Shown here: positions 1 to 64,000 of the stretch, in pieces
Numbering within the stretch: position 1 is the stretch's first letter
Layout of the letters: every line of letters begins with the position of its first letter
NCBI GenBank assembly: GCA_963971425.1
Contig: OZ020514.1
Span: forward strand, 18,945,406 to 19,009,405
DNA from: Bryoerythrophyllum caledonicum
Lineage: Eukaryota > Streptophyta > Bryopsida > Pottiales > Pottiaceae
Direction: 5' to 3'
Length of the DNA stretch: 64,000 nt
Program-made: the position numbers and the translations under genes
The notes under the pieces: generated by a model
What the model saw: only the letters and a program-made list of their open reading frames with translations
Databases searched by the model: none
What the model was told of the DNA's origin: nothing

Positions 1-737
1 TGTGAAAATTTTATACAATACACAATTTTTATTAGACAACTTGAGATTATTCACAAATTTATTACTTTCAATCATTTTACACATTCTTCTATAAATCAAT
101 TTAGATGAATGTTGAAATAACACAATGAGGTTTTGCAATTTTGCAAGTGAAAATTCAACTTTATCTACTTCTTAGAGAAATATATGAGCAAAATGTATGG
201 GGTAACAATTATCAAGTCTCCATTTATATAAGATAGACTATATATTCTAAGCTATAAAATAATATGCATCAACTTTGAAAGTTATGATTTTACATATGAT
301 AAACATCCAACATTCAAACATATTTGACCTTACCTCAAATTCTACAAGGTGGTAGAAAATGGCAACTTCTAGATTTGGAGGTCCCAAAAACGCTTAGATT
401 TCTAGGGGTTATGACAACCACCACAAATATGAGATAGCAGTCCTTGTATTTAGCTAATAATTAGCCTAAGTCCTGACAATGAGCTTCTTAGAAAATGGGG
501 AATATGGGAGGAGGGTGTTATAAATTCCGTCCCCATGCTCGAGAAACCTTTGGTAGGACACTCTAGTGAATGTGAGAATTTCAATACTCGCAAGTACTAT
601 TATTTTCCTTCTCAGTATCAAAAAAAAGATCGCGACTTGATTGAGAAATAGCGTAGAACTAAGGGAAACATTTTTAGACATCGTCACTCATTGTCGGGCG
701 AGATATAAAAAAATACTTCTTCTTTTCATCATCAAAC

Positions 738-2120
738 CTAGAGATCTTTATAGTTTTCACTTTTTAATTTCTTCATATCAATATGTGGTGTAACCCTTCA
801 TTTTGACCATTTGGATTATCAATCTCTAACATTTTAAGTTTTGAAGGATTAAAGCGTAGATTTGCCAAATTTGAACCTCTAGTCCTTGCAGAATTGTTTT
901 GAATATGCTACACCTCCCTTCTACATCTAAAATTCGGTGTATAAGGAACTAACATCATGCTTAACCCCTAAAGTTCCTTGACAATTTCCCTCAAAAACTA
1001 TAAGTGGTACTATCATTCAAACCACAAATCCAAAAAGTAAAATAAAAATATGACCACGAAGCTCTTATGAAAGGCAATCTAGAATAAAAATTTCAGAGAA
1101 AATTGATTTTTTTCCGAATTTTAGGAACCTGCCCAAAAATAAAAAAATCCCCCAAAAGGAGACTTTTGTCCTTTAGAGGTTAACAAGATGGTAATGGATT
1201 TAGACGTTGTGTACTGCAAAAATTTGACACCAACTGAAGTCGAATTGTGCAGCTGCAGTAAACACAGTGGAGAAAATGAACCATTTGGTTGACTTGAAAC
1301 ACTATCATCTTTCAATCCGTGCGGTGAAAGTTTATGAGTTTTTGAACGTGTTTATTTTTAAAGTCTTAACCCCTAAAGGACCAAATCTCCTTCGGAAGGA
1401 TTTCTGATTTTTGGCAGTTTCCTAAAATTCGAAAAAAAATCCTTTTGTCATAAATTTTCATTCTAGATTGCATCTGATAAGAGCTTCGTGGAGATATTAT
1501 GATTTTATTTTTTGGATTTGTGGTTTGAAAGTTAATATCACATAAAGCCAAAAGTGGGGACTTCGGCACCTCCAAATTTTTTGACAAAAGTTTCTATTGA
1601 CATTGAGATTTTTCCCACAAATAAAGAATATTTCCTTCTTTGGAATTGTTAAAAAAAATTCTTGTCTTCAGTGTTAAAAGGCATTTTATTCCAAGTCAAA
1701 CATTTTCAGACATTGTTGGGGAAGGGGGAAAAATATTCATATTTTCTACAGAAAACCTAGAGATCTACATATTTTTCACTTTTTATTTTTTCAACAACAA
1801 TATGTGGTGAAAACCTTCTTCTTGACCGTTTGGATTATCATTCAATACAAACGTAGTTCACCAAAAAAAAAATCGTGAAATGGCAATTTTTGAACCTCCA
1901 CTCCTTGCACACTTGTTTTGAATATACTACACCGCTTTCTTACCTCTAAAAAATGGTGTAATGGGAAATAACATCATGCTTAAGACAATGGTAAGAGAAT
2001 TAGACCTTGTACAATGCAAAAATTTGATGCAAAATGAAGTAAAACTCTGCTTATCTACTCAAAGAAAATGAACAATTGTTTTGACTTTAAACACTAAATC
2101 TATCAATCCGCACAGTGAAT
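738..2120 (+). repeat. Diverged direct repeat pair
   Basis: The segment at about 738-973 (beginning with tagagatct and containing the shared word tttggattatca) recurs at about 1757-1990. The segment at about 1190-1330 (with the shared word gcaaaaatttga) recurs at about 1990-2120. The two copies differ by many substitutions, so the duplication is old. The inverted repeat at 1013-1542 lies between the matching blocks of the first copy. Confidence 0.6.
1013..1542. repeat. Imperfect inverted repeat, arms about 180 bp
   Basis: Left arm 1013-1193 and right arm 1363-1542 are approximate reverse complements. Shared words include accacaaatccaaaa, cgaagctcttat, gcaatctagaat and cgaattttagga. The spacer is about 170 bp. 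It could be a foldback (MITE-like) element or an inverted duplication. I found no target-site duplication. Confidence 0.6.
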
Positions 2121-2533
2121 TGCAACCAAAATTCAATGGCTTGTTTATGTATGAGTCTATTTTAAGATCTTACGGTTGAAAATCCAAAATTCACTTTAAA
2201 ATGTGATTTTCATGTCTCATTTTGGCAGTGCCAGATTTAGACTGGTATTAGAGCGAAAGTGGTAGTGGTCCTTTAGGGGTTAATTGAGATCCTACGGTCA
2301 AAACTAGAAATAAAAGTTTTCGTCTCCTTCATTTTTTATAGCAATTGAATCCAATAAGTTTGAAGGGAATTGGTATCAAACTCTTAATAGGGTACCGTGG
2401 GTGTTATCTAAAGTGGTAAGGAAAGGCAAGAAAATGAAGATAGAAGGTGAAAATATAAAATAAAATTACAAAGTGTTAAACAAACCGACGCACCATTTCC
2501 ATGAAACATCTGAACTTAATGTGATTCGTCATC

Positions 2534-2562
2534 CATCCGTCGCAACCGTTGATCGACGGATG
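2534..2562. repeat. Small hairpin, CATCCGTCG arms
   Basis: CATCCGTCG at 2534-2542 and CGACGGATG at 2554-2562 are perfect 9-bp complementary arms around an 11-nt loop. It lies upstream of element 1 and does not match either palindrome family. Confidence 0.5.
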
Positions 2563-2639
2563 ATATCTATTGCGCGATCATGGGCGAACGAGGTACATAC
2601 CTTGACCTAAAACCGCCGCCGCCTTTCTCACTCCTCCTG

Positions 2640-2935
2640 CTCGTTCGAGCGGTGAGTGCTTATGTGTGCATGACGGTGCGTGAGGTGAGTTTCTGTGTGA
2701 GGGTGCGTGAGGGTGAGTTTTGGTATGAGGGTACGTGAGGGTTCCGTCTGCATGTGAGGGTGCATGAGGGTGTGTTAGGTTTTTGTGTGTGTCATTGTGT
2801 GTCGTGTGTTGGTGTGTGTGCGTCAGGGTAAGCGTTTGTTTGTTTGTGAGTGCATGAGAGTGAGTGTATGTTTGTGAGTGCGTGAGAGTGAGTGCTGCTT
2901 TGTTAGTGCGTGTGTGTGAGCGCGCGTGCTACACA
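2640..2935 (+). repeat. TG/GTGAG-rich minisatellite
   Basis: Irregular repetition of gtgagggtgcgtgaggg-type words, grading into gtgtgtg and gtgagtg runs. This is simple-sequence DNA with no coding potential I would defend. Confidence 0.7.
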
Positions 2936-3640
2936 TACATTGTCAATTGTAGTTGCGTTGAGCACTGTGTAATAGAGTGTTGCCATGGTTATGTGAGGTC
3001 CGATTACGGTTGTAATTGTAAGAATGAAGGTGATTAGTAAGTACAAGCTTAGGGTTTGATTTGAAAGGAGTTTTGTACAAGATCTCAGGGTTTGCAGATC
3101 GCGTAGAGTGTTGCGAGGGTTTTGCAGAAGGTCTCACCAAATGAAGAGATTGTGCTTCTAGTGTTGCAAAGCTTCTGGGTACCTAGATTCGGCAAGTGAT
3201 AGGAATTGCAACTCGGATTTAATATACTGCCGTTGTGCTGTGGAGGAGCTTGTGGATTGATATTCGATATACACATCAAGTAAGTAATCGACTTCAACTA
3301 CGTTCTGCTTTTGGGATTGTTTATTGAAAGTATGAGTATGTATGTGATGTTTTACGCTTGTGTGGTCCAACGTCTCTGTACATTTGTGTGTGTGCGTCTG
3401 GTTGTGTTAAGTTTTGCTCATGAAACTGATGTTCTCCACTTCAACTTGCTTTCCAGGGTGCTTCAAAACTCATTGAGTTGCATATCATACCCACAAACTT
3501 GTTGGTAATTCACAAGTGAGCAATCTAGCTATCATAAATCTAATTGCAGTGGCCAGTGCTGAACATCTAATATTGTGCATAATAAAGAATCAGGGGTTTT
3601 AAAGTGTGTCTTTCAATATACAACATACCGTAGGCGCAAT

Positions 3641-3661
3641 TTATCCTCGAGTCGAGGATAA
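3641..3661. repeat. Element 1 palindrome, copy 1
   Basis: Reads TATCCTCGAGTCGAGGATA with an extra T/A pair outside. The 9-bp arms are perfect around one central G. It lies in the leader of the element 1 gene. Confidence 0.9.
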
Positions 3662-3770
3662 ACTCCCTTAATGATTGTGCGCAAAATTATATAGTGTGAC
3701 ATCACTAAACCGTAACAGAGAGAATGAAGAGGTCAGGATAAGAGTTATCCAACCATACAAGAGTCGTAGC

Positions 3771-3791
3771 TTATCCTCGAGTCGAGGATAA
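3771..3791. repeat. Element 1 palindrome, copy 2
   Basis: Identical to copy 1 (centre G), 130 bp further on. Its flanks are unrelated to those of copy 1, so the repeated unit is only the palindrome. Confidence 0.9.
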
Positions 3792-4047
3792 ACCGTTTGT
3801 TTTTCAATTTTGCTGCCTTAAAAGTCCTAAAAATACCACCTAACAAGTCCAACATCCCAAATTACCCGCAAGTCAAGTATACTTTACGTAATTCAAAACT
3901 TCCTAATCAGTAGAGCTGACAATCATATACCGTTAATCATAGTCATGGTATCATTCTACCTCATCAATTTTAATCCTACAGATATCGATATCTGATATTT
4001 TCTTTTGCTAGTTACAGTCTTAAATCCGTCAGCAACGAAAGGAAATC

Positions 4048-4066
4048 TATCCTCGACTCGAGGATA
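4048..4066. repeat. Element 1 palindrome, copy 3 (centre C)
   Basis: TATCCTCGACTCGAGGATA. The central base is C, so this is the opposite orientation of copies 1 and 2. It lies in the leader. Confidence 0.9.
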
Positions 4067-4113
4067 AAAAACTCAACCACGGTCAATCACAGCGAAGATT
4101 AGAAGAGACCAGT

Positions 4114-4132
4114 TATCCTCGACTCGAGGATA
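4114..4132. repeat. Element 1 palindrome, copy 4 (centre C)
   Basis: TATCCTCGACTCGAGGATA, perfect arms, 48 bp upstream of the first ATG of the gene. Confidence 0.9.
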
Positions 4133-4179
4133 CGTGTAAAAGTATTGCACTAATCAGTGCAAAATTGTGACATCTGCAG

Positions 4180-5556
4180 ATGGCATCTTCACTTCAGCCA
4201 GAAGAGGATACCTACAATTATTCTGGATCCGAGATATTCATCCAAAGATTTTAGAATCCTCTGGCACCATCCCCGTTCATTGACGATGTCGTTGAGAACT
4301 ATGGGACTCTATGGGTGTTCCAGAATAATGTAAAGAGCTGGTCGTTCTCGAAGTTTGGGAAGTCTGTTCACATAACCATCAAGGTGAACGATGAAATCCC
4401 TTATGTCCCACTCAACAGAAAAGAGAGAGTTATGTTTGTTGAGCAGCAGGGACAAGACTTCATAGTTCTTGGAATTCAGGCGTTTGATGGAGCTGGAGTG
4501 GATCTTCCACATTGCCACTCCATTGTTGTGAAAGTTGGGCCCACTCTAGGTCAATTCGACTTCTCCGAATTGCTTGAAAGTGTCGCGCGAAACGGACAGG
4601 GGTCACTAAGGGAGGCATTCGAAAAGTATGAGCCCTGGACGAACGTGGATGCTGAAAAAGTAAACAGACGATTAGCACGGATTCACCAACTTCTGTCAAC
4701 ATTTGAGGCTCGACCAATTCCAGTCGAAGCGAGTGCACGTCGTCTAGCACGAGGAAAAACAACTGCCCAGGGAAATCCGTTAGGTTCAACCGCACCCCGT
4801 ACCTCAAGTCGTGCTCCTCCCAGGCGGCCTTCAACTGCGCCTACGACGCCCGGGGAATCTTCAAACAAGAAGCGGAAGTCCACAGTCGGCGGTAGCTCTT
4901 CATCCACAATGACGAGGTCCACGACCCCAAAGAAAGCCAGAAATGACCCACAGGTGGACTTTCAGAAGATCATGGAATCACAACGACTATTCTGGGAGGA
5001 ATGCAGAGGCAGCTTTCCATTAGAGTCATCGTATTCAATGCGAATTCAGCAGTGTGTTGTCGCGAAGGCACAGTTCGTGATTAGGGGGATGGAGGAAGCC
5101 ATTGTGTTGAGCACGATGGATTTCCTCGTGCAGCTTGGCGACGTCAACCAACGTCAGAAGATCTGCATCTATCCAATCGATGAGCATGGTGAGCCGATTC
5201 AGGCTGTGCCCATCTCATGGGATGCCATCAAAGATGGCAAGTTCATGCTCATTAACGGACAACATAGCGTTGAGGCATCCAAGAGACTGCAAGACAATGC
5301 AAATTGCAGAGTATCTCGAAAGAGAGACCTACAGCGATGGGATGCGTATGTGGTCTGGTCAAGAGATCCTCTAAAGTTGCAGAGAATCTCAAAGTTCTAC
5401 AATGACACCAACTACCTCGACCATGCGCAACCAACCTGGGGTAATCAGATCGCAAGTTGCCGTCGAATTTGGCTTAACTCCGGACGTCCAAGTTACCAAC
5501 AAGAAGAGGGGTCAACTCGGATGAATGGCGCTGTCTTTGACACTGAGAAGTACCTG
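4180..5556 (+). CDS. Element 1 gene, exon 1: novel N-terminal domain plus ParB/GQH-like domain
   Basis: The frame opens at ATG 4180 directly after a ctgcag acceptor and runs 459 codons to a GTAAGT donor at 5557, phase 0. One in-frame TAG at 4252 interrupts it (the downstream ATG-less frame reopens by 4315). Residues about 45-150 form a compact domain I do not recognise. Residues about 180-260 are a basic Ser/Thr/Pro linker with KKRK. The C-terminal part holds INGQHSVEASKRL followed by YVVWSRDPLKLQRIS. A G-Q-H motif before an alpha helix is typical of the ParB/sulfiredoxin and DGQHR (DndB-like) folds. Element 2 has the matching IIGGQHTYLACKAL and LWSRDPENLVKIS at 40,2xx, so the domain is conserved between two diverged copies. 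The ParB-fold assignment rests on this short motif. DNA binding or nucleotide binding is possible but unproven. Confidence 0.65.
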
Positions 5557-5701
5557 GTAAGTGGTCCGCCTCAGGTTTATCCTTGAGTCGAGGATACTGG
5601 TTTTCAACGCGATGATTGAAAAATGTTAAGATTCAATTTTTTAGAGTTGTGTGATTCTTCGGTCTAAATATGACCTGACAAAACATGTTTTTTGATTGCA
5701 G
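5557..5701 (+). other. Intron 1 of the element 1 gene
   Basis: Donor GTAAGT at 5557 and acceptor ttgcag ending at 5701, with both flanking exons in phase 0. It carries one palindrome copy near the donor. Confidence 0.75.
5578..5596. repeat. Element 1 palindrome, copy 5 (one mismatch)
   Basis: TATCCTTGAGTCGAGGATA. One C-to-T change in the left arm is the change expected from deamination of a methylated CpG. It lies in intron 1. Confidence 0.85.
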
Positions 5702-7024
5702 TTGTTTTCCAAGCTCATTGTCAACCGCTTCCAGAATATAGATCCCACAAAAGAAGGGAAGCAGGCTAGCAAGTCATCAGACCTCACAAATGAGATCAAG
5801 GTTATCTCACTTCCTGATGACATCTTCAAATTGTGGGAGGATTTCCTTGACATGCACAGCAGGGGTGAGATTATCAACCCTGACACCATGGCTCCATACA
5901 ACGAAGCCAAGGGAAGCAGAGTTTCACCGATCCATCGCGAATTCTTCAAGAGGTTGGGTCACCTAACCGATAACGACTTGAGAGATTTGTTCACCTACCT
6001 GGTAGACAGCAATCGAGCGTACGGGTACCCAAAAGTCACTCTACGAAGAACGGCAGTGGTTCATGGCTCTTGCTTCCATTACGAGGAGTGGGTTGATTGC
6101 CGGAAGAAGAAGCGCATAGACATGCAGGAGTTGATCGCAATTGACCCGTCGTTGAAGTTTTTACTTTCAGACGGATTCGTTGACGAAGTTGTGTGGAAGT
6201 CGTGGAAGGCAAATCATCGCTTGTCTTCTGCAACTTACAACATGCTCCTTTGTCGTCCTGACAAGGAGTTCTTCTCCATGCGGTTGACGAATGCGAGGAA
6301 GTTGAAGCGGGCTTCCCACTTGGTGGAGAAGTTCTCCAATGTTTTCTCGTTCTTCAGGAAGTTTCTCTTTGTTAAGAGCCAATTCTCTCACCATGATGGT
6401 CCATCCAAGCTTCGGGACTTTGATGGTGAAGAAATGAATTTCGGTGAGTATTTCGAGCCACCGCCGGAGGACAGACCGTGGCCTCTTGGACTGCTTGACC
6501 TTCGTCAGGTCCCTGGGTGGTCATCCAAGGACGACTCTGCAGAGGAGCCATACTTTTCCGCATTTCTAAAGACACTGTTGTCCCAGAAGAAGGTCCCGAC
6601 TCTAAACACTCCTACCGTTTGGGTTTGGATCACCTCTTCTAAGGACAGAGCAATGCATGCTCTAAAGTATGCAGAGAAATGGATGAAGAAGTACATCCCA
6701 ATTTCTGCGGCGTACATGCCATCAGCGTACGAGCGACTGAACCTCGGGACATCAAGGTCTAAGTGTTCTGAGCTTTACTTGCTCTTCCTCATTTGACGTG
6801 ACCATCCAGATGTCAGTTCTCTTGTTGAGAAAGTGATGCCAAGCTACTCTGCCGTGGATACATCTTATTACACGGATAAAAATAAGTACTTGGAGGCATG
6901 CTACGCCGTTCACGGGTCTGAATTGCCGATGGAGTTCTACCTCGATCTCATTTCGCAATTCTGCAATTACGGAGAGCGTGTATTCGGTGTATATTGTAGC
7001 TCAAAGTTTGTGTTGGCTAGCAAG
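5702..7024 (+). pseudogene. Element 1 gene, exon 2: methyltransferase-like region with one in-frame TGA
   Basis: 441 codons in phase 0 between a ttgcag acceptor and an AAG/GTAATT donor. A single TGA at 6794 breaks it and the same frame then continues to the donor, with no frameshift. The first 280 residues are unrecognised and rich in aromatic and basic residues. Near the C-terminus VWVWITSS is followed by ELYLLFLI and then by ELPMEFYLDLI and GERVFGVY. This spacing resembles the end of N6/N4 DNA methyltransferases (a short strand, then a P-x5-LI helix, then the glycine-rich cofactor loop), and the corresponding region of element 2 keeps a clearer FNTWDGGNMTALAL. ParB-methylase fusions are known in phages and plasmids, which supports the reading. 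No catalytic D/N-PP-Y/W motif is visible, so activity is doubtful. Confidence 0.5.
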
Positions 7025-7054
7025 GTAATTGAGTCTCTCTTCATTATTTCAGTT

Positions 7055-7073
7055 TATCCTCGGGTCGAGGATA
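7055..7073. repeat. Element 1 palindrome, copy 6
   Basis: TATCCTCGGGTCGAGGATA, changed only next to the centre. Intron 2, 30 bp after the donor. Confidence 0.88.
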
Positions 7074-7190
7074 ACTTTATCTGACTCTGTTTTGTGGATG
7101 CATGATGTATCTTACGTCCTTACTATATCTTGTAATTGACGTTGCTTATTCTATGACAAATTTGCAAAAGTACTTAGCAATCCTGTTCAT

Positions 7191-7209
7191 TATCCTCGGG
7201 TCGAAGATA
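7191..7209. repeat. Element 1 palindrome, copy 7
   Basis: TATCCTCGGGTCGAAGATA, one mismatch in the right arm. It shares the CGGGTCG core with copy 6 in the same intron, which suggests local duplication. Confidence 0.8.
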
Positions 7210-8490
7210 TACTCATAATCATTGACACCGTTTAAATTCGTTTGTCTCATTTACCTCATTCACAAATTTGTTTTTTGTATGTTGCAGATGTTTGGAACCT
7301 CGTTCTAGGGTGTCATTGACAAAGACTACCGATTGTCATACAAGTTCAAGTCCAAAATGATATGTAAGTATGACATGAATGATTTCATTCATAGGGATTG
7401 TGTGTACTATGGGTCGATGCCTTCTGTGACCGGAGTTCCGCAATCCGTAGAACCTCGCGACACCTCAATCCGCAGGAACTCCAGGACCGCAGCACTCTGG
7501 AGTAGTTCAGACTTACGGACCACGCAGACAGTAGCACGAACTACCTCGGCCTCTCAGACTGCTCCAGTTCGTTCTCGTAGTCGCAGAACCGGAGATCAAC
7601 TTGGTACTGCCCCCACTCCCCAATTGGATGCAAAAACGGCTCAGCCCCAGCAGGATGAGACCATGGAGTCCCCTCCACCACGGCCTACCCCCCATTCACC
7701 AACCCGAGCAAATTAGTGTGTCCCGGAGGACCAACTGGATTTTAATCCATATGGTACGAATGAGGGTGTGGATCTTTCGATCCTTCGCGGTGATGACGCA
7801 GGTCCATCTCGTCCTGCACTCATGGATAGTAATGAATCATCTCGATCACTCTCTCCTGGTGCTAGAGATGTGGATATGCAAAGATGTGATGAAGTCGAGC
7901 CCTCCCGTATTCCTAGTATGCCTCGTGACTATGTTGGGGTTGTCTCTCGAACGGCTCTAGAGACTCTTGGGGGTCCAGCTCCCATTGTGCCAGATGATTC
8001 CATCATTCTGCTGTCGGACTCAAGTGACGACGAAGGTGGAAGAGACCCCATTCCAGCCAGTTGGATGTCAAATCCAGATCATAACGATCTTTTGGTAGAA
8101 ATGGGGTTGGATGACGCTTCTGGATCGGGCGATCCGTTCTTCTTCAACACAGCCGGAGAAGCCCCTGCCCCTAGAGAGCCTGTAATGTATGAACCTGGAG
8201 GTGACTACTTCAGGCATATTCTCAACAAGCGCCTTCGAGAGCAGAAGGAGAAGCAGGACATTTTGGACCAGTTGGAAGCGTCCAAGCAAAGGCAGGTGGA
8301 GATGGTGGCTGCTCTGGAGAAGCACAGAGAAGAGTCAGCTCTAGAGAAGGACCGAATGGCGGCTGAACTTCGAGCTGAGCTTCAAGCTCAAATGAAAACG
8401 GAGTTGGCTTTAATGTTTTCCCAAACCGTTCAACTCAGTCAATCAACCTCATCAGGTCCAACGTTGTCCACAATTCCTCAGACCTCGATT

Positions 8491-8509
8491 TATCCTCGCA
8501 TCGAGGATA
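8491..8509. repeat. Element 1 palindrome, copy 8 (in coding frame)
   Basis: TATCCTCGCATCGAGGATA, inside the exon 3 linker and translated without a stop. Confidence 0.85.
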
Positions 8510-8688
8510 GTTTTGCCTTTGCTCTTTGTCCTGCAGTCCCTTCGTCGTCTGCTTTACTGCGGTGCTCGTCTTCTATTCCGACTTCGGTCCCTTCCCTCGC
8601 AGATCTTTACCATCCTACCTCGTCCGGCCATCAAGATGTACTTGTTGCTTTGGTGGATCCCTCTTTGTCGGCAAGAGGATCAGTGGAG

Positions 8689-8707
8689 TATCCTCGATCC
8701 GAGGATA
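8689..8707. repeat. Element 1 palindrome, copy 9 (in coding frame)
   Basis: TATCCTCGATCCGAGGATA, in the same frame as copy 8, encoding YPRSED. Confidence 0.85.
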
Positions 8708-8964
8708 GAAGTCCCAGTCGCGTACTCCATATTCCGGCGGTTTTAGCAGGAGCTGAACATGGGGCTCCTTCAGCTCCAGGGTCGTCGCCACAGCCATCAC
8801 CTGCTCGCGTCCAACGATCTAAGGAGTGCGTCGGAGAGCCCTATAGGGTAGATGTGCCTTCGGAACAAGATGACATCCTCATCGCGGATGAAGATCGAGT
8901 GGACTACGAACCATCTCCAGAAGGTCCTGGGCTGAACGCGGCAGAGGAAAAGAAGGTTGGCTAG

Positions 8965-9233
8965 CCTTTTCAAAATTGTTAATCGATTTTCATGATGTTA
9001 TCTAGCCCTGTCTTTTTCTAATGACTGCTTTCAGTGCATAGTAGGTCTTATCTCTCTTTGTAGTGGCTTGCAGGTGTCAAAAACGGATTGGAAATGTTTT
9101 CCAGCAGTCGCATTGTGGAGTGGAAATCATGCAATCTCTGACAATTCCGTCTCATGTTGCTCAATCTGCATTTCATCAAGTAAATTCATATGTTTCCTTT
9201 TATTGACTCTTTTTTGTGTTGGTCATGTACCAG
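8965..9233 (+). other. Probable intron 3 of element 1
   Basis: T-rich sequence ending in a gtaccag acceptor at 9233. An internal stretch at 9074-9179 is open and flanked by tgcag and a GTAAAT donor. It might be a small exon, but its length (106 nt) would break the phase, so I leave it as undecided. No palindrome copy is present here. Confidence 0.4.
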
Positions 9234-10031
9234 GATCGTCCTTCTAGGAGTGTGTCTATTGCCCAGAATATTCGGCCCCGAAAGTGGCTGAATATTGTTC
9301 TGGATTTGAATGGTATCTTGTGCGAGGCAGCATTTGCACCTGCCTCGTTGAGGTCCTCCAGGAGTCGGGTGGAGTTTTCGCCCACCATCCCTGCATACAT
9401 AGGTCCTAAAGCTGTATATACTCGCCCTGGTGTCCGTGAGTTTCTGGCGACCATCAGAGATCTCTCAAAATTTGTTGTCATCTGGAGCTCAATGATGAAG
9501 TCCACCGTTGAAGAGATCGCAAATTACCTCTTTTGTGATCTGTCTCCTCCAGATCTCATTCTTGGTCAAGAGAGTTGTGGGAAGATTGAGACGTCGCAGA
9601 ATACATTTTTGATGTCTCAATATAATTCGAAGAAGTTGATCATTTTAAAAACGTTGTCTTCTTTGTTGTATAATCGTCGAGATGACTTCGGTATCATGAA
9701 CTCCGACAACACTCTACTTTTGGACGATAGCCCGAAAAAGAGCGTCTGTAATCCTTCTGACAATGCCATTTCCCTTCATACATGGCGGCGCGGAGCTAAG
9801 TATGATAAGTTTTTGATTCAAGAACTCCTGCCTTGGCTCCGACGTTTGACATCTGAATGCCGCGTCGGGCAGTTGAAGGATTACGTGAATAGCAAACGTA
9901 TAGGCAATCGTCCATTGAGTCCTAATAGTCCTTCAAAGAAGTATATCACGAATGGAATGGCCCTCTCCTCTAAGAACCTTCGTGTGGAATTTGAGATTCC
10001 AGATGATGCGGCATCATCTGCTAGGTTGTAG
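9234..10031 (+). CDS. FCP1/SCP-like HAD-fold protein (element 1)
   Basis: An uninterrupted frame of 265 codons from the acceptor at 9233 to TAG 10029. It carries the order of motifs of FCP1/NLI-interacting phosphatases: VLDLNGIL (motif I), VYTRPGVREFL, VIWSSM (motif II), NTLLLDDSP (motif III) and DNAISLHTW (the usual N-A-I-x-I). In active enzymes motif I is DxDxT/V. Here the nucleophile Asp at codon 9303 is present but the second Asp is Asn at 9309, so phosphatase activity is doubtful. The C-terminal 60 residues are basic and unstructured. Homologous modules, more degenerate, occur four times in element 2 (43.4-47.4 kb). It may be the last domain of the preceding gene or a separate gene. A candidate poly(A) signal follows. 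Confidence 0.75.
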   Translation, partial: DRPSRSVSIAQNIRPRKWLNIVLDLNGILCEAAFAPASLRSSRSRVEFSPTIPAYIGPKAVYTRPGVREFLATIRDLSKFVVIWSSMMKSTVEEIANYLFCDLSPPDLILGQESCGKIETSQNTFLMSQYNSKKLIILKTLSSLLYNRRDDFGIMNSDNTLLLDDSPKKSVCNPSDNAISLHTWRRGAKYDKFLIQELLPWLRRLTSECRVGQLKDYVNSKRIGNRPLSPNSPSKKYITNGMALSSKNLRVEFEIPDDAASSARL

Positions 10032-10118
10032 CAATGTATATTTATGTACGTCAAGAGACACTCTATAATGACGAACAATACTCCATTGTGAAATTTGTGT
10101 ATATATTTTTCATCAGTG

Positions 10119-10124
10119 AATAAA
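10119..10124 (+). terminator. Candidate polyadenylation signal AATAAA
   Basis: AATAAA lies 88 bp after the stop of the HAD-like frame, followed by T-rich sequence. The position fits a plant near-upstream element. Confidence 0.45.
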
Positions 10125-10375
10125 TAGATGTCTTGTTTGTTTTTACTGTTCCTGTCTTGTCTTCTATTGGCATTTCACATGCTCTTCGTTTCAGTCATGG
10201 AGATGTTTATTCAGTGTTGGATCTAGCATACTTTTGAATGTGGTTTAGGGCTTCTTAGTTATTTTTGTGTCGAGCATATTATTGACTGTGGTTTCGGGCT
10301 TCCTAGATATGGTTGAGTCGAGGCTACTATATTTCGGTGGATCGAGTAGAGAAGTTATCGTTGGATCATGTATAT

Positions 10376-10394
10376 TATCCTCGGGTCGAGCATT
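10376..10394. repeat. Element 1 palindrome, copy 10 (decayed)
   Basis: TATCCTCGGGTCGAGCATT. The left arm is intact and the outer right arm has lost pairing. It lies just upstream of the acceptor for the last element 1 frame and is the rightmost copy in the element. Confidence 0.65.
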
Positions 10395-10468
10395 AGTTGG
10401 ATTGCTTTCTTCCTGAACGCAAATTTGTCATTCTTATTGCTTCTTTTGTCATGTCATTCTCATTGCAG

Positions 10469-11261
10469 GTTGTGTAGGCCAGCATTACTCCTACCCCATG
10501 CAAGAGTGGTTGTAGTGTTCTACCCTCCAACGTTGGCTTGTTCTCTGAGTACTCAGGGTCTCTTCATGGAGGTATTGCCATGTCCTATCAATCGAAGCCG
10601 TATCTTATGTGCACTGCAACTGATGTTGCCTCTGCTATCATGGACTTCTCTAAGCAAATGGTCGATGATGGTGCCGTGGATAGCCCTCCAGAGCGTAGGG
10701 CTGGCATAACTCCTGTGGCATCCCCTTCTCTTCTCAAGCGGATGTGCTCTTCTATAGAGCCTAAAGTAGATTGTGCTTCTCACCGGCAGCTGTATGTGGA
10801 TGAAGCTGTTGAAAGAAACCGGGTGAACGAAGTTGTGCATAATACTCCTGATCCTATTCTGTCTTCTTGTACGCCTCTTCAGCCTTCTTGCCCCCCTGTT
10901 AAGCAACGGCGGCTTGAGTGTACTCGATCTCAAGGTGCTTTTGGAGTTAGAAAACCTCCTACTCCTCCAAGCGAGTTGGAAACTCAATCATTGGGTACTA
11001 AGCCAAGATGTCCGAGTTCAACATCTGCACAATATTGTCGGAAGTCTATGTCGTCCCATGTAGGTGATGGTATTGGGCCCGATAGTTATCAGTGTCCGCC
11101 ATCACCTCTTTCGACGAAGGTGAAGTACATGGAAATTGATGATTGGTATAAACCTTACTCTCGGAGGAAAGAAATTATGATTGGATATGCAAAGGTGAAA
11201 GCACAAGACGCGTTGCTTTTGAAGGCACGTGGAGTTGGATCAAATTTGTCCAAGTCTTAGT
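10469..11261 (+). CDS. Element 1 terminal frame: uncharacterised Pro/Ser/Cys-rich protein
   Basis: Open from a cattgcag acceptor at 10468 to TAG at 11259, with one in-frame TAG at 10475 close to the acceptor. Codon use and G+C match the preceding exons rather than the surrounding AT-rich DNA. The product is about 255 residues, mostly low complexity, with PPERRAG and PPVKQRRLECTR segments and a basic C-terminus. I recognise no domain. It could be the last exon of the upstream gene or a small separate gene. Confidence 0.45.
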
Positions 11262-11680
11262 AATAGTTATAGTGTAATTTTGGATGTCTTATAGAAGTCG
11301 CTTGGATAATTCTCCCTTACTTATAGACACATTAGTATTATATTTGAATTCTATTATTAGGTAGTGGTTTATCCTTATTCTTTAGGTGAACAGTGACTTG
11401 AATTATATTTTGAGTGGTTTGGTTTTGTACTAGATCCAGTCCCTGAGAAATAACATATTTTTCCAATCAATGTACTTATCTTTTACAAGTATATGTGTGT
11501 AATGCTATTGTGGAGTGTTGGGTTGATCATGTTGTTGATATGATGGATTTGTGATGTTTTCACTTATGTTGTATGTTGTATGCTTGAGTTTACAGTAACT
11601 TTTCGTTTGTTTTTATTCCGAAATATTAGGGTATTTGTCTCAATTTTCACATTTTGTCTCATTTTAATGAATATGGTGTT
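11262..11680. other. T-rich flank between element 1 and retroelement A
   Basis: No gene is seen. The sequence is A/T-rich 3' flank with no palindrome copies. Retroelement A begins abruptly near 11,680. Confidence 0.5.
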
Positions 11681-12751
11681 CATTCCTAAAATCATCCTTC
11701 AACGTGGTTCCTTCAACTGGATAAGTGATTTGAGGGAGAGGTGCGGGCGCTCTAGCATTCAAGGGTGGAGCGTAATAATTCCACATGGGGACAGGCGTAC
11801 CTAAGGTGCCTTGAGCAGATTCATGGGCTATCTCTTTTCCCTTAGCGTGAATAGGTATGAAACTAGGAATGTGGTGCTCTTCCTTCCTCCACAACCTCTC
11901 CTGATCTCTATCAATCCGCTCTATCAGCCTAGCTTGATCTTTAGCGGCCGCTAAAGAAGCGGGGCATGCCCTAAGGATTTTTCGAATGGTAGTCTCATTG
12001 TTAAACCCTTGGATAAAGAATCGAGTTAAGGTATCGTCGGTGAGGAGGTTGCCCACAAATCTAGTGACCACTAGCTCAAACCGGCGAATGTACGTCGTAA
12101 TATCTTCACCTTGTCCCTGGCACAAGGCTGCTAAGGCAGTAAGGGCATTACTTTGCCCTACTTCGGGCCTAAAGTTCTCCAAAAACGCCCTCATAAGACT
12201 ATCCCAGCTGTCAAAGGTGTTAGGAGGATGGTTTCTATACCATTTGTAGGCGGCATCCTTCAATGTGCAAGAAAACCAGACTAAGTAGTAGCCCGGGTCA
12301 GTGATAAGGCAAGTGGTGAGGAGCTCCAAGAACCGCTCTACATGAGCGGATGGGTCTTCATCCTTGGTTCCTTTAAAGATAGGCAAATTTGGGGGCATAG
12401 GAGTTGCCTGCAACCCAATGGATACTACGATGGGCAAACCCCTTGGTTGAACCAAGGGATTGATAGGAATGGCATCCGGAGGAGGTGGCCCTCCAAAATC
12501 CATAGTAGAAGGTGGTGGAGTGCCCTCACGTCGAGTAGCACCCACGAATATTTAGGATCTAGAGAAAAAATAGGCAATAAAAGTCTAGGTGAGAAAGGAG
12601 GGATAGGTTGGGCTTCTAGATGTACTTCTAAGAATCCCTCAGAGATATTCACCGTATTGTCACTAGTATTCCTAGATCTAGTCCGTCTTAGAGTTGAGGT
12701 TTTCAATGGCGCTTCCAAGGTGGGGCGTTGAGATCGAGTGGAACGGGACAT
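11664..12751 (-). pseudogene. gag fragment of element A
   Basis: It starts with MSRSTRSQRPTLE at 12,751, matching the MSRATRSQKPSLT start of element B's polyprotein. It reads about 65 codons, shifts frame near 12,550, then continues through a Retrotrans_gag domain (WFSCTLKDAAYKWYRNHPPN, ITTYIRRFELVVTRFVGN) to about 11,680. The last few codons before the stop no longer match element B. Capsid-type gag of a Ty3/gypsy element, dead by frameshift and truncation. Confidence 0.85.
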
Positions 12752-14302
12752 CTACTCCAAGTCAAATCCAAGCTTTAATCCCCGTGGCTTCCATCCAATT
12801 CTAGGGTGATAAGGTATCTACTACGCATTCGATTCTATCAACGTGCTTGTGAGTAACGTGAGTATGTGGAATTCGCACGTGTGGCCACTTCCACCTACAT
12901 CACCTTAATCACACTCTATACGGAGGACCACCAGAACTAAGACAATACTTTTTAAAATATTCTTTTAAAGCTCGATGAAGCCGCCGAAGAAACCTGTTCA
13001 AAGGACTTACCCATCATGGGCAACGACAAAGAGCTAACTCATTGAGAACTGTCTCCACGGGCATCACCCCGTGCAAAGCCAAATCCCAACAAGCGCCATA
13101 CAATACAAACCCAACTGTGGGGCTGACCTAGATCTTAGCAATGGAAGGTGTGATCCTTGGTATCTTTGGTAACCTCCTTGGTAACCCCCTTGGTAACTCC
13201 CTTGGTAACACTCCGGTAGCACCCTCGGTATCCCCTTTCACCTTCCACCGACTAAGTAAGGCATTACCCACTAGGAAGGAAACAACATAAAATACGGGAC
13301 AAAATCCATAAAATGTGTGGACTTGGATTATCACCGAGCAGAGAACATACCTGGCTGCGTCTCCAGCCAACCTGTCACAGTTAATTCGAATACGACCGTG
13401 GACCTATACGCAACTAATGGAACTAATGGCCAGCTGGGTAATTAATCAACAAGTTTTAGAGGGAAATTACGTACGTCAAGCAACTCCCGCCAATCCACCG
13501 TTAGCACAAGTTCGTTGCATACAAGAGTTCTAGTTGGCCAAGTCTTACCGAATCTAAGGCAATTCTCCGTGAGGCACAAGGTTCCGAATTCTTAATCACA
13601 ATATCTATTCTAGCATAATTCTAAGTTACTTAACGCAGTCCTAATGCCATGAAGAAGGTCTAGGATACATACCTCAAGCCGCGCTCCTTCCTATCACGAC
13701 CCCAACTTCTTGATGATCCTTCATAGCTCCAACTCTCCTCCATGGTAGCTCATTCAACCATACATACAATTAACTTGCAACAAATAAATAAATAAAAACT
13801 CCAACAAACACCAAGTTGTACTCACCTTGGTGGTAAGTCAAGCGTGGGGGGAAGGAAGGGGTGCCCTTGTCCCATACCCGGGCTCATGCACCCTTCCCCT
13901 TTGGCCTAGGAGCTCACTGGAAATTCTTACGAAAAACCGTGGGAGGGCCTCAACCTTTCACCCCTAGGCCCCTTGCTCAACACAAAGCTACAAGACTAGA
14001 AGGGGATCCCTCCAACACAAGGTGTTTGTGGTTGGAAGGTCAGGAAACCACACTCCCTTCTAGACCCCCACCTTTAAACACAACTTGGTACACACATACA
14101 CTTACAATACTCAAAATACACACACACAACTAACAACTAACAACTAACAATTAATACACAAGGGAGTTGAGCACTTACCTCAAGCTTCTCAACGCCGCTC
14201 CATGCACCACAAAATCTAAAAGCGTTTGCACCTACATCCAAGGTAGAACAATCAATACATCCAAACCATAAACACGCCAAGCTCCCGGCAGACGCACCAA
14301 AA
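12752..14302 (-). other. 5' leader of element A
   Basis: Non-coding leader between gag and LTR, colinear with element B's 22,598-24,104. Shared blocks include the CTCGATGAAGCCGCCGAAGA segment and cggcctaggagctcactgg-like words. Several plus-strand open stretches here are chance. Confidence 0.7.
14283..14302 (-). other. Possible primer-binding site, element A
   Basis: On the minus strand the bases right after the LTR read TTTTGGTGCGTC and continue GCCGGGAG. The TGG start fits a tRNA 3'-CCA. The same block follows element B's 5' LTR. The tRNA is not identified. Confidence 0.4.
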
Positions 14303-15182
14303 TGTGAGCCAAATAAACCGCCCCTACCGGGTGGCCCATCTTGAACACAAGTTCCTAAAATCGGGATACAACCCCATATGCAATCATCGGTGGAACTAAC
14401 CATTCATGCTACCATCATGTCATAGTGGTTAGGTTGTGGTTACTAAATGTTTTGGTGGACCTAGGGGTGTTGATGATTGAATTCAGCCTTAAGGAGGTTC
14501 CGAACTTCATACACACATAAATTTTACCCTAAGACTCCGTTTTCAACGTTTTAAAGTTTAGATAGGTTCAACTTGGCCTTATGGACTTGATTAGACCCTC
14601 AAAGACCACTTCCAGATCAAGGCGTGACCCTGACACCAGCAGACAGCAGACATGCTTCCTTTTCTTATCCAGAATTCATATGCCCATTATCTCTTAGGTT
14701 TTAACTCCGTTTCTTATGTTCGTTTTTTTGTATCCTTTGTGTTTTTTTGTGCTTAACGCAATGGCAGCATTCAATTACCTATCCAACTTAACCCAAGACT
14801 CACAGCCCAAGAATCAGCAGTGCAAGACTCAACTCTTACGTTTATTCAAAACCATGTACCATACATCACGTGCACATCACATACATTCACACAAGGAGCC
14901 TTACTTGAACATCATGCCATCCAGGTACCTCTAGTTGCATTTACCTACTATTGTCTTATTAAAACCGGTTGTGTTGTTACGTTTGAAAGGAAACCCTAAT
15001 TCTATTGAAAATTGGGCAACGCTTCCGTGCGATGGTTGTAACTAGAAAATTTAGGGTTCCTTCTCCACAAGCAATCAAGAGGATAATGAATCAATTGGGA
15101 GAGGAAGGAGGCTCCCTGATCCTGCTTAATTCACCCTCTGCCGTATTCGTGTTCGTTCTTGTGATTGTGTCGTCCTCCTCTT

Positions 15183-15880
15183 CTTGGTGTTGTGGTCGTC
15201 TTCCTCAACTGTGATCGTGTCGTCCTCCTCTTGTTGGTGCTCTTCACTCCGCAGCCCGTATCTTTGTTGTCACAACTCTGATCCGCACGTTCTTGATCTT
15301 GTTGGAAAGCCAACGCTATGATCTGTCTACTCCTAAAATCTTAGCTTCATCAAACAAGAACTCTACGACTGACAAGGGGAAATCTGAGGCCAAGTGAGAT
15401 CCTCCGCCGATGCTCCAGCTGGTCGTCCTCGCCCCACAGCCGTTATCTTCGTTGTCACAACTCCGATCCGCACATTTGTAAGCTTGTTGAAAAGCCAACG
15501 CTCTAATCTAGCTACTTCTAAAATCTTAGCTTAATTGAACAAAAAATCCGCAACTGAGATGTCGAAGTCCGAGGCCGTGTGAGATCCGCCGCCGATCCTC
15601 TAGTCGTCCTTGCTCCACAGCTTGTATCTTCATCTTCACAGCTTTGATTTGCGCGCTCTTGAGCTTCTTGGAAAGCCAACGCTTTGATCTAGCTACTTCT
15701 GAAATCTTAGCTTGATTGGACAAAAACTCCACGATTGACAAGGGGAAAACTGAGGCCGTGTGAGATCCGCCGCCGATCCTCCAACTGGTCGTCCTTGCTC
15801 CACTGCCCGTATCTTCGTCGTCACAACTCCAAATGACACGCTCTTGATCTTGTTGAAAAGCCCATGCTCTGTTCTAACCA
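15183..15880 (-). repeat. 185-bp tandem repeat in LTR A, about four copies
   Basis: Units begin near 15,255, 15,440, 15,626 and 15,808, each containing gttggaaagccaacg (or the close form gttgaaaagccaacg), followed by aaaatcttagcttga and ending in a tgagatccgccgccgat block. Element B's LTRs have only two such units, so copy number changes between family members. Confidence 0.75.
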
Positions 15881-16316
15881 CCCTCCAATTTTTGTAACAA
15901 TCGACTTAACATCCAGCCCACACGAGGGTGAAATCTCAGACCCTACCTCTTCTCTCTCTTTCCACACACCTCCTCTCGGTTTCCTAGCTCCTACCACACA
16001 CACCCTCGAATGAGCGGCCTCCCGGGGGGGTAACCCCAAGGCTTCTTGCTCCCTTCTTGGTTCCCAAGGTGGTTCCCTGCCGCCTTTGCCTTGTTCCATT
16101 AATGACCGTCTTTAATAAAAATACCATTAACATATGACTACTTAACTCCGTGCCACCCTTGCATTAACAAAAGTGGGTGTCCCACTAACCAAGGAATATC
16201 TAAATCTCAACTTTGACTCCATGCCACATGTGTGTGCATGATCTCAATAAGTGAGCTATTAAGCTAAATTCAAGGATGCTAAATCTAACTAATCTACATA
16301 AATTGAATTCTCCTTG

Positions 16317-16321
16317 CTTGG
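16317..16321 (+). other. Target-site duplication of element B (left)
   Basis: CTTGG immediately before the TGTGAGCC terminus. An identical CTTGG follows the right terminus at 26,278. Confidence 0.9.
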
Positions 16322-17945
16322 TGTGAGCCAAATAAACCGCCCCCTAATGGGGTGGCTTATCTTGAACACAAGATCCTACATATGGGATGCAGCCCCTTGT
16401 GCAAACATACTTTAACCATTCATACAAGCATGATGACCCAAGGCGTGGTCACTTAAGAGGGTTCGTTAATAATTAGTGATGTGATGGCTGAATTGAGCCT
16501 TAGGTTGAATCCAACCTTTAGACAAGCGTAAATTCCGCCTCAAAGCTTTGTTTCCAATGTTTTAAAGCTCCATTAGGTTCAATTTTGCCTTGTGAACTTG
16601 ATTAGCACCTTAACCACCAATTCCAGGCCCAAGTGCGACCCTAACAGCAGCAACCAGCAGACATGCTCCTCTTTTTATGTTAAAAGTTTAATTCTTCATT
16701 ATCTTCGTGATTATGACTCCGTTTTTTACGTTTGTTTTTGGTATTCTTATTAGTTTTTCTTGCTTAACACGATAGCAGCCTTCAATTGATCATTTGACTC
16801 GACCCTGGACCTCCCAGCCAGCGACCAGCAGTGCACCTTTAACATATGACTTTATTCAAGATCATGCACCACATTCCTATGCATGTATCACATTCATTCA
16901 CACAAGAATCCACCCCAGCCTTACTAAGAGTGAGCCTCCAGCTGTCTTCACTTACTAATGGCGCTCTAATTGGTTATTTAGTTGAATATATAGCAAACCC
17001 TAATTCTACCGAAAAATTGGCAGCGCTTCCGCGTGGTTTTGTATTTAGAAAATTAGGGTTCAAGTCATACACATGGAATTGAAGAGGTTCGAGGGAGAAA
17101 AGAAAAGGGGCTCCCTGAGTTAATTCGGTTCACCCTCCATCCTTAGCCTTCGACTTGCTTGGTCAGCTCGTGATCTTGCTCCTCTTGTTCAGCTCGTGAT
17201 CTTGCTCCTCTTGTTGGTGCTCTTCACTCCGCAGCCCGTATCTTCGTCGTCACAGCTCCGATCCGCGCGTTCTTGAGCTTGTTGGAAAGCCAACGTTCTA
17301 ATCTATCTACTCCTAAAATCTTAGCTTGATTGGACAAGAACTGCGCTACTGACAAGGGAAAACCTGAGGCCGTATGAGATCCGCCACCGATCCTCCAGCT
17401 GGTCGTCCTCACTCCGCCGCCCGTATCTTCGTCGTCACAGCTCCGATCCGCGTGTTCTTGAGCTTGTTGAAAAGCCAACTTTCTAATCTATCTACTCTTC
17501 TATTTTCGCAACGATTGAATCACATTCCAGCCCACAGGAGGGGGAAATCTGAACCCTACCTCTCTCTCTCCTTCCACACACCTCTCTCGGTTTCGTGATT
17601 TCTTCATCGTGACCGAATATGGTCTACAACTCGATAGGAGGTAAATTCTTCTCCACCACTACTCATTTTAATTCTTTTCTAATTTTCTTTTGTCTTTTTT
17701 CCCTTCTCTCTTTGCTTTTCTTTTCTGGTTTATTCCCCTTTTTTTTTCTTCCTTTTTGGCTAACTACATAAATTCCGCGATTGCCCATAAATGGCTCCTC
17801 TTTTAGTGAAGGGAAAGGCCACTTGGCCATTTTAATCAAAAAACCACAAGCTAGTCCATGGGATAACCCATTTTCACCATTCATTAGCCTTAATGGACCC
17901 GACGTGAGGTCCATTCATCACCGTGAGCCGTTTTTGCGGCTCACA
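16322..17945 (-). repeat. 3' LTR of element B (shortened)
   Basis: 1624 bp. The first 1270 bp look identical to the 5' LTR. A 549-bp block present in the 5' LTR (25,378-25,926) is missing, with GGTTTC at both breakpoints. The remaining 350 bp carry at least four differences from the other LTR. Confidence 0.9.
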
Positions 17946-18089
17946 CATGGTGGCCATCTGGGACAACTCGAAGAGGCAGAGAACCCACTCTTGTTCATGG
18001 GCACACGGTCAATATCTACCTTTTTTGTGTTCGAATGACCCATGGCAGTACCAAAATGTGGAGGTCCACTTGGTAAGGTCGTGAACAAA
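17946..18089 (-). other. Region between pol end and 3' LTR of element B
   Basis: A short non-coding interval. I see no clean polypurine tract next to the LTR. The nearest purine-rich run on the minus strand is the complement of about 18,020-18,035. Confidence 0.4.
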
Positions 18090-18443
18090 TCACACCTTGT
18101 ACTCTTTGCATCGGTTGCCCGATGTTCGCGTGGGGAAATCCTCGCCGTTCAGGGTTTGAAGTTGAACGGAGTTGTTGGGGAAGACCTCCTTCACGAGATA
18201 GGGTCCCAACCACAAAGCATCGAACTTCCCTGGAAAATCCAATCTCCTCGCGTCTTGAAGGAGGACTAGCATTCCCGGTCTCAATGACCGGACCTTGTTC
18301 CGTTTGTCGAAGGCAATCTTCCTCCTTCGTTGGATGGCTTCCATGTTTTGGGCGCTCCACCGGTGCATCTCGTCGAGCTCCTCCAATCGTTCTAACCGAT
18401 CGGCTAAGGACGCGGCCATGGACAATCGTTCGGTCACGGCCAC
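18090..18443 (-). pseudogene. Integrase C-terminal part of element B
   Basis: It continues the polyprotein in another frame after a one-base loss near 18,443, where the main frame ends. It contains the coiled segment after the integrase core and an SH3-like or GPY/F-type tail (RPGMLVLLQDARRLDFPGKF, LWLGPYLVKEVF), typical of the end of Ty3/gypsy integrases. Because of the frameshift the last 110 residues are not made as part of the polyprotein. Confidence 0.8.
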
Positions 18444-21400
18444 TCGCAGAGAGGGATCTCGAACTCGATGGGTAAAATGGCTTCAATGCCATACACCAAT
18501 GAGAAGGGAGTAGCATGGGTGGTCACTATGAACGTGGTTCGGTAAGCCCATAACGCGGCGGGGAGTTTCGTGTCCCAATCCCTCTTGGAATCGGTGACCG
18601 TTTTCCTCAAGATGTTCACGAGGGTTTGGTTGACCCGTTCGGTGTGCCCATTGGTTTGAGGGTGATAAGGGGTGATCTTGTGATAGTCCTCTGGGGCAGT
18701 GGAGATTTGATTGTAGCCCGAGTAGCCATCCATAAACGTATAAAGATCATGACCACCTACCTCCTCCAAGATGGTGTTGATAAATGGCAAGGGGAAGTGG
18801 TCTTTTTGGGTGTGATGGTTGAGTTTCCTATAGTCAATGCACACCCATAGCTTCTCGTTTTTCTTTTTAACCAACACCATGTGGGATACCCAATCGGATA
18901 TCTCTACGGGTTTAATGAACCCTGTTTGGAAGAGCTTCTCCAATTCGGCCTTGACAATGAGCTGTAGGTTAGGATTCATACGCCGCTCCTTTTGTCTAAT
19001 GGGAGTAGTGCCTGGGAGAAGGGGGATGTGATGTTGTGTTACCGTCGGGGGAATGCCCTTGAGGTCTTTGTACGACCACGCAAAAATGTCCCCAAACTCG
19101 ACCACTAGTGCTTTGTATTTCACCATCTCCTCCTCGGTCAACCCAACGCCCACCTTAATACTACGGACCTCATCCTGCTCATGAGAAACCACCATCAACT
19201 TCCAATCATCATGATGAACGTGTGGTTGTTGGGTAGGTCCCTTGTACCAATCATTCGGAACTTGGGGGTATGTTGCCCCCAAACCACTAGCTAGGATACC
19301 GGTGGATGTCCTGCGGAAGTGGAGAGATGGGTTGAGAGGGCCTTCGTCTCCCAAAACCTCCAATTCGTCCCCTTGCGTGCCCTCCACATCCATTCCAAAC
19401 ACCGCCGAGGGTTCTAGGTCATCGAGGAGGGGAACTAGGCTAAGTTCCAATCCGGTTTCCCTTCCAATGAGCTCACTCTCGATGAAATGCACGGACATGG
19501 CTTCATCCGCGCTCGAGGTAGGGTGCTCCCTCAACCAGTCTACAAATTCCCCGGTGGGAACCCACTCATAAAGGCCCGGTCCCATGCTTTTAAATGGCAT
19601 TACGTGGGCCTTCGAGGGTTGGGCTCGATCCACCGCCTTGTGGGGTGCAAACCTCACCCGTTTGGGAGGCTCCTTTGATAGTACCTCTTGTGATTCATCG
19701 TCCGACGAGCCCATGCAACCACGGCATATTCCTAGCCTACTTGGTTGGATATGGACTGTAGTAGGGTTCTCCGGTGGACCATAGATGATGTTTGGTTTTG
19801 GCCCCCCCCATTCTACCGTGGCATTGGCAATCCGCAACCAAGGCCTATCTAGTAGCAAGGGATATGCCTCCTTGTTGGAGTGCATTCGGATGACTTGGAA
19901 GGTGAGGGAATACTCTACCCCCCCCGTGGTCACTTTACAACCACTAATTTGGCCTAACGGGGCCTCCGAGCTTTGATTAGCCATGTTGATGATGTACGGT
20001 GAAGGTTCTGTGATGTCAAGGCCTAGTTTCTCCATGGTTGAGAGGGGCATGATGTTCAAACCACTACCACCGCCTACTAGTACATTAGGTACGATCTTGT
20101 CCACAATCGAAACCTCGATTTGTACCGCCTTGACCTCGATATTGGGGTGTGCGGATTTAATCCGAGCCGCCAGCCTGACCCTTGCCCTAGGCCTTCGCTT
20201 CACCGGGGTACCCGACCTAAGGGACTTCCTCATGGGTGGTGACACCTCTAATAGTTGGGCTATGGTGATGTCCGCTTTGAGGCGACTCAAGTCCGCCCAT
20301 AAATCGTAAGGCCCCTCTCCCCCTTGCTTCTCGATACGCGGGAACGTGTTTACCTCAAGACTAGGGATTGGTGGACCTTCCCATGGCTCTTGGGGGGTGG
20401 ACAAGGGTGTTCGAGACCTAGGTATCCCACGGGGGGACTCGAAGTTGGCTTGTTTAGTGCCTTCTACCGCCTCCTTGGTGGTATCGTTTAGGTCAGAGAA
20501 GTGAGGTGAATCCTCTTCTGAGGTCTCACCTTCCTCTGGTATAGGTGGAGGGGGGCTTGAGTACCTAGGCTCCCGTCGGCTAGACCGAGTCTGGACTGCC
20601 AATGCCGGTAACTCACAAGTTTTTGCTTCCTTGGTTGTGCTCACCTCGTGGAAAACTACATTGAGCTCAGTGAGGGAGGGGCTGTGGGTGGACACGATCT
20701 CACTTGACATGGTGGCATAGCGCACATCTTGTGGGCCTTGGTTTTGTTGGCCCCCGTGGTTCTGCTCTAGGTTTTGTTGGCCCCCGTGGTTCTGCCTTAG
20801 GTTTTGTTGGCCCCCGTGGTTTTGCCCTAGGTTTTGTTGGCCCCCGTGGTTCTGCCCTAGGTTTTGTTGGCCCCCGTGGTTCTGCCCTTGGTTAATAGGG
20901 ATGTACCCGGCCTTGGTATTCACCCCCATTGGAGGAGTCTGATTTTGGCGATGATTGTTGTAGTCGTAGTAGAGACTAGGAGGCCTAAGGGTATTATCGG
21001 AGGTGGGGTTACGCGCACCTCTCAAATGATCTTGGGCTTGTTGAGGATAGTTCCCTGGTGGAAAGGGCATGGGAATTACCTTGTCCGGTCTACGACATAC
21101 TTGGGTAGGGTGATTACCCCCGCAGTTACCGCATACCACCCCACTTTCGACCCAACATTGCCCTGGTGCCTGTCTCTTGCCACACGGTTGATGGATTTCA
21201 TACCGTGGTCTCGGAGGTCCCCCATAACCTTGGCTTGGAGATGCATAGCCTTGAAGCACGTAGCTAGTTACTGTCGGTGGTTGGTTCCTATGAGGAGGCA
21301 CATACGGAGGTTGAGAAGCTTGGTGTTGGGGTGGTGCCACCGGAGTGGTACAAAAAGGGTTGGTGTGGCCTGGTTGCCCACATTGAGTGCACCATAAGCC

Positions 21401-22597
21401 CGAAGCATGTCTACCGGATTCTATGGGTGGAGGCGTGGGGTTAGGGACTTGGTTCTTAATCAATGAGGCCATTTGGTCTTGCATGGCCTTGATTTGTTGA
21501 GCTAATTGATCCTGGAAGCCCTGTTGGCCTTGAAGGATTTCGTTCTTCATTTCCTCCTTCCATGTGCCCCGCTCCTCATGATAGGTGAGCTCAGGAAGGG
21601 CTACTGGTGGCCTAACGTTCAAGGGTGGGGCGTAGTAGTTCCACGTAGGAACTTGTGCGCCTGTGGATCCTTGGTTACGTTCTAAGACTGGTCCCTTACC
21701 CTTGGCATGGATGGGTATGAAACTAGGAATATGGTGATCCTCCTTCCTCCACATGCGCTCTTGGTCTCGATCCACCTGCTCTATTAGCCTAGCTTGTGCC
21801 TTGGCCTCATCTAACGATGCGGGGCGGACCTTCAAAATCTCTCTAATGGTTCCCTCATTGTTGAACCCTTGGATAAAGAACTGGGTTAAGGTGTCATTGG
21901 TGAGGAGGTTTCCCACGAACCTTGTAACCACCAGGTCGAATCTCCTAATGTATGTCGTGATATCCTCCCCTGGACCTTGGCGTAGCGCGGCTAGGGCTGT
22001 GAGGGCATTACTTTGACCTACTTCGGGTCTAAAGTGCTCCAAAAAGGCCCTCATGAGGCTATCCCAGTCCTGGAAGGTGTTGGGGGGGTGGTTCCTATAC
22101 CACTCGTAAGCGGCATCCTTTAAGGTACACGAGAACCACACTAGGAAATACCCGGTGTTGGTGATGAGACAAGTAGTGAGGAGCTCTTGAAACCGTTCCA
22201 CATGTGCGGAGGGGTCTTCATCCCTAGTTCCTCTAAACGTGGGCAAATTGGGTGGCATAGGCGCCGCCTGTAAGCCTTCGGGTACTACAATTGGTAAACC
22301 CCTTGGCTGAACCAAGGGATTGATGGGAGGCTGAACCGGGGGTGGCCCTCCAGAGGCCATGGTAGGGGCTGAGGTGTTGCCTCGTCGACTAGTGGTGTTG
22401 GTGGTGTTCACAGGATCAAATGCACGGATAAGGAAAGATGGGGGAAAAAGAAGGGGAGGAGCTGGGATAGCCTCTAGCTGAACCTCCAAGAATCCTTCCG
22501 CCGTGTCCTCAGTGAGTTCCCTAGACCTAGTCCTTTCACTCGCCGGTTCCCACGGTGGTGTGAGGGAAGGTTTTTGGGACCTTGTGGCACGGGACAT
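18434..22597 (-). CDS. gag-pol polyprotein of element B with internal pol deletion
   Basis: 1387 codons without a stop. In order: N-terminal acidic/Pro region; Retrotrans_gag domain (residues about 140-250); a CCHC zinc knuckle CTQCGQPGHTNPFC near residue 400 and a looser CGNCGGNHPTQVC near 490; five or so copies of a QNHGGQQNLG decapeptide (20,735-20,890); an aspartic-protease region near residue 840; the first half of reverse transcriptase (FIKPVEISDW, DYRKLNHHT, FMDGYSGYNQI) from about 1215; then an abrupt join at about residue 1309 to the end of the integrase core (PYHPQTNGHTERVNQ). The RT catalytic YxDD, RNase H, zinc finger and most of the DDE core are missing. The protease motif reads VGGGSGLN where relatives have D-G-G-S-G, so the catalytic Asp is absent. 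The start ATG follows a leader with the same layout as element A's. Confidence 0.93.
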   Translation of the reverse strand: MSRATRSQKPSLTPPWEPASERTRSRELTEDTAEGFLEVQLEAIPAPPLLFPPSFLIRAFDPVNTTNTTSRRGNTSAPTMASGGPPPVQPPINPLVQPRGLPIVVPEGLQAAPMPPNLPTFRGTRDEDPSAHVERFQELLTTCLITNTGYFLVWFSCTLKDAAYEWYRNHPPNTFQDWDSLMRAFLEHFRPEVGQSNALTALAALRQGPGEDITTYIRRFDLVVTRFVGNLLTNDTLTQFFIQGFNNEGTIREILKVRPASLDEAKAQARLIEQVDRDQERMWRKEDHHIPSFIPIHAKGKGPVLERNQGSTGAQVPTWNYYAPPLNVRPPVALPELTYHEERGTWKEEMKNEILQGQQGFQDQLAQQIKAMQDQMASLIKNQVPNPTPPPIESGRHASGLWCTQCGQPGHTNPFCTTPVAPPQHQASQPPYVPPHRNQPPTVTSYVLQGYASPSQGYGGPPRPRYEIHQPCGKRQAPGQCWVESGVVCGNCGGNHPTQVCRRPDKVIPMPFPPGNYPQQAQDHLRGARNPTSDNTLRPPSLYYDYNNHRQNQTPPMGVNTKAGYIPINQGQNHGGQQNLGQNHGGQQNLGQNHGGQQNLRQNHGGQQNLEQNHGGQQNQGPQDVRYATMSSEIVSTHSPSLTELNVVFHEVSTTKEAKTCELPALAVQTRSSRREPRYSSPPPPIPEEGETSEEDSPHFSDLNDTTKEAVEGTKQANFESPRGIPRSRTPLSTPQEPWEGPPIPSLEVNTFPRIEKQGGEGPYDLWADLSRLKADITIAQLLEVSPPMRKSLRSGTPVKRRPRARVRLAARIKSAHPNIEVKAVQIEVSIVDKIVPNVLVGGGSGLNIMPLSTMEKLGLDITEPSPYIINMANQSSEAPLGQISGCKVTTGGVEYSLTFQVIRMHSNKEAYPLLLDRPWLRIANATVEWGGPKPNIIYGPPENPTTVHIQPSRLGICRGCMGSSDDESQEVLSKEPPKRVRFAPHKAVDRAQPSKAHVMPFKSMGPGLYEWVPTGEFVDWLREHPTSSADEAMSVHFIESELIGRETGLELSLVPLLDDLEPSAVFGMDVEGTQGDELEVLGDEGPLNPSLHFRRTSTGILASGLGATYPQVPNDWYKGPTQQPHVHHDDWKLMVVSHEQDEVRSIKVGVGLTEEEMVKYKALVVEFGDIFAWSYKDLKGIPPTVTQHHIPLLPGTTPIRQKERRMNPNLQLIVKAELEKLFQTGFIKPVEISDWVSHMVLVKKKNEKLWVCIDYRKLNHHTQKDHFPLPFINTILEEVGGHDLYTFMDGYSGYNQISTAPEDYHKITPYHPQTNGHTERVNQTLVNILRKTVTDSKRDWDTKLPAALWAYRTTFIVTTHATPFSLVYGIEAILPIEFEIPLCEWP
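20735..20890 (-). repeat. 30-bp coding minisatellite in gag
   Basis: Tandem ccccgtggttctgcc-type units encode the QNHGGQQNLG repeat. On the opposite strand it gives a Gly-rich frame that is only a shadow. Confidence 0.85.
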
Positions 22598-24104
22598 CTA
22601 CTCTAAAGTCTAAGAGAATCTTGTTGTGTGTTGATGATGGTCATGTTCCCCCGAAAGATTTTCCATCCAAGGTTTAAGGGTCGTGGGTGAAACTACACGA
22701 AGCACGGCCTAATTCGATCGGTGAGTGGATGTTTCCAACACTCCTACTCCCGATTCTATCACGAGGATGGACTGACCCAAGACCAAGACCCAATTTTTAG
22801 TGGTGGAGTTTTAGCTCGATGAAGCCGCCGAAGAATCCTATTAAGGACTACCCTCCAAGGGCAAACGACAAAAAGCTAACCGAATTGAGGGATGTCTCCA
22901 CGAGCATCACCCCGTTGGAAAGCTGTCCCATAACTGGCGCCACACGGTACAGATCCTTACTGTGGGGCTGACCCAGACCTCAATTTGATAAAAGGTGGGG
23001 TTCCTCGGTATCTTTGGTATCCCCCCTTCCACCTTTTACCACCTTGAGCTAGGCATTATCCACTAGGAGGAAAACGACTCAATCACGGGACGGCATGCAA
23101 CAAGGTGTGTATACAATGTTATCACTGTGAAGAAGACATACCTCGATGCATCTCCAGCCACCCTGTCACCATTAGTTGAAGTCGACCGTGGACCTAATCG
23201 CACTCTATCGATGCTAAGGCCAACCAATAAGTCACATACAATGTTATAGAGGGGGATAACTTACCTTGAAGCAACTCCAGCCAATCCACTTGTTAGCACA
23301 AGATTTGTTGCATGCAATTTCGTGGTTGGCCAAACCTTAAAACCCTAAACCTTTCGCGGTTCTAAGGCAAGTGTTCCACACGGCTCAAGTGGGAAATCAG
23401 GGTTTTCTAACCCTAGTGTGGTCACCACATCCAAGTTGGTCCTATTTACTACTCATGGTCCTACAAAGAGGGTGTAGTGCACATACCGTACGCAGCGCTC
23501 CTTCCAAACAGCACCCCTACGTCTTGGATGCGTCCACGACTCCAACTCCCCTCCAAGTGGCTCATTCACACATACATTGCCTTAACTTGCAACTTTTGAT
23601 TCAACCATTCCAATTACACCAAGTTGTTCTTACCTTGGTGGTTAGTCAAGCGCGGGGGGAAGGAAGGGGCGCCCTTGTCCCATACCCGGGCACTTGCACC
23701 CTTCCCCTTCGGCCTAGGAGCTCACTGGAATTCTTACGAACACCGTGGGAGGGCCTCAACCTTTCACTCCTAGGCCCCTTGCTCGACTCAAAGCCACAAG
23801 ACTAGAAGGGGATCCTTCCAACACAAGGTGTTTTGTGGTTGGAAGGTCGGGAAACCACACTCCCTTCTAGACCCGCACCTTAAAACACAACTTGGCACGT
23901 TCATTCATTCACAAGACTTTCAAACATGCACACAATTGGCACTCAATCAACCATTCATGAGCAAGGTTGGGCACTTACCTTTAAGCCACCCGATGCCGCT
24001 CCTTACACCATGAGTCTCTTAGCGTTTGTACCCCTACATCCAACGGTAGAATAATTAACACAATCAAACAATGAGCACGCCTCCTCCCGGCGGACGCACC
24101 AAAA
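22598..24104 (-). other. 5' leader of element B
   Basis: 1.5 kb without a coding frame I would defend, between the 5' LTR and gag. It is colinear with the leader of element A. The LTR-proximal bases, read on the minus strand as TTTTGGTGCGTCCGCC, may be the primer-binding site. Confidence 0.7.
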
Positions 24105-26277
24105 TGTGAGCCAAATAAACCGCCCCCTAATGGGGTGGCTTATCTTGAACACAAGATCCTACATATGGGATGCAGCCCCTTGTGCAAACATACTTTAACC
24201 ATTCATACAAGCATGATGACCCAAGGCGTGGTCACTTAAGAGGGTTCGTTAATAATTAGTGATGTGATGGCTGAATTGAGCCTTAGGTTGAATCCAACCT
24301 TTAGACAAGCGTAAATTCCGCCTCAAAGCTTTGTTTCCAATGTTTTAAAGCTCCATTAGGTTCAATTTTGCCTTGTGAACTTGATTAGCACCTTAACCAC
24401 CAATTCCAGGCCCAAGTGCGACCCTAACAGCAGCAACCAGCAGACATGCTCCTCTTTTTATGTTAAAAGTTTAATTCTTCATTATCTTCGTGATTATGAC
24501 TCCGTTTTTTACGTTTGTTTTTGGTATTCTTATTAGTTTTTCTTGCTTAACACGATAGCAGCCTTCAATTGATCATTTGACTCGACCCTGGACCTCCCAG
24601 CCAGCGACCAGCAGTGCACCTTTAACATATGACTTTATTCAAGATCATGCACCACATTCCTATGCATGTATCACATTCATTCACACAAGAATCCACCCCA
24701 GCCTTACTAAGAGTGAGCCTCCAGCTGTCTTCACTTACTAATGGCGCTCTAATTGGTTATTTAGTTGAATATATAGCAAACCCTAATTCTACCGAAAAAT
24801 TGGCAGCGCTTCCGCGTGGTTTTGTATTTAGAAAATTAGGGTTCAAGTCATACACATGGAATTGAAGAGGTTCGAGGGAGAAAAGAAAAGGGGCTCCCTG
24901 AGTTAATTCGGTTCACCCTCCATCCTTAGCCTTCGACTTGCTTGGTCAGCTCGTGATCTTGCTCCTCTTGTTCAGCTCGTGATCTTGCTCCTCTTGTTGG
25001 TGCTCTTCACTCCGCAGCCCGTATCTTCGTCGTCACAGCTCCGATCCGCGCGTTCTTGAGCTTGTTGGAAAGCCAACGTTCTAATCTATCTACTCCTAAA
25101 ATCTTAGCTTGATTGGACAAGAACTGCGCTACTGACAAGGGAAAACCTGAGGCCGTATGAGATCCGCCACCGATCCTCCAGCTGGTCGTCCTCACTCCGC
25201 CGCCCGTATCTTCGTCGTCACAGCTCCGATCCGCGTGTTCTTGAGCTTGTTGAAAAGCCAACTTTCTAATCTATCTACTCTTCTATTTTCGCAACGATTG
25301 AATCACATTCCAGCCCACAGGAGGGGGAAATCTGAACCCTACCTCTCTCTCTCCTTCCACACACCTCTCTCGGTTTCCTAGCTCCTACCACACACCTCTC
25401 TAACTCCTAGCTCCTACCACACACCTCTCTCACTCCTACCTCCCACCCTTCGAATGAGCGCCCTCCAAGGGGGTAACCCCAAGGCCCTTGCTCCCTTCTT
25501 TGTTCCCAAGGTCATTCCCTTCGTCGTTCACAGCCGCCAATTTGGGTGGGCACATTAATGGTCAGACTAAACAACTAGTAACTAAAAAGCAATAATTCAC
25601 TAGCCACCCTTGCATTTAACACAAGTGGGTGTCCCACTAACCAAGGAATATCTAAATCTAAACTTTGACTCCATGCCACATGTGTGTGCATGATCTCAAT
25701 AAGTGAGCTATTAGCTAATTTTCAAAGGTGCAAAAATCTAATTTAACCTACCTAAATTGAATTCCCCTTGCTTGGGGTAATTCCTAATTTACTTAGTGAT
25801 TGATGAGGATTCTTTTCCACTTCTTTTGGACCCTTTTGACTATTTTTTTTAAGGGCTTTTAACGCCCCATTCTTTTTTCTTTTCTCCTCACCATCCTCCT
25901 TCTTCTTCTCCCATTTTTTTGGTTTCGTGATTTCTTCATCGTGACCGAATATGGTCTACAACTCGATAGGAGGTAAATTCTTCTCCACCACTACTCATTT
26001 TAATTCTTTTCTAATTTTCTTTTGTCTTTTTTCCCTTCTCTCTTTGCTTTTCTTTTCTGGTTTATTCCCCTTTTTTTTTCTTCCTTTTTGGCTAACTACA
26101 TAAATTTCGCGATTGCCCATAAATGGCTCCTCTTTTAGTGAGGGGAAAGGCCACTTGGCCATTTTAATCAAAAAACCACAAGCTAGTCCATGGGATAACC
26201 CATTTTCACCACTCATTAGCCTTAATGGACCCGACGTGAGGTCCATTCATCACTGTGAGCCGTTTTTGCGGCTCACA
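24105..26277 (-). repeat. 5' LTR of element B (full length)
   Basis: 2173 bp, TGTGAGCC to GGCTCACA. It contains two copies of the 185-bp unit, a pyrimidine-rich segment near 25,830-26,090, and the 549-bp block lost from the other LTR. Confidence 0.92.
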
Positions 26278-26282
26278 CTTGG
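26278..26282 (+). other. Target-site duplication of element B (right)
   Basis: CTTGG directly after the right LTR end. It matches 16,317-16,321. Confidence 0.9.
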
Positions 26283-26762
26283 GGTTAGGATTAATTTACC
26301 AAGTGATGGTGAGGGTTTTTTCCCACTTCTTTTGGACCTTTTCTCTACTTTTTAAAGGGCTTTTTAAGCCTTCTTCTTTTTTCCTTCTCCTCACCATCAT
26401 TCTTCTTCTTCTCCTAATTTTTTCCATGGTTTCTTCACCGTGGCCAATTGCGGCCCCCGACTCGGTAGGAGGTAATTTCTTCTCCACCACTTCTATTTCT
26501 CCTTCTTTTCTACTGTTATTGTTCTTTTCTAATCTTCTCTTCATTTTTTCCTTCCTAATTATTTTTTGGTTTACTTAATAAAATCCGTGGTTGCCATAAA
26601 GTGGCTCCTATTTAAGGAATTAGTGAATGGAAAGGCCATTTAGCCATCTTGATAAAAAATCATGGGTTAATCCTATTGGATTATCCACTTCAACTACTAG
26701 TTGAACCTAACACAATCGATGTGCGGTCCATTCATCATCGGGAGCCGTTTTGGCGGCTCACA
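26283..26762 (-). repeat. 5' LTR of element A, second part
   Basis: It picks up exactly where 16,321 stopped: joining the halves across one CTTGG restores the sequence seen inside B's LTR near 25,770. It ends GGAGCCGTTTTGGCGGCTCACA-like, with the family terminus GGCTCACA at 26,755-26,762. Confidence 0.85.
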
Positions 26763-28850
26763 ACGTTCACTACGCCGGGGCCCTTTTGAATACGTACCTG
26801 AAAAAACATGTGGCGCGAAAGGAGATGAACTTGCCCTCGGGGCATTGTATCGGGTCATGTGCCTCATGAAAGATGTGGGTGTGTTTTTTGACGATGTTTT
26901 GCTAGAAGAATGGAATATGATGAGGTCCTTGGACTTCATTGCTTGGATTTAATGCCAAACTTGTGAGAGGCAAAGATGGCTCTCGACTAGTGGTGGGATA
27001 TGGTGGCGAATTGTACACTCTCCATAATTGATGTTCGTATTCTAGCCCTCTCTTGTTTGGCCAGCTCTTGTGAAAAGAACTAGAGTATGTATTCCTTTGT
27101 GCACAACAAGAGCAAAAATTGGTTAGCCCCGAAAAAGGCAGAATTGTTGGTGTATATTTATACCACTAGCCGTGTCCTTTGTAAAAGAGCAGTGTCCGAT
27201 TCAATTTGTTGATATTGTGCAAATATCCTCTCTTAGGATTGCGACCCTGATGCTTTGGGCCCTTTCCCAATTGGTGAACGCAACCGTGAATTTGATGCGA
27301 TGCGAGCAAAAGACAAGGAGTAAGATGATGTGGTAGCAAACCGAGTACCTCAAGAATACCCGCCGTATGATTATCTTTGGAGGGAAGATGCCAATCACCT
27401 TGAGGAGACGAGAAATTACTATGGAGATGATGACGGTTTAGATGACCAAGGTGAGGGTACTTGGGCGATTTGACAGGACATCCCCCATGCTCGGACTTAC
27501 CGGGTGGGGGACGAGGTGGTGGGGCCAAAACCTGGCCCCTATTTTGTTTTTGAATGGGCCCTAAATTTAGCCAAAGGAGGACCTACAGACTAAATTGGGG
27601 CCGTAGGCTACAAATTTGTAAAAAAAAGCCAAAAAAAAGCCTCTGACCCCCCCAAAATGGGAGGGCCAGAAAAATGAGCCCATGCAATTAAGACGAGGGC
27701 CCACCTCGGGTAAGCCCGAGCTTGGGGGATATCCTGTCCACGCCGTACTTGGGCCCCTTGGCCGAGAGATCGTACTTGTATATTATCACCTCCACTACCT
27801 AGACTCGCGAACGTCACTATGGAACAACTTGTGTTTTCTTCTTCATAGAGCAATATTCCAAATGCGGTTTACTTAGACGATAGTGAAATCTCTGCGTTTA
27901 ACAACAACGACGACAATCCTTCATCGGAAAACGGCCGTGGAAATGGAGATGCCCACGACAATGAAGGGATTGCTATTTTGCGTACTTAGAGCGGTGAGCG
28001 GTGAGTAATAAGCAAAAAAGTAAAAGAATTTCTTTATAAAAAATAAAAGATTATGAAAATTCATGGGGATTTTTTTTCTAATATAAGTAAATATAGAAGA
28101 CTTATGACCGTGAGAAGGTAAGCAATTGTTTTGTGGCTGATTATAAATTATAATGATTACACGCTGAATACCGTTTGAAGTGGAGTACCTTTGATCGTTG
28201 TTTTGGGCTTTGAAGAAAAGATCGAAGATGCAATTGGAAAGAAAGCACGACATGACCTCTTAGTATTGAGAGTGTCTTTAGAGATTCCCGAGTTCTACAT
28301 TTTGCTCGCACTAAAGTTTTTTTATAAGATTGTATATAAGAGAAATATAAATGCCAACGTACTTCTTCTCTTAATATATTATTGAAGAACTTGGACAAGA
28401 TAAAAGAGACAGGGTAAGATAGCGTGATGCAATACACAAAGACTGCCGCATGTAATAATTTAAATTGAATGAAGTATAAAATAAATAGAGGCACTTGTCG
28501 GAACATTGGCAGTGGCAATACTTGTAGTCTCAGTGCCAATTCACAAGATAAATGAAATATGGTAGTGATAAAATATTGTTGGAAATCACCATGGGCCATG
28601 GTATTTTAGAAGCAAAATCTAGATAACTCATTTGATTTCTTTCCAACTGAAACTTAGAGCATGCATGAAGACATTCACCTACGGATCTATCTCACATGTT
28701 TTGATGAAGACAAAGTAGAGGTGCTTACAATATGTCCATTGCGCGCGTTTGCCGAGTGATTTGTTGCACATTTTGGTGAAGGACGGGTAGTCACAACTAG
28801 GAAACTGGCCAATCAAAACCAAATACTTGGAGACGTTTGAAATGCTTTTG
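26763..28850. other. Unrecognised region with short coding-like pieces
   Basis: A plus frame ends at 26,952 (YVPEKTCGAKGDELALGALY region). Another coding-like stretch (PPYDYLWREDANHLEETRNY) runs to about 27,456, and an acidic Asn/Asp-rich piece is at 27,860-27,990. They could be parts of one old gene or transposon ORF split by the small element at 27,467. I recognise no family. 28,000-28,850 is AT-rich with nothing I can name. Confidence 0.35.
27467..27744. mobile_element. MULE-type MITE with 10-bp target duplication
   Basis: 278 bp with imperfect terminal inverted repeats of about 40 bp (left GACAGGACATCCCCC, right complement GACAGGATATCCCCC, then GCTCGG and CTTACC blocks). It is flanked by GTACTTGGGC at 27,457-27,466 and again at 27,745-27,754. 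A 9-10 bp duplication with long TIRs is typical of Mutator-like elements. No coding capacity. Confidence 0.65.
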
Positions 28851-30630
28851 CACTACATGGTCAGAATGCATTCAAGGCCTGGTGGTGGCACCATAAGTAT
28901 CTTGTAGATCTTTTCAACCACAAATAGTGCAGAGGCGCAACTATTGTCATGCTTTACTATAGGAGCATTGGGATTTCTACGGATGTTCTTTTCATACCTG
29001 CGTGTGGGATGCGAGGTTGGATTTTCCGAAGTTGGATATTCCTCTAAGCGAACCAATTGGCCGTCGTCACCATACATCTTCCTCAGAGATAATTCCACTC
29101 GTGCAGTAAGTCAAAATCCGGCGTTTTCAAGAGCTTATATTTCCTTCTTGCTAAGATTCATGCCCATCTTTATCGGCCAGACGTCTAGGATTTCTACTTT
29201 AAATACCATCCACTATCTTTGAGTCCCTATTAGACAACGCTCAATGATGTCGGCGCAAAAAAAAATTTGCATTTTCTCTAATCTATTCTTCTTGTAACTG
29301 TCTATCATACTTGTGTATGTTGGGGCTATAGTATCTTTTCCCGTCTTGCACAATCTTTGCAATGCATTTCTTCTTAGTAATGATTTGTTGAGCAAAACAT
29401 GCATTCGAAATTCTCTTGGGAAGTCTTGCAATGTGCCATTGACTTTCTTTGCATGCAGACTCCTGAACCGCCCTGATGTGCTGCATAGGCATTGAGGAAC
29501 ATGGTGTCTCCGACGCGGGAGGTTGGATTTTGGCTAGAAAAGAAAACAACCGAGAGACGTCATCTTCAATAGTGAGGTCAACAATGTTGTTATCAGTTCA
29601 GCGTGACTTTGCTCGAGGTTGTGAGATGCTAATCCTGTCAGGTCAATGCGACTCAAATTCGAAGCCAAGAAGAAGATCAACCTTCCGTTTCAATGAAAGA
29701 AAAACTTTTTCTCCTTCCAAATAAGGTTCTTGTGTGCGGAAGTCCTTAGCGCCAGGCATGTTGTTTTAAGCAGCGTGAAGAACCTTCAAATTTCGTCACC
29801 GTTGCGCAATACATTGTACAGCGCGATGCCAAAGTTCTTCCTTGCCAGGCTGGTTTCAGCCTTCTCACCCATTAAAAACTAATAGTATATGACAACTTGC
29901 ATGAAAGCACGGACCATGTCATGGATGGCCGCCTTATAGATCATTGCCTCTCTTACTAGTCTCAAGCTATGGGCACCTCTCGAGGGTCCAAAAGAATATT
30001 ATGATTGGACACTGCTCTAGATGATTGGGCTACAAATAGAGCTACTTCTGAAGACTTAATGAAATAAAAATTTGTCAAAAACTGTGAAATGGAGCTAGAA
30101 AGGGGCGGTTAACCTTACATGGTCCATGAAGCCGCCCCACTGACAATATTGGAAATGCCAGTATGCCAACTACAAATCAAGACAGACATGGCCCTTGTCT
30201 GTTGTTGCTTCTGATGCCAACTACCATGATCTGATTGCTAGGTACTTATTCTGTGCCTCATCCATCAACTTTGAGTTCTTGTATTGCATACAAAGTCGTC
30301 TATGTTGATCCTAGATATCTGCTTGAATACATAAATTGGTGTGCTTCTCGAGGGATTGGGTCCAATGAAAAAGGCAGGTCTATTTTTTATTCTCTGTGCA
30401 GACTTTTGCGTCGCCATTGCTATGGATGATGCAAACTGCATTCCAATTGGTCTGTGCGTTGTCCGCCATGAATCCTTTGAAATTCACGTCCGGTATGTTG
30501 TGCCTAGCCGAGATAGAATTTAAATTTTTCAAGAAAACTTGTTGTACGGCTACGACTTCGGATTGCATGTCGCAAACAACAACAGTCGTCACATGGCAGA
30601 AAGTGGAGTCATAAACATGGCAAGCCATTG
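28850..30630 (-). pseudogene. Decayed DDE-type transposase
   Basis: The best piece is on the minus strand at 30,340-30,628: FKGFMADNAQTNWNAV, then, after a stop, TCLFHWTQSLEKHT. The pattern MAD-x-AQ-x-NWNAV followed by C-x-FHW is one I associate with RNase H-fold transposases common in repeat-rich plant genomes. Further downstream many stops and shifts break the frame, with recognisable coding-like runs at 29,213-29,549 and 28,853-29,098. The family name is uncertain. It is clearly non-functional. Confidence 0.5.
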
Positions 30631-31030
30631 TAGTCTAGTCCTTCATGCGCTTGACATGGTTGAACATCATCCACGCCATACGGCTAACCGATCCCTGGTC
30701 CAATCTCTGACATCGTAAAAATCAAAACCTTGTCTAAATCTGCACTGTGTCTTGGAGAACGGTTATCTTGAATAAAAGCCCAACTACTAGATCCTCGCAG
30801 TCTGGTAATGCTGTCCATGAATTCAGCACCATCTGTTTGACATTACTGTACTACATCACGCTCTGAAAATAAAACATGAACAAATTCAACACCATCCATC
30901 AGCATCTGATTGCCATCATACCCAACCACATCCTGACATAATGGTCCAAAACCAAAACATGAATCAAACACTTTGGAAATGACACTTATAATAATAAGTG
31001 ACATAGAGCTCCCAGAGCGCATTGCGGCTT

Positions 31031-31260
31031 GCAATTGGGTTGTCGGTTATGACGGGGTTCCACTTATGAGTCACTGAGTCACTGTGGAGGGCATGGTGTA
31101 CCCATTGTGAAGGGCATCAACAATTGGCTTGTCGGTTATGACGGGGGTTCCACTTGAGAGTCACTGAAGTCATTGTGGAGGGCATGGTGTACCCATTGTG
31201 AAGGGTATGGTGTACCCATTGTGAAGGGCATCCACAATTGGCTAGTTGGTTACGATGGGG
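31031..31260 (+). repeat. About 100-bp tandem duplication
   Basis: The unit starting ttgtcggttatgacgg and ending cccattgtgaagggcat occurs at about 31,040-31,128 and 31,130-31,230. Inside the second, ggtgtacccattgtgaaggg is itself repeated. A third, weaker start (tagttggttacgatgggg) follows at about 31,243. Confidence 0.75.
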
Positions 31261-31429
31261 CTTGCACAAAATGAATACATACTTTTACTTAACTCAAGAT
31301 TTCCTTTTGGCTTGTCGGTTAGAAGCAGACGCACATGTGTGCGGATGAGCCTCTGTTGGGGCCCCAACGATTGGTGGTGAGCCCCACTAAACAAAAGATA
31401 AATAGGGATAAAATTTTAAATATGTAAAT

Positions 31430-31575
31430 TGGTTCCCATGTGTAAATATATTGGGAACTCTTTAGGAACATGGGGAACGTGTTGGGAACACAGAGAACAC
31501 TTGGGAACATGGTGGGGAACAATAGGGGAACAATAGGGGAACTCATCGGGAACGCAATGGGAATGTTGTGGTAAT
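31430..31575 (+). repeat. GGGAAC short tandem repeat
   Basis: Irregular repeats of tggggaac/ttgggaac every 12-20 bp. Non-coding. Confidence 0.7.
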
Positions 31576-32090
31576 AATATGGTTAAAAAGGTAAATCAGA
31601 AGAGGGTAACCAAATGGTTTGGTTTGGAATCACAACGGATTTTACCGTGAAACTAGTGTGGGTATGAGGAGCCCAAGCCGGACTTTCAGGGACTATATAT
31701 GGGAGGTGAGGCCCCATATGGTGGTCATGTGCGTCTGCTTTATGACAGGGGTTTTGGTTACAACAGGGGTTCCACTCCTGAGTCCTTAAATAAACCTCCC
31801 AGGTCCTGATAAAACAGTACAGTATAAAATTTGCTATGGTGCACATAGAGTGTACCTCAGACCTGTACCTCAGACGGCCAGCCGTCGACCACAAACACAT
31901 TCAGTGAAAAACCATCTGTAGTTGAGAATACATGAGCCTCATGTCAGCAAGCAACGCAGACATCTGCACTTCGACAGAGACTTAAAGGTTCAAAAACAGT
32001 CTTCCAGTGAGGTTATTTGCCAAGTCAACTAAAGTTTCAATCAAGTACCCCCTCTCTCATTTTTTAAAATATAGTAAGATCGAGTGCAAG

Positions 32091-32651
32091 TACACTAAAA
32101 TTTATGTTTAGTGTAGTGGTACGAATAGTGTACTTACCCTAGTACACTATTCGTAAAGAAGTTGACAATTGGTGTTAGCTACCAATGTCATTAATGTAAC
32201 CTTCACTCAAACCCCAATCAATCCCCTAATCATTCCAGCCCATTTCTCTTCAATTGCAACTTTCAAATGGTCATAGCTCATTTAAAACTTGTCCAAATTC
32301 GGGTTTATAATGAATGAGGTGTTTTTTAGCATCTACATTTTCTGTAGATGCCAAAAAACACCTCAAATGTCCAATTCGGGTTTATAATGAATGAGTTGTG
32401 GCCAATTGAAAGTTGCTGATAAGATACTCTAACAGTCCTCGACTGCTGGACCTTTTTTTTATACTTCTGCTCTTGATACACTAAATGTGTTCAAGCAAAA
32501 AAAATTATGTTGAAATCTTTACTAAAATTGACAAATAGTGTAGTAGTTGGCATTTAGTGTAGGGTTTTGTCACTACACTAAATACCTCATTTGCAATTGG
32601 TGTATGGATTTGCATTTAGTGTATACTACACTAAACATAAATTTTAGTGTA
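32091..32651. mobile_element. Foldback MITE with nested hairpins
   Basis: The terminal inverted repeats are about 28 bp: TACACTAAAATTTATGTTTA at 32,091 and its complement ending at 32,651. Internally there are a perfect 14-bp-arm hairpin (ACGAATAGTGTACT at 32,121 and its complement ending 32,154) and a larger one at about 32,312-32,363 (GAGGTGTTTTTTAGCATCTAC arms, one short gap). A further pair (caattgcaactttcaaa / ttgaaagttgc) encloses the centre. No target duplication was seen at the ends. Confidence 0.75.
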
Positions 32652-33246
32652 GTTCTCAAATCAGCTCAAAGGAGAGAAAACCAGCAACTATTCATCAGGG
32701 TCAACCCTGATCAATAGTTGCAATTCTCCAAAAGATGGTTACAACTACTTTTCCTTGAGTTTAGAGACCACCAAGTTCTTCAACTGCAAGATAAAGCCAT
32801 CAAGCTCTTCTGTAACTATTTAGAGTGAGGAAAGAGTAGCCAAAAGTGGAGGTAACTTCTTGTATCTTTGAGTTACTTTCAGAAATAAGCCCCTCAAAGC
32901 ACTGTCCTTTTTTTCTCCATAAAGCTGCTGATTCACAACTTATAAATACGCACCCGGCTGAGAAGCTTTGATTTGTCAATCGTGCAAAAAGTCTCTTCAT
33001 GCATTGGCTGTTGCAAATGATTTGCACTGTCGAACAGGAAAAAAGCAAGAAAGTTTAAAATCACTTCATTTACCATGAAAAACCAGAAGGCTTTCCACAT
33101 ACAAAACATTACTGAGTATTGACTGTCGACGATCTCTACAACATGAACCACAGATTAGCCATCGCAAGAGCTTCCAAAGTGTATAGCCGCATTCGGCGGG
33201 GAGTTGACAAGAACGCTCTCTTCTATCCAAAAAGAGACCTCGCCAT
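32652..33246. other. Spacer between MITE and element 2
   Basis: No gene or palindrome copy seen. The open stretches are short and without recognisable motifs. Confidence 0.4.
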
Positions 33247-33558
33247 CTAATAACCAAGAGTAGTACCTATAGTGCGATCTAACAATAATTGAGTCTTATG
33301 ATTAGGATTAAGCAACAATCCATCGGCTGGCAGCCGATGAAATAAGAATCTGTCATCATCTCCACAATTGACTGAGATGCCACCAGCCTCCAGAGTTGCA
33401 ATCGCAGCGCTCGCTGCCTCAGGCGGAATACGGTGAGAACTAGGACGGCCTTTCTTAGTGTGCGACGGATAGTGATGCGAGTAAAGAACAATTTTGCAGT
33501 TTTGTACCTCTAAAAGACAAGGTTCCCTTTGCCATCTCCTGGTCCAGCATTCCCTCAC
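33247..33558 (-). CDS. Uncharacterised minus-strand frame at the left edge of element 2
   Basis: 104 codons. The C-terminal half has a composition like the other element 2 frames and runs through an element palindrome in frame (FHRLPADG). No domain recognised. It may be the last exon of the transposase-like gene or a chance frame. Confidence 0.35.
   Translation of the reverse strand: MRECWTRRWQREPCLLEVQNCKIVLYSHHYPSHTKKGRPSSHRIPPEAASAAIATLEAGGISVNCGDDDRFLFHRLPADGLLLNPNHKTQLLLDRTIGTTLGY
33321..33339. repeat. Element 2 palindrome, copy 1
   Basis: CATCGGCTGGCAGCCGATG, perfect 9-bp arms around one G. Inner bases TG/CA replace the common GG/CC on both arms together. Confidence 0.85.
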
Positions 33559-33753
33559 GACAATCTTCTTTGATTCCTTCTTCCCTCACATAGGCATCCA
33601 CCATTCGACTTTGAAATTTCCGTAGCAATCTCCTGGTGTCAGATTAACACATTCAAGAACTCCACCCATCCACACGGGAAGGTAATGACCGTTGCTGGGA
33701 CGGCAGAGAACAAAATCACCGAGTAAAACATCTCGAAATGGATTGAACAACAG

Positions 33754-34622
33754 CTATGGACAATTGAATTCAGGGCCGCAGAAAGGATATGCGTCGGGGT
33801 CATCCTCAGGGATAATGTCCGGAATTCCAATGACGTCATCGGGCGACGTAGAGCCGCGAGCATGATCGCGAATCCAATTTGAAGTTGGCCAAAACCCTTC
33901 CTGGAGATACTCCCAGTTTGGTGGCAGGGGACCAGAAATAAGCTGATGGATAAGTTCCAAATACAAAATGTAGGGGGCCATATCCACTGCATAACGCTTG
34001 TCCCGGGACATGCCGGTCTTCCAGAACTCAATATATTTGGCAATTCCGTTCTTGATGAAGGATTGCTTCTTGCTGACTCCAATGGCCCAATCAACCTCCT
34101 TCTCTAGGTTTCTTTTGTTCTGGTTAATTCGGACGTCTCCCCAGAGGGGCTCAAATGGGATTGGCTTTGAATCTCCAACAGGGAGGCGTGGATTTCCGTG
34201 CTCATCCGCGGTCCACATCTTGACAAGCTTACCTGTAGCAGTCCAAGAAGAGTCAGTGGCACAAATAAAATGAGAACACGAACTCAAAGCAAAAATGTTT
34301 AGGTCCATCGGCGGGCCGCCAACGGAGATGGAAGACGACGAGGGTGGAGAAAGCCGAAGAGAGATGGGAATAGGAGTGTTTCCACCTTGACTGGCTTACG
34401 TGGAAGAAGCCAGGATGAATCAGTCGCACACTTCTTGTATCTCATGACCGGCCATCCAACATCATCTCCTTCCTCCTCCACGTAAAACTTGAACAGGTGC
34501 ATCTCTCCCAGTCCCACAATCTTGTTACTCCCGTCATGATGATATCCAGCAATATAACTCTTAAAATCCACAACCTCTTGGACAAGTTCCGGAATGAACG
34601 CGACAGTCTTCTTCGAGTCCAT
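33754..34622 (-). pseudogene. Transposase-like gene of element 2, C-terminal exons
   Basis: Two minus-strand open segments: 34,299-34,622 (VDFKSYIAGYHHDGSNKIVG region) and 33,754-34,308 (MWTADEHGNPRLPVGDSKPI region, ending in an Asp/Pro-rich tail). They are separated by an element palindrome and by a duplicated CATDSSW boundary. The position directly downstream of the IHDKMD motif suggests the end of the same protein. I recognise no further motif. Confidence 0.45.
34305..34325. repeat. Element 2 palindrome, copy 2
   Basis: CCATCGGCGGGCCGCCAACG core with one mismatch. It lies between two exon-like frames of the minus-strand gene. Confidence 0.85.
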
Positions 34623-34948
34623 GAAGGCTTTATGAGGTTAGCCAAACAGTAAGTATTCTTCCGTTTGATGAGTTTCAATAGGTAACTAAAATGTGCGTCA
34701 AGATCCTCATGAGTGTGGCCAACTATTAAGAATCCACAATGACCTCCTTGAAGATTTTTCTAGCTATAAGAAGCGAACAAAATGCCATGAGAAATCGATT
34801 CTTGTTATCCTTGGCGGTGTTATTAAGCAGGAGAAACAACTTCTGAGGAAGCGGGACTTGCGGTCTACCGGGAGGAGTATTTGGGAACGGATCTCCTTTA
34901 GATTCTGGAATCGATGACATACATCTGGACTTCCTATGAAGTAGAGCA

Positions 34949-36151
34949 TCAAAGAAAGGATTCAAGGGTGGACAGGTGAATAGCTCCTTGGACTCTCGCA
35001 CGGGGCGCCTCTCTAATGCTCTTAGAACACGGCAGAGGAAGAGATGGTGAAATTTGAGTCCCCCGGCCATAACGACGTCGAGTAATAAACGCAGACACGG
35101 CCGCCGTGTCCATGTGTGAGCATGCTGGTACATGAAATCGAAATTTGACCGAGCCCGGCCGTGGCCTTGGTAATCCTCTGCATTTTAGAAATGCCGTCTT
35201 GGAGGTATCCATCTTGTCATGAATTATGCAAAGGAACTCAGACGAGTATTGAATAGACTGAGCCGACCAGCCAGAATAAACATTTCTGCATGTCCTTTGG
35301 TAGTTTAGGTGCGTGTTTCTGTCATCCAAAAGTCCTTGCCACTCGTCTGATCCGCGAGGATATTTTGCGATAAACTCGACCACGAAGTCGCACTCCATGC
35401 ACCTAGAGAAGTTGTTGCCCACAGACTTTACTTCTACATTCCTGAAGAACCTCTTCTTCATGTTACTCACCGCAGATTGCGAAATCGGCTTGGCATTGCA
35501 TTCGACGTTCACCTATATAAAACATTTTTACGGATATCAATAATACAGAAAGACGATGGTGTCATGGGTATGCCTAGTAGGCAATGAGTGAGTTTCGTCG
35601 GCAGGCCGCCAACGGTGCTTGTTGAAGCGACAGAGAAGACAGACCATGCTAAATATAAAGATAGGCGAAAGTAATGACAATACTTACAAAGTTGGCCATG
35701 TCACGTAAGTGATTCCAATTCATGGCTGTGGGAAGGACCTTCAACGCGGCGACCCTCTTATTTCCGATGACGCGGAACTCATTTGGCATCTGGTCCGCAT
35801 TGTCGTTGATAATGCTGGATATGGTCCCACAGGCCTGAACGGTGTGAGGTCTGAGCCGCATAATGCGTGCGTTACCGTGGCTGCTATCAACGCGACCAAT
35901 CTTTGAATCACATTTGTAGTTGTAGTATGCGGACTTCGACACGCCTTGAATGTTATACCAAGCGGCTTCACAAACATTGACACCCATAAGGGTGATGTAT
36001 ATTTTTGGAAACCACGAATTTGGTGAAGCTGGTCCACAACAACATAGGCCATTTTGCGTCGTTGTTCAAAGCTTGACGCGTAGTACTTCCTTCGAATCTT
36101 GCGACTGTCTTCCCAACGAAATAATTGGCAACATCGTTTCCTACAACACAT
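34949..36151 (-). pseudogene. Transposase-like gene of element 2, core (DUF7869-type)
   Basis: Upstream piece 35,741-36,151, a frame change near 36,000, then 35,693-35,987 (VCEAAWYNIQGVSKSAYYNY, then SHGN), a GTAAGT donor at about 35,691, an intron with one palindrome, and a TATATAG acceptor before 35,512 (SQSAVSNMKKRF, C-x2-C at FSRCMECDF, FLCIIHDKMDTSKTA). The order (VCx-A-W/F...GIS, HGN, an S-x-F segment, then I-x-D-x-MD-x-x-KT) matches a widespread group of transposase-like proteins with an RNase H-like domain annotated as DUF7869. The family call is from motif order only. Frameshifts and stops make it a pseudogene. Confidence 0.55.
35596..35614. repeat. Element 2 palindrome, copy 3
   Basis: CGTCGGCAGGCCGCCAACG, inside the intron between the two best transposase-like exons. 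Confidence 0.85.
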
Positions 36152-36184
36152 TCACGTGCTAAGGAGGCGGCACTCATCTCGGCT

Positions 36185-37476
36185 CTAAAGGGGCCGGAAC
36201 TTGGAGACCGACACATTGTCCTTCGGCAAAAGCTTCCGACAAACGCCCATGTAAGGATCGTTAGGCACATCCTCAAGCCCGTCATCCTCGCATGCAACTT
36301 GACTATGCGTTGAGCAGAATGTAAGGCACTCAGAAAGAAGTGGACCACCTTCAAGGCGTGTGTGAGTTAATCGCCAGCGCATGGTTGTCATTTGAAGATC
36401 CTCGTCCTCTGAGACAAAGAGGACCCCAACATCACTGTCTGCTAGAATCTCTGAATTGCATGCCTCATGTGGCAAGCATTCTTGGATCATGGCATGCCCA
36501 ATAGAAGCAAAGTGTCATCTAGGAGCTGGCAGTACTTGTTCGGCCATTGTGGTTGGTCTGGGAACAAATTTGGATCACATAAACCGTCGAGGGTAGCGGA
36601 TAGATTCTCAAAAGAGAGATAATTATGTTGTCGGCGGCCCACCAATGAGATATCTTTGTCACTTCCAACGGCCATTTCAGTCTCCGATTCGGATCCCTCC
36701 ATATAACTACGGATCCCATGATTATTATTGTCCTCATATACCCTATCGGAACGGTTGTCGTCGTTTGATGCTTCAATGTCAGTATCAATCAATGAAGAAT
36801 CAATTCCCAGGGCATCATCGGAGCGGACATCAAGTGAAAAGGAACGAACCCGATAGCCACTCTATAGGACTAGGAAGCCTACAGAATCGCCGAGAGCGCC
36901 GATGGAGGGAATCTCGCAACGTGCGGGATAACTGACGTATTTGGGATTGACAGATTGAACTTTGACAAGCAGAAAGAAGCTGTGAGGAATGAGAAATCCC
37001 TCCCACGTATCCTTCAGTGAGCATTTGTCGATGACTCCAACTCCTGTACAACGTCTCTAATCGCCGCTGACATCAAGTAGGACCACCTCTATGCCGTTGC
37101 GAAGGTCCAGAAACTCTTAGATGGGCTTCAGGTCATGAACTAAGAGAGTAGGTTTCTCCGCAGACTCTTCTTGAAGTTCATCGATGTCAGCGTAAGGCCT
37201 AAGATCAGCGGCCTCCCAGTTGATCGACCGACCTTCACAGTCCCACAACATGGAAACGCCATCTACACGAAATGGAATTAGCATCTCCAATGCATCAGAC
37301 ACTTCAATAACCTTCACACATATAATCCATGGGTCCTTGAGAACGACCCTCTCGACAATCACCCTACCAGCAAAGTAGAGGCCAGAATGAGTGAGAGCAA
37401 CAGTAACACCTCTACGGGGCTTCCATTGTCCACACTTCCCGTTCCTTATGAACGACAGCATGGGTTCAGGATCCAT
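36185..37476 (-). pseudogene. Transposase-like gene of element 2, N-terminal acidic part
   Basis: Frame 37,476-36,487 is continuous apart from TAA 37,119, TAG 37,059 and TAG 36,864. It encodes an unrecognised N-terminal domain (SFIRNGKCGQWKPRRGV, RVDGVSMLWDCEGR) and then an Asp/Glu/Asn-rich linker. After TGA 36,489 another frame (36,490-36,185) continues with LFVSEDEDLQMTTMRWRL and ends at TAG 36,187. Stops are single and the sequence between them still looks coding. Confidence 0.5.
36629..36646. repeat. Element 2 palindrome, copy 4 (in coding frame)
   Basis: TGTCGGCGGCCCACCAAT. Translated on the minus strand as part of SLVGRRQ. Confidence 0.75.
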
Positions 37477-37540
37477 GCTAACGTCAGTGATATAAAATCA
37501 CTAAAGACAATGGATAAGGAAATGGCAACAACAATGATTT

Positions 37541-37559
37541 CGTCGGCCGCCCGCCGACG
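37541..37559. repeat. Element 2 palindrome, copy 5
   Basis: CGTCGGCCGCCCGCCGACG, seven perfect outer pairs. Confidence 0.88.
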
Positions 37560-37660
37560 AGGGTGGCTCCGAAGTCTCAAAGCCGATGAACCTGATCAAC
37601 AACCACACGAATCCCTTAATTAACTTTAGAGTTGCTGGAAAATGGGTCTTGTAAACCATG

Positions 37661-37681
37661 CCGTCGGTTGCCTGCCGACGG
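37661..37681. repeat. Element 2 palindrome, copy 6
   Basis: CCGTCGG and CCGACGG arms around TTGCCTG; the inner part is diverged. Confidence 0.8.
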
Positions 37682-38802
37682 CTGAATGTTACACATAAAG
37701 TCTACCATGTGAAGGATGTGACAGGCATCCGCCGAGTGGATATTATTATCCGCCAACGAACTTTGGAACAAAAAAACAAAATTGGTGGGAACCTAGTCAA
37801 TAGTACTTGATTTCTAATGAGTATTCTAATATAGTTAATTGCCGGGTACATGACAATGAATAACCAAGCATATTCAGGTGAAAGAGTGAGATAAAAAAAG
37901 GACCCATGCTGGACCAATGATAACGGACTTGTGCATGATCAGATATATGGACTCTAAATTAGCCTCTTAGAGAATCAGTACCAGTTGCGAGCGTGAGAAG
38001 GCAGAGCATTGAATAGGGGACGAGCGAGTCGAGAAATGACGCCTGAGTTCTAGGGGTTTAGTTCATACATACACCATCATGCAAACTTTTTCGCATGCGA
38101 ACTTTTTTGCACGCAAACTTCAATTTTGAGATTAGCCGCCAAAATCGATCAACGACACCCGCTCAAGGGTTGTCGAGAGCACGCCAAATTCTGCAGATTC
38201 AAAATGGAACGAGGTGACAAGATGAAATCAAATCATTCGAAGTGACATCGTAGGTGTAGGACCCTATATCCTAGGCCAAATGATGGCCGAGGCGACATTA
38301 ATGATGTCACATCAATTCGAGGTATTATGGCCCCAAAACCCTAATTTCTAAATTTTTATCCGAGATGACACTTCAGGATGGCATGTCACTTGGGAATTGA
38401 TACCTGGATCAGGCTTAGCACCCGAGCATGAAGTCTCGGCCGTCCGAAATTCTTCTTACTAAGATCGAACGGCTGCGATGGTCCATCGGATCCGAGTACA
38501 AAATCCTATCGTCTTCCTATTTTTGGTCATTTCTCATCCTGCTCTTCTTGATTTTGCGTACTCGCTTAGTTAAGCGCACTTACGGCTTTAAGCTTAGTGT
38601 TTGGGTTTATCCGCCGATCGCCAGCAGCCGACGGACGTCGGAGGCTAGCAGAGGCGCTTCAGCGCAACTCATCAGCCAAAGAGTAATTTCCACCCGCCGA
38701 CAAAATGGTGACAACGCAGAGGTATGTACATCATCACCGTTGAGGGCCAGCCAACGGATTTCGAGTTCCGTATTAGAGATGCCCTTTTAGTTCATGGTGT
38801 TT

Positions 38803-38821
38803 CATCGGCGGCCCGCCAATG
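38803..38821. repeat. Element 2 palindrome, copy 7
   Basis: CATCGGCGGCCCGCCAATG, one mismatched pair. Confidence 0.85.
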
Positions 38822-38958
38822 GATGTTGTGTTCAGTGTAGTTAAATTCACTGATGTAATTGAATTTTCGTTCAGATATGATCACAAGTGGATGTAGTAAG
38901 AATGAATATGTCATAGGGTCTTCAAAATGTTATTTTGTGATTCACAATTGACTGTGTC

Positions 38959-38977
38959 CGTCGGCGGCCCACTGACG
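38959..38977. repeat. Element 2 palindrome, copy 8
   Basis: CGTCGGCGGCCCACTGACG, outer arms intact. Confidence 0.8.
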
Positions 38978-39116
38978 AATGTTGATTTCAGTCTAGTATA
39001 AGCCTATCTTGTTTTAGGTCTATCGCACAGAGGTGACAAGCAGAGTCTGTAGTGCGGTTTCCCAAGTCATAGTGTCTTCAAACATCCTTCTATATGGTGT
39101 ACACTTGTCATTGTGG

Positions 39117-39137
39117 TCGTTGGCGGCCCGCCGATGA
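39117..39137. repeat. Element 2 palindrome, copy 9
   Basis: TCGTTGGCGGCCCGCCGATG core, 40 bp before the splice acceptor of the first plus-strand exon. Confidence 0.85.
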
Positions 39138-39178
39138 AGTCTTTGGCAGGTGGTCTGATCTTTCTTAATGTTGCGCAG

Positions 39179-40510
39179 GACTGTAATTCCAGATAAGTCG
39201 AAGTGGCTCGTCAACAGTGTTGTGGACCTTGAAGTGGACGTGGGCTGGCCGGATGACATCAAGCCACGAGTCACATGTGAGGTTCACCCACAGTTAACGT
39301 TGTGGGGCATCACATGGAGAAAGGAGGTGATTGCCGAGTTGGGTATCAACGGGAACTACAACTCAAAAACATTCGTAGGTGGGAGCCTTGTGTCCGTGCT
39401 TGACATGAAGGAGGACTCGGAGGACTCGTCGAAAGTGCGACTCCTAATTCAGGTGAAGGTCAAAATGGCTGACGAAAACCCGGACATCATCGCACTTCGA
39501 ATTCCTTGGATGACCTGCACTCAAGAGCTATGCATCACTACTTAGGAATGCGGGATGCAGTTCCTCGGCATGACTCCGAAAGACAGGACGGATTTGCTTA
39601 CCTAGTTTGGAGAAGCGAAGGACCTCAAGGACGCGAAGAACTCCAGGGTTGGGATCTTGACGGCCTCAAAGTCGAAGACGGTGAGGAAGCCCAGGAACTC
39701 TAGGAAAGCGGCAAGTGACGCTCTGATTGAAGTTGCTGGAACTCCGACACCGGAGAATCGAGTTTGCACGTGGTCAAGAAGAGGGCATCAAAGAAGGAGC
39801 CGAAGGTGAAGTCCGTCGTTGATGCGCTTTCATTTGCCAACCACCTGTCAGTCAAGACGAGTGGTTAGGAGCTGGACATCATGTACAAGGCATTAGAGGA
39901 TGGTCTTAGCACTTGTTATCCATTCGGGCAGAACACGCTCATAGTGAAGATTTCCTCCGCAAAAATTCATGTTGCTCCCGACTCGATGAAGTACAGATCC
40001 ATCATCGCAAAGCACACAGAACAACTCGTTCTATTCTACAGAGAATTGGGACCATGGCGGGCAAAGCCGCCTCTGTACTGTATTCCTCTGCGGGGTCCTC
40101 TGAGAACAAAAGAGAATGGGAGGGAGCTGCACGGGATTGAGCTTGTGCTGCCATGGATTCCAGCGTCCATGGACGCGGAGGGTGTGCTTGACGGAGTACA
40201 CTACAAGTGGTGGAATTCTCCAACATGCCACTGGTACATCATTGGTGGCCAACACACGTACTTGGCATGCAAAGCACTTGGCGAGTTGGAGCCCGTGGAT
40301 TCGGATAAGGCGAATTACTTCCTCGATCACGATATTATCCCATTGTGGTCGAGGGATCCGGAAAACCTCGTGAAGATCTCCAACCTCTTGAACATCAAAA
40401 TCAAGGACAAGAAAGTGGAAGAGACCTTTGTGTTGCAGCTCCGGAAGATGAGGGATAAGTGGATCGAGTATGGTCGGCTCGACAGCAGGACCAACTATAA
40501 GAAATGGAAG
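39179..40510 (+). pseudogene. Element 2 plus-strand gene, N-terminal domain and ParB/GQH-like domain
   Basis: It begins after a gttgcgcag acceptor at 39,178. An N-terminal domain (about 39,179-39,540) ends at TAG 39,543. The frame goes on through TAG 39,603 into a basic linker, shifts near 39,765, passes TAG 39,866 and enters a clean 210-codon stretch. That stretch has IIGGQHTYLACKALGEL and LWSRDPENLVKISNLLN, the same order and spacing as INGQH...WSRDP in element 1. It ends in phase 0 at TGGAAG before a GTAATG donor (40,511). The ParB-like reading is the same inference as for element 1, and the homology between the two is clear by eye. Confidence 0.6.
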
Positions 40511-40660
40511 GTAATGTGTCACTTCACTCAGCAATTTTGCTCTCGATTATTGACAATCTCATGAGCATGGTGGAATTAAATCATTGATTATGTTTCGTCG
40601 GCGGGCAGCCGACAACATTGTGATTGAGCTCATGTAAATGTCATCTATATCATTGTGTAG
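40511..40660 (+). other. Intron in element 2 plus-strand gene
   Basis: GTAATG donor, tgtgtag acceptor, both exons phase 0. It carries one palindrome. Equivalent in position to intron 1 of element 1. Confidence 0.75.
40596..40614. repeat. Element 2 palindrome, copy 10
   Basis: CGTCGGCGGGCAGCCGACA, centre region changed, inside the intron. Confidence 0.88.
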
Positions 40661-41968
40661 GAGTTCTGCAAGGAATACCTTGCAACACTGTAGGGGAAGG
40701 ACTCCAAGACGAATACGTTGAAGCTGCCGCTTGTCTTTGCACCAGACAATATTTACAACAAGTGGCAAGAAGTCTTCGACGCATGGGATCGATCCCATGC
40801 ATGTTTTTGCAACCTGATTGGTGAGGATGGAAAGAAGCCCCAAAACATCCTCAAAACTCCTCAACATGACCTCACCCTCCACGACCTTTAACACATTCTC
40901 GCCCTCTGGGACAAGGAATCCATGAAGTTTGCTCATGAAATCCTCACGAAGAAGGTATACTTGAAGGTAACCGAGGGGCGCGACAAGGATGCAGAAGGAG
41001 TTTCGCTCAAATCTTGGTGTCAGGATAAGAAGATGGAATACATCATGAAGAACGAGCTCATGCTGATGTATCAAAAGTATCCATTGAAGAAGGCTGGCGA
41101 TAACACCTACTCACCTCGGTCGGTTGAAGAGTACATGCAGTTGGCGGACGAGAAGGGCATCAGCAATGAAACCATTATGAACATCAGACGCAAGATGGAG
41201 CTTAGTGATCCGGGGAAGGCCTACCTCAAAGGGAGGTACAGCGGAATTACACCAAGTACCACCCTAGCTTCAGTGGAGTTCTATGCGGCGTTACAGAAGT
41301 ATGCCTTCAATTGCAACGATGTTGTTGATGAGTATAGTGTCCATCACGAAGTCCGGGTTGCGCAGGAGCTTGAGGACGTCGTGAGCCTGATCGACGAACC
41401 CGGACTCTTCAATCTTGAAAAGGCGGTGCCCGAGATGTTCATCGTGTTCGACTTCGATAAGTGCGGGATTCCGATCTACTACAACAAAGACGCGCTCAAG
41501 GCTGTTGCAAAGAGGGTGTTGCGGGGTGAGGGGGATGGCAGGGAACTCTACGCCCCTTCAATCTTCATCACAGACAACGAGTCCAATTTTATGATTGAGA
41601 CTGAATGTCATTTGAAGAAGCTGGATTGCGTAGTCCACACCATCCGCTACCTTCCAGACTCCAGTGGTAGATTCACTCCCTCTGCCATGGACGAGAGACC
41701 CATCGTGCATGTCAACATCGTCTTCAACCACCTTGGAGCTCCATGGGACCGCCTGCACTAGTTCCAAAAGGTAACTGGATTGACGAAGCCTCTCAGTCCA
41801 CTCTATGACGACGCTGCCTTGCCCTCGGCTAAGAGTTGGGTTGGAGATGAATGCCATCCAAGCTTAGGGTTGCTCTCATCAATTTTGCAACCCACATTCG
41901 TGAAGGGCAACTCAAGTCTGACCGTCTTCAACACTTGGGATGGAGGCAACATGACTGCATTGGCCTTG
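40661..41968 (+). pseudogene. Element 2 plus-strand gene, methyltransferase-like exon
   Basis: 436 codons, phase 0 at both ends, no frameshift, with in-frame TAG 40,691, TAA 40,889 and TAG 41,759. The N-terminal 230 residues are unrecognised. The middle has MFIVFDFDKCGIPIYY. The C-terminus reads DECHPSLGLLSSIL followed by FNTWDGGNMTALAL, which resembles the last helix and glycine-rich S-adenosylmethionine loop of N6/N4 DNA methyltransferases. It is the counterpart of exon 2 in element 1, after the same intron. Confidence 0.5.
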
Positions 41969-42073
41969 GTAAGTCACCTCTCCTTCCTCCATTCATTCCT
42001 TCTTTCCATCACCATCTTGTGTCTGTCGGCGGCCCGCCGATGAGACAATATTCATACTGATCATTGACCAAGA
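41969..42073 (+). other. Second intron of element 2 plus-strand gene
   Basis: GTAAGT donor after GCCTTG at 41,969. The acceptor is uncertain (near 42,072). One palindrome is inside. Confidence 0.55.
42025..42042. repeat. Element 2 palindrome, copy 11
   Basis: GTCGGCGGCCCGCCGATG, close to consensus, in the second intron. Confidence 0.88.
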
Positions 42074-43149
42074 CTATTTGCCCAACAACGACACAAAGCG
42101 ACGGTGATCAAATTTGTTTGTGAGGAGGCGGAGGTTGCTGTCGCGATGGAGCGAGTGCAAGCCATGTCCTTCCTACCGGGGAGAGCTCAACTGCTTGTGC
42201 TAACACTTCCAGCTGAGCCCGCTATGGAACCCAGTGAAGTGGTAAACTTGACTAAAATCGACCAGGACTCAGAGCATGGGACCGAGATTGGCGATGATGC
42301 GATGGACGACAGCCTTTTCCCCGACAACGTCCAGAACGATGGACTACTCACAACATCCGACTTAGGTGTTCGTCACGATGAAGCACACTTGATAAGGCCT
42401 CAGAAGGGAGGAAAGGCACCAGCTATGGTGCGACCAGAGGTGAAGCCGTGGCGCGATGACCGTCCCCCTACACCAAGCGGGATGATCGTCCCCCTGTACG
42501 CACAGCCTGCGGATGAAACCGTCGTGCGCTCACAAGGTGCCTTCGTCCCCCCCCGAGCTGTGACCTCCATCGACCCTGGAGTCGGCAGCTCGCCGACGCC
42601 GCCTGCACCAAGCCCAGCTGTATCTGGTGGGCCTGCACCACGTGAGAATCCTTCGAGTTCTTCACAGCCAAGCGCATCCGCTACTCCATAATCCGGCAAA
42701 GTTCTATATCATGCACTGGTGACAGAAGTGGTGAGCAAGAAGAAGAAACCGAATGTGAGGATTATTCCTCCAAACCGGACTACTTACGTTGCGGCTTCCA
42801 AAATCAGTGGAGGCCAGACTCCCTAGAGTTCCGCCCCCAAGGAGACAGCGCAAAAGAAGCAACGGAGTCATTTACAAAAGAGCAAGGCACCATCGGAAGA
42901 AGGTGGCGTTTCATCGGGAGTGCCGTCACCGAAGAGCACTTCGAAGAATAGCAAGGAGGGGCGGTCTCCGAAGCAGTCGCCTCTGCCTCCGAAAAAGGGA
43001 TTGAGGAAGTCAAAGAGGGGGGATAGCGATGGTTCCACCCCAAGAGAACTCTCAAAGTCCCCTCACTCTGCTGATCATCCCAGCACGGGGCTTTCACCTA
43101 CTGCTCCTCCTGTGAGGCAAAATATAGGCAATAGATTCGGAGGTTAGTC
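42074..43149 (+). pseudogene. Element 2 plus-strand gene, basic Ser/Pro/Lys linker exon
   Basis: One frame over about 358 codons with TAA 42,689 and TAG 42,824 as the only breaks before the terminal TAG at 43,145. It starts with an alpha-helical piece (KFVCEEAEVAVAMERVQAM) that may finish the methyltransferase fold. It then becomes Pro/Ser/Lys-rich with KKKKPN and KSTSKNSKEGRSPKQ, probable nuclear-localisation-type basic clusters. It corresponds in place and composition to the linker exon of element 1, though without the SIM-like motif. Confidence 0.45.
42581..42597. repeat. Element 2 palindrome, copy 12 (in coding frame)
   Basis: GTCGGCAGCTCGCCGAC, translated within the linker. Confidence 0.8.
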
Positions 43150-43304
43150 ACGAGATAGTGCACCTAGGAGATTTTTCTTGCAGTTTAGCACACTACCTTT
43201 ATAATAAATGTACTTTATCACGTGAACACAAAGCTCATTTTCCATGGTTGTTTTTTTGAGTTCGCAGTCTATTATTAGAATGTGTTTTCATGTTCCACTT
43301 CTCT

Positions 43305-43322
43305 ATCGGCTGCCCGCCGACT
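43305..43322. repeat. Element 2 palindrome, copy 13
   Basis: ATCGGCTGCCCGCCGACT, in the interval before FCP1-like module a. Confidence 0.8.
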
Positions 43323-43455
43323 GTATATCTAATAGCTTCTATATTTTTATCAATCAACAGTTCATCCGGGTATTCCTCTTCCTGCTCTTTCAACTCCAAC
43401 AATTGACAAAGATGGAGCGGATCGGGAACCGGAGGCATTTGAGCACGACATTCAG

Positions 43456-44250
43456 GTGGGCAGACAACCACTCAATAACTATTTCCTTGTCCTCCAAGTA
43501 GACGGTGTGTTACTCGCCCTGGATATTGACAAGAACGGGTCGTTGTATAGCAAGATCCGGCCACGCATGGTTGAGTTTCTTAACTACTGCGTTACGAACT
43601 TCAGTATTGTGATCTGGAGTTCGGAGAATCCAGATAGGCATGCCCATGAAATGAAAATCCTTAGAGATGCATGTCCCAACATTAGAATGCTTGGTTATAT
43701 TTTTGATCAGTCGTACTACGACGTGGCAAGGTTTGGTGTTTGGGGTTAAAAACTCTACCTGAAGAGGCTGTCTACGCTTTTTTTGAGTCCCTCGGCGCTA
43801 AAAGGAATTGAAGCAAATAGCGGCAACACCCTGTTGATTGACGTTTCTCCTTTTACAAACGTCAAGATTAGTCCATATAATGCCATCTATTCGGTTCCCT
43901 TCACCATGGATTCTATTGAGACCGAAACCAATGAGTCCTCTGTTCTCTTCAAGGTCTCAAAGTTCCTTGAAGCCATGAAAGAGTCAGGCATGCTTGTACC
44001 CTTGTATACCGCGGTTGTAGATTGCCTTTCCTTGGTGAAAGAATCGGCTGTGCCTTTCAAAAGTCCAAGAAAGGCAGCTATTTGCTTGGTAGAAAAAGAC
44101 AAAACTTCCACAGCTAGGGCCGTCGTCCCTGGGATCCGTCGTCTCTTACCAGGTGACCCTAAATGGGAGCAGTACATATGGTCGTACCCAAGCAATAGTC
44201 GTCCACATCTTAGTACTACATGGAACTTGCCGTGGGCGAGCAGCCGACGC
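43456..44250 (+). pseudogene. FCP1-like module a
   Basis: A degenerate FCP1/HAD domain: VLQVDGVLL (motif I, nucleophile Asp replaced by Gln), RPRMVEFLNYC, VIWSSENPD (motif II), NTLLIDVSP (motif III), PYNAIYSVPFT. A single TAA at 43,747 interrupts it and the frame resumes at once, aligned with module b. Probably reached from an acceptor at cattcag near 43,455. Catalytically dead by motif I even without the stop. Confidence 0.65.
44231..44249. repeat. Element 2 palindrome, copy 14 (decayed)
   Basis: CGTGGGCGAGCAGCCGACG, at the end of module a. Confidence 0.65.
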
Positions 44251-44296
44251 TTGCAAAACCCATGTTGTACTTCATGTCTGTATAAATCTACAAAAA

Positions 44297-44302
44297 TAAA
44301 GA
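44297..44302 (+). terminator. Possible polyadenylation signal after module a
   Basis: An AATAAA word in aaaaataaagac about 45 bp after the module. It would make module a the end of a transcript, but splicing into module b is equally possible. Confidence 0.3.
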
Positions 44303-44416
44303 CTGTCTCCAACTTTCTGTGGTTCATATTTCAAATTTATGTCGTCATAACAATCACAGTGTCCGGTGCTTATGTTTGATACTTATTATATCTATGTCAT
44401 TGACTTTTGCCTCCAG

Positions 44417-45136
44417 GTGCCCCACATTGTCGTTGGGTCTCAAGCGGTGGGAGAATCCATCCAAAAGCATCCTGAGGTGCCAACTGTGAAGGTCAATCAC
44501 TACTTCCTTGTCCTTGGTGTAAACGGTTTGTTGATCGCACAAAATATAGGCAAGGACGGATTGTGGCATACCAAATTCAGGCCGAAGTTGGCTGAGTTTA
44601 TCAACTTCTGCGTGGATAACTTCACAGTTGTGCTTTGGAGTAGCGAAAGTCAGCCTAAGCTCGCTGCCCAATTGGTAGCCCTCAGAGGCCACTGCCCGGT
44701 TCTTAAAGTAGTCAAACACGTATACGATAATTTCTACTCTGATGTAGCTAAGAAACTCGTAGGAACTCGGAATGTATACCTCATGAGACTGTCTACATTG
44801 TTTTTGAAGCGAAAGGCAATGTTAGGATCTGGCGCGAATAGTCAAAACACCCTTTTGCTTGACGACTGTCCTTACAGGAATGTGAGGAATAGTCCTCTGA
44901 ATGCAATGCATCCAATGACATTCACCCTAGAGTCAATGGAGTCGGACAAAAACGCCGTTCTTCCCGGGGTTGTTAAGTACCTTTCCGCTTTGTTAGAGTC
45001 AAGCATGCCTGTACCCGAATATATTCGGAGGAATCCTAGCTCTGGATGCCCCGAACTCTCCCCCGGTGACCCACAGTGGGAGGACTTTGTTCTGGCGTAC
45101 CCGAGCAGTAGGCGTCCTCCTCGTACGGTTGCATAG
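44417..45136 (+). CDS. FCP1-like module b
   Basis: The only intact module of the array: 239 codons and a stop, opening after a cctccag acceptor in frame. Motifs: VLGVNGLLI (nucleophile Asp replaced by Gly, second Asp by Asn), RPKLAEFINFC, VLWSSESQ, NTLLLDDCP (motif III intact), LNAMHPMTFT. It ends YPSSRRPPRTVA. Family knowledge says the first Asp of motif I forms the phospho-enzyme, so this is a pseudo-phosphatase fold. The fold may serve binding. Confidence 0.7.
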   Translation: MPHIVVGSQAVGESIQKHPEVPTVKVNHYFLVLGVNGLLIAQNIGKDGLWHTKFRPKLAEFINFCVDNFTVVLWSSESQPKLAAQLVALRGHCPVLKVVKHVYDNFYSDVAKKLVGTRNVYLMRLSTLFLKRKAMLGSGANSQNTLLLDDCPYRNVRNSPLNAMHPMTFTLESMESDKNAVLPGVVKYLSALLESSMPVPEYIRRNPSSGCPELSPGDPQWEDFVLAYPSSRRPPRTVA

Positions 45137-45142
45137 TAGTTC

Positions 45143-45165
45143 GGCGTCGGCGGGCAATCGACGCC
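45143..45165. repeat. Element 2 palindrome, copy 15
   Basis: GGCGTCG and CGACGCC outer arms, seven perfect pairs; the inner part is diverged. It directly follows module b. Confidence 0.8.
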
Positions 45166-45309
45166 AAAATCGTCCAATTTTTCCAGGCTTTGACATTCAT
45201 GTCTGTAACATCAGTTTTCTATGGAACAAAATCCCTCACAATAATTATCGTCTCCCTTGCACATGGCTCATCACCTATTGTATGCATTTGAATCGACTTT
45301 TCCCTTCAA

Positions 45310-46458
45310 GTGGACTGTCTTGACAACGAGATGGAGGAGCTGGTTACGATTGCTGAGAACCTGGTCATTATATATCTGGATGACAACACAGCGGAGAGAC
45401 TGAGTCCTCACCCAATCGACAGCTCGCAGTCGACGGCTTCCGTTCCCGAAAATCGTCCTACCGACCACTTTGGTATGGAAGATGACGATCGAGACTTTGC
45501 ACCATCACCGATGGAGGAGGTGGGGCCCAAACATGTCTACCGTGTTCTTGTTGAATCCGTCGCGGACCACAGTATCAATCGAGAAGACGACAACCAAGCC
45601 TTCGCCTCTGACAAAGCTTGGCCTTGGGCGGTCGGAGTAGTCGGCGGGCCGCCGACCGCTACATCTATCACATACCCGGCTGCCAGCGTGAGCTCCGAAG
45701 TTGTTCCAAGGAACATTCAGGTGGGTCCTTCAAGATACTACCTCGTCCTAGAAGTTAGAGGGCTTCTAATGGCTGAACGATATGGTTCTCCGGGAAAAGA
45801 TAAGAAGCCCCATTTTCATCAAAAACCTAGGCCGGGTCTTCTTGAGTTCCTGACGTTTTGCCAATCCAACTTCGGATTGGCATTCTCGTTCACCAAGAAA
45901 TATCAATCCATGAACAGACACATGGGTTACTTGCGCGAGGTGTACCCTGACCTACATTAGGACATCCGAGAAATGACCAACGGGTTTTGTGATATATCTG
46001 CCTGGAAGAATCCCAAAACAATGAAGTGCAACATGCTGCTGAAGTGGCTTGCTTGCCTTTTTTGAGATAGACGCTATCTTATTGGGCCAGACGCTAATGA
46101 ACGGAACACACTTCTGATCGATCATTACCCCCTCCGTAATATCCTCAATGATCCTTTTAATGCAGTGCATCCTTCAATATTCACATTCTCTATCCCGGAA
46201 CACACACCGCCTGGTGGACAAACGTATCTTCAGAGTATGATGATTCCCTGGCTTCAGGGACTATTGGAGTCCAGATTCAGCATCCAGGATTACTGCAAGC
46301 TCACCCAAAACTCCGATTTGGATGAGCATCGTATTTTCCCGAGAACAACGGTCCACAACAGATATCGAGAAGTCCTCCCTTCTCACCAAGAGGGCTACAA
46401 CAAGCTATGTTGTCTAGATGAAGTAATGGCCAAGTTGACAGTTACTCTCCCACCTTAG
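45310..46458 (+). pseudogene. Linker and FCP1-like module c
   Basis: One frame with TAG 45,958 and TGA 46,063 inside. An acidic linker with an in-frame palindrome is followed, after a possible acceptor at 45,720 (acattcag), by VLEVRGLLM (motif I fully lost), RPGLLEFLTFC, LAFSFTKK, NTLLIDHYP and PFNAVHPSIFTF. The order is the same as in modules a and b, so it is a diverged tandem copy. Confidence 0.6.
45640..45656. repeat. Element 2 palindrome, copy 16 (consensus, in coding frame)
   Basis: GTCGGCGGGCCGCCGAC, perfect, centre G, encoding VGGPPT. Confidence 0.92.
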
Positions 46459-46678
46459 AGAGCCATCTATTCTCCAAGGGACTCACGGACAGGCACCCAC
46501 TTTAATTCACTGGACTCTCGCCCATCGTAAACAGTGGTAAATGTTATAGACGGTTCCATGTAATTACTTTTATATATTCATCTCAAATTTTGGTGAACTA
46601 TTTTTCTCTATTTTATATTCCTCGCATATCTTATTTGAGTGGTTTGTTTCTTATCCATCTACTTGTTGGAATTTTCTC

Positions 46679-46697
46679 CGTCGGCGGCCCGCCAACG
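46679..46697. repeat. Element 2 palindrome, copy 17
   Basis: CGTCGGCGGCCCGCCAACG, between modules c and d. Confidence 0.88.
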
Positions 46698-46780
46698 TGT
46701 TTAACTTCTCACTTCCACCCGTAGTTTGCATCATGACAATGTTTCTTTAACATTTTCCACGGAACATCCTTCCATTTCAG

Positions 46781-47434
46781 ATGCCTGCACGCTCCTCCAT
46801 CACCGATTCAAAATGTATTATAGTATGCGTCAATAGTCTTCTTTGCTATGTGGACCCTTGCAAGCCGATATCTTTTGATTTCCCTCTTGGGAATGTTGTC
46901 CGGAGGCCGGGCCTAAAGAAACTATTCGAAATGTTACTTCCCCGCTTCAACATCGGGTTGTGGTCAACGATGCCTCTAAACAAGTTAAAGCCGCTCTTGT
47001 TGCACATTCCTCCGGATGGAGTCTTTCAATGTTTGTCGTTTGTTTAAAGCAGAAGTGACTTAGCTGATAGTTCCAAGTTTCCTTGGAGCTACAAGATGCC
47101 GTCCACTCTCTATAAGAAGAAGCAATCTAGACAAGTTCGCAAGCCCCACCAAGTACTGTTTGTCGACGTTGACCTCAAATCACTCCGACATACCCCCGAC
47201 TCGATTTGCTATATCCCCTGGCCGTTCCGAGGTCATTTGACCGCTCCAACCGAAGACGGAGTAATCCCGAATGTAGTGACAGACATCATTTCGCTCATCT
47301 ACCCCCTCCTTAGATTTTCATCCGTCCCTGAATATATGTCGCAAGTTGAACGCCCGAGTCAGGCGCACTGGATGGTTACGCAAGCGCGCAAGTATGGGCG
47401 AGCCGTAGTCAGATGGTCGGAAGTTGAATGGTAG
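46781..47434 (+). pseudogene. FCP1-like module d (most degenerate)
   Basis: A frame with one TAA at 47,045. Motif I is reduced to VCVNSLL. RRPGLKKLFEML and IGLWSTMP keep the following helix and motif II. Motif III is recognisable only as VLFVDVDLK. It ends WSEVEW before a stop. No phosphatase function is expected. Confidence 0.5.
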
Positions 47435-47444
47435 GTCTTTCTCC

Positions 47445-47462
47445 ATCGGCGGCCCGCCGACT
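47445..47462. repeat. Element 2 palindrome, copy 18
   Basis: ATCGGCGGCCCGCCGACT, 11 bp after the stop of module d. Confidence 0.88.
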
Positions 47463-47649
47463 GTCGTTCGTTGAGCACATTACCTTCGAACTTTTTGTTG
47501 TCATATTGACAATCCCTAGCGCTTTTTGTTCACATGTTCTTTTCATTGACACTGTTCTAGAACTTATCTTGTTGGGTAGCTTAGGAGGTTTTTTTCAGTA
47601 CGATTAGTTATTTGGAAAAGACGTTTACTTTACCAGGTCTATTTTGTTA

Positions 47650-47667
47650 ATCGGCGGGTAGCCGACA
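47650..47667. repeat. Element 2 palindrome, copy 19
   Basis: ATCGGCGGGTAGCCGACA, inner part changed. Confidence 0.8.
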
Positions 47668-47897
47668 TTGTACTTATCCTCTTATTAATTTATGTGTTCA
47701 TGTTCTCTGGCTGCATCATCGATGTGTTGCCACTGCCATTTGAACTTTTCGACGCCATTCTCAGAACCCATGTTCGACAATTCCTCTCGCATATCTTTTA
47801 TCTTCCGCGATTATTTTTGTTTATATTGACCTTGGATTTTATTGTTACCGTAGAAAAGGTTTAAGCAAATTGATGCAGTTTGTTGCTCTTGTCTTTG

Positions 47898-47914
47898 ATC
47901 GGCTCTGAGCCGAC
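47898..47914. repeat. Element 2 palindrome, copy 20
   Basis: ATCGGCTCTGAGCCGAC. Inner TC/GA replaces GG/CC on both sides, keeping the pairing. Last copy of the element. Confidence 0.85.
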
Positions 47915-48097
47915 AACCATGTACTGTGATTTTTCAAATAATATTGACGTCATTCTTTAAACTTTTGCTTACGGTATGTATGATCTGGAATTTGATAACA
48001 ACACCCTAAACCATTGGGCGCCACTAGAATCCTACGACTATGGTAGATTTTTAGAACATCATCAACGGTCTGGCTATATTTTCGCCCTGAACTCTCT

Positions 48098-48960
48098 CTA
48101 GAATGGGTGAAGCCCATTTTCATGAGTCAGCTATCCGCCGATGAGATGTTCTCGCCACTTTTATTTCTAGAATTTTTTTTTTCCACATTTAGTTAAATAT
48201 CCGTTACTTCACAAAGTTACATCATAGTTGTAGTATATCAAAGCTATATAAAATCACCCACAATTAAAAACATTACACATCACACCTTTTTCATCTTGAT
48301 CCAATTTCCTTGCTAAAAGCATTAAAACATTTTTTAGAGCCATCGCATGTGAAAATGCAACATACAATTGCGCATGTGAAAAAATGTCCTTTGTCAAGCA
48401 AACACCAATCTTAGTAAGTGTTTGCCCTTGAGACTTGTTGATAGTCAAGGCATATGCGGCCCAAATTGGAAACTGCTTGCGGTAAATTGGAAAAGCAAGC
48501 CCAACGCTCTTTGTAATAAAAAGAATTTGTGGTATAAATGCAACATACCCCACACGATTATTTGTAATAAAAAGAATTTGTGGTATAAATGCAACATACC
48601 CCACACTTGTAAGGACTTCCGCCTAAATTACTCGAGTCGAGCATCGGCGTACTATCAATCTGGTACCATTGTATAATCCATCTGATGCATTTAGATTGCA
48701 AGAAGCATCATGGGTGTACCATCTTTGAGCCTAAGCTTATGACGTGGCCACCCCCTAACTTCTAGCGTATTAAAAAACCTTGTTGAAACCATATTGGCAC
48801 CATCTTCATCGTCCACCTTCACAACACTCAAATAAATATGAGTAGCCCTATGAATCATGTCAAGCACGTCATTGTTGATTTTAGCCACGTCATCATTGCG
48901 TGGCGCTAATATAGCATGGCTATTAAGAAAGACCTCTAGTGTAACCCCTGTCATAACCGA
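48098..48960 (-). mobile_element. Helitron remnant with helicase C-terminus
   Basis: Two minus-strand pieces, 48,691-48,954 and 48,254-48,604, match the end of PIF1-like Helitron helicases (NSHAILAPRNDDVAKINNDV, GTPMMLL, NKSQGQTL, LYVAFSHAM). At the left edge the minus strand has a GGGCTTCACCC hairpin, then ATT and CTAG (48,098-48,101), the layout of a Helitron 3' end. The terminus call is tentative. Confidence 0.6.
48254..48954 (-). pseudogene. PIF1-like helicase fragment
   Basis: The C-terminal motif VI region of a Helitron helicase, interrupted by a gap of divergent sequence around 48,610-48,690. A 45-bp unit repeated 51 bp apart (48,511 and 48,562) duplicates 17 codons around GYVAFIPQILFIT in frame. 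Confidence 0.75.
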
Positions 48961-49284
48961 TGGGGTTTACACTACATAGAGGATTGATGTCTTTATTATA
49001 CATGTAAATCAAGAGAATTGTTATGTGTTTGTACGCAACACATGATATTTCACGATAATGAGTTGTTATACCGTTATGGATTTGTGCTAGAGGATAACCC
49101 TAATGAATATCTTATGGTACGTAAAAAGAAGAACTTTAAATTCTCTCACGAGGGAATTGTAGATTTGTTTAAAGAGCTTTAAGGTATAGCAATATTTAAT
49201 ATATACAAAGAAATTATCATTATCCTCTATGTATATCATTCTTTGGTACACATGACCTCTTTTTAATCACTTATTATTGAAATA
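48961..49284. other. AT-rich spacer between Helitron pieces
   Basis: No gene seen. Confidence 0.4.
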
Positions 49285-52200
49285 CTAGTAATGGTATCCG
49301 TCATTCCGACCGGGGAAGGTTTTTTATTATTGCTCCTCAAAATAAAATTTGTTAGACGTATTATATTTGAGATTGCAATTTGCATCCCTCAGAGTTCAAC
49401 GTTTAACATTACAGGACCCATTGATCTTATGTGCGGCATCAATGGCCTTCAGCGCAAGGCCTCCTTGTATACAATGTTGCGCATAAGCTGATCCTTGGCC
49501 CGTTCTACAGTTTCTGCTTCAAGAAGAACAATAACGTTTTTGGGAGCCCTGGCAAGTGAGAAAGCAACATACAACTGACCGTGGGGAAACACGTTCTTCG
49601 TGAGGCAAATGCCAACCCTGGGAAGCGTCTGCCCTTGAGACTTGTTGATTCTCATTGCATATGCAACTCAGATCGCAAACTGCTTGTGTCGAACTAGAAA
49701 TGGAACTTGCCTAGATTGTTCATTGATCAAGGGAATCCGTGGGATAAAAGCAACGTAACCGGCACAATCTCCCGTCAACACTTCTGCTTTGATCACTCGC
49801 AGCGCACATTGTCGAACAATAAGGCGCGTGCTGTTACATAGACCATTGGTTGGATCCAAATTCCGTAAAAGCATGACTGGTGTTCCAATTTTGACCGTGA
49901 GCTTGTGCGGTGGCCATCCGTTGATGTCAAGATTGTTGAGGTACTCCACGGGAATCAAGTTGGCACCTTCCTTGCTACCCACCTTATCCGCGCTTAGAAA
50001 CTCAGACGTATCGCTTAGTACCATGTCAAGCACGGTTGCGTTGATTCGTGAAACGTCGTCATTTCGTGCGGCATGGATGGCACGACTACTGAAGTACTCA
50101 CGCGCATTTGCTTCGACGTCAGCAATTCCTCCATAGACGACATTGATCAAGCCGTTCAAGGTGTGATTGCCGTCAATCATCGCTCGTGGACACCTGATCA
50201 TGTCATCCTTCACCTTCTCCAGCATGTCCTCCCCTAGCGCCACGAGCTACTTTGGAAATGTACGGTTGCCCAAATCCACATTGTGTTCACCAACAACAGC
50301 GCGCATGTTCCGTTGAAGTTGGCAGACGTACACTCGATTCCACAGATGAGATTCCTTGATGGATGCCGCAATGATATCTGGGTCGAGGTCCTAGGGCACC
50401 ACTAGCAGGACTTGTCAAAAATCACCGCACATGACAAATGTGATGCCGCCAAACGGCTTGTTGTGACAATTGGTGATATCCCTCAGCGTGCAATCCACCG
50501 CCTAGAAGGCAAACTTGCTTTTCATTGGAGCTTTGTCCAATAGAATCAGCTCTACGCGGCAAATCATCTCTGCGAGATCGCCTTGCTTGCTGAAATTGCA
50601 GACAGATGTGGGACTAAGCTCAATCGGAATCTTGAACCTTGAATGCGCCGTCCGCCTAAGCCTTAGAAGCAACGCTGTAATTCTTGACGAAGCCACTTCC
50701 AACACGATCTTGCTCTGCCCTAGGACGGCCTTAAGGATCACGTTCTCAAGGTATGTCTTGCGTGTCCCACTGGGGCCATCAACAAACAAGATCGTGTCGG
50801 CTACATCGTGCTGACAGGAGTCCATGATCTGGCGGTAGATATCCCGCTACTCCTTGTTCAACGTCTCAACCTCACGCTCAGCTTCGGCCCTCAGCTCTGC
50901 AACGTTGAACGACACCTGCTCGGCCACATACCAATTCCCCTGCGGCTCCTCCATTGCAAACTCAAGCTCTGGCACGTTGAAATCCGCCAGAGTCATCTCG
51001 CTGTTTTGAAGGATCTACGCAATGAGATTGAGGGCAAGGCTTAAAATCTGCTGCAGGGATGGATCTTGCAAGCCCTTGTTCTGACGAAGCCGATGAGCAC
51101 AATCATCAGACAGGCTAGCGTTGAATTTCTCCCATAGTTGCCTCGGATCCGCTGGTGGGCCATGGGTGAGGATCGTTACAAAGAGCGATCGCAGTTGTGC
51201 TCCGCTGTGCATCAACGCGGCTTTACGCAAGCACTGCTCCCAGTCCTCGTCGTTCTCGTACAAATTGCGCGCTACGCACGCCTCCTTGAACTCAAGGTGC
51301 TGGACACCCTCAAACCTCGGAAGCGCCTCTGGACTTGTTGGATCCTTCACCACTGTCAACAGCGTACGCATGAAGTATCTCTTGCTTGCGTTTGGGCTCG
51401 CAAAATAAAGTCAGCCAATATACATCCCACCCTTGCGCACAATCCACTCCTTCCTCGAGTTGTTCCACACAAAGCGTAATGGAAAGTCGAAGTATCAGGT
51501 GTCTCGTGCGCCCGTTGTGCACTTTGTGCAATTGGCCTCAAACCAGTGGATCAATGTTGTCTTCCGCGCTCTCTCCGCATTCAACCCCTGTGCCAAATCT
51601 CTATTGGCACTAAACGTCACCCGTTGTTGGTATGGCAGGTGAACTTGGAGACGCTGGATCTGTGGAGTATGGTTGTGCATCCTGAAGCTGAACAACCGCC
51701 ATGCCACCTCCGGAGCTGAGACGTAGCGCGCGTCAATGTACTGTTTGATTTCATTGATGTCCTCGATGACCACGGTTGCCCGGTCATGGCCCTTGTACAC
51801 GTACTTGAATAGGTACTTGACGGTGGAAATGGATGAACATACCTCACATGGGAAAATTGGTGAGATTGATGCATTTGGGTGTAAAGATCTGCTGCACACC
51901 GGGCCACCCTCTCACCTCGACATTAATATATGCATTGTACTTTGTACTCAGGTAGAGGTTGTGTGGGACGATCCATCGATTGTCCACGCACCGGGCTATT
52001 GAGTCAATAAAAGACCGCCCATCATCACGCCGCCTGTACTCGGGGTACCATCATGATCTGCGCTTATCTCCTCTCGGAATGTCTTTGGGTACCGTTTGGT
52101 ACATTTCCCCTCTTCCATGCATGGCGCGTTTGGGTATTTCGCCCCGCATAGTCCATAAACCAAGCAATGCGTGACTGTCTCGAATGCATCCGGATGCGTC

Positions 52201-54032
52201 TCCCGCATATAATCTCTACCGAGACAACAGAATTGATCTCGTCGACTGTTCTCAGCTTTGAATCTTTGTCCAGATCAACAGGATGTGCCCGTGCGGAAGG
52301 CCTTGCTTCTGAAACTCAATCACGCACCTAGGTGTATCCGAGCACAGTCCCAAAAACTTTTCAATCCTTGAGATTGGTCATGAGCTCCTCAAACTTGATG
52401 CTGAACACACGCGCCACCAAATCCAGCCGATCTTGCGCCGTCTGCCGCTCTTCCAGCTCCTCTGTGATCTCCGTCCACTTTGGATTGTAGGTAAGCAAGA
52501 TCGTCCAGTACAGCTCACATCGAAGATCTTGTTGATTCTCTGCAAGCCAGTTCAACCTGTTTTGTTCGGCGTACGCCCACGCATCCACCATGTACTATTC
52601 GAGCAATCGACCGACCAGGAAGATGTGCTCGTCGTGCTCACGTGGATGCAGCATGTATGCATAGTACTGCATTTGAGACACGCATCCCGCCTCCACTGCC
52701 CCGCACGACATCTTGATTGACATTATTGAACAGTTGCGCCTCCTCATCATACTCAAATCCTTGTAGCGGCATGGTTGTGGTCCAGCCTTGCCGCCCATCA
52801 GGAAAGAACATGACGTAATGGAACGGAGTGTATACCGAGTGCAGAGCCGAAAGGCGCTGGAGCGGTCCTCCACGGAGCCTAACAATGACGTTGCGATCAA
52901 TCATGCTGCCGTTGTGCCCATCTCTCACCATGATCCCTCCAATCTCGTCGTCTTTTGGCATGTTGTACCTACGCTGGTCTTTCGACGACAAAGATAACAG
53001 CCAAAGTTTGAGCTCTGGTGCAGGTTGGTCAGCAATGCGCTATTGTACCTGCTCATACACCTGTGCATACGGATTGCACTCGTGCAGCATAGTCTGTAGC
53101 TCGGCCATCGTCCGTCGATGAAGGCTGCCAAAGACGTTCATCCGACCGTCGAGTACGGTGCTACTATCGGTGATGTACAGCTGAGAGAACTTTGGAGCTT
53201 CTCCCGCCTCCGGCAGTAAGCTTCCCATCTTATGATACAATAAACCTTGAAGCCGAAATGTGTACACCCCGCCTTACGCGAACCCTTCATCAATCTTAGC
53301 ACCCAGTGACGTAAACAACAGAGTGTTGTTGTACGCCTGGGTGTTTGTTCGAAATGCCTTTGCCATGGGCGTCTAGCTGCTCTGAAGGGTCTGAAGAGGC
53401 TCAGGCGGCGGCGCTAGCGGTTCAATGTTCGAGACCTTCCCTCGATCGCAGCATATCGTGAAATACGGCTTTGCAATTGTCGATCCGTGCCCCACAACTT
53501 ACTCCTCCAACCAGTGAAGCACACGGCATGCCTGACAGCGGATGTTCATGCGGCGAAGGACAAGTTGAAGTACACCCCTAGCTGCATTGATTGCTTGCCG
53601 CGCAAGAGGGATTTCAAGATTGGCTCGGTGTGCTTGCCAATCCTGCTCACGCACTGCCGCTACGTGCTCCTCAGGTTGAGCCACCCTCTAAGCCGCACAC
53701 GCTTTACAATCAATCAGGAGTTCCACAAGCCGTTCCTCAGCTGTGCGTGGGTCACCGCAATCCGCCACTCGTTGCTACTCACGCTGACGTTCTCCTTCTT
53801 GCTCCTGCTATAGAGCACGCTTGGTCTGCCATGCGGCGTAATCTGCCTCACGTTGAGCTACACTCCGATTCGCACGACGCTCGCGAGCAAGGCGATTTCT
53901 CCGTGATCGCCGGCTTTTGGTGACCACAGTGTCATTGCTCACGGCTGGTAGGACTTCTAAATTGCAATGCAAAGTGTTGTTAGAGATGTGCCATTCAAAG
54001 TGATAGCAGACATACGATGAATGTCTCCACAC
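49285..54032 (-). mobile_element. Helitron, autonomous type, decayed
   Basis: A minus-strand Helitron carrying Rep and helicase. At 49,285-49,288 the minus strand ends CTAG followed by T, preceded by a GC-rich weak hairpin block (complement of ccgtcattccgaccgg), as expected for a 3' end. The 5' end is not defined. A second, similar 3'-end block lies at 54,033. Confidence 0.65.
49449..54032 (-). pseudogene. Helitron Rep-helicase (RepHel), broken
   Basis: Pieces in order on the minus strand: basic N-terminus (from 54,032), a CQACRVLHW zinc-binding block, FTICCDRGKV, YTFRLQGLLYHKMGSLLP and a FSQLYI block, RRYNMPKDDEIGG, a Helitron-like N domain (YTPFHYVMFFPDGRQGW), the RLLEQYMVD-type segment, the HUH motif in GLPHGHILLIW (near 52,290), then the helicase: Walker A in FVDGPSGTRKTYL (about 50,770), ASSRITALLL, TAHSRFKIP, LLDKAPM (DEAPM in active members), and C-terminal NKSQGQTLPRVG, LYVAFSLAR at 49,540-49,640. 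Many frameshifts and stops. Walker A is GTRKT rather than GTGKT. Rolling-circle transposase, inactive. Confidence 0.85.
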
Positions 54033-54036
54033 CTAG

Positions 54037-55675
54037 TATCAATACCCGTCGTTCCAAGCGAGGAAGGTTTTTTATTAGTGCTCTTCAGAATAAAATAATT
54101 GCAATCTAAAATATAATACATCAAACAAATATAATACATCAAACGCCACCCACCCAGAAGGCATCGTAAATTGTGTGCTTTTATTTTAAAGCTTGTTATG
54201 GAATGCCTTTTGGTATTAAAAGTTAAAATAAGAGACCTAGTCACAGGTATTGGAGGTGAGGTAGTTTAACAAACGCCTTCAATTATAGGTAGATGCCAAG
54301 CCTCAAAATTGTGTGCGCGCAAGCCCGGACTGAACACTGGGGGAGACAATGAGGGCAAACAGTGAGGTCACAAGTGTTGGTCACCACCGCAATAGCATCC
54401 ACACTCGACCACATCTCCTTCTTGTGCTCCTTGCATTTTTTGTTAAGCAACTTCATTACCAATCCTAACTATTGTGAAGCTCATCTTCTACCCTTCCCTA
54501 CAACTGGACACCATACCAACAAAATTCTGTTTCGGAAACTTTCAACCAACAAAGCGGTTTAATCAACATCAAAGTAACCACCAAATGCACAAAACCCGGC
54601 CAAACCCTAAAACTCCATTTCGGGTACATTACCAAGAGCAGCCATCTCTTTTCCGTTTCGGGTACCGAGGACTCTCATCATGCTTCGGCCACCATGGAAA
54701 CATAGAAACTGGTGATTTCCATATGGGTACTCACAACTCAAACCATGGATTATACTGTAATCATATCAAAGTCTCCCAATCCAGCGAAAAAAGGATAAAA
54801 AATGCAATGATGCATTCCATTGGCTAACTTCCTGGACAGAACATTATTCTAAGAACCGAGCTTGTAGAAACACTACAAAAGGAAACACGGAAGACAGCTC
54901 AGGACTCCAGCTGGTGCGCATCCCATCAACCGTGACATCCTAGTTCATTATCCAAATTTTCAAAAACCCGGAACTCACTGATCAATCTCTCCAGGAGAAG
55001 AATCTGAACAACAAAAAAATCATATGAGCGAGGTTTCTCTAGGCCACAGTGAAACACTGCAAAAACGAACATCTCAACGCCATTTCTGTTGCACCACTGG
55101 AAAATGAGAGACACTTCAGATCTTCAGCTGGTGCATTTAATTCATGACAACATCCATTGACCATGAAGAAAAAGTTGAAAAAACTGGAAAAATTCACATG
55201 AGCAGGGTTTCCCTTCACAATTATTCACGGCAGAATCGAAGAGCCTCTCACTCAGCTGCCACAAAGAAGCATCCCACATTCTCTGATTTATCAAGACATC
55301 CCAAAAACTGGAAGCACCTTCAAGACCTAAGAACAGAGAAACAACATTACCAATCGAGAACTTCCCAGCTCGCTCTGTCAGTAAATACGTAGGTCCAACA
55401 ACCGAGACAAATATGATTGCGCTCCACACCACCACATGGACGCTCCAATTTCGACTCACGACGCGCTGTAAGGGCCCTCTTCATGGTTGCACCAGCGCTA
55501 TCTCTTGGAACTCTGAACCCCTACAGCCTCATCATCCAACATACTGCACCTCCCCAAAATCTTTCATCAAGCTCAAATTCTGCAACCTAATCCAAAAATT
55601 CATTAGAAATTAGAAACCGGAAAAAAAATAGGGCAGTTTATTAAATCGCTACATGATGTAGGGAGTTGAGCGCAC
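54037..55675. other. Non-coding part of the gene-fragment segment
   Basis: Small open stretches on both strands but no recognisable motif. It may hold intron or UTR sequence belonging to the captured AUG1 fragment. Confidence 0.35.
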
Positions 55676-56660
55676 CTTATAGTTGGCAAGATGTTGCTGG
55701 TATTGGCGCTCCTTCGAAGCCATCATTTTGAGGTTGGTGTTTTATTGCATCATCGGCCCCACCCGGAGAGCCACCTCCTCTTCAAGCAGAGCAAGAGCCC
55801 TTCAACCCCCATCCATTAGAAGAGGCATGTTTCATGATAGTAGCAATCTGGAACTGAATGCATCAACATGGATATGGACATGAAAAAAATCGTTGCAAAA
55901 ACATGCAAAAACAAATAAGTATCACCTTTTCAGATACGTCAACCGGGCAATCGCTTTTCGCGTACAATCCAACAGCATTTTGGAAACCCGTTGAGCCTTG
56001 GATCTTGTCTCCTCCAGCTCGGTATTCTTTAATGACAACTCAGCGATGGCCATAAGGTAACTGCTATAGAATAGAAGAGATATTAATGCAAGATATACTT
56101 AACAGTACACCTCATGGATGAAATTTGTCACTCAAACTTAAGCAACTATCAGCATAACGGTTAATCTTAATTCAGGTAGGACCAATTCTTACCAAAACCA
56201 AAGGAACATCTCTACAATTCTAGGAAGACAATTAATATCTACACATTGAACTAATAAAGCAAGACGTTCCGTGCTCACAGCTCCACCCATACATGATCCC
56301 GATAGGAAGGAGTACTAAAAGATCACTCGTAAAACAATGTTAAGTCACGAAGCCTTGTAAAGTTAAAACATACATACCTAGTAGATTCCGTGTCTTTAAG
56401 GTCAAGCAAATTGGCCACATTGGCAAGCGTATTCGCAGACATAACCCCCGACTGCGACAGATTCTCTTGCGAAAGCCCGGTGCATTTGAGCGTCTCGCGG
56501 ATCCTAGCAGTTGGCACAACAACAAACATCCATCAGGGGAAAAAAAAAACCACCGGCATCAATCCTCCAAAGCACAAACCTACCCTAGCTACAGAACTCC
56601 GTGGCCCGCAGGCGCAGATCCACAGCGACGATGGTGGCAGACTGCGTGCAGTGCTGCGAC
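55676..56660 (-). pseudogene. AUG1/HAUS1 (augmin subunit 1) gene fragment
   Basis: Four exon-like blocks with introns between them on the minus strand. 56,597-56,660: TQSATIVAVDLRLRATEF. 56,378-56,503: IRETLKCTGLSQENL and LANVANLLDLKDTES. 55,926-56,060: YLMAIAELSLKNTELEETRS and LLDCTRKAIARLTYLK. 55,676-55,799: LLEEEVALRVGPMMQ, a TAA, then NTNLKMMASKERQYQQ. These match, in order, the middle of plant AUG1, a coiled-coil subunit of the augmin complex that recruits gamma-tubulin to microtubules. GT-AG boundaries are kept, so genomic DNA was captured, not cDNA. Both ends are missing and there is a stop, so it is a dead fragment. Confidence 0.75.
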
Positions 56661-56872
56661 GGCACCGTTGGGTTATGCAGATGTGCCACAGTGCGTGGCG
56701 AGTACTCGAACTCCAAAGTAACCATGCACAAAGTCTAAAGTAACCACCAAATACACAAATTCCAGAAAAAACTGGCACAATGTGACCAAATGGGCACCAA
56801 ATTAGGCGAGAGAGGCGGAGATGGAAAGAGCGGGATCTACGGCACATTTCAAATAAAATGATGCCATCATAC

Positions 56873-56953
56873 CTCACGAAGATAATTCGCGGCCTTCAAG
56901 TGCTCCTCCAACTTCCGCTTCTTCGCAAATGCGGCAACGTTTTTGTCCGTGCT
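56873..56953 (-). pseudogene. Small exon-like block, source unknown
   Basis: DKNVAAFAKKRKLEEHLKAA and then NYLRE, between a CACTAG acceptor and a GTATGA donor. It looks like a real coding exon with a basic helix. It may belong to the AUG1 fragment's 5' part or to another captured gene. Confidence 0.4.
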
Positions 56954-57726
56954 CTAGTGACGCTTGTCTACAACATTGACAGAGAGTGCAAGAAGAGAAC
57001 AAAGAAAGTGATACCCTTCCATGCATTTCTCAAATTTTCTATCTTGGTTTGCTGTGCGGTGATGATCTTTTTGGTCTGTTGTGCAGTGATGCGGTGATGG
57101 TCTTCTTCATCTGTTGGAGCGGCGGACAGACAGACTGGTGCCTATTATATAGGTAGATGGTTAACAATATACCAAGCTTGTATATTTGATAAAGTTACTA
57201 TAAATTTTTTTGGAAATAAGTCATGCAATTCATTTTAAATTGGACCTTAAAATTTATCATTTGAATAAACAATCGAGCACGAACGATTGAAATACTTGTC
57301 ATCAATTATATGATGAATATCTAATCAATAAGCAAGGGATGTATGATATAACAACATTGATCATTGTCGTAATTAAAAAAAATTGTGTTTTTACTAATTA
57401 AATATTTCCTACATGAACTTGTGCCAAGTTGTACACAACTATTAGTATTGATGTTGTTGTAACTAGATATTTTAATGTGCTAAAAAATATTACTTAAAAT
57501 GATGAATATCTGGTTTTATTGCTATGGTAAATTTCTACCTCTATATAAAAATTACTTGAATATCTTAAAAATATACAAATTTAATAGTTAAAAGTACATA
57601 TTAGTTTTAATTAAATTTCTTTATATCATCATAGATTACGGTGAAGTGTAGATCCTGCTGATTTGAGGGGAATTTCAGCACCGGGGGAGAGGAAGGAAGA
57701 GGAGAAGGAAGAGAAGAGAAACTCAC
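56954..57726. other. AT-rich spacer
   Basis: Strongly A/T-rich from 57,120 to 57,650 with no frame. Nothing recognised. Confidence 0.45.
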
Positions 57727-57872
57727 CACTTGCCAGTAAGAGACGTCGAGAGCTGCCAGAAGGTGCCGTAGGTCCAATACTCCATGGACTCCTCGACGAG
57801 CGAGTGCAAGCGGCAGGGCAGCACGGTCTCGCTTAGCTCCAGCCCTTTCTCCCCCGTGCTAGCGAGATCCAT
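57727..57872 (-). pseudogene. bHLH-MYC N-terminal domain fragment (exon 1)
   Basis: ATG at 57,872, then GLELSETVLPCRLHSLVEES and YWTYGTFWQLS, ending at a GTGAGT donor at 57,726. The pattern L-x-x-LVEES-x-x-W-x-Y-x-x-FWQ is that of the bHLH-MYC N domain of plant transcription factors. The rest of the gene is absent, so this is a captured first exon. Confidence 0.55.
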
Positions 57873-58325
57873 CGTGCGCTTTGTAATTCGGAATCTCGTA
57901 AGCCGGCCTCATGAACGTCTTGATTGTGGCCGAGTCTTCGGCGTCCCATAAGCTTGGCACTTGCACGGCCTCCTTGATCATCCAACCCTATCAAACACAC
58001 TCAGAATCCCAACTCAACCACCGCACTCCAACCTCACCACATTTATACCGCCACCTCCCTCCACCTCCATCTCTCCACCAAAACCCTCAAAAACACTCAT
58101 TCATTTTTTAAAAACTCCAGCAAGGAGAGATCGGGCGGACTTCGGCACCATTCGGAGCGAGAGCCAGTGCGCTATGTTTCTCCAAAACTTACACCGACTC
58201 TTATGTTTCTTAAAAGCGGCATCCAATTGCATCTTCCAACAAGTTCTTAAACTTCGGCTGGAGGTTCTGAACGGCAATACTCCACACAAATCTGCTGTTT
58301 TCGCTCCTCGAGCTGGAGATGGCTC

Positions 58326-58448
58326 CTCGGGATGGAGGTTCACCGTAGCCGTCGTGTTCCCGACGCCTCGTTCTCCCGACGTGATCACTACCATGCGCGG
58401 CACCTCTCCCGCGAGCTCCGGCTTGCGATTCCAAGCTCTTGAGACGCG
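58326..58448 (-). pseudogene. Plastid MinD (septum-site protein) gene fragment
   Basis: Minus strand reads WNRKPELAGEVPRMVVITSG then ERGVGNTTATVNL, and homology stops. This is the start of the mature MinD ATPase (WNRKPELAGE, VVITSGKGGVGKTT in functional proteins). The deviant Walker A has K-to-E and K-to-N changes, removing both P-loop lysines. Only about 40 codons remain. MinD positions the chloroplast division ring; this copy cannot work. Confidence 0.75.
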
Positions 58449-58577
58449 CGGCCACGGGCGTGATCGTGATCAAGGATCGCTCGTCCAGGTCCCGGAGCGC
58501 GGACAACCCTTCCAAGCTGCGGCACCGTAGAGATTTGTACAAAGGGCTAGAAGGATGGATTAGGGCTTGTCGCTCAC

Positions 58578-59249
58578 TTGATGCCCATGTGCCGGACCGT
58601 CTCCATCGCAGCCGCCACATGGCAACACAAGGTCGATCTTGAGCGCAGGCGCAGCGTCTGGCAGCGGCCGGCAAGGTCTAGGATTGCTTGTCGCTCCACA
58701 TGTTGGAACTCCGTAAGCGAGAGGTCGAGCATCAGCAGCGACGACGACACTAAAGTCACCTACGCTCTAGACATCCCGAACAAGATGCCATTGCAACGGT
58801 ACTAGACACCTCGGAAGAAGAGAAGAATTGTCAATGACACTTTTCTTTCCTCAGAGGAACATGATCCGCCCACTCGATGCTCAGTGAGTCGAGTGGATTC
58901 TCCATCTTTCAAGGAGTTGGGTGTGAAAGTTTACAAGAGGCAAGTAGGCCTCCCGGTAAAATCTCTCGGGAAGGAATCAGTTGACCTTTCTTTCTCACCA
59001 CTGGATTATTTGGTTGAGTCTTCAGCTGATATGCTTGTTGATCTAGTTGAGACTCCTCATGAATCTTCAGAGACATCCAATCTACCGGTGGATACTCCCA
59101 ATCCACCGATAGACCTTCCGGTTGAGACTTCCAATCTTCCAGTGGACTCTCTGGACCATGTTCTTGTGGGTACTTCCAATCTTCTAGTCAATCCTCCTTT
59201 GGATCAACCGGAAGTTAATTCCACTTATTCAGATGAGTCTTTCGATTGA
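58578..59249 (+). CDS. Uncharacterised Ser/Pro/Asp-rich frame
   Basis: A plus frame interrupted once by TAG 58,803, which then continues TPRKKRRIVNDTFLSSEEHD and ends at a stop at 59,247. The C-terminal half has a loose repeat of (E/D)T-S/P-NLPVD-type units. KKRR could be a nuclear signal. No family recognised. It may be a retroelement gag-like or host fragment. Confidence 0.4.
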
Positions 59250-60960
59250 GCCTTTGTTAAATATTATGTGTTATTTTTTATTTATCCTATTGATTGATGG
59301 GATGTTGTTAAAGTTGCTAGATTTAAACACTAGGATGAGAGTAGTGATGTCAATGGCGCCCCATTGTGCACCTGGTCGCTACCACTTGAGTGATTTCTTC
59401 GGCTATTAATAATGTTAGGGAATGTTTTACCGATCTCGGATCGGGAGTCTTCGAGTTTACCGGTCTATCGGTAATCCGCCGGTGACTAGATTGCCCTTGA
59501 TGTTAGGATCTGAATGTCATTTTGTCATTTTGTGGATCTAATTTTGGGAGATAGCTGTTGACTATTGAGCACTCTCTAGGAGCTAGATGCCATTTTGATA
59601 TTTTGGGAATTTAATTTTGGAAGGTAGCTAGCAGCCTTTGTGTACTTAAGAAGCCTTGGGCTCTTGGTTTAAGCACTCTTATCTTTGTTTCTTTGATTGA
59701 ATCTTGCCTTCATTGCTTGTGTCTAGAGTCTTTATTGAGCTTGTGTGAGTTGCGGTGGATAGGATTGAGTCTTTCTAGTGAGTGTTTGCTAGGATGTACA
59801 AGATTGTGGCTTGTTGAATGTTATGTGATTGATTGAGAGTTGAGGCTTTCGAAGGGAGTAGGATATCCAAGTTTGATAGGTGGAGTAAAATCTGAGATCT
59901 ACTCCAAATCCTTGATCGGTGTGACTAGGAGGAGTTTCTTACCGGATGAAATCCAGAAAGCCTACGACTGTTTATGATAGCCTCCCTTAAGTGGGAAGTG
60001 TTTGGATTGGTGGGGAGGAGTAGTGATATCCCCCCTTAAATGGGAAGTGTTTGAATTGGTGGGGAGGAGTAGTGATATCCCCCCTTAAGTGGGAAGTGTT
60101 TGGATTGGTGGGGAAGAGTAGTGATATCCCCCCTCTTGGTACACCGAGAGAGATCTCGGCTAAGCTTGAGTTCGGAGTATTTCGAGGTTTCTACCCTTAT
60201 AGTGGATGAAGTCCCTTGATCCCCATGGAAGGTTGTCTTGCTAATGTGATTTGTTTAGCATTACACTGTTGTGATTCTTGTATCTTCTTTGTTTAATTCA
60301 TTGGGTGTGGTTGTAGTTGGAATCCGGCTTTGCGTGATCGATTTACCCCGACTATTTTCCAGTAGATTGTGAAGGCCAATGAACTAGCTGCAACCTTTTA
60401 AACGCTTTCAAGGTATAGAGTTAGATTGTGGATATTCTGGCCTCTAGACTGTGAGAACGGAGGGCAGTAACTTTTCGAGCACTGTAAAAACTTACTGGAA
60501 AACTACTCTAACGCTCAACAAAATTTAAACTAAACAATTGTGGCTACTTGTTACCAGTCACTGAGGTACCGGAGAAGCCATCCTCTGGGATGTGTTGAGG
60601 TTATAAATGTGAATTGTCTTTAGATTTAGAAAGTTTGACACATGATAAAAATCCCTTGAAACGATCTGGCTAGGTGGGCTCGCTTAAGATTAATTTCGGT
60701 TAACTTTGAGAATTACAAACTACTAGACTACGACACCGCAGCTGATTCTCTTCTCCCCTGACTCTCGGCCTGAGACTCACCAGTAGACTAGAGGGGCTCT
60801 TAGCGGACGACCGGCTAGAGACGCCACGGCCGACACCGGGCTACTTCCTAGAGAGGCCACGGAAGCTTTTTCTTGACTACTTGAGGCGGACATAGCAGCC
60901 ACTACCGGGTACACTCCGGGCATCACGAGTCGCCGACCCCTGACTTTACCTATTGAGTCA
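59250..60960. other. Region with tandem repeat, no gene recognised
   Basis: T-rich sequence, possibly part of an unrecognised LTR (leader-like text around 59,640-60,300). The only clear feature is the 49-bp repeat. Confidence 0.35.
59987..60136 (+). repeat. 49-bp tandem repeat, three copies
   Basis: Units of the form cccttaagtgggaagtgttt...ggagtagtgatatcc, with only three or four substitutions between copies, so a recent expansion. Confidence 0.85.
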
Positions 60961-61790
60961 ACACCTCAGGCTGTAAACTCGGTGACGGTTGGTATGCAGG
61001 ACTTGATTTCTGCTTTGGAGCAAAACCTGACGGTAGCTACTTAGCTTCGTAGTCTTTATACTGATTGGCAAGCCCAGACAGTGCCGAGGATGGAGCACAA
61101 TCGGCTCTAGAAGCAGCATTGTTCCCTCCACGATTGAGTGGAAGCTCTGGAGGCCGAGTTGACTCGGACACGACAAGAGCTGCAGGCATCCTCAAAGGCG
61201 GAGGCGGCCAACTCTGCTTCCCGACTGCGACGCTTGGAGGTAGAGATGCTCGTGAACGCCAAGGTGAAGGCTCACGTTCAGTTGGTATTGAATCACTATT
61301 TCTTGGTGGAGGACTACCGAAAGAAGGGCCTCACTCCATTGACTCACCCACGTATGTAGTATAGATACATGAGCTCGTCTCACCAGTTGTTGTGGGATTC
61401 TTTGAAGCACTGTACGAATGATGTTGCCAGGTATTGCTAGTATTTGAACCGATTCTCAGTGGCCTATCCGGACTTTGATTTCCTGGCTAGCAATCTAAAG
61501 TCTCAGGCGGAGTTCGACCTCATCCTAACCCAAATGCCAACCAGTGGCAGTACAGCAGCCCCATTGGCGATGGCCTTGAATGGTGGCTATATGCCTGGCT
61601 ATCCTCTACAAGGATGGGAGGGATTCTGCAGGCATTACACGCCAACGACGCCGACCTCGGCCACCTCCAATTTCCCAGCTCGGAAGTTACGATGTTCAAC
61701 TTCATTTTTGTGGACCACCAAGAAGTCTTGAAGACGGTCTTTGCCCTACTCTCGGTAGTGTTCAGACTAGTGACCTAACTCTCTAGGATG
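60960..61790 (+). pseudogene. Decayed coiled-coil protein frame
   Basis: Broken plus frames: a heptad-like helix (VEALEAELTRTRQELQASSK, 61,138-61,260), HVQLVLNHYFLVEDYRKKGL, a stop, RYMSSSHQLLW, a stop, then SVAYPDFDFLASNL and a Gly/Pro/Thr-rich end. The frame is kept across the stops at 61,357 and 61,438. Composition resembles the gag region of some plant retroelements, but no zinc knuckle or capsid motif is visible. Confidence 0.35.
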
Positions 61791-62480
61791 ACCTTTTTCT
61801 AGGGGCAAAGGTCCAGGGTTTGTCTCAGTCTGCCCTCCCTCTCGCGGAGTGACACCTCGTAGCGTTTCCGGATCGGCGGATGGACGTAGCGGCAGCCTCA
61901 CGGCGACACCTGGCATAGGAGCACCCGGCGACATCTCCAGCAACATTTTCTTCACCTGTGGTTAGGAGCATTCAAGTGACTTTTAGCCCGATGGGTGTTA
62001 GCCGAGAGTCCTTTCCTCCCAAGTTTTATTTTTTCGACCCTTAGACCTTTTTCAGCAACACTTATACTCACCACGACCCCTCAACATCGGAGGACCGATG
62101 TAGTTTAGAAGGGGGATTATGTTAAGCGGAGAACCAAAATTAGAGGAACCAGATAGTAATTTTCTTTTTTGAACACCGGATGAGTTTTTAGCTCTCAAGT
62201 GGATGAACCTGGACAGGCGGATGACATCCGTCCTGACCAATTTCATCTGCCAGTTTGATGAACCTAGACGGCAGGAGGACTTTCATCTAGTCCAGTTTTC
62301 TTCCTCCGGATGAAACCAATTAGGATTTGGAGCACATTTTGGACGAGCTTTGGCAAGCTCTCTTTCTATCTTGCAACTTCGAGCTAGAGCATAGTCACTA
62401 AAGTTTAAAGGATTTTTTAGAGTGTTAAAAGGTTACATTGGGATTGGAAGACTTCGCTATGTAAAAAATAGTGAGCTAGT
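61790..62480. other. Spacer before the third LTR
   Basis: No gene seen. It contains repeated cggatga/gatgaacctgga words around 62,170-62,310. Confidence 0.4.
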
Positions 62481-64000
62481 TGTGAGCCAAATAAACCCGC
62501 TTCTAGTGGGAAGCCTATCTTGAACACAAGACCCTACTCTAGGGATTCAGCCCCTTGTACAACCAACAATCACGACCATACATGCATACCTCATATTAGA
62601 GTGCAGCGGTTCATGATGTGTTTAATGTAGAATTTTGTTTATCATAAGTGAACTAGGGTTGGATTCTGCCTTTGCCTTATGGCCAGACTTTGAACATCCA
62701 TAATTTTTGCCTTATGGCTCCATTTTCAATGTTTTCTGGCTTGAAAGGGATCAGCACGTTCTTGTTAATTTGATTAGACCACTTAGGACCAAGTCTAGAC
62801 CAAGACACGACCTCCACAGCAGCCAACGGCAGACAGACCCCCTTCAAAACTTTAGAACTTTGTTCGACCTGAATTCCTTGTTAATAACTTCAAATTCAGC
62901 GTTTTTTCCTTCTATCCTTGCTAGTTTTTTGTGCTTTACACACAAGAGTCATCCAATCAATCAACCGACTCAAAAAGGCACTCACAAGCATTCGACCAAC
63001 AGTACAATTAATCACCACATATACTTTGATTCACGACCCATACAACACAAGCACACCTCACCACTCGGTTGCTCACGGACTATTGTCATGCAAAATCACC
63101 TTCACCGGTTTTTTAAAAAAATTATCTAAATTTAAAATATTTTTTAGGTTTAGAAAACCCTAATTCTGTCCTAATTTTTACAGCGCTTCCGCACAATTTC
63201 TTAAGACGGTAAATTTATTGTTCTCCCGCTAAGGCATGCAACAATTGCAACACAATCACACTATCAATTCATGAGATTAGCAAGTTAAGGAAGGAGAGCT
63301 CCCTGATCCAGAATTGCAATTCACCCTCTGCCCTTGGTGCTCGGCTCAGCAGGTGCTCTTATCTTCGCCTTTGTGATCTCTCAAACCAGCTGGTGCTCTT
63401 GTGTTCGTCTTCTCGTGATCTCTTGGCTCAGCTAGTATTCTTCTCTTCGTCTTCGTGATCTCCTCTTGCTCGCTGTGATGTTCTTCTCTTCGTCTTCGTG
63501 ATCTCTCGAATCAGCTCGTGCTCTTGTGTTCGTCTTCTCGTGATCGCTCGGCTCAGCTAGTGCTCTTCTCTTCTCCTTTGTGATCTCTCGAATCAGCTGG
63601 TGCTCTTGTGTTCGTCTTCTCGTGATCTCTTGGCTCAACTGGTGCTCTTCTCTTCATCTTCGTGATCTCTTGGCTTAGCAGGTGCTCTTGGGTTCGTCTT
63701 CTCGTGATCTCTTAGCTCCGCAGGTGCTCTTCTATTCGTCTTCGTGATCTCTTAGCTGAGCTAGTGCTCTTATGTTCGTCTTCTCCTGATCTCTCGGCTC
63801 AACAGGTGCTCTTCTCTTCGCCTTTGTGATCTCCTCTTGCTCGTTGTGATGTTCTTCTCTTCGTATTCGTGATCTCTTCTGACTCGCTGTGATGTTCTTC
63901 TCTTCGTCTTTGTGATCCTTTCTTCTTCGTGATCTCTTCTTCCTTGCACTGATGCCCTTCTCTTCCTCTTTGTCATCTTCTATTGCTCGCTCTGATGGCC
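62481..64000. repeat. LTR start of a third gypsy family member (runs off the window)
   Basis: It begins TGTGAGCCAAATAAACC as in elements A and B, followed by the conserved tatcttgaacacaag, cagccccttgt and gcgcttccgc blocks. It diverges more from A and B than they do from each other. The window ends inside it. Confidence 0.8.
63340..63990. repeat. Short-unit minisatellite in the third LTR
   Basis: Variable units of ctcttcgtcttcgtgatctc plus tggctcagctggtg. This occupies the place of the 185-bp repeats of LTRs A and B, whose edge has the same ggtgctctt and cgtgatc words. Confidence 0.75.

Follow-up and report, generated by a model that had tools for sequence, protein, structure and literature searches.

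By their organization, two elements in the 64-kb window (the whole stretch of DNA analyzed) are giant DNA transposons, in each of which a DUF7869 gene is divergent from a gene with ParB-like, methyltransferase-like and FCP1-like HAD regions. Each element carries its own dispersed palindrome and none of the other's. These features suggest that the ParB-like protein of each family recognizes and marks the DNA of its own element.

Structure of the two transposons

Both element types have terminal inverted repeats (AACRCCATATTCATTAAAATGAGACA and AACGGATATTTAACTAAATGTGG), a gene on the opposite strand matching Pfam DUF7869, and an apparent 4-bp target duplication, seen in one copy each. The duplication is CATT for element 1 and ACAT for L026+L027, a relative of element 2 for which a 2-bp reading is possible. 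Sola1 elements duplicate 4 bp of target. The available text of PMC3627910 gives 4 bp for Sola2. DUF7869 was the only transposase-side domain found, and we infer that its product is the transposase. The preliminary description had missed both this minus-strand gene and the terminal repeats, and had not recognized the elements as DNA transposons. Both types are present in high copy, with 95 scored matches from 1,790 candidates for the element 1 type and 150 from 1,503 for the element 2 type.

Element 1 represents the right-hand portion of a 19,451-bp transposon (G000:C1:18937635-18957085) whose start lies left of the window; its left 7.8 kb, including the DUF7869 gene, lies outside (in L025). 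It had earlier been placed at 3.6-11.3 kb, an extent that we reject, as the element is longer and continues beyond the left edge of the window. The right end is shared by four further loci (L006, L014, L018 and L020), after which the sequences are unrelated. In the window copy, exon 1 of the ParB-like gene contains an in-frame stop at 4252, and the exon 2 frame is terminated by a stop at 6794. Compared with the copy L017_L018, exon 1 gave a dN/dS of ~0.1 and is under purifying selection. Domain scans returned no protein family for 7309-7716 and none convincing for 7717-8961.

The relative of element 2 with both ends, L026+L027:2476-18059, measures 15,584 bp. Within element 2, Pfam DUF7869 was matched at 34726-35184 (E 6.9e-11) and in none of four other frames scanned; the L026 frames are larger.

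Table 1. Features of the two elements, in window coordinates
Feature	Position	Strand	Basis
Element 1, right part	1..11680	+	left terminal inverted repeat at L025:1230; right one ends at 11680; CATT flanks both ends
Palindrome 1, upstream of ParB-like gene	3642..3660	.	mismatch scan
Palindrome 1, upstream of ParB-like gene	3772..3790	.	mismatch scan
Palindrome 1, upstream of ParB-like gene	4048..4066	.	mismatch scan
Palindrome 1, upstream of ParB-like gene	4114..4132	.	mismatch scan
ParB-like gene exon 1: N-terminal domain, linker, GQHS...WSRDP domain	4180..5556	+	ATG start at 4180, assigned by reading
Intron 1; palindrome 1 lies inside at 5578-5596	5557..5701	+	site scan and copy comparison
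Exon 2, coding for a helical region and the initial portion of the methyltransferase-like region	5702..7024	+	frames
Palindrome 1, intron 2	7055..7073	.	mismatch scan
Palindrome 1, intron 2	7191..7209	.	mismatch scan
Remaining methyltransferase-like region (by reading), low-complexity linker, coiled coil; frame broken; palindrome 1 inside at 8491 and 8689	7288..8964	+	frames
FCP1-like HAD domain, motif DLNGIL	9207..10031	+	Pfam NIF, E 7.7e-14
Palindrome 1, three mismatches	10376..10394	.	mismatch scan
Frame 3' of HAD exon, without known domain	10478..11260	+	domain scan
Right terminal inverted repeat, element 1	11655..11680	-	AACACCATATTCATTAAAATGAGACA read inward
Element 2, left-truncated DNA transposon copy	33176..48205	+	88% identity over 15.1 kb to L026+L027
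DUF7869 gene (putative transposase), fragmented	33754..37497	-	extent inferred from L026 frames
Region separating divergent genes; palindrome 2 at 37542, 37663, 38804, 38960, 39119	37542..39135	.	site scan
Fragmented ParB-like gene with N-terminal part, GQHT...WSRDP domain	39159..40564	+	homology to element 1 GQH region
Palindrome 2, intron 3' of GQH domain	40597..40613	.	site scan
Methyltransferase-like region, splice-like ends by reading, without catalytic motif IV	40662..41968	+	frames and motif search
Stretch with remaining palindrome 2 sites: 42025, 42581, 43305, 44232, 45146, 45640, 46680, 47445, 47650	42025..47666	.	site scan
FCP1-like HAD modules, up to four in tandem	43336..47434	+	Pfam NIF, first two above cut-off
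Right terminal inverted repeat, element 2	48184..48205	-	AACGGATATTTAACTAAATGTG read inward

Distribution and evolution of the palindromes

We scanned the window at up to 3 mismatches for palindrome 1, TATCCTCGASTCGAGGATA, and palindrome 2, GTCGGCKGSCMGCCGAC. Palindrome 1 occurred at 10 distinct sites, all in element 1, against a mean of 0.01 matches in shuffled sequence. Palindrome 2 occurred at 18 distinct sites (34307-47650), all in element 2, against 0.06 in shuffles; a degenerate pattern added a site at 33322, for a total of ~19. These counts bear out the ten and about twenty sites first described. Degenerate patterns at up to 2 mismatches gave, for palindromes 1 and 2 respectively, 9 and 0 sites in element 1, 0 and 0 in the gap between the elements, 0 and 17 in element 2, and 0 and 0 beyond it. 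Across the genome, where palindrome 1 was counted, there were 4,246 matches versus 3 for the reversed control; together with the shuffles, this rules out a chance origin.

The separation extended to other loci. Twelve element-1-type loci chosen by palindrome 1 held 157 palindrome 1 sites and 1 palindrome 2 site, and three element-2-type loci chosen by protein held 0 and 41. Two element-1-type loci chosen by protein, L037 and L038, had 7 and 10 palindrome 1 sites (up to 4 mismatches). That the palindromes might be equally common outside the elements, which the preliminary description had named as a refutation, was contradicted by their absence elsewhere in the window and their near exclusivity in the loci read. 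The decayed relatives L040 and L041 had no recognizable palindrome array. Among viral_contigs, palindrome 1 had 0 exact matches and no relatives of exon 1 were confirmed.

Intron 1 was compared in 8 copies of the element 1 type, a ninth (L007_L008) having been dropped for want of exon 2. Between subfamilies the palindrome was identical at 16-19 of 19 positions, while the rest of the intron was 43-50% identical, in 20 of 20 between-group pairs, although synonymous sites are near saturation. Fourteen metagenome tails reaching beyond the splice site were chosen by hand. Seven of them fit the palindrome with no mismatch, including two that do so solely through matching changes in both arms; 3 fit imperfectly and 4 did not fit. 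Of the 19 sites in the element 2 relatives L028 and L029, 18 carry T at position 7 and all 19 carry A at its partner, position 11; of the 41 sites in element 2 and L026+L027, 29 carry G at position 7 and 26 carry C at position 11. Two variant palindromes retain their symmetry, and the changes are symmetric at the level of the lineage. A variant palindrome is TATCGTCGA. For P0007, which goes with a variant palindrome, none of 81 scored genome matches was closer than 43%, and thus its variant was not found as DNA.

Identity of the encoded domains

The GQH...WSRDP domain reported earlier is present in both elements, as GQHS in the frame 4255-5586 and as GQHT in the frame 39869-40564, and hhalign shows the two regions to be homologous (probability 98.3%, E 2.5e-14). 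It matched no ParB model in Pfam (ParB_N included), PHROGs or NCBIfam; the nearest library match, seen for P0016 alone, was to the PHROG 'ParB-like partition protein' (E 0.16). Sequence searches of the PDB did not yield a ParB or methyltransferase identity. Profile-profile comparison with seven phage ParB-methyltransferases placed the best match at the expected motif every time (4 of 4; GHxR and motif-I stretches), with scores of 20.9-30.3 versus 11.8-20.0 in ten column-shuffled profiles, these controls being drawn from element 1, and with hhalign probabilities of 0.6-7.8%. The motif-I landing was non-specific, in that the HAD profile and 2 of 5 shuffled versions of the exon-2 profile hit the same phage stretch, and element 1 and element 2 did not match each other in their methyltransferase-like regions (hhalign 1.1%). 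Given these low probabilities, the control landings and the missing match between elements, the phage result is a lead only.

Motif-I-like sequences, YSGSK and WGGGN, were recognized by reading; the motif-I pattern occurred in 5 of 15 element sequences versus 1 of 7 phage sequences and thus has no discriminating power. None of the 15 element sequences, some of them partial, contains catalytic motif IV, [DNS]PP[YFW], which all 7 phage ParB-methyltransferases have as DPPY. Support for the methyltransferase-like end described earlier comes from short motifs; an HMM library match and the catalytic motif were missing. Likeness to ParB and to methyltransferases is weak and lies at the level of motifs.

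The FCP1-like HAD assignment was confirmed by Pfam NIF in element 1 (Table 1) and in the first two modules of element 2 (E 6e-06 and 2.9e-07). The third element 2 frame, 45292-45957, had no NIF match, and the last two HAD modules of L027 fell below the NIF cut-off. The catalytic motif of FCP1/NIF is DxDx(T/V). Element 1 has DLNGI instead, and all 11 of the element-2-type modules examined, from the window and from relatives, lack the nucleophilic first Asp, which is replaced by Q, G, E, C or S.

Candidate roles of the palindromes and known systems

On balance, we think it somewhat more likely than not that the ParB-like protein binds the palindromes of its own element and keeps that element transcribed, in a VANC-like manner of independent origin. 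The protein would bind, as a dimer, 17-19 bp palindromes; the candidate targets sit beside gene starts, in introns and further downstream. The methyltransferase-like and HAD parts, lacking catalytic residues, would act as scaffolds that hold the element transcribed or unsilenced, and joint drift of protein and palindrome would let each family act on its own copies. The scheme would resemble VANC/VANDAL in its working, built from different parts. Cognate recognition, as first proposed, is favored by the homologous GQH domains, the differing palindromes, each confined to one type of element, the stronger conservation of the palindrome than of its flanks, and symmetric change between lineages; the ParB membership on which it drew was not borne out by Pfam, PHROGs or NCBIfam. 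A wider reading, conceivable but one to which we give somewhat less than even credence, is that this is a second, independently evolved transposon self-recognition, in which a ParB-derived pseudo-methyltransferase, joined to pseudo-phosphatase modules, would read a lineage-specific palindromic code dispersed over its own element, reader and code drifting together so that families within a genome do not cross-activate.

Co-variation cannot name the binder, because the DUF7869 gene is as closely linked to the palindromes as the ParB-like gene. The palindromes could be sites for the DUF7869 product, the putative transposase, in transposition or autoregulation, with another role for the ParB-like protein. 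A weak HTH-like match (HTH_7, E 0.021, below cut-off) on the N-terminal side of DUF7869 and element 2 sites that approach its ends to ~65 and ~285 bp, where transposase sites are expected, speak for this; we consider it rather unlikely, since the nearest site in element 1 is 1.3 kb from the right end, with others upstream of the ParB-like gene or within its introns. It is improbable that the ParB-like protein binds the palindromes to direct N6A/N4C methylation of the element, as proposed for Ectocarpus Sola1-1: the similar gene arrangement in the available text of PMC12477816 and the motif-I-like sequences fit, but motif IV was found in none of the 15 element sequences, of which some are partial. 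Capture of host transcription factor sites is less probable still; several palindromes do lie upstream of gene starts, but the palindromes of two related elements in one genome differ, and the rest of the window contains neither of them. Last, inert repeats spread within the elements can be rejected as highly improbable: one array is partly a 605-bp tandem duplication, but the intron 1 palindrome was conserved in place while its flanks diverged, and changes are symmetric at the lineage level.

Candidate target sites can here be read directly for two related families and two palindrome variants, which makes self-binding, and the co-evolution of a parasite's protein with its target, directly testable by gel shift with a few oligonucleotides.

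Bacterial ParB-parS uses dispersed palindromes near the gene. Our elements have this in common with it, but they are eukaryotic transposons and do not match Pfam ParB_N. Phage fusions, such as the 'putative DNA methylase' of WOVitA1 (ParB_N, then N6_N4_Mtase), resemble the element proteins in the order of these regions and in their weakly scoring best profile matches, and differ in having motif IV. VANDAL elements, whose VANC protein acts in anti-silencing, are Mutator-like and are defined by a MULE transposase and VANC. Neither domain was found in the frames scanned, which have DUF7869 instead. In the available text of PMC5735166, Arabidopsis VANDAL elements encode a protein and carry short motifs dispersed in their own noncoding regions and introns; the motifs grow by tandem repeats and diverge between families, that of VANC21 (YAGTATTAY) is short and arrayed in one orientation, and palindromes are not mentioned. 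The likeness is in dispersed motifs, introns included, within the element that encodes the protein, whose binding is here predicted, and in tandem-repeat growth and divergence between families. Sola1-1_Ec32 of Ectocarpus is a 21.5-kb Sola-1 transposon whose accessory gene, opposite to the transposase strand, encodes a ParB-like and an N4/N6-methyltransferase domain; its authors suggest that such proteins may bind and mark their own transposon, citing green and red algal cases, and the available text mentions neither palindromes nor a named target site (PMC12477816). Our elements differ from it in lacking motif IV, in their added HAD modules and in their weak ParB likeness. As far as the available text goes, Sola1-1_Ec32, which the preliminary description did not name, is the closest precedent in print: like our elements, in which the ParB and methyltransferase identity is at motif level, it is a giant DNA transposon with an accessory gene opposite to the transposase strand.

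Extent and copy number of two giant DNA transposons

Both elements are giant DNA transposons carrying a ParB-like accessory gene, and both are possibly Sola1-like. Twenty 10-kb stretches of contig C1 (OZ020514.1) around sites of palindrome 1, the dispersed site of element 1, were merged into 12 loci. The locus L005+L006 was matched by the window and by all 11 other loci, in the case of L021 by a single match only (786 bases, 69%). We reached the right end of element 1 in five copies, and all five stop at ...TTTTAATGAATATGGTGTT, followed by unrelated DNA. The inverted counterpart of this end sits in flanking locus L025, at L025:1230, which gives the extent of element 1 listed below; it also occurs in L016. 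Element 2 and its relative L026+L027 are 88% identical along 15.1 kb. The termini of L026+L027 are AACGGATATTTAACTAAATGTGG repeats, flanked on both sides by ACAT, while element 2 of the window retains its right end (48205) and lacks approximately 560 bp at the left. The right end of element 1 adjoins one of the Gypsy-type frames. These frames, read by eye, and the introns mark the genome as eukaryotic, perhaps plant-like.

Element 1 in full and features neighboring the two elements
Feature	Position	Strand	Remark
Element 1 of the window, full	C1:18937635-18957085		19,451 bp; end repeats; CATT on both sides
Gypsy-type frames (gag-, reverse-transcriptase-like)	window 18434-22597, 11664-12551	minus	identified by eye
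Frames we take to resemble a Helitron/PIF1-type helicase protein	window 48254-53039	minus	directly right of element 2
Fragment presumably resembling plant MinD	window 58101-58469	minus	ITSGERGVGNTTATVN

Exon 1 of the element-1 accessory gene had at least 95 scored genome matches (67-100% identity) among 1,790 first-look candidates, and the element-2 exon had at least 150 among 1,503, most near 80-88% or 45-52% identity and some intermediate; both copy counts are lower bounds. By hand count of the best matches only, C1 holds 37 of the 95 listed exon-1 matches, versus 15% of the bases. This contig may be transposon-rich or a sex chromosome.

Upstream, on the minus strand, L005 contains a 554-aa frame with the Pfam domain DUF7869 (E 7e-45). 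The corresponding piece of the window's own element 1 lies outside the window in L025, matches L005:1-1129 at 96.8%, and has a frame with stops. The DUF7869 gene of element 2 is likewise on the minus strand (E 6.9e-11 in the window, 1.2e-17 in L026). From its position and the stretches HDKMD, LQLDN and GHTHEDID, we infer that DUF7869 is the putative transposase.

Palindromes confined to their own element

The preliminary description held that each element has its own dispersed palindrome, and this proved to be true more strongly than claimed. All ten palindrome 1 sites of the window fall in element 1, and all of its roughly 19 palindrome 2 sites in element 2. Across the genome (437 Mb in 894 contigs, of which C1 is 65 Mb) and allowing up to 2 mismatches, palindrome 1, TATCCTCGASTCGAGGATA, matched 4,246 times on each strand, versus 3 times for an equally palindromic control consisting of the same letters reversed. 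L026+L027, which is of the element-2 type, is embedded within element-1-type DNA; its interior holds 22 sites of palindrome 2, the dispersed site of element 2 (24 with a laxer center), and none of palindrome 1, while in the flanking DNA we counted 6 palindrome 1 sites and no palindrome 2. A degenerate palindrome 1 site directly adjoins the insertion.

In the window, element 1 carries 4 sites upstream of the start of the ParB-like gene, 1 in intron 1, 2 in intron 2, 2 in the linker exon and 1 further down. L005 has an additional palindrome 1 cluster beside the DUF7869 gene; some of this cluster is duplicated in tandem, at a 605-bp step and 74% identity. Between two element-1 clusters, from L005 3590 to L006 ~130, 6.5 kb are nearly without long frames. 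Five palindrome 2 sites of element 2 lie between its divergent genes and the others are scattered to either side; in L026+L027 such sites come as near as ~65 and ~285 bp to the ends.

We looked for intron 1 in nine copies and found it in eight, having dropped L007_L008, which yielded no exon 2. In all eight, a palindrome (up to 4 mismatches) begins after 20-21 intron bases. Between three groups of copies, 16-19 of the 19 palindrome positions are identical, versus 43-50% identity and 34-87 gap columns for the remaining intron (20 of 20 pairs). We also obtained 36 metagenome protein homologues (14 by exon 1 search, 22 by exon 2 search), and chose by hand the 14 whose frame continues beyond the splice site; their tails are back-translations, not DNA. 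Seven of these 14 tails fit TATCSTCGASTCGASGATA without mismatch, which at most 1 in 200 shuffled tails equals. P0011 fits with one mismatch, P0008 and P0014 with two (P0014 deeper in the intron), and four of the 14 (P0006, P0013, P0017 and P0018) do not fit. Of the seven, P0007, whose closest genome matches are just 39-43% identical, and P0028 fit solely with a C-to-G change in the left arm and a matching change in the right. The exon-1 relative P0002 is recorded under an uncultured Synechococcales cyanobacterium; because its frame reads on into an intron palindrome, the record has probably been contaminated by eukaryotic DNA.

The ParB-like accessory protein

The plus-strand genes of both elements share the order N-terminal domain, GQH...WSRDP domain, methyltransferase-like region, linker and HAD. 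Their GQH regions are homologous (hhalign 97.0%, E 1.2e-10; 98.3%, E 2.5e-14 in a second comparison). Exon 1 is under purifying selection, with pN 0.16-0.22 versus pS 0.70-0.82 in four divergent copies and dN/dS 0.18-0.48 in three close ones; the exon-1 copies L015 and L019, at least, contain stops.

Against seven phage ParB-methyltransferases, the best profile match fell on the ParB GHxR stretch in two of two cases and on methyltransferase motif I in two of two, at probabilities of just 0.6-7.8%; the motif-I landing is unspecific, as two of five shuffled exon-2 profiles and the HAD profile do likewise. When compared with each other, the two methyltransferase-like regions did not match (profile probability 1.1%), and therefore that label depends for both on motif reading. 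The catalytic motif, present in all seven phage proteins, was absent from all 15 element sequences, some of which are partial. The HAD module of element 1 and the first two of element 2 are NIF-type, with the third and fourth of L027 under the cut-off; the motif reads DLNGI in element 1, and its first Asp is missing in all 11 element-2-type modules examined. The methyltransferase-like and HAD parts would serve in scaffolding rather than catalysis. The best-supported reading of the sequences is that the product of the ParB-like gene would recognize the palindromes.

Palindrome change and comparison with known systems

The element-2 relatives L028 and L029, picked by protein, have T at palindrome position 7 in 18 of their 19 sites and A at its partner, position 11, in all 19. 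Among the 41 sites of element 2 and L026+L027, position 7 is most often G (29 sites), with T in 8, and position 11 is most often C (26 sites), with A in 14. The subfamilies thus differ in which pair they prefer. Ten element-2-type sites (up to 4 mismatches) were found in L039 (74%), and one and two poor sites, respectively, in L040 (67%) and L041 (66%), both with stops. By eye, the degenerate palindrome 2 sites at L040:3442 and at some places in element 2 show C-to-T and G-to-A changes that resemble CpG decay, a pattern that would point to earlier CpG methylation.

The 198 palindrome 1 sites from the window and the 12 loci comprise 1,782 arm pairs, of which 211 differ in one arm only, 4 carry matching changes in both arms and 4 carry changes in both arms that do not match. 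Decay at an individual site therefore strikes one arm or the other, and nothing here points to compensation within the family. Symmetric change is found between lineages.

PMC12477816 was alone among the open-licence literature matches listed in describing this gene type, which is no proof of absence elsewhere. It reports Sola1-1_Ec32 of Ectocarpus, a 21.5-kb transposon with a 1104-aa protein, opposite the transposase, that has ParB-like and N4/N6-methyltransferase domains; its authors propose that proteins of this kind bind and mark the transposon encoding them, and "palindrom" occurs nowhere in its text. Sola2 elements are described with 4-bp duplications (PMC3627910). VANC21 motifs are reported to lie in introns and noncoding regions, to expand through tandem repeats and to vary from family to family (PMC5735166).
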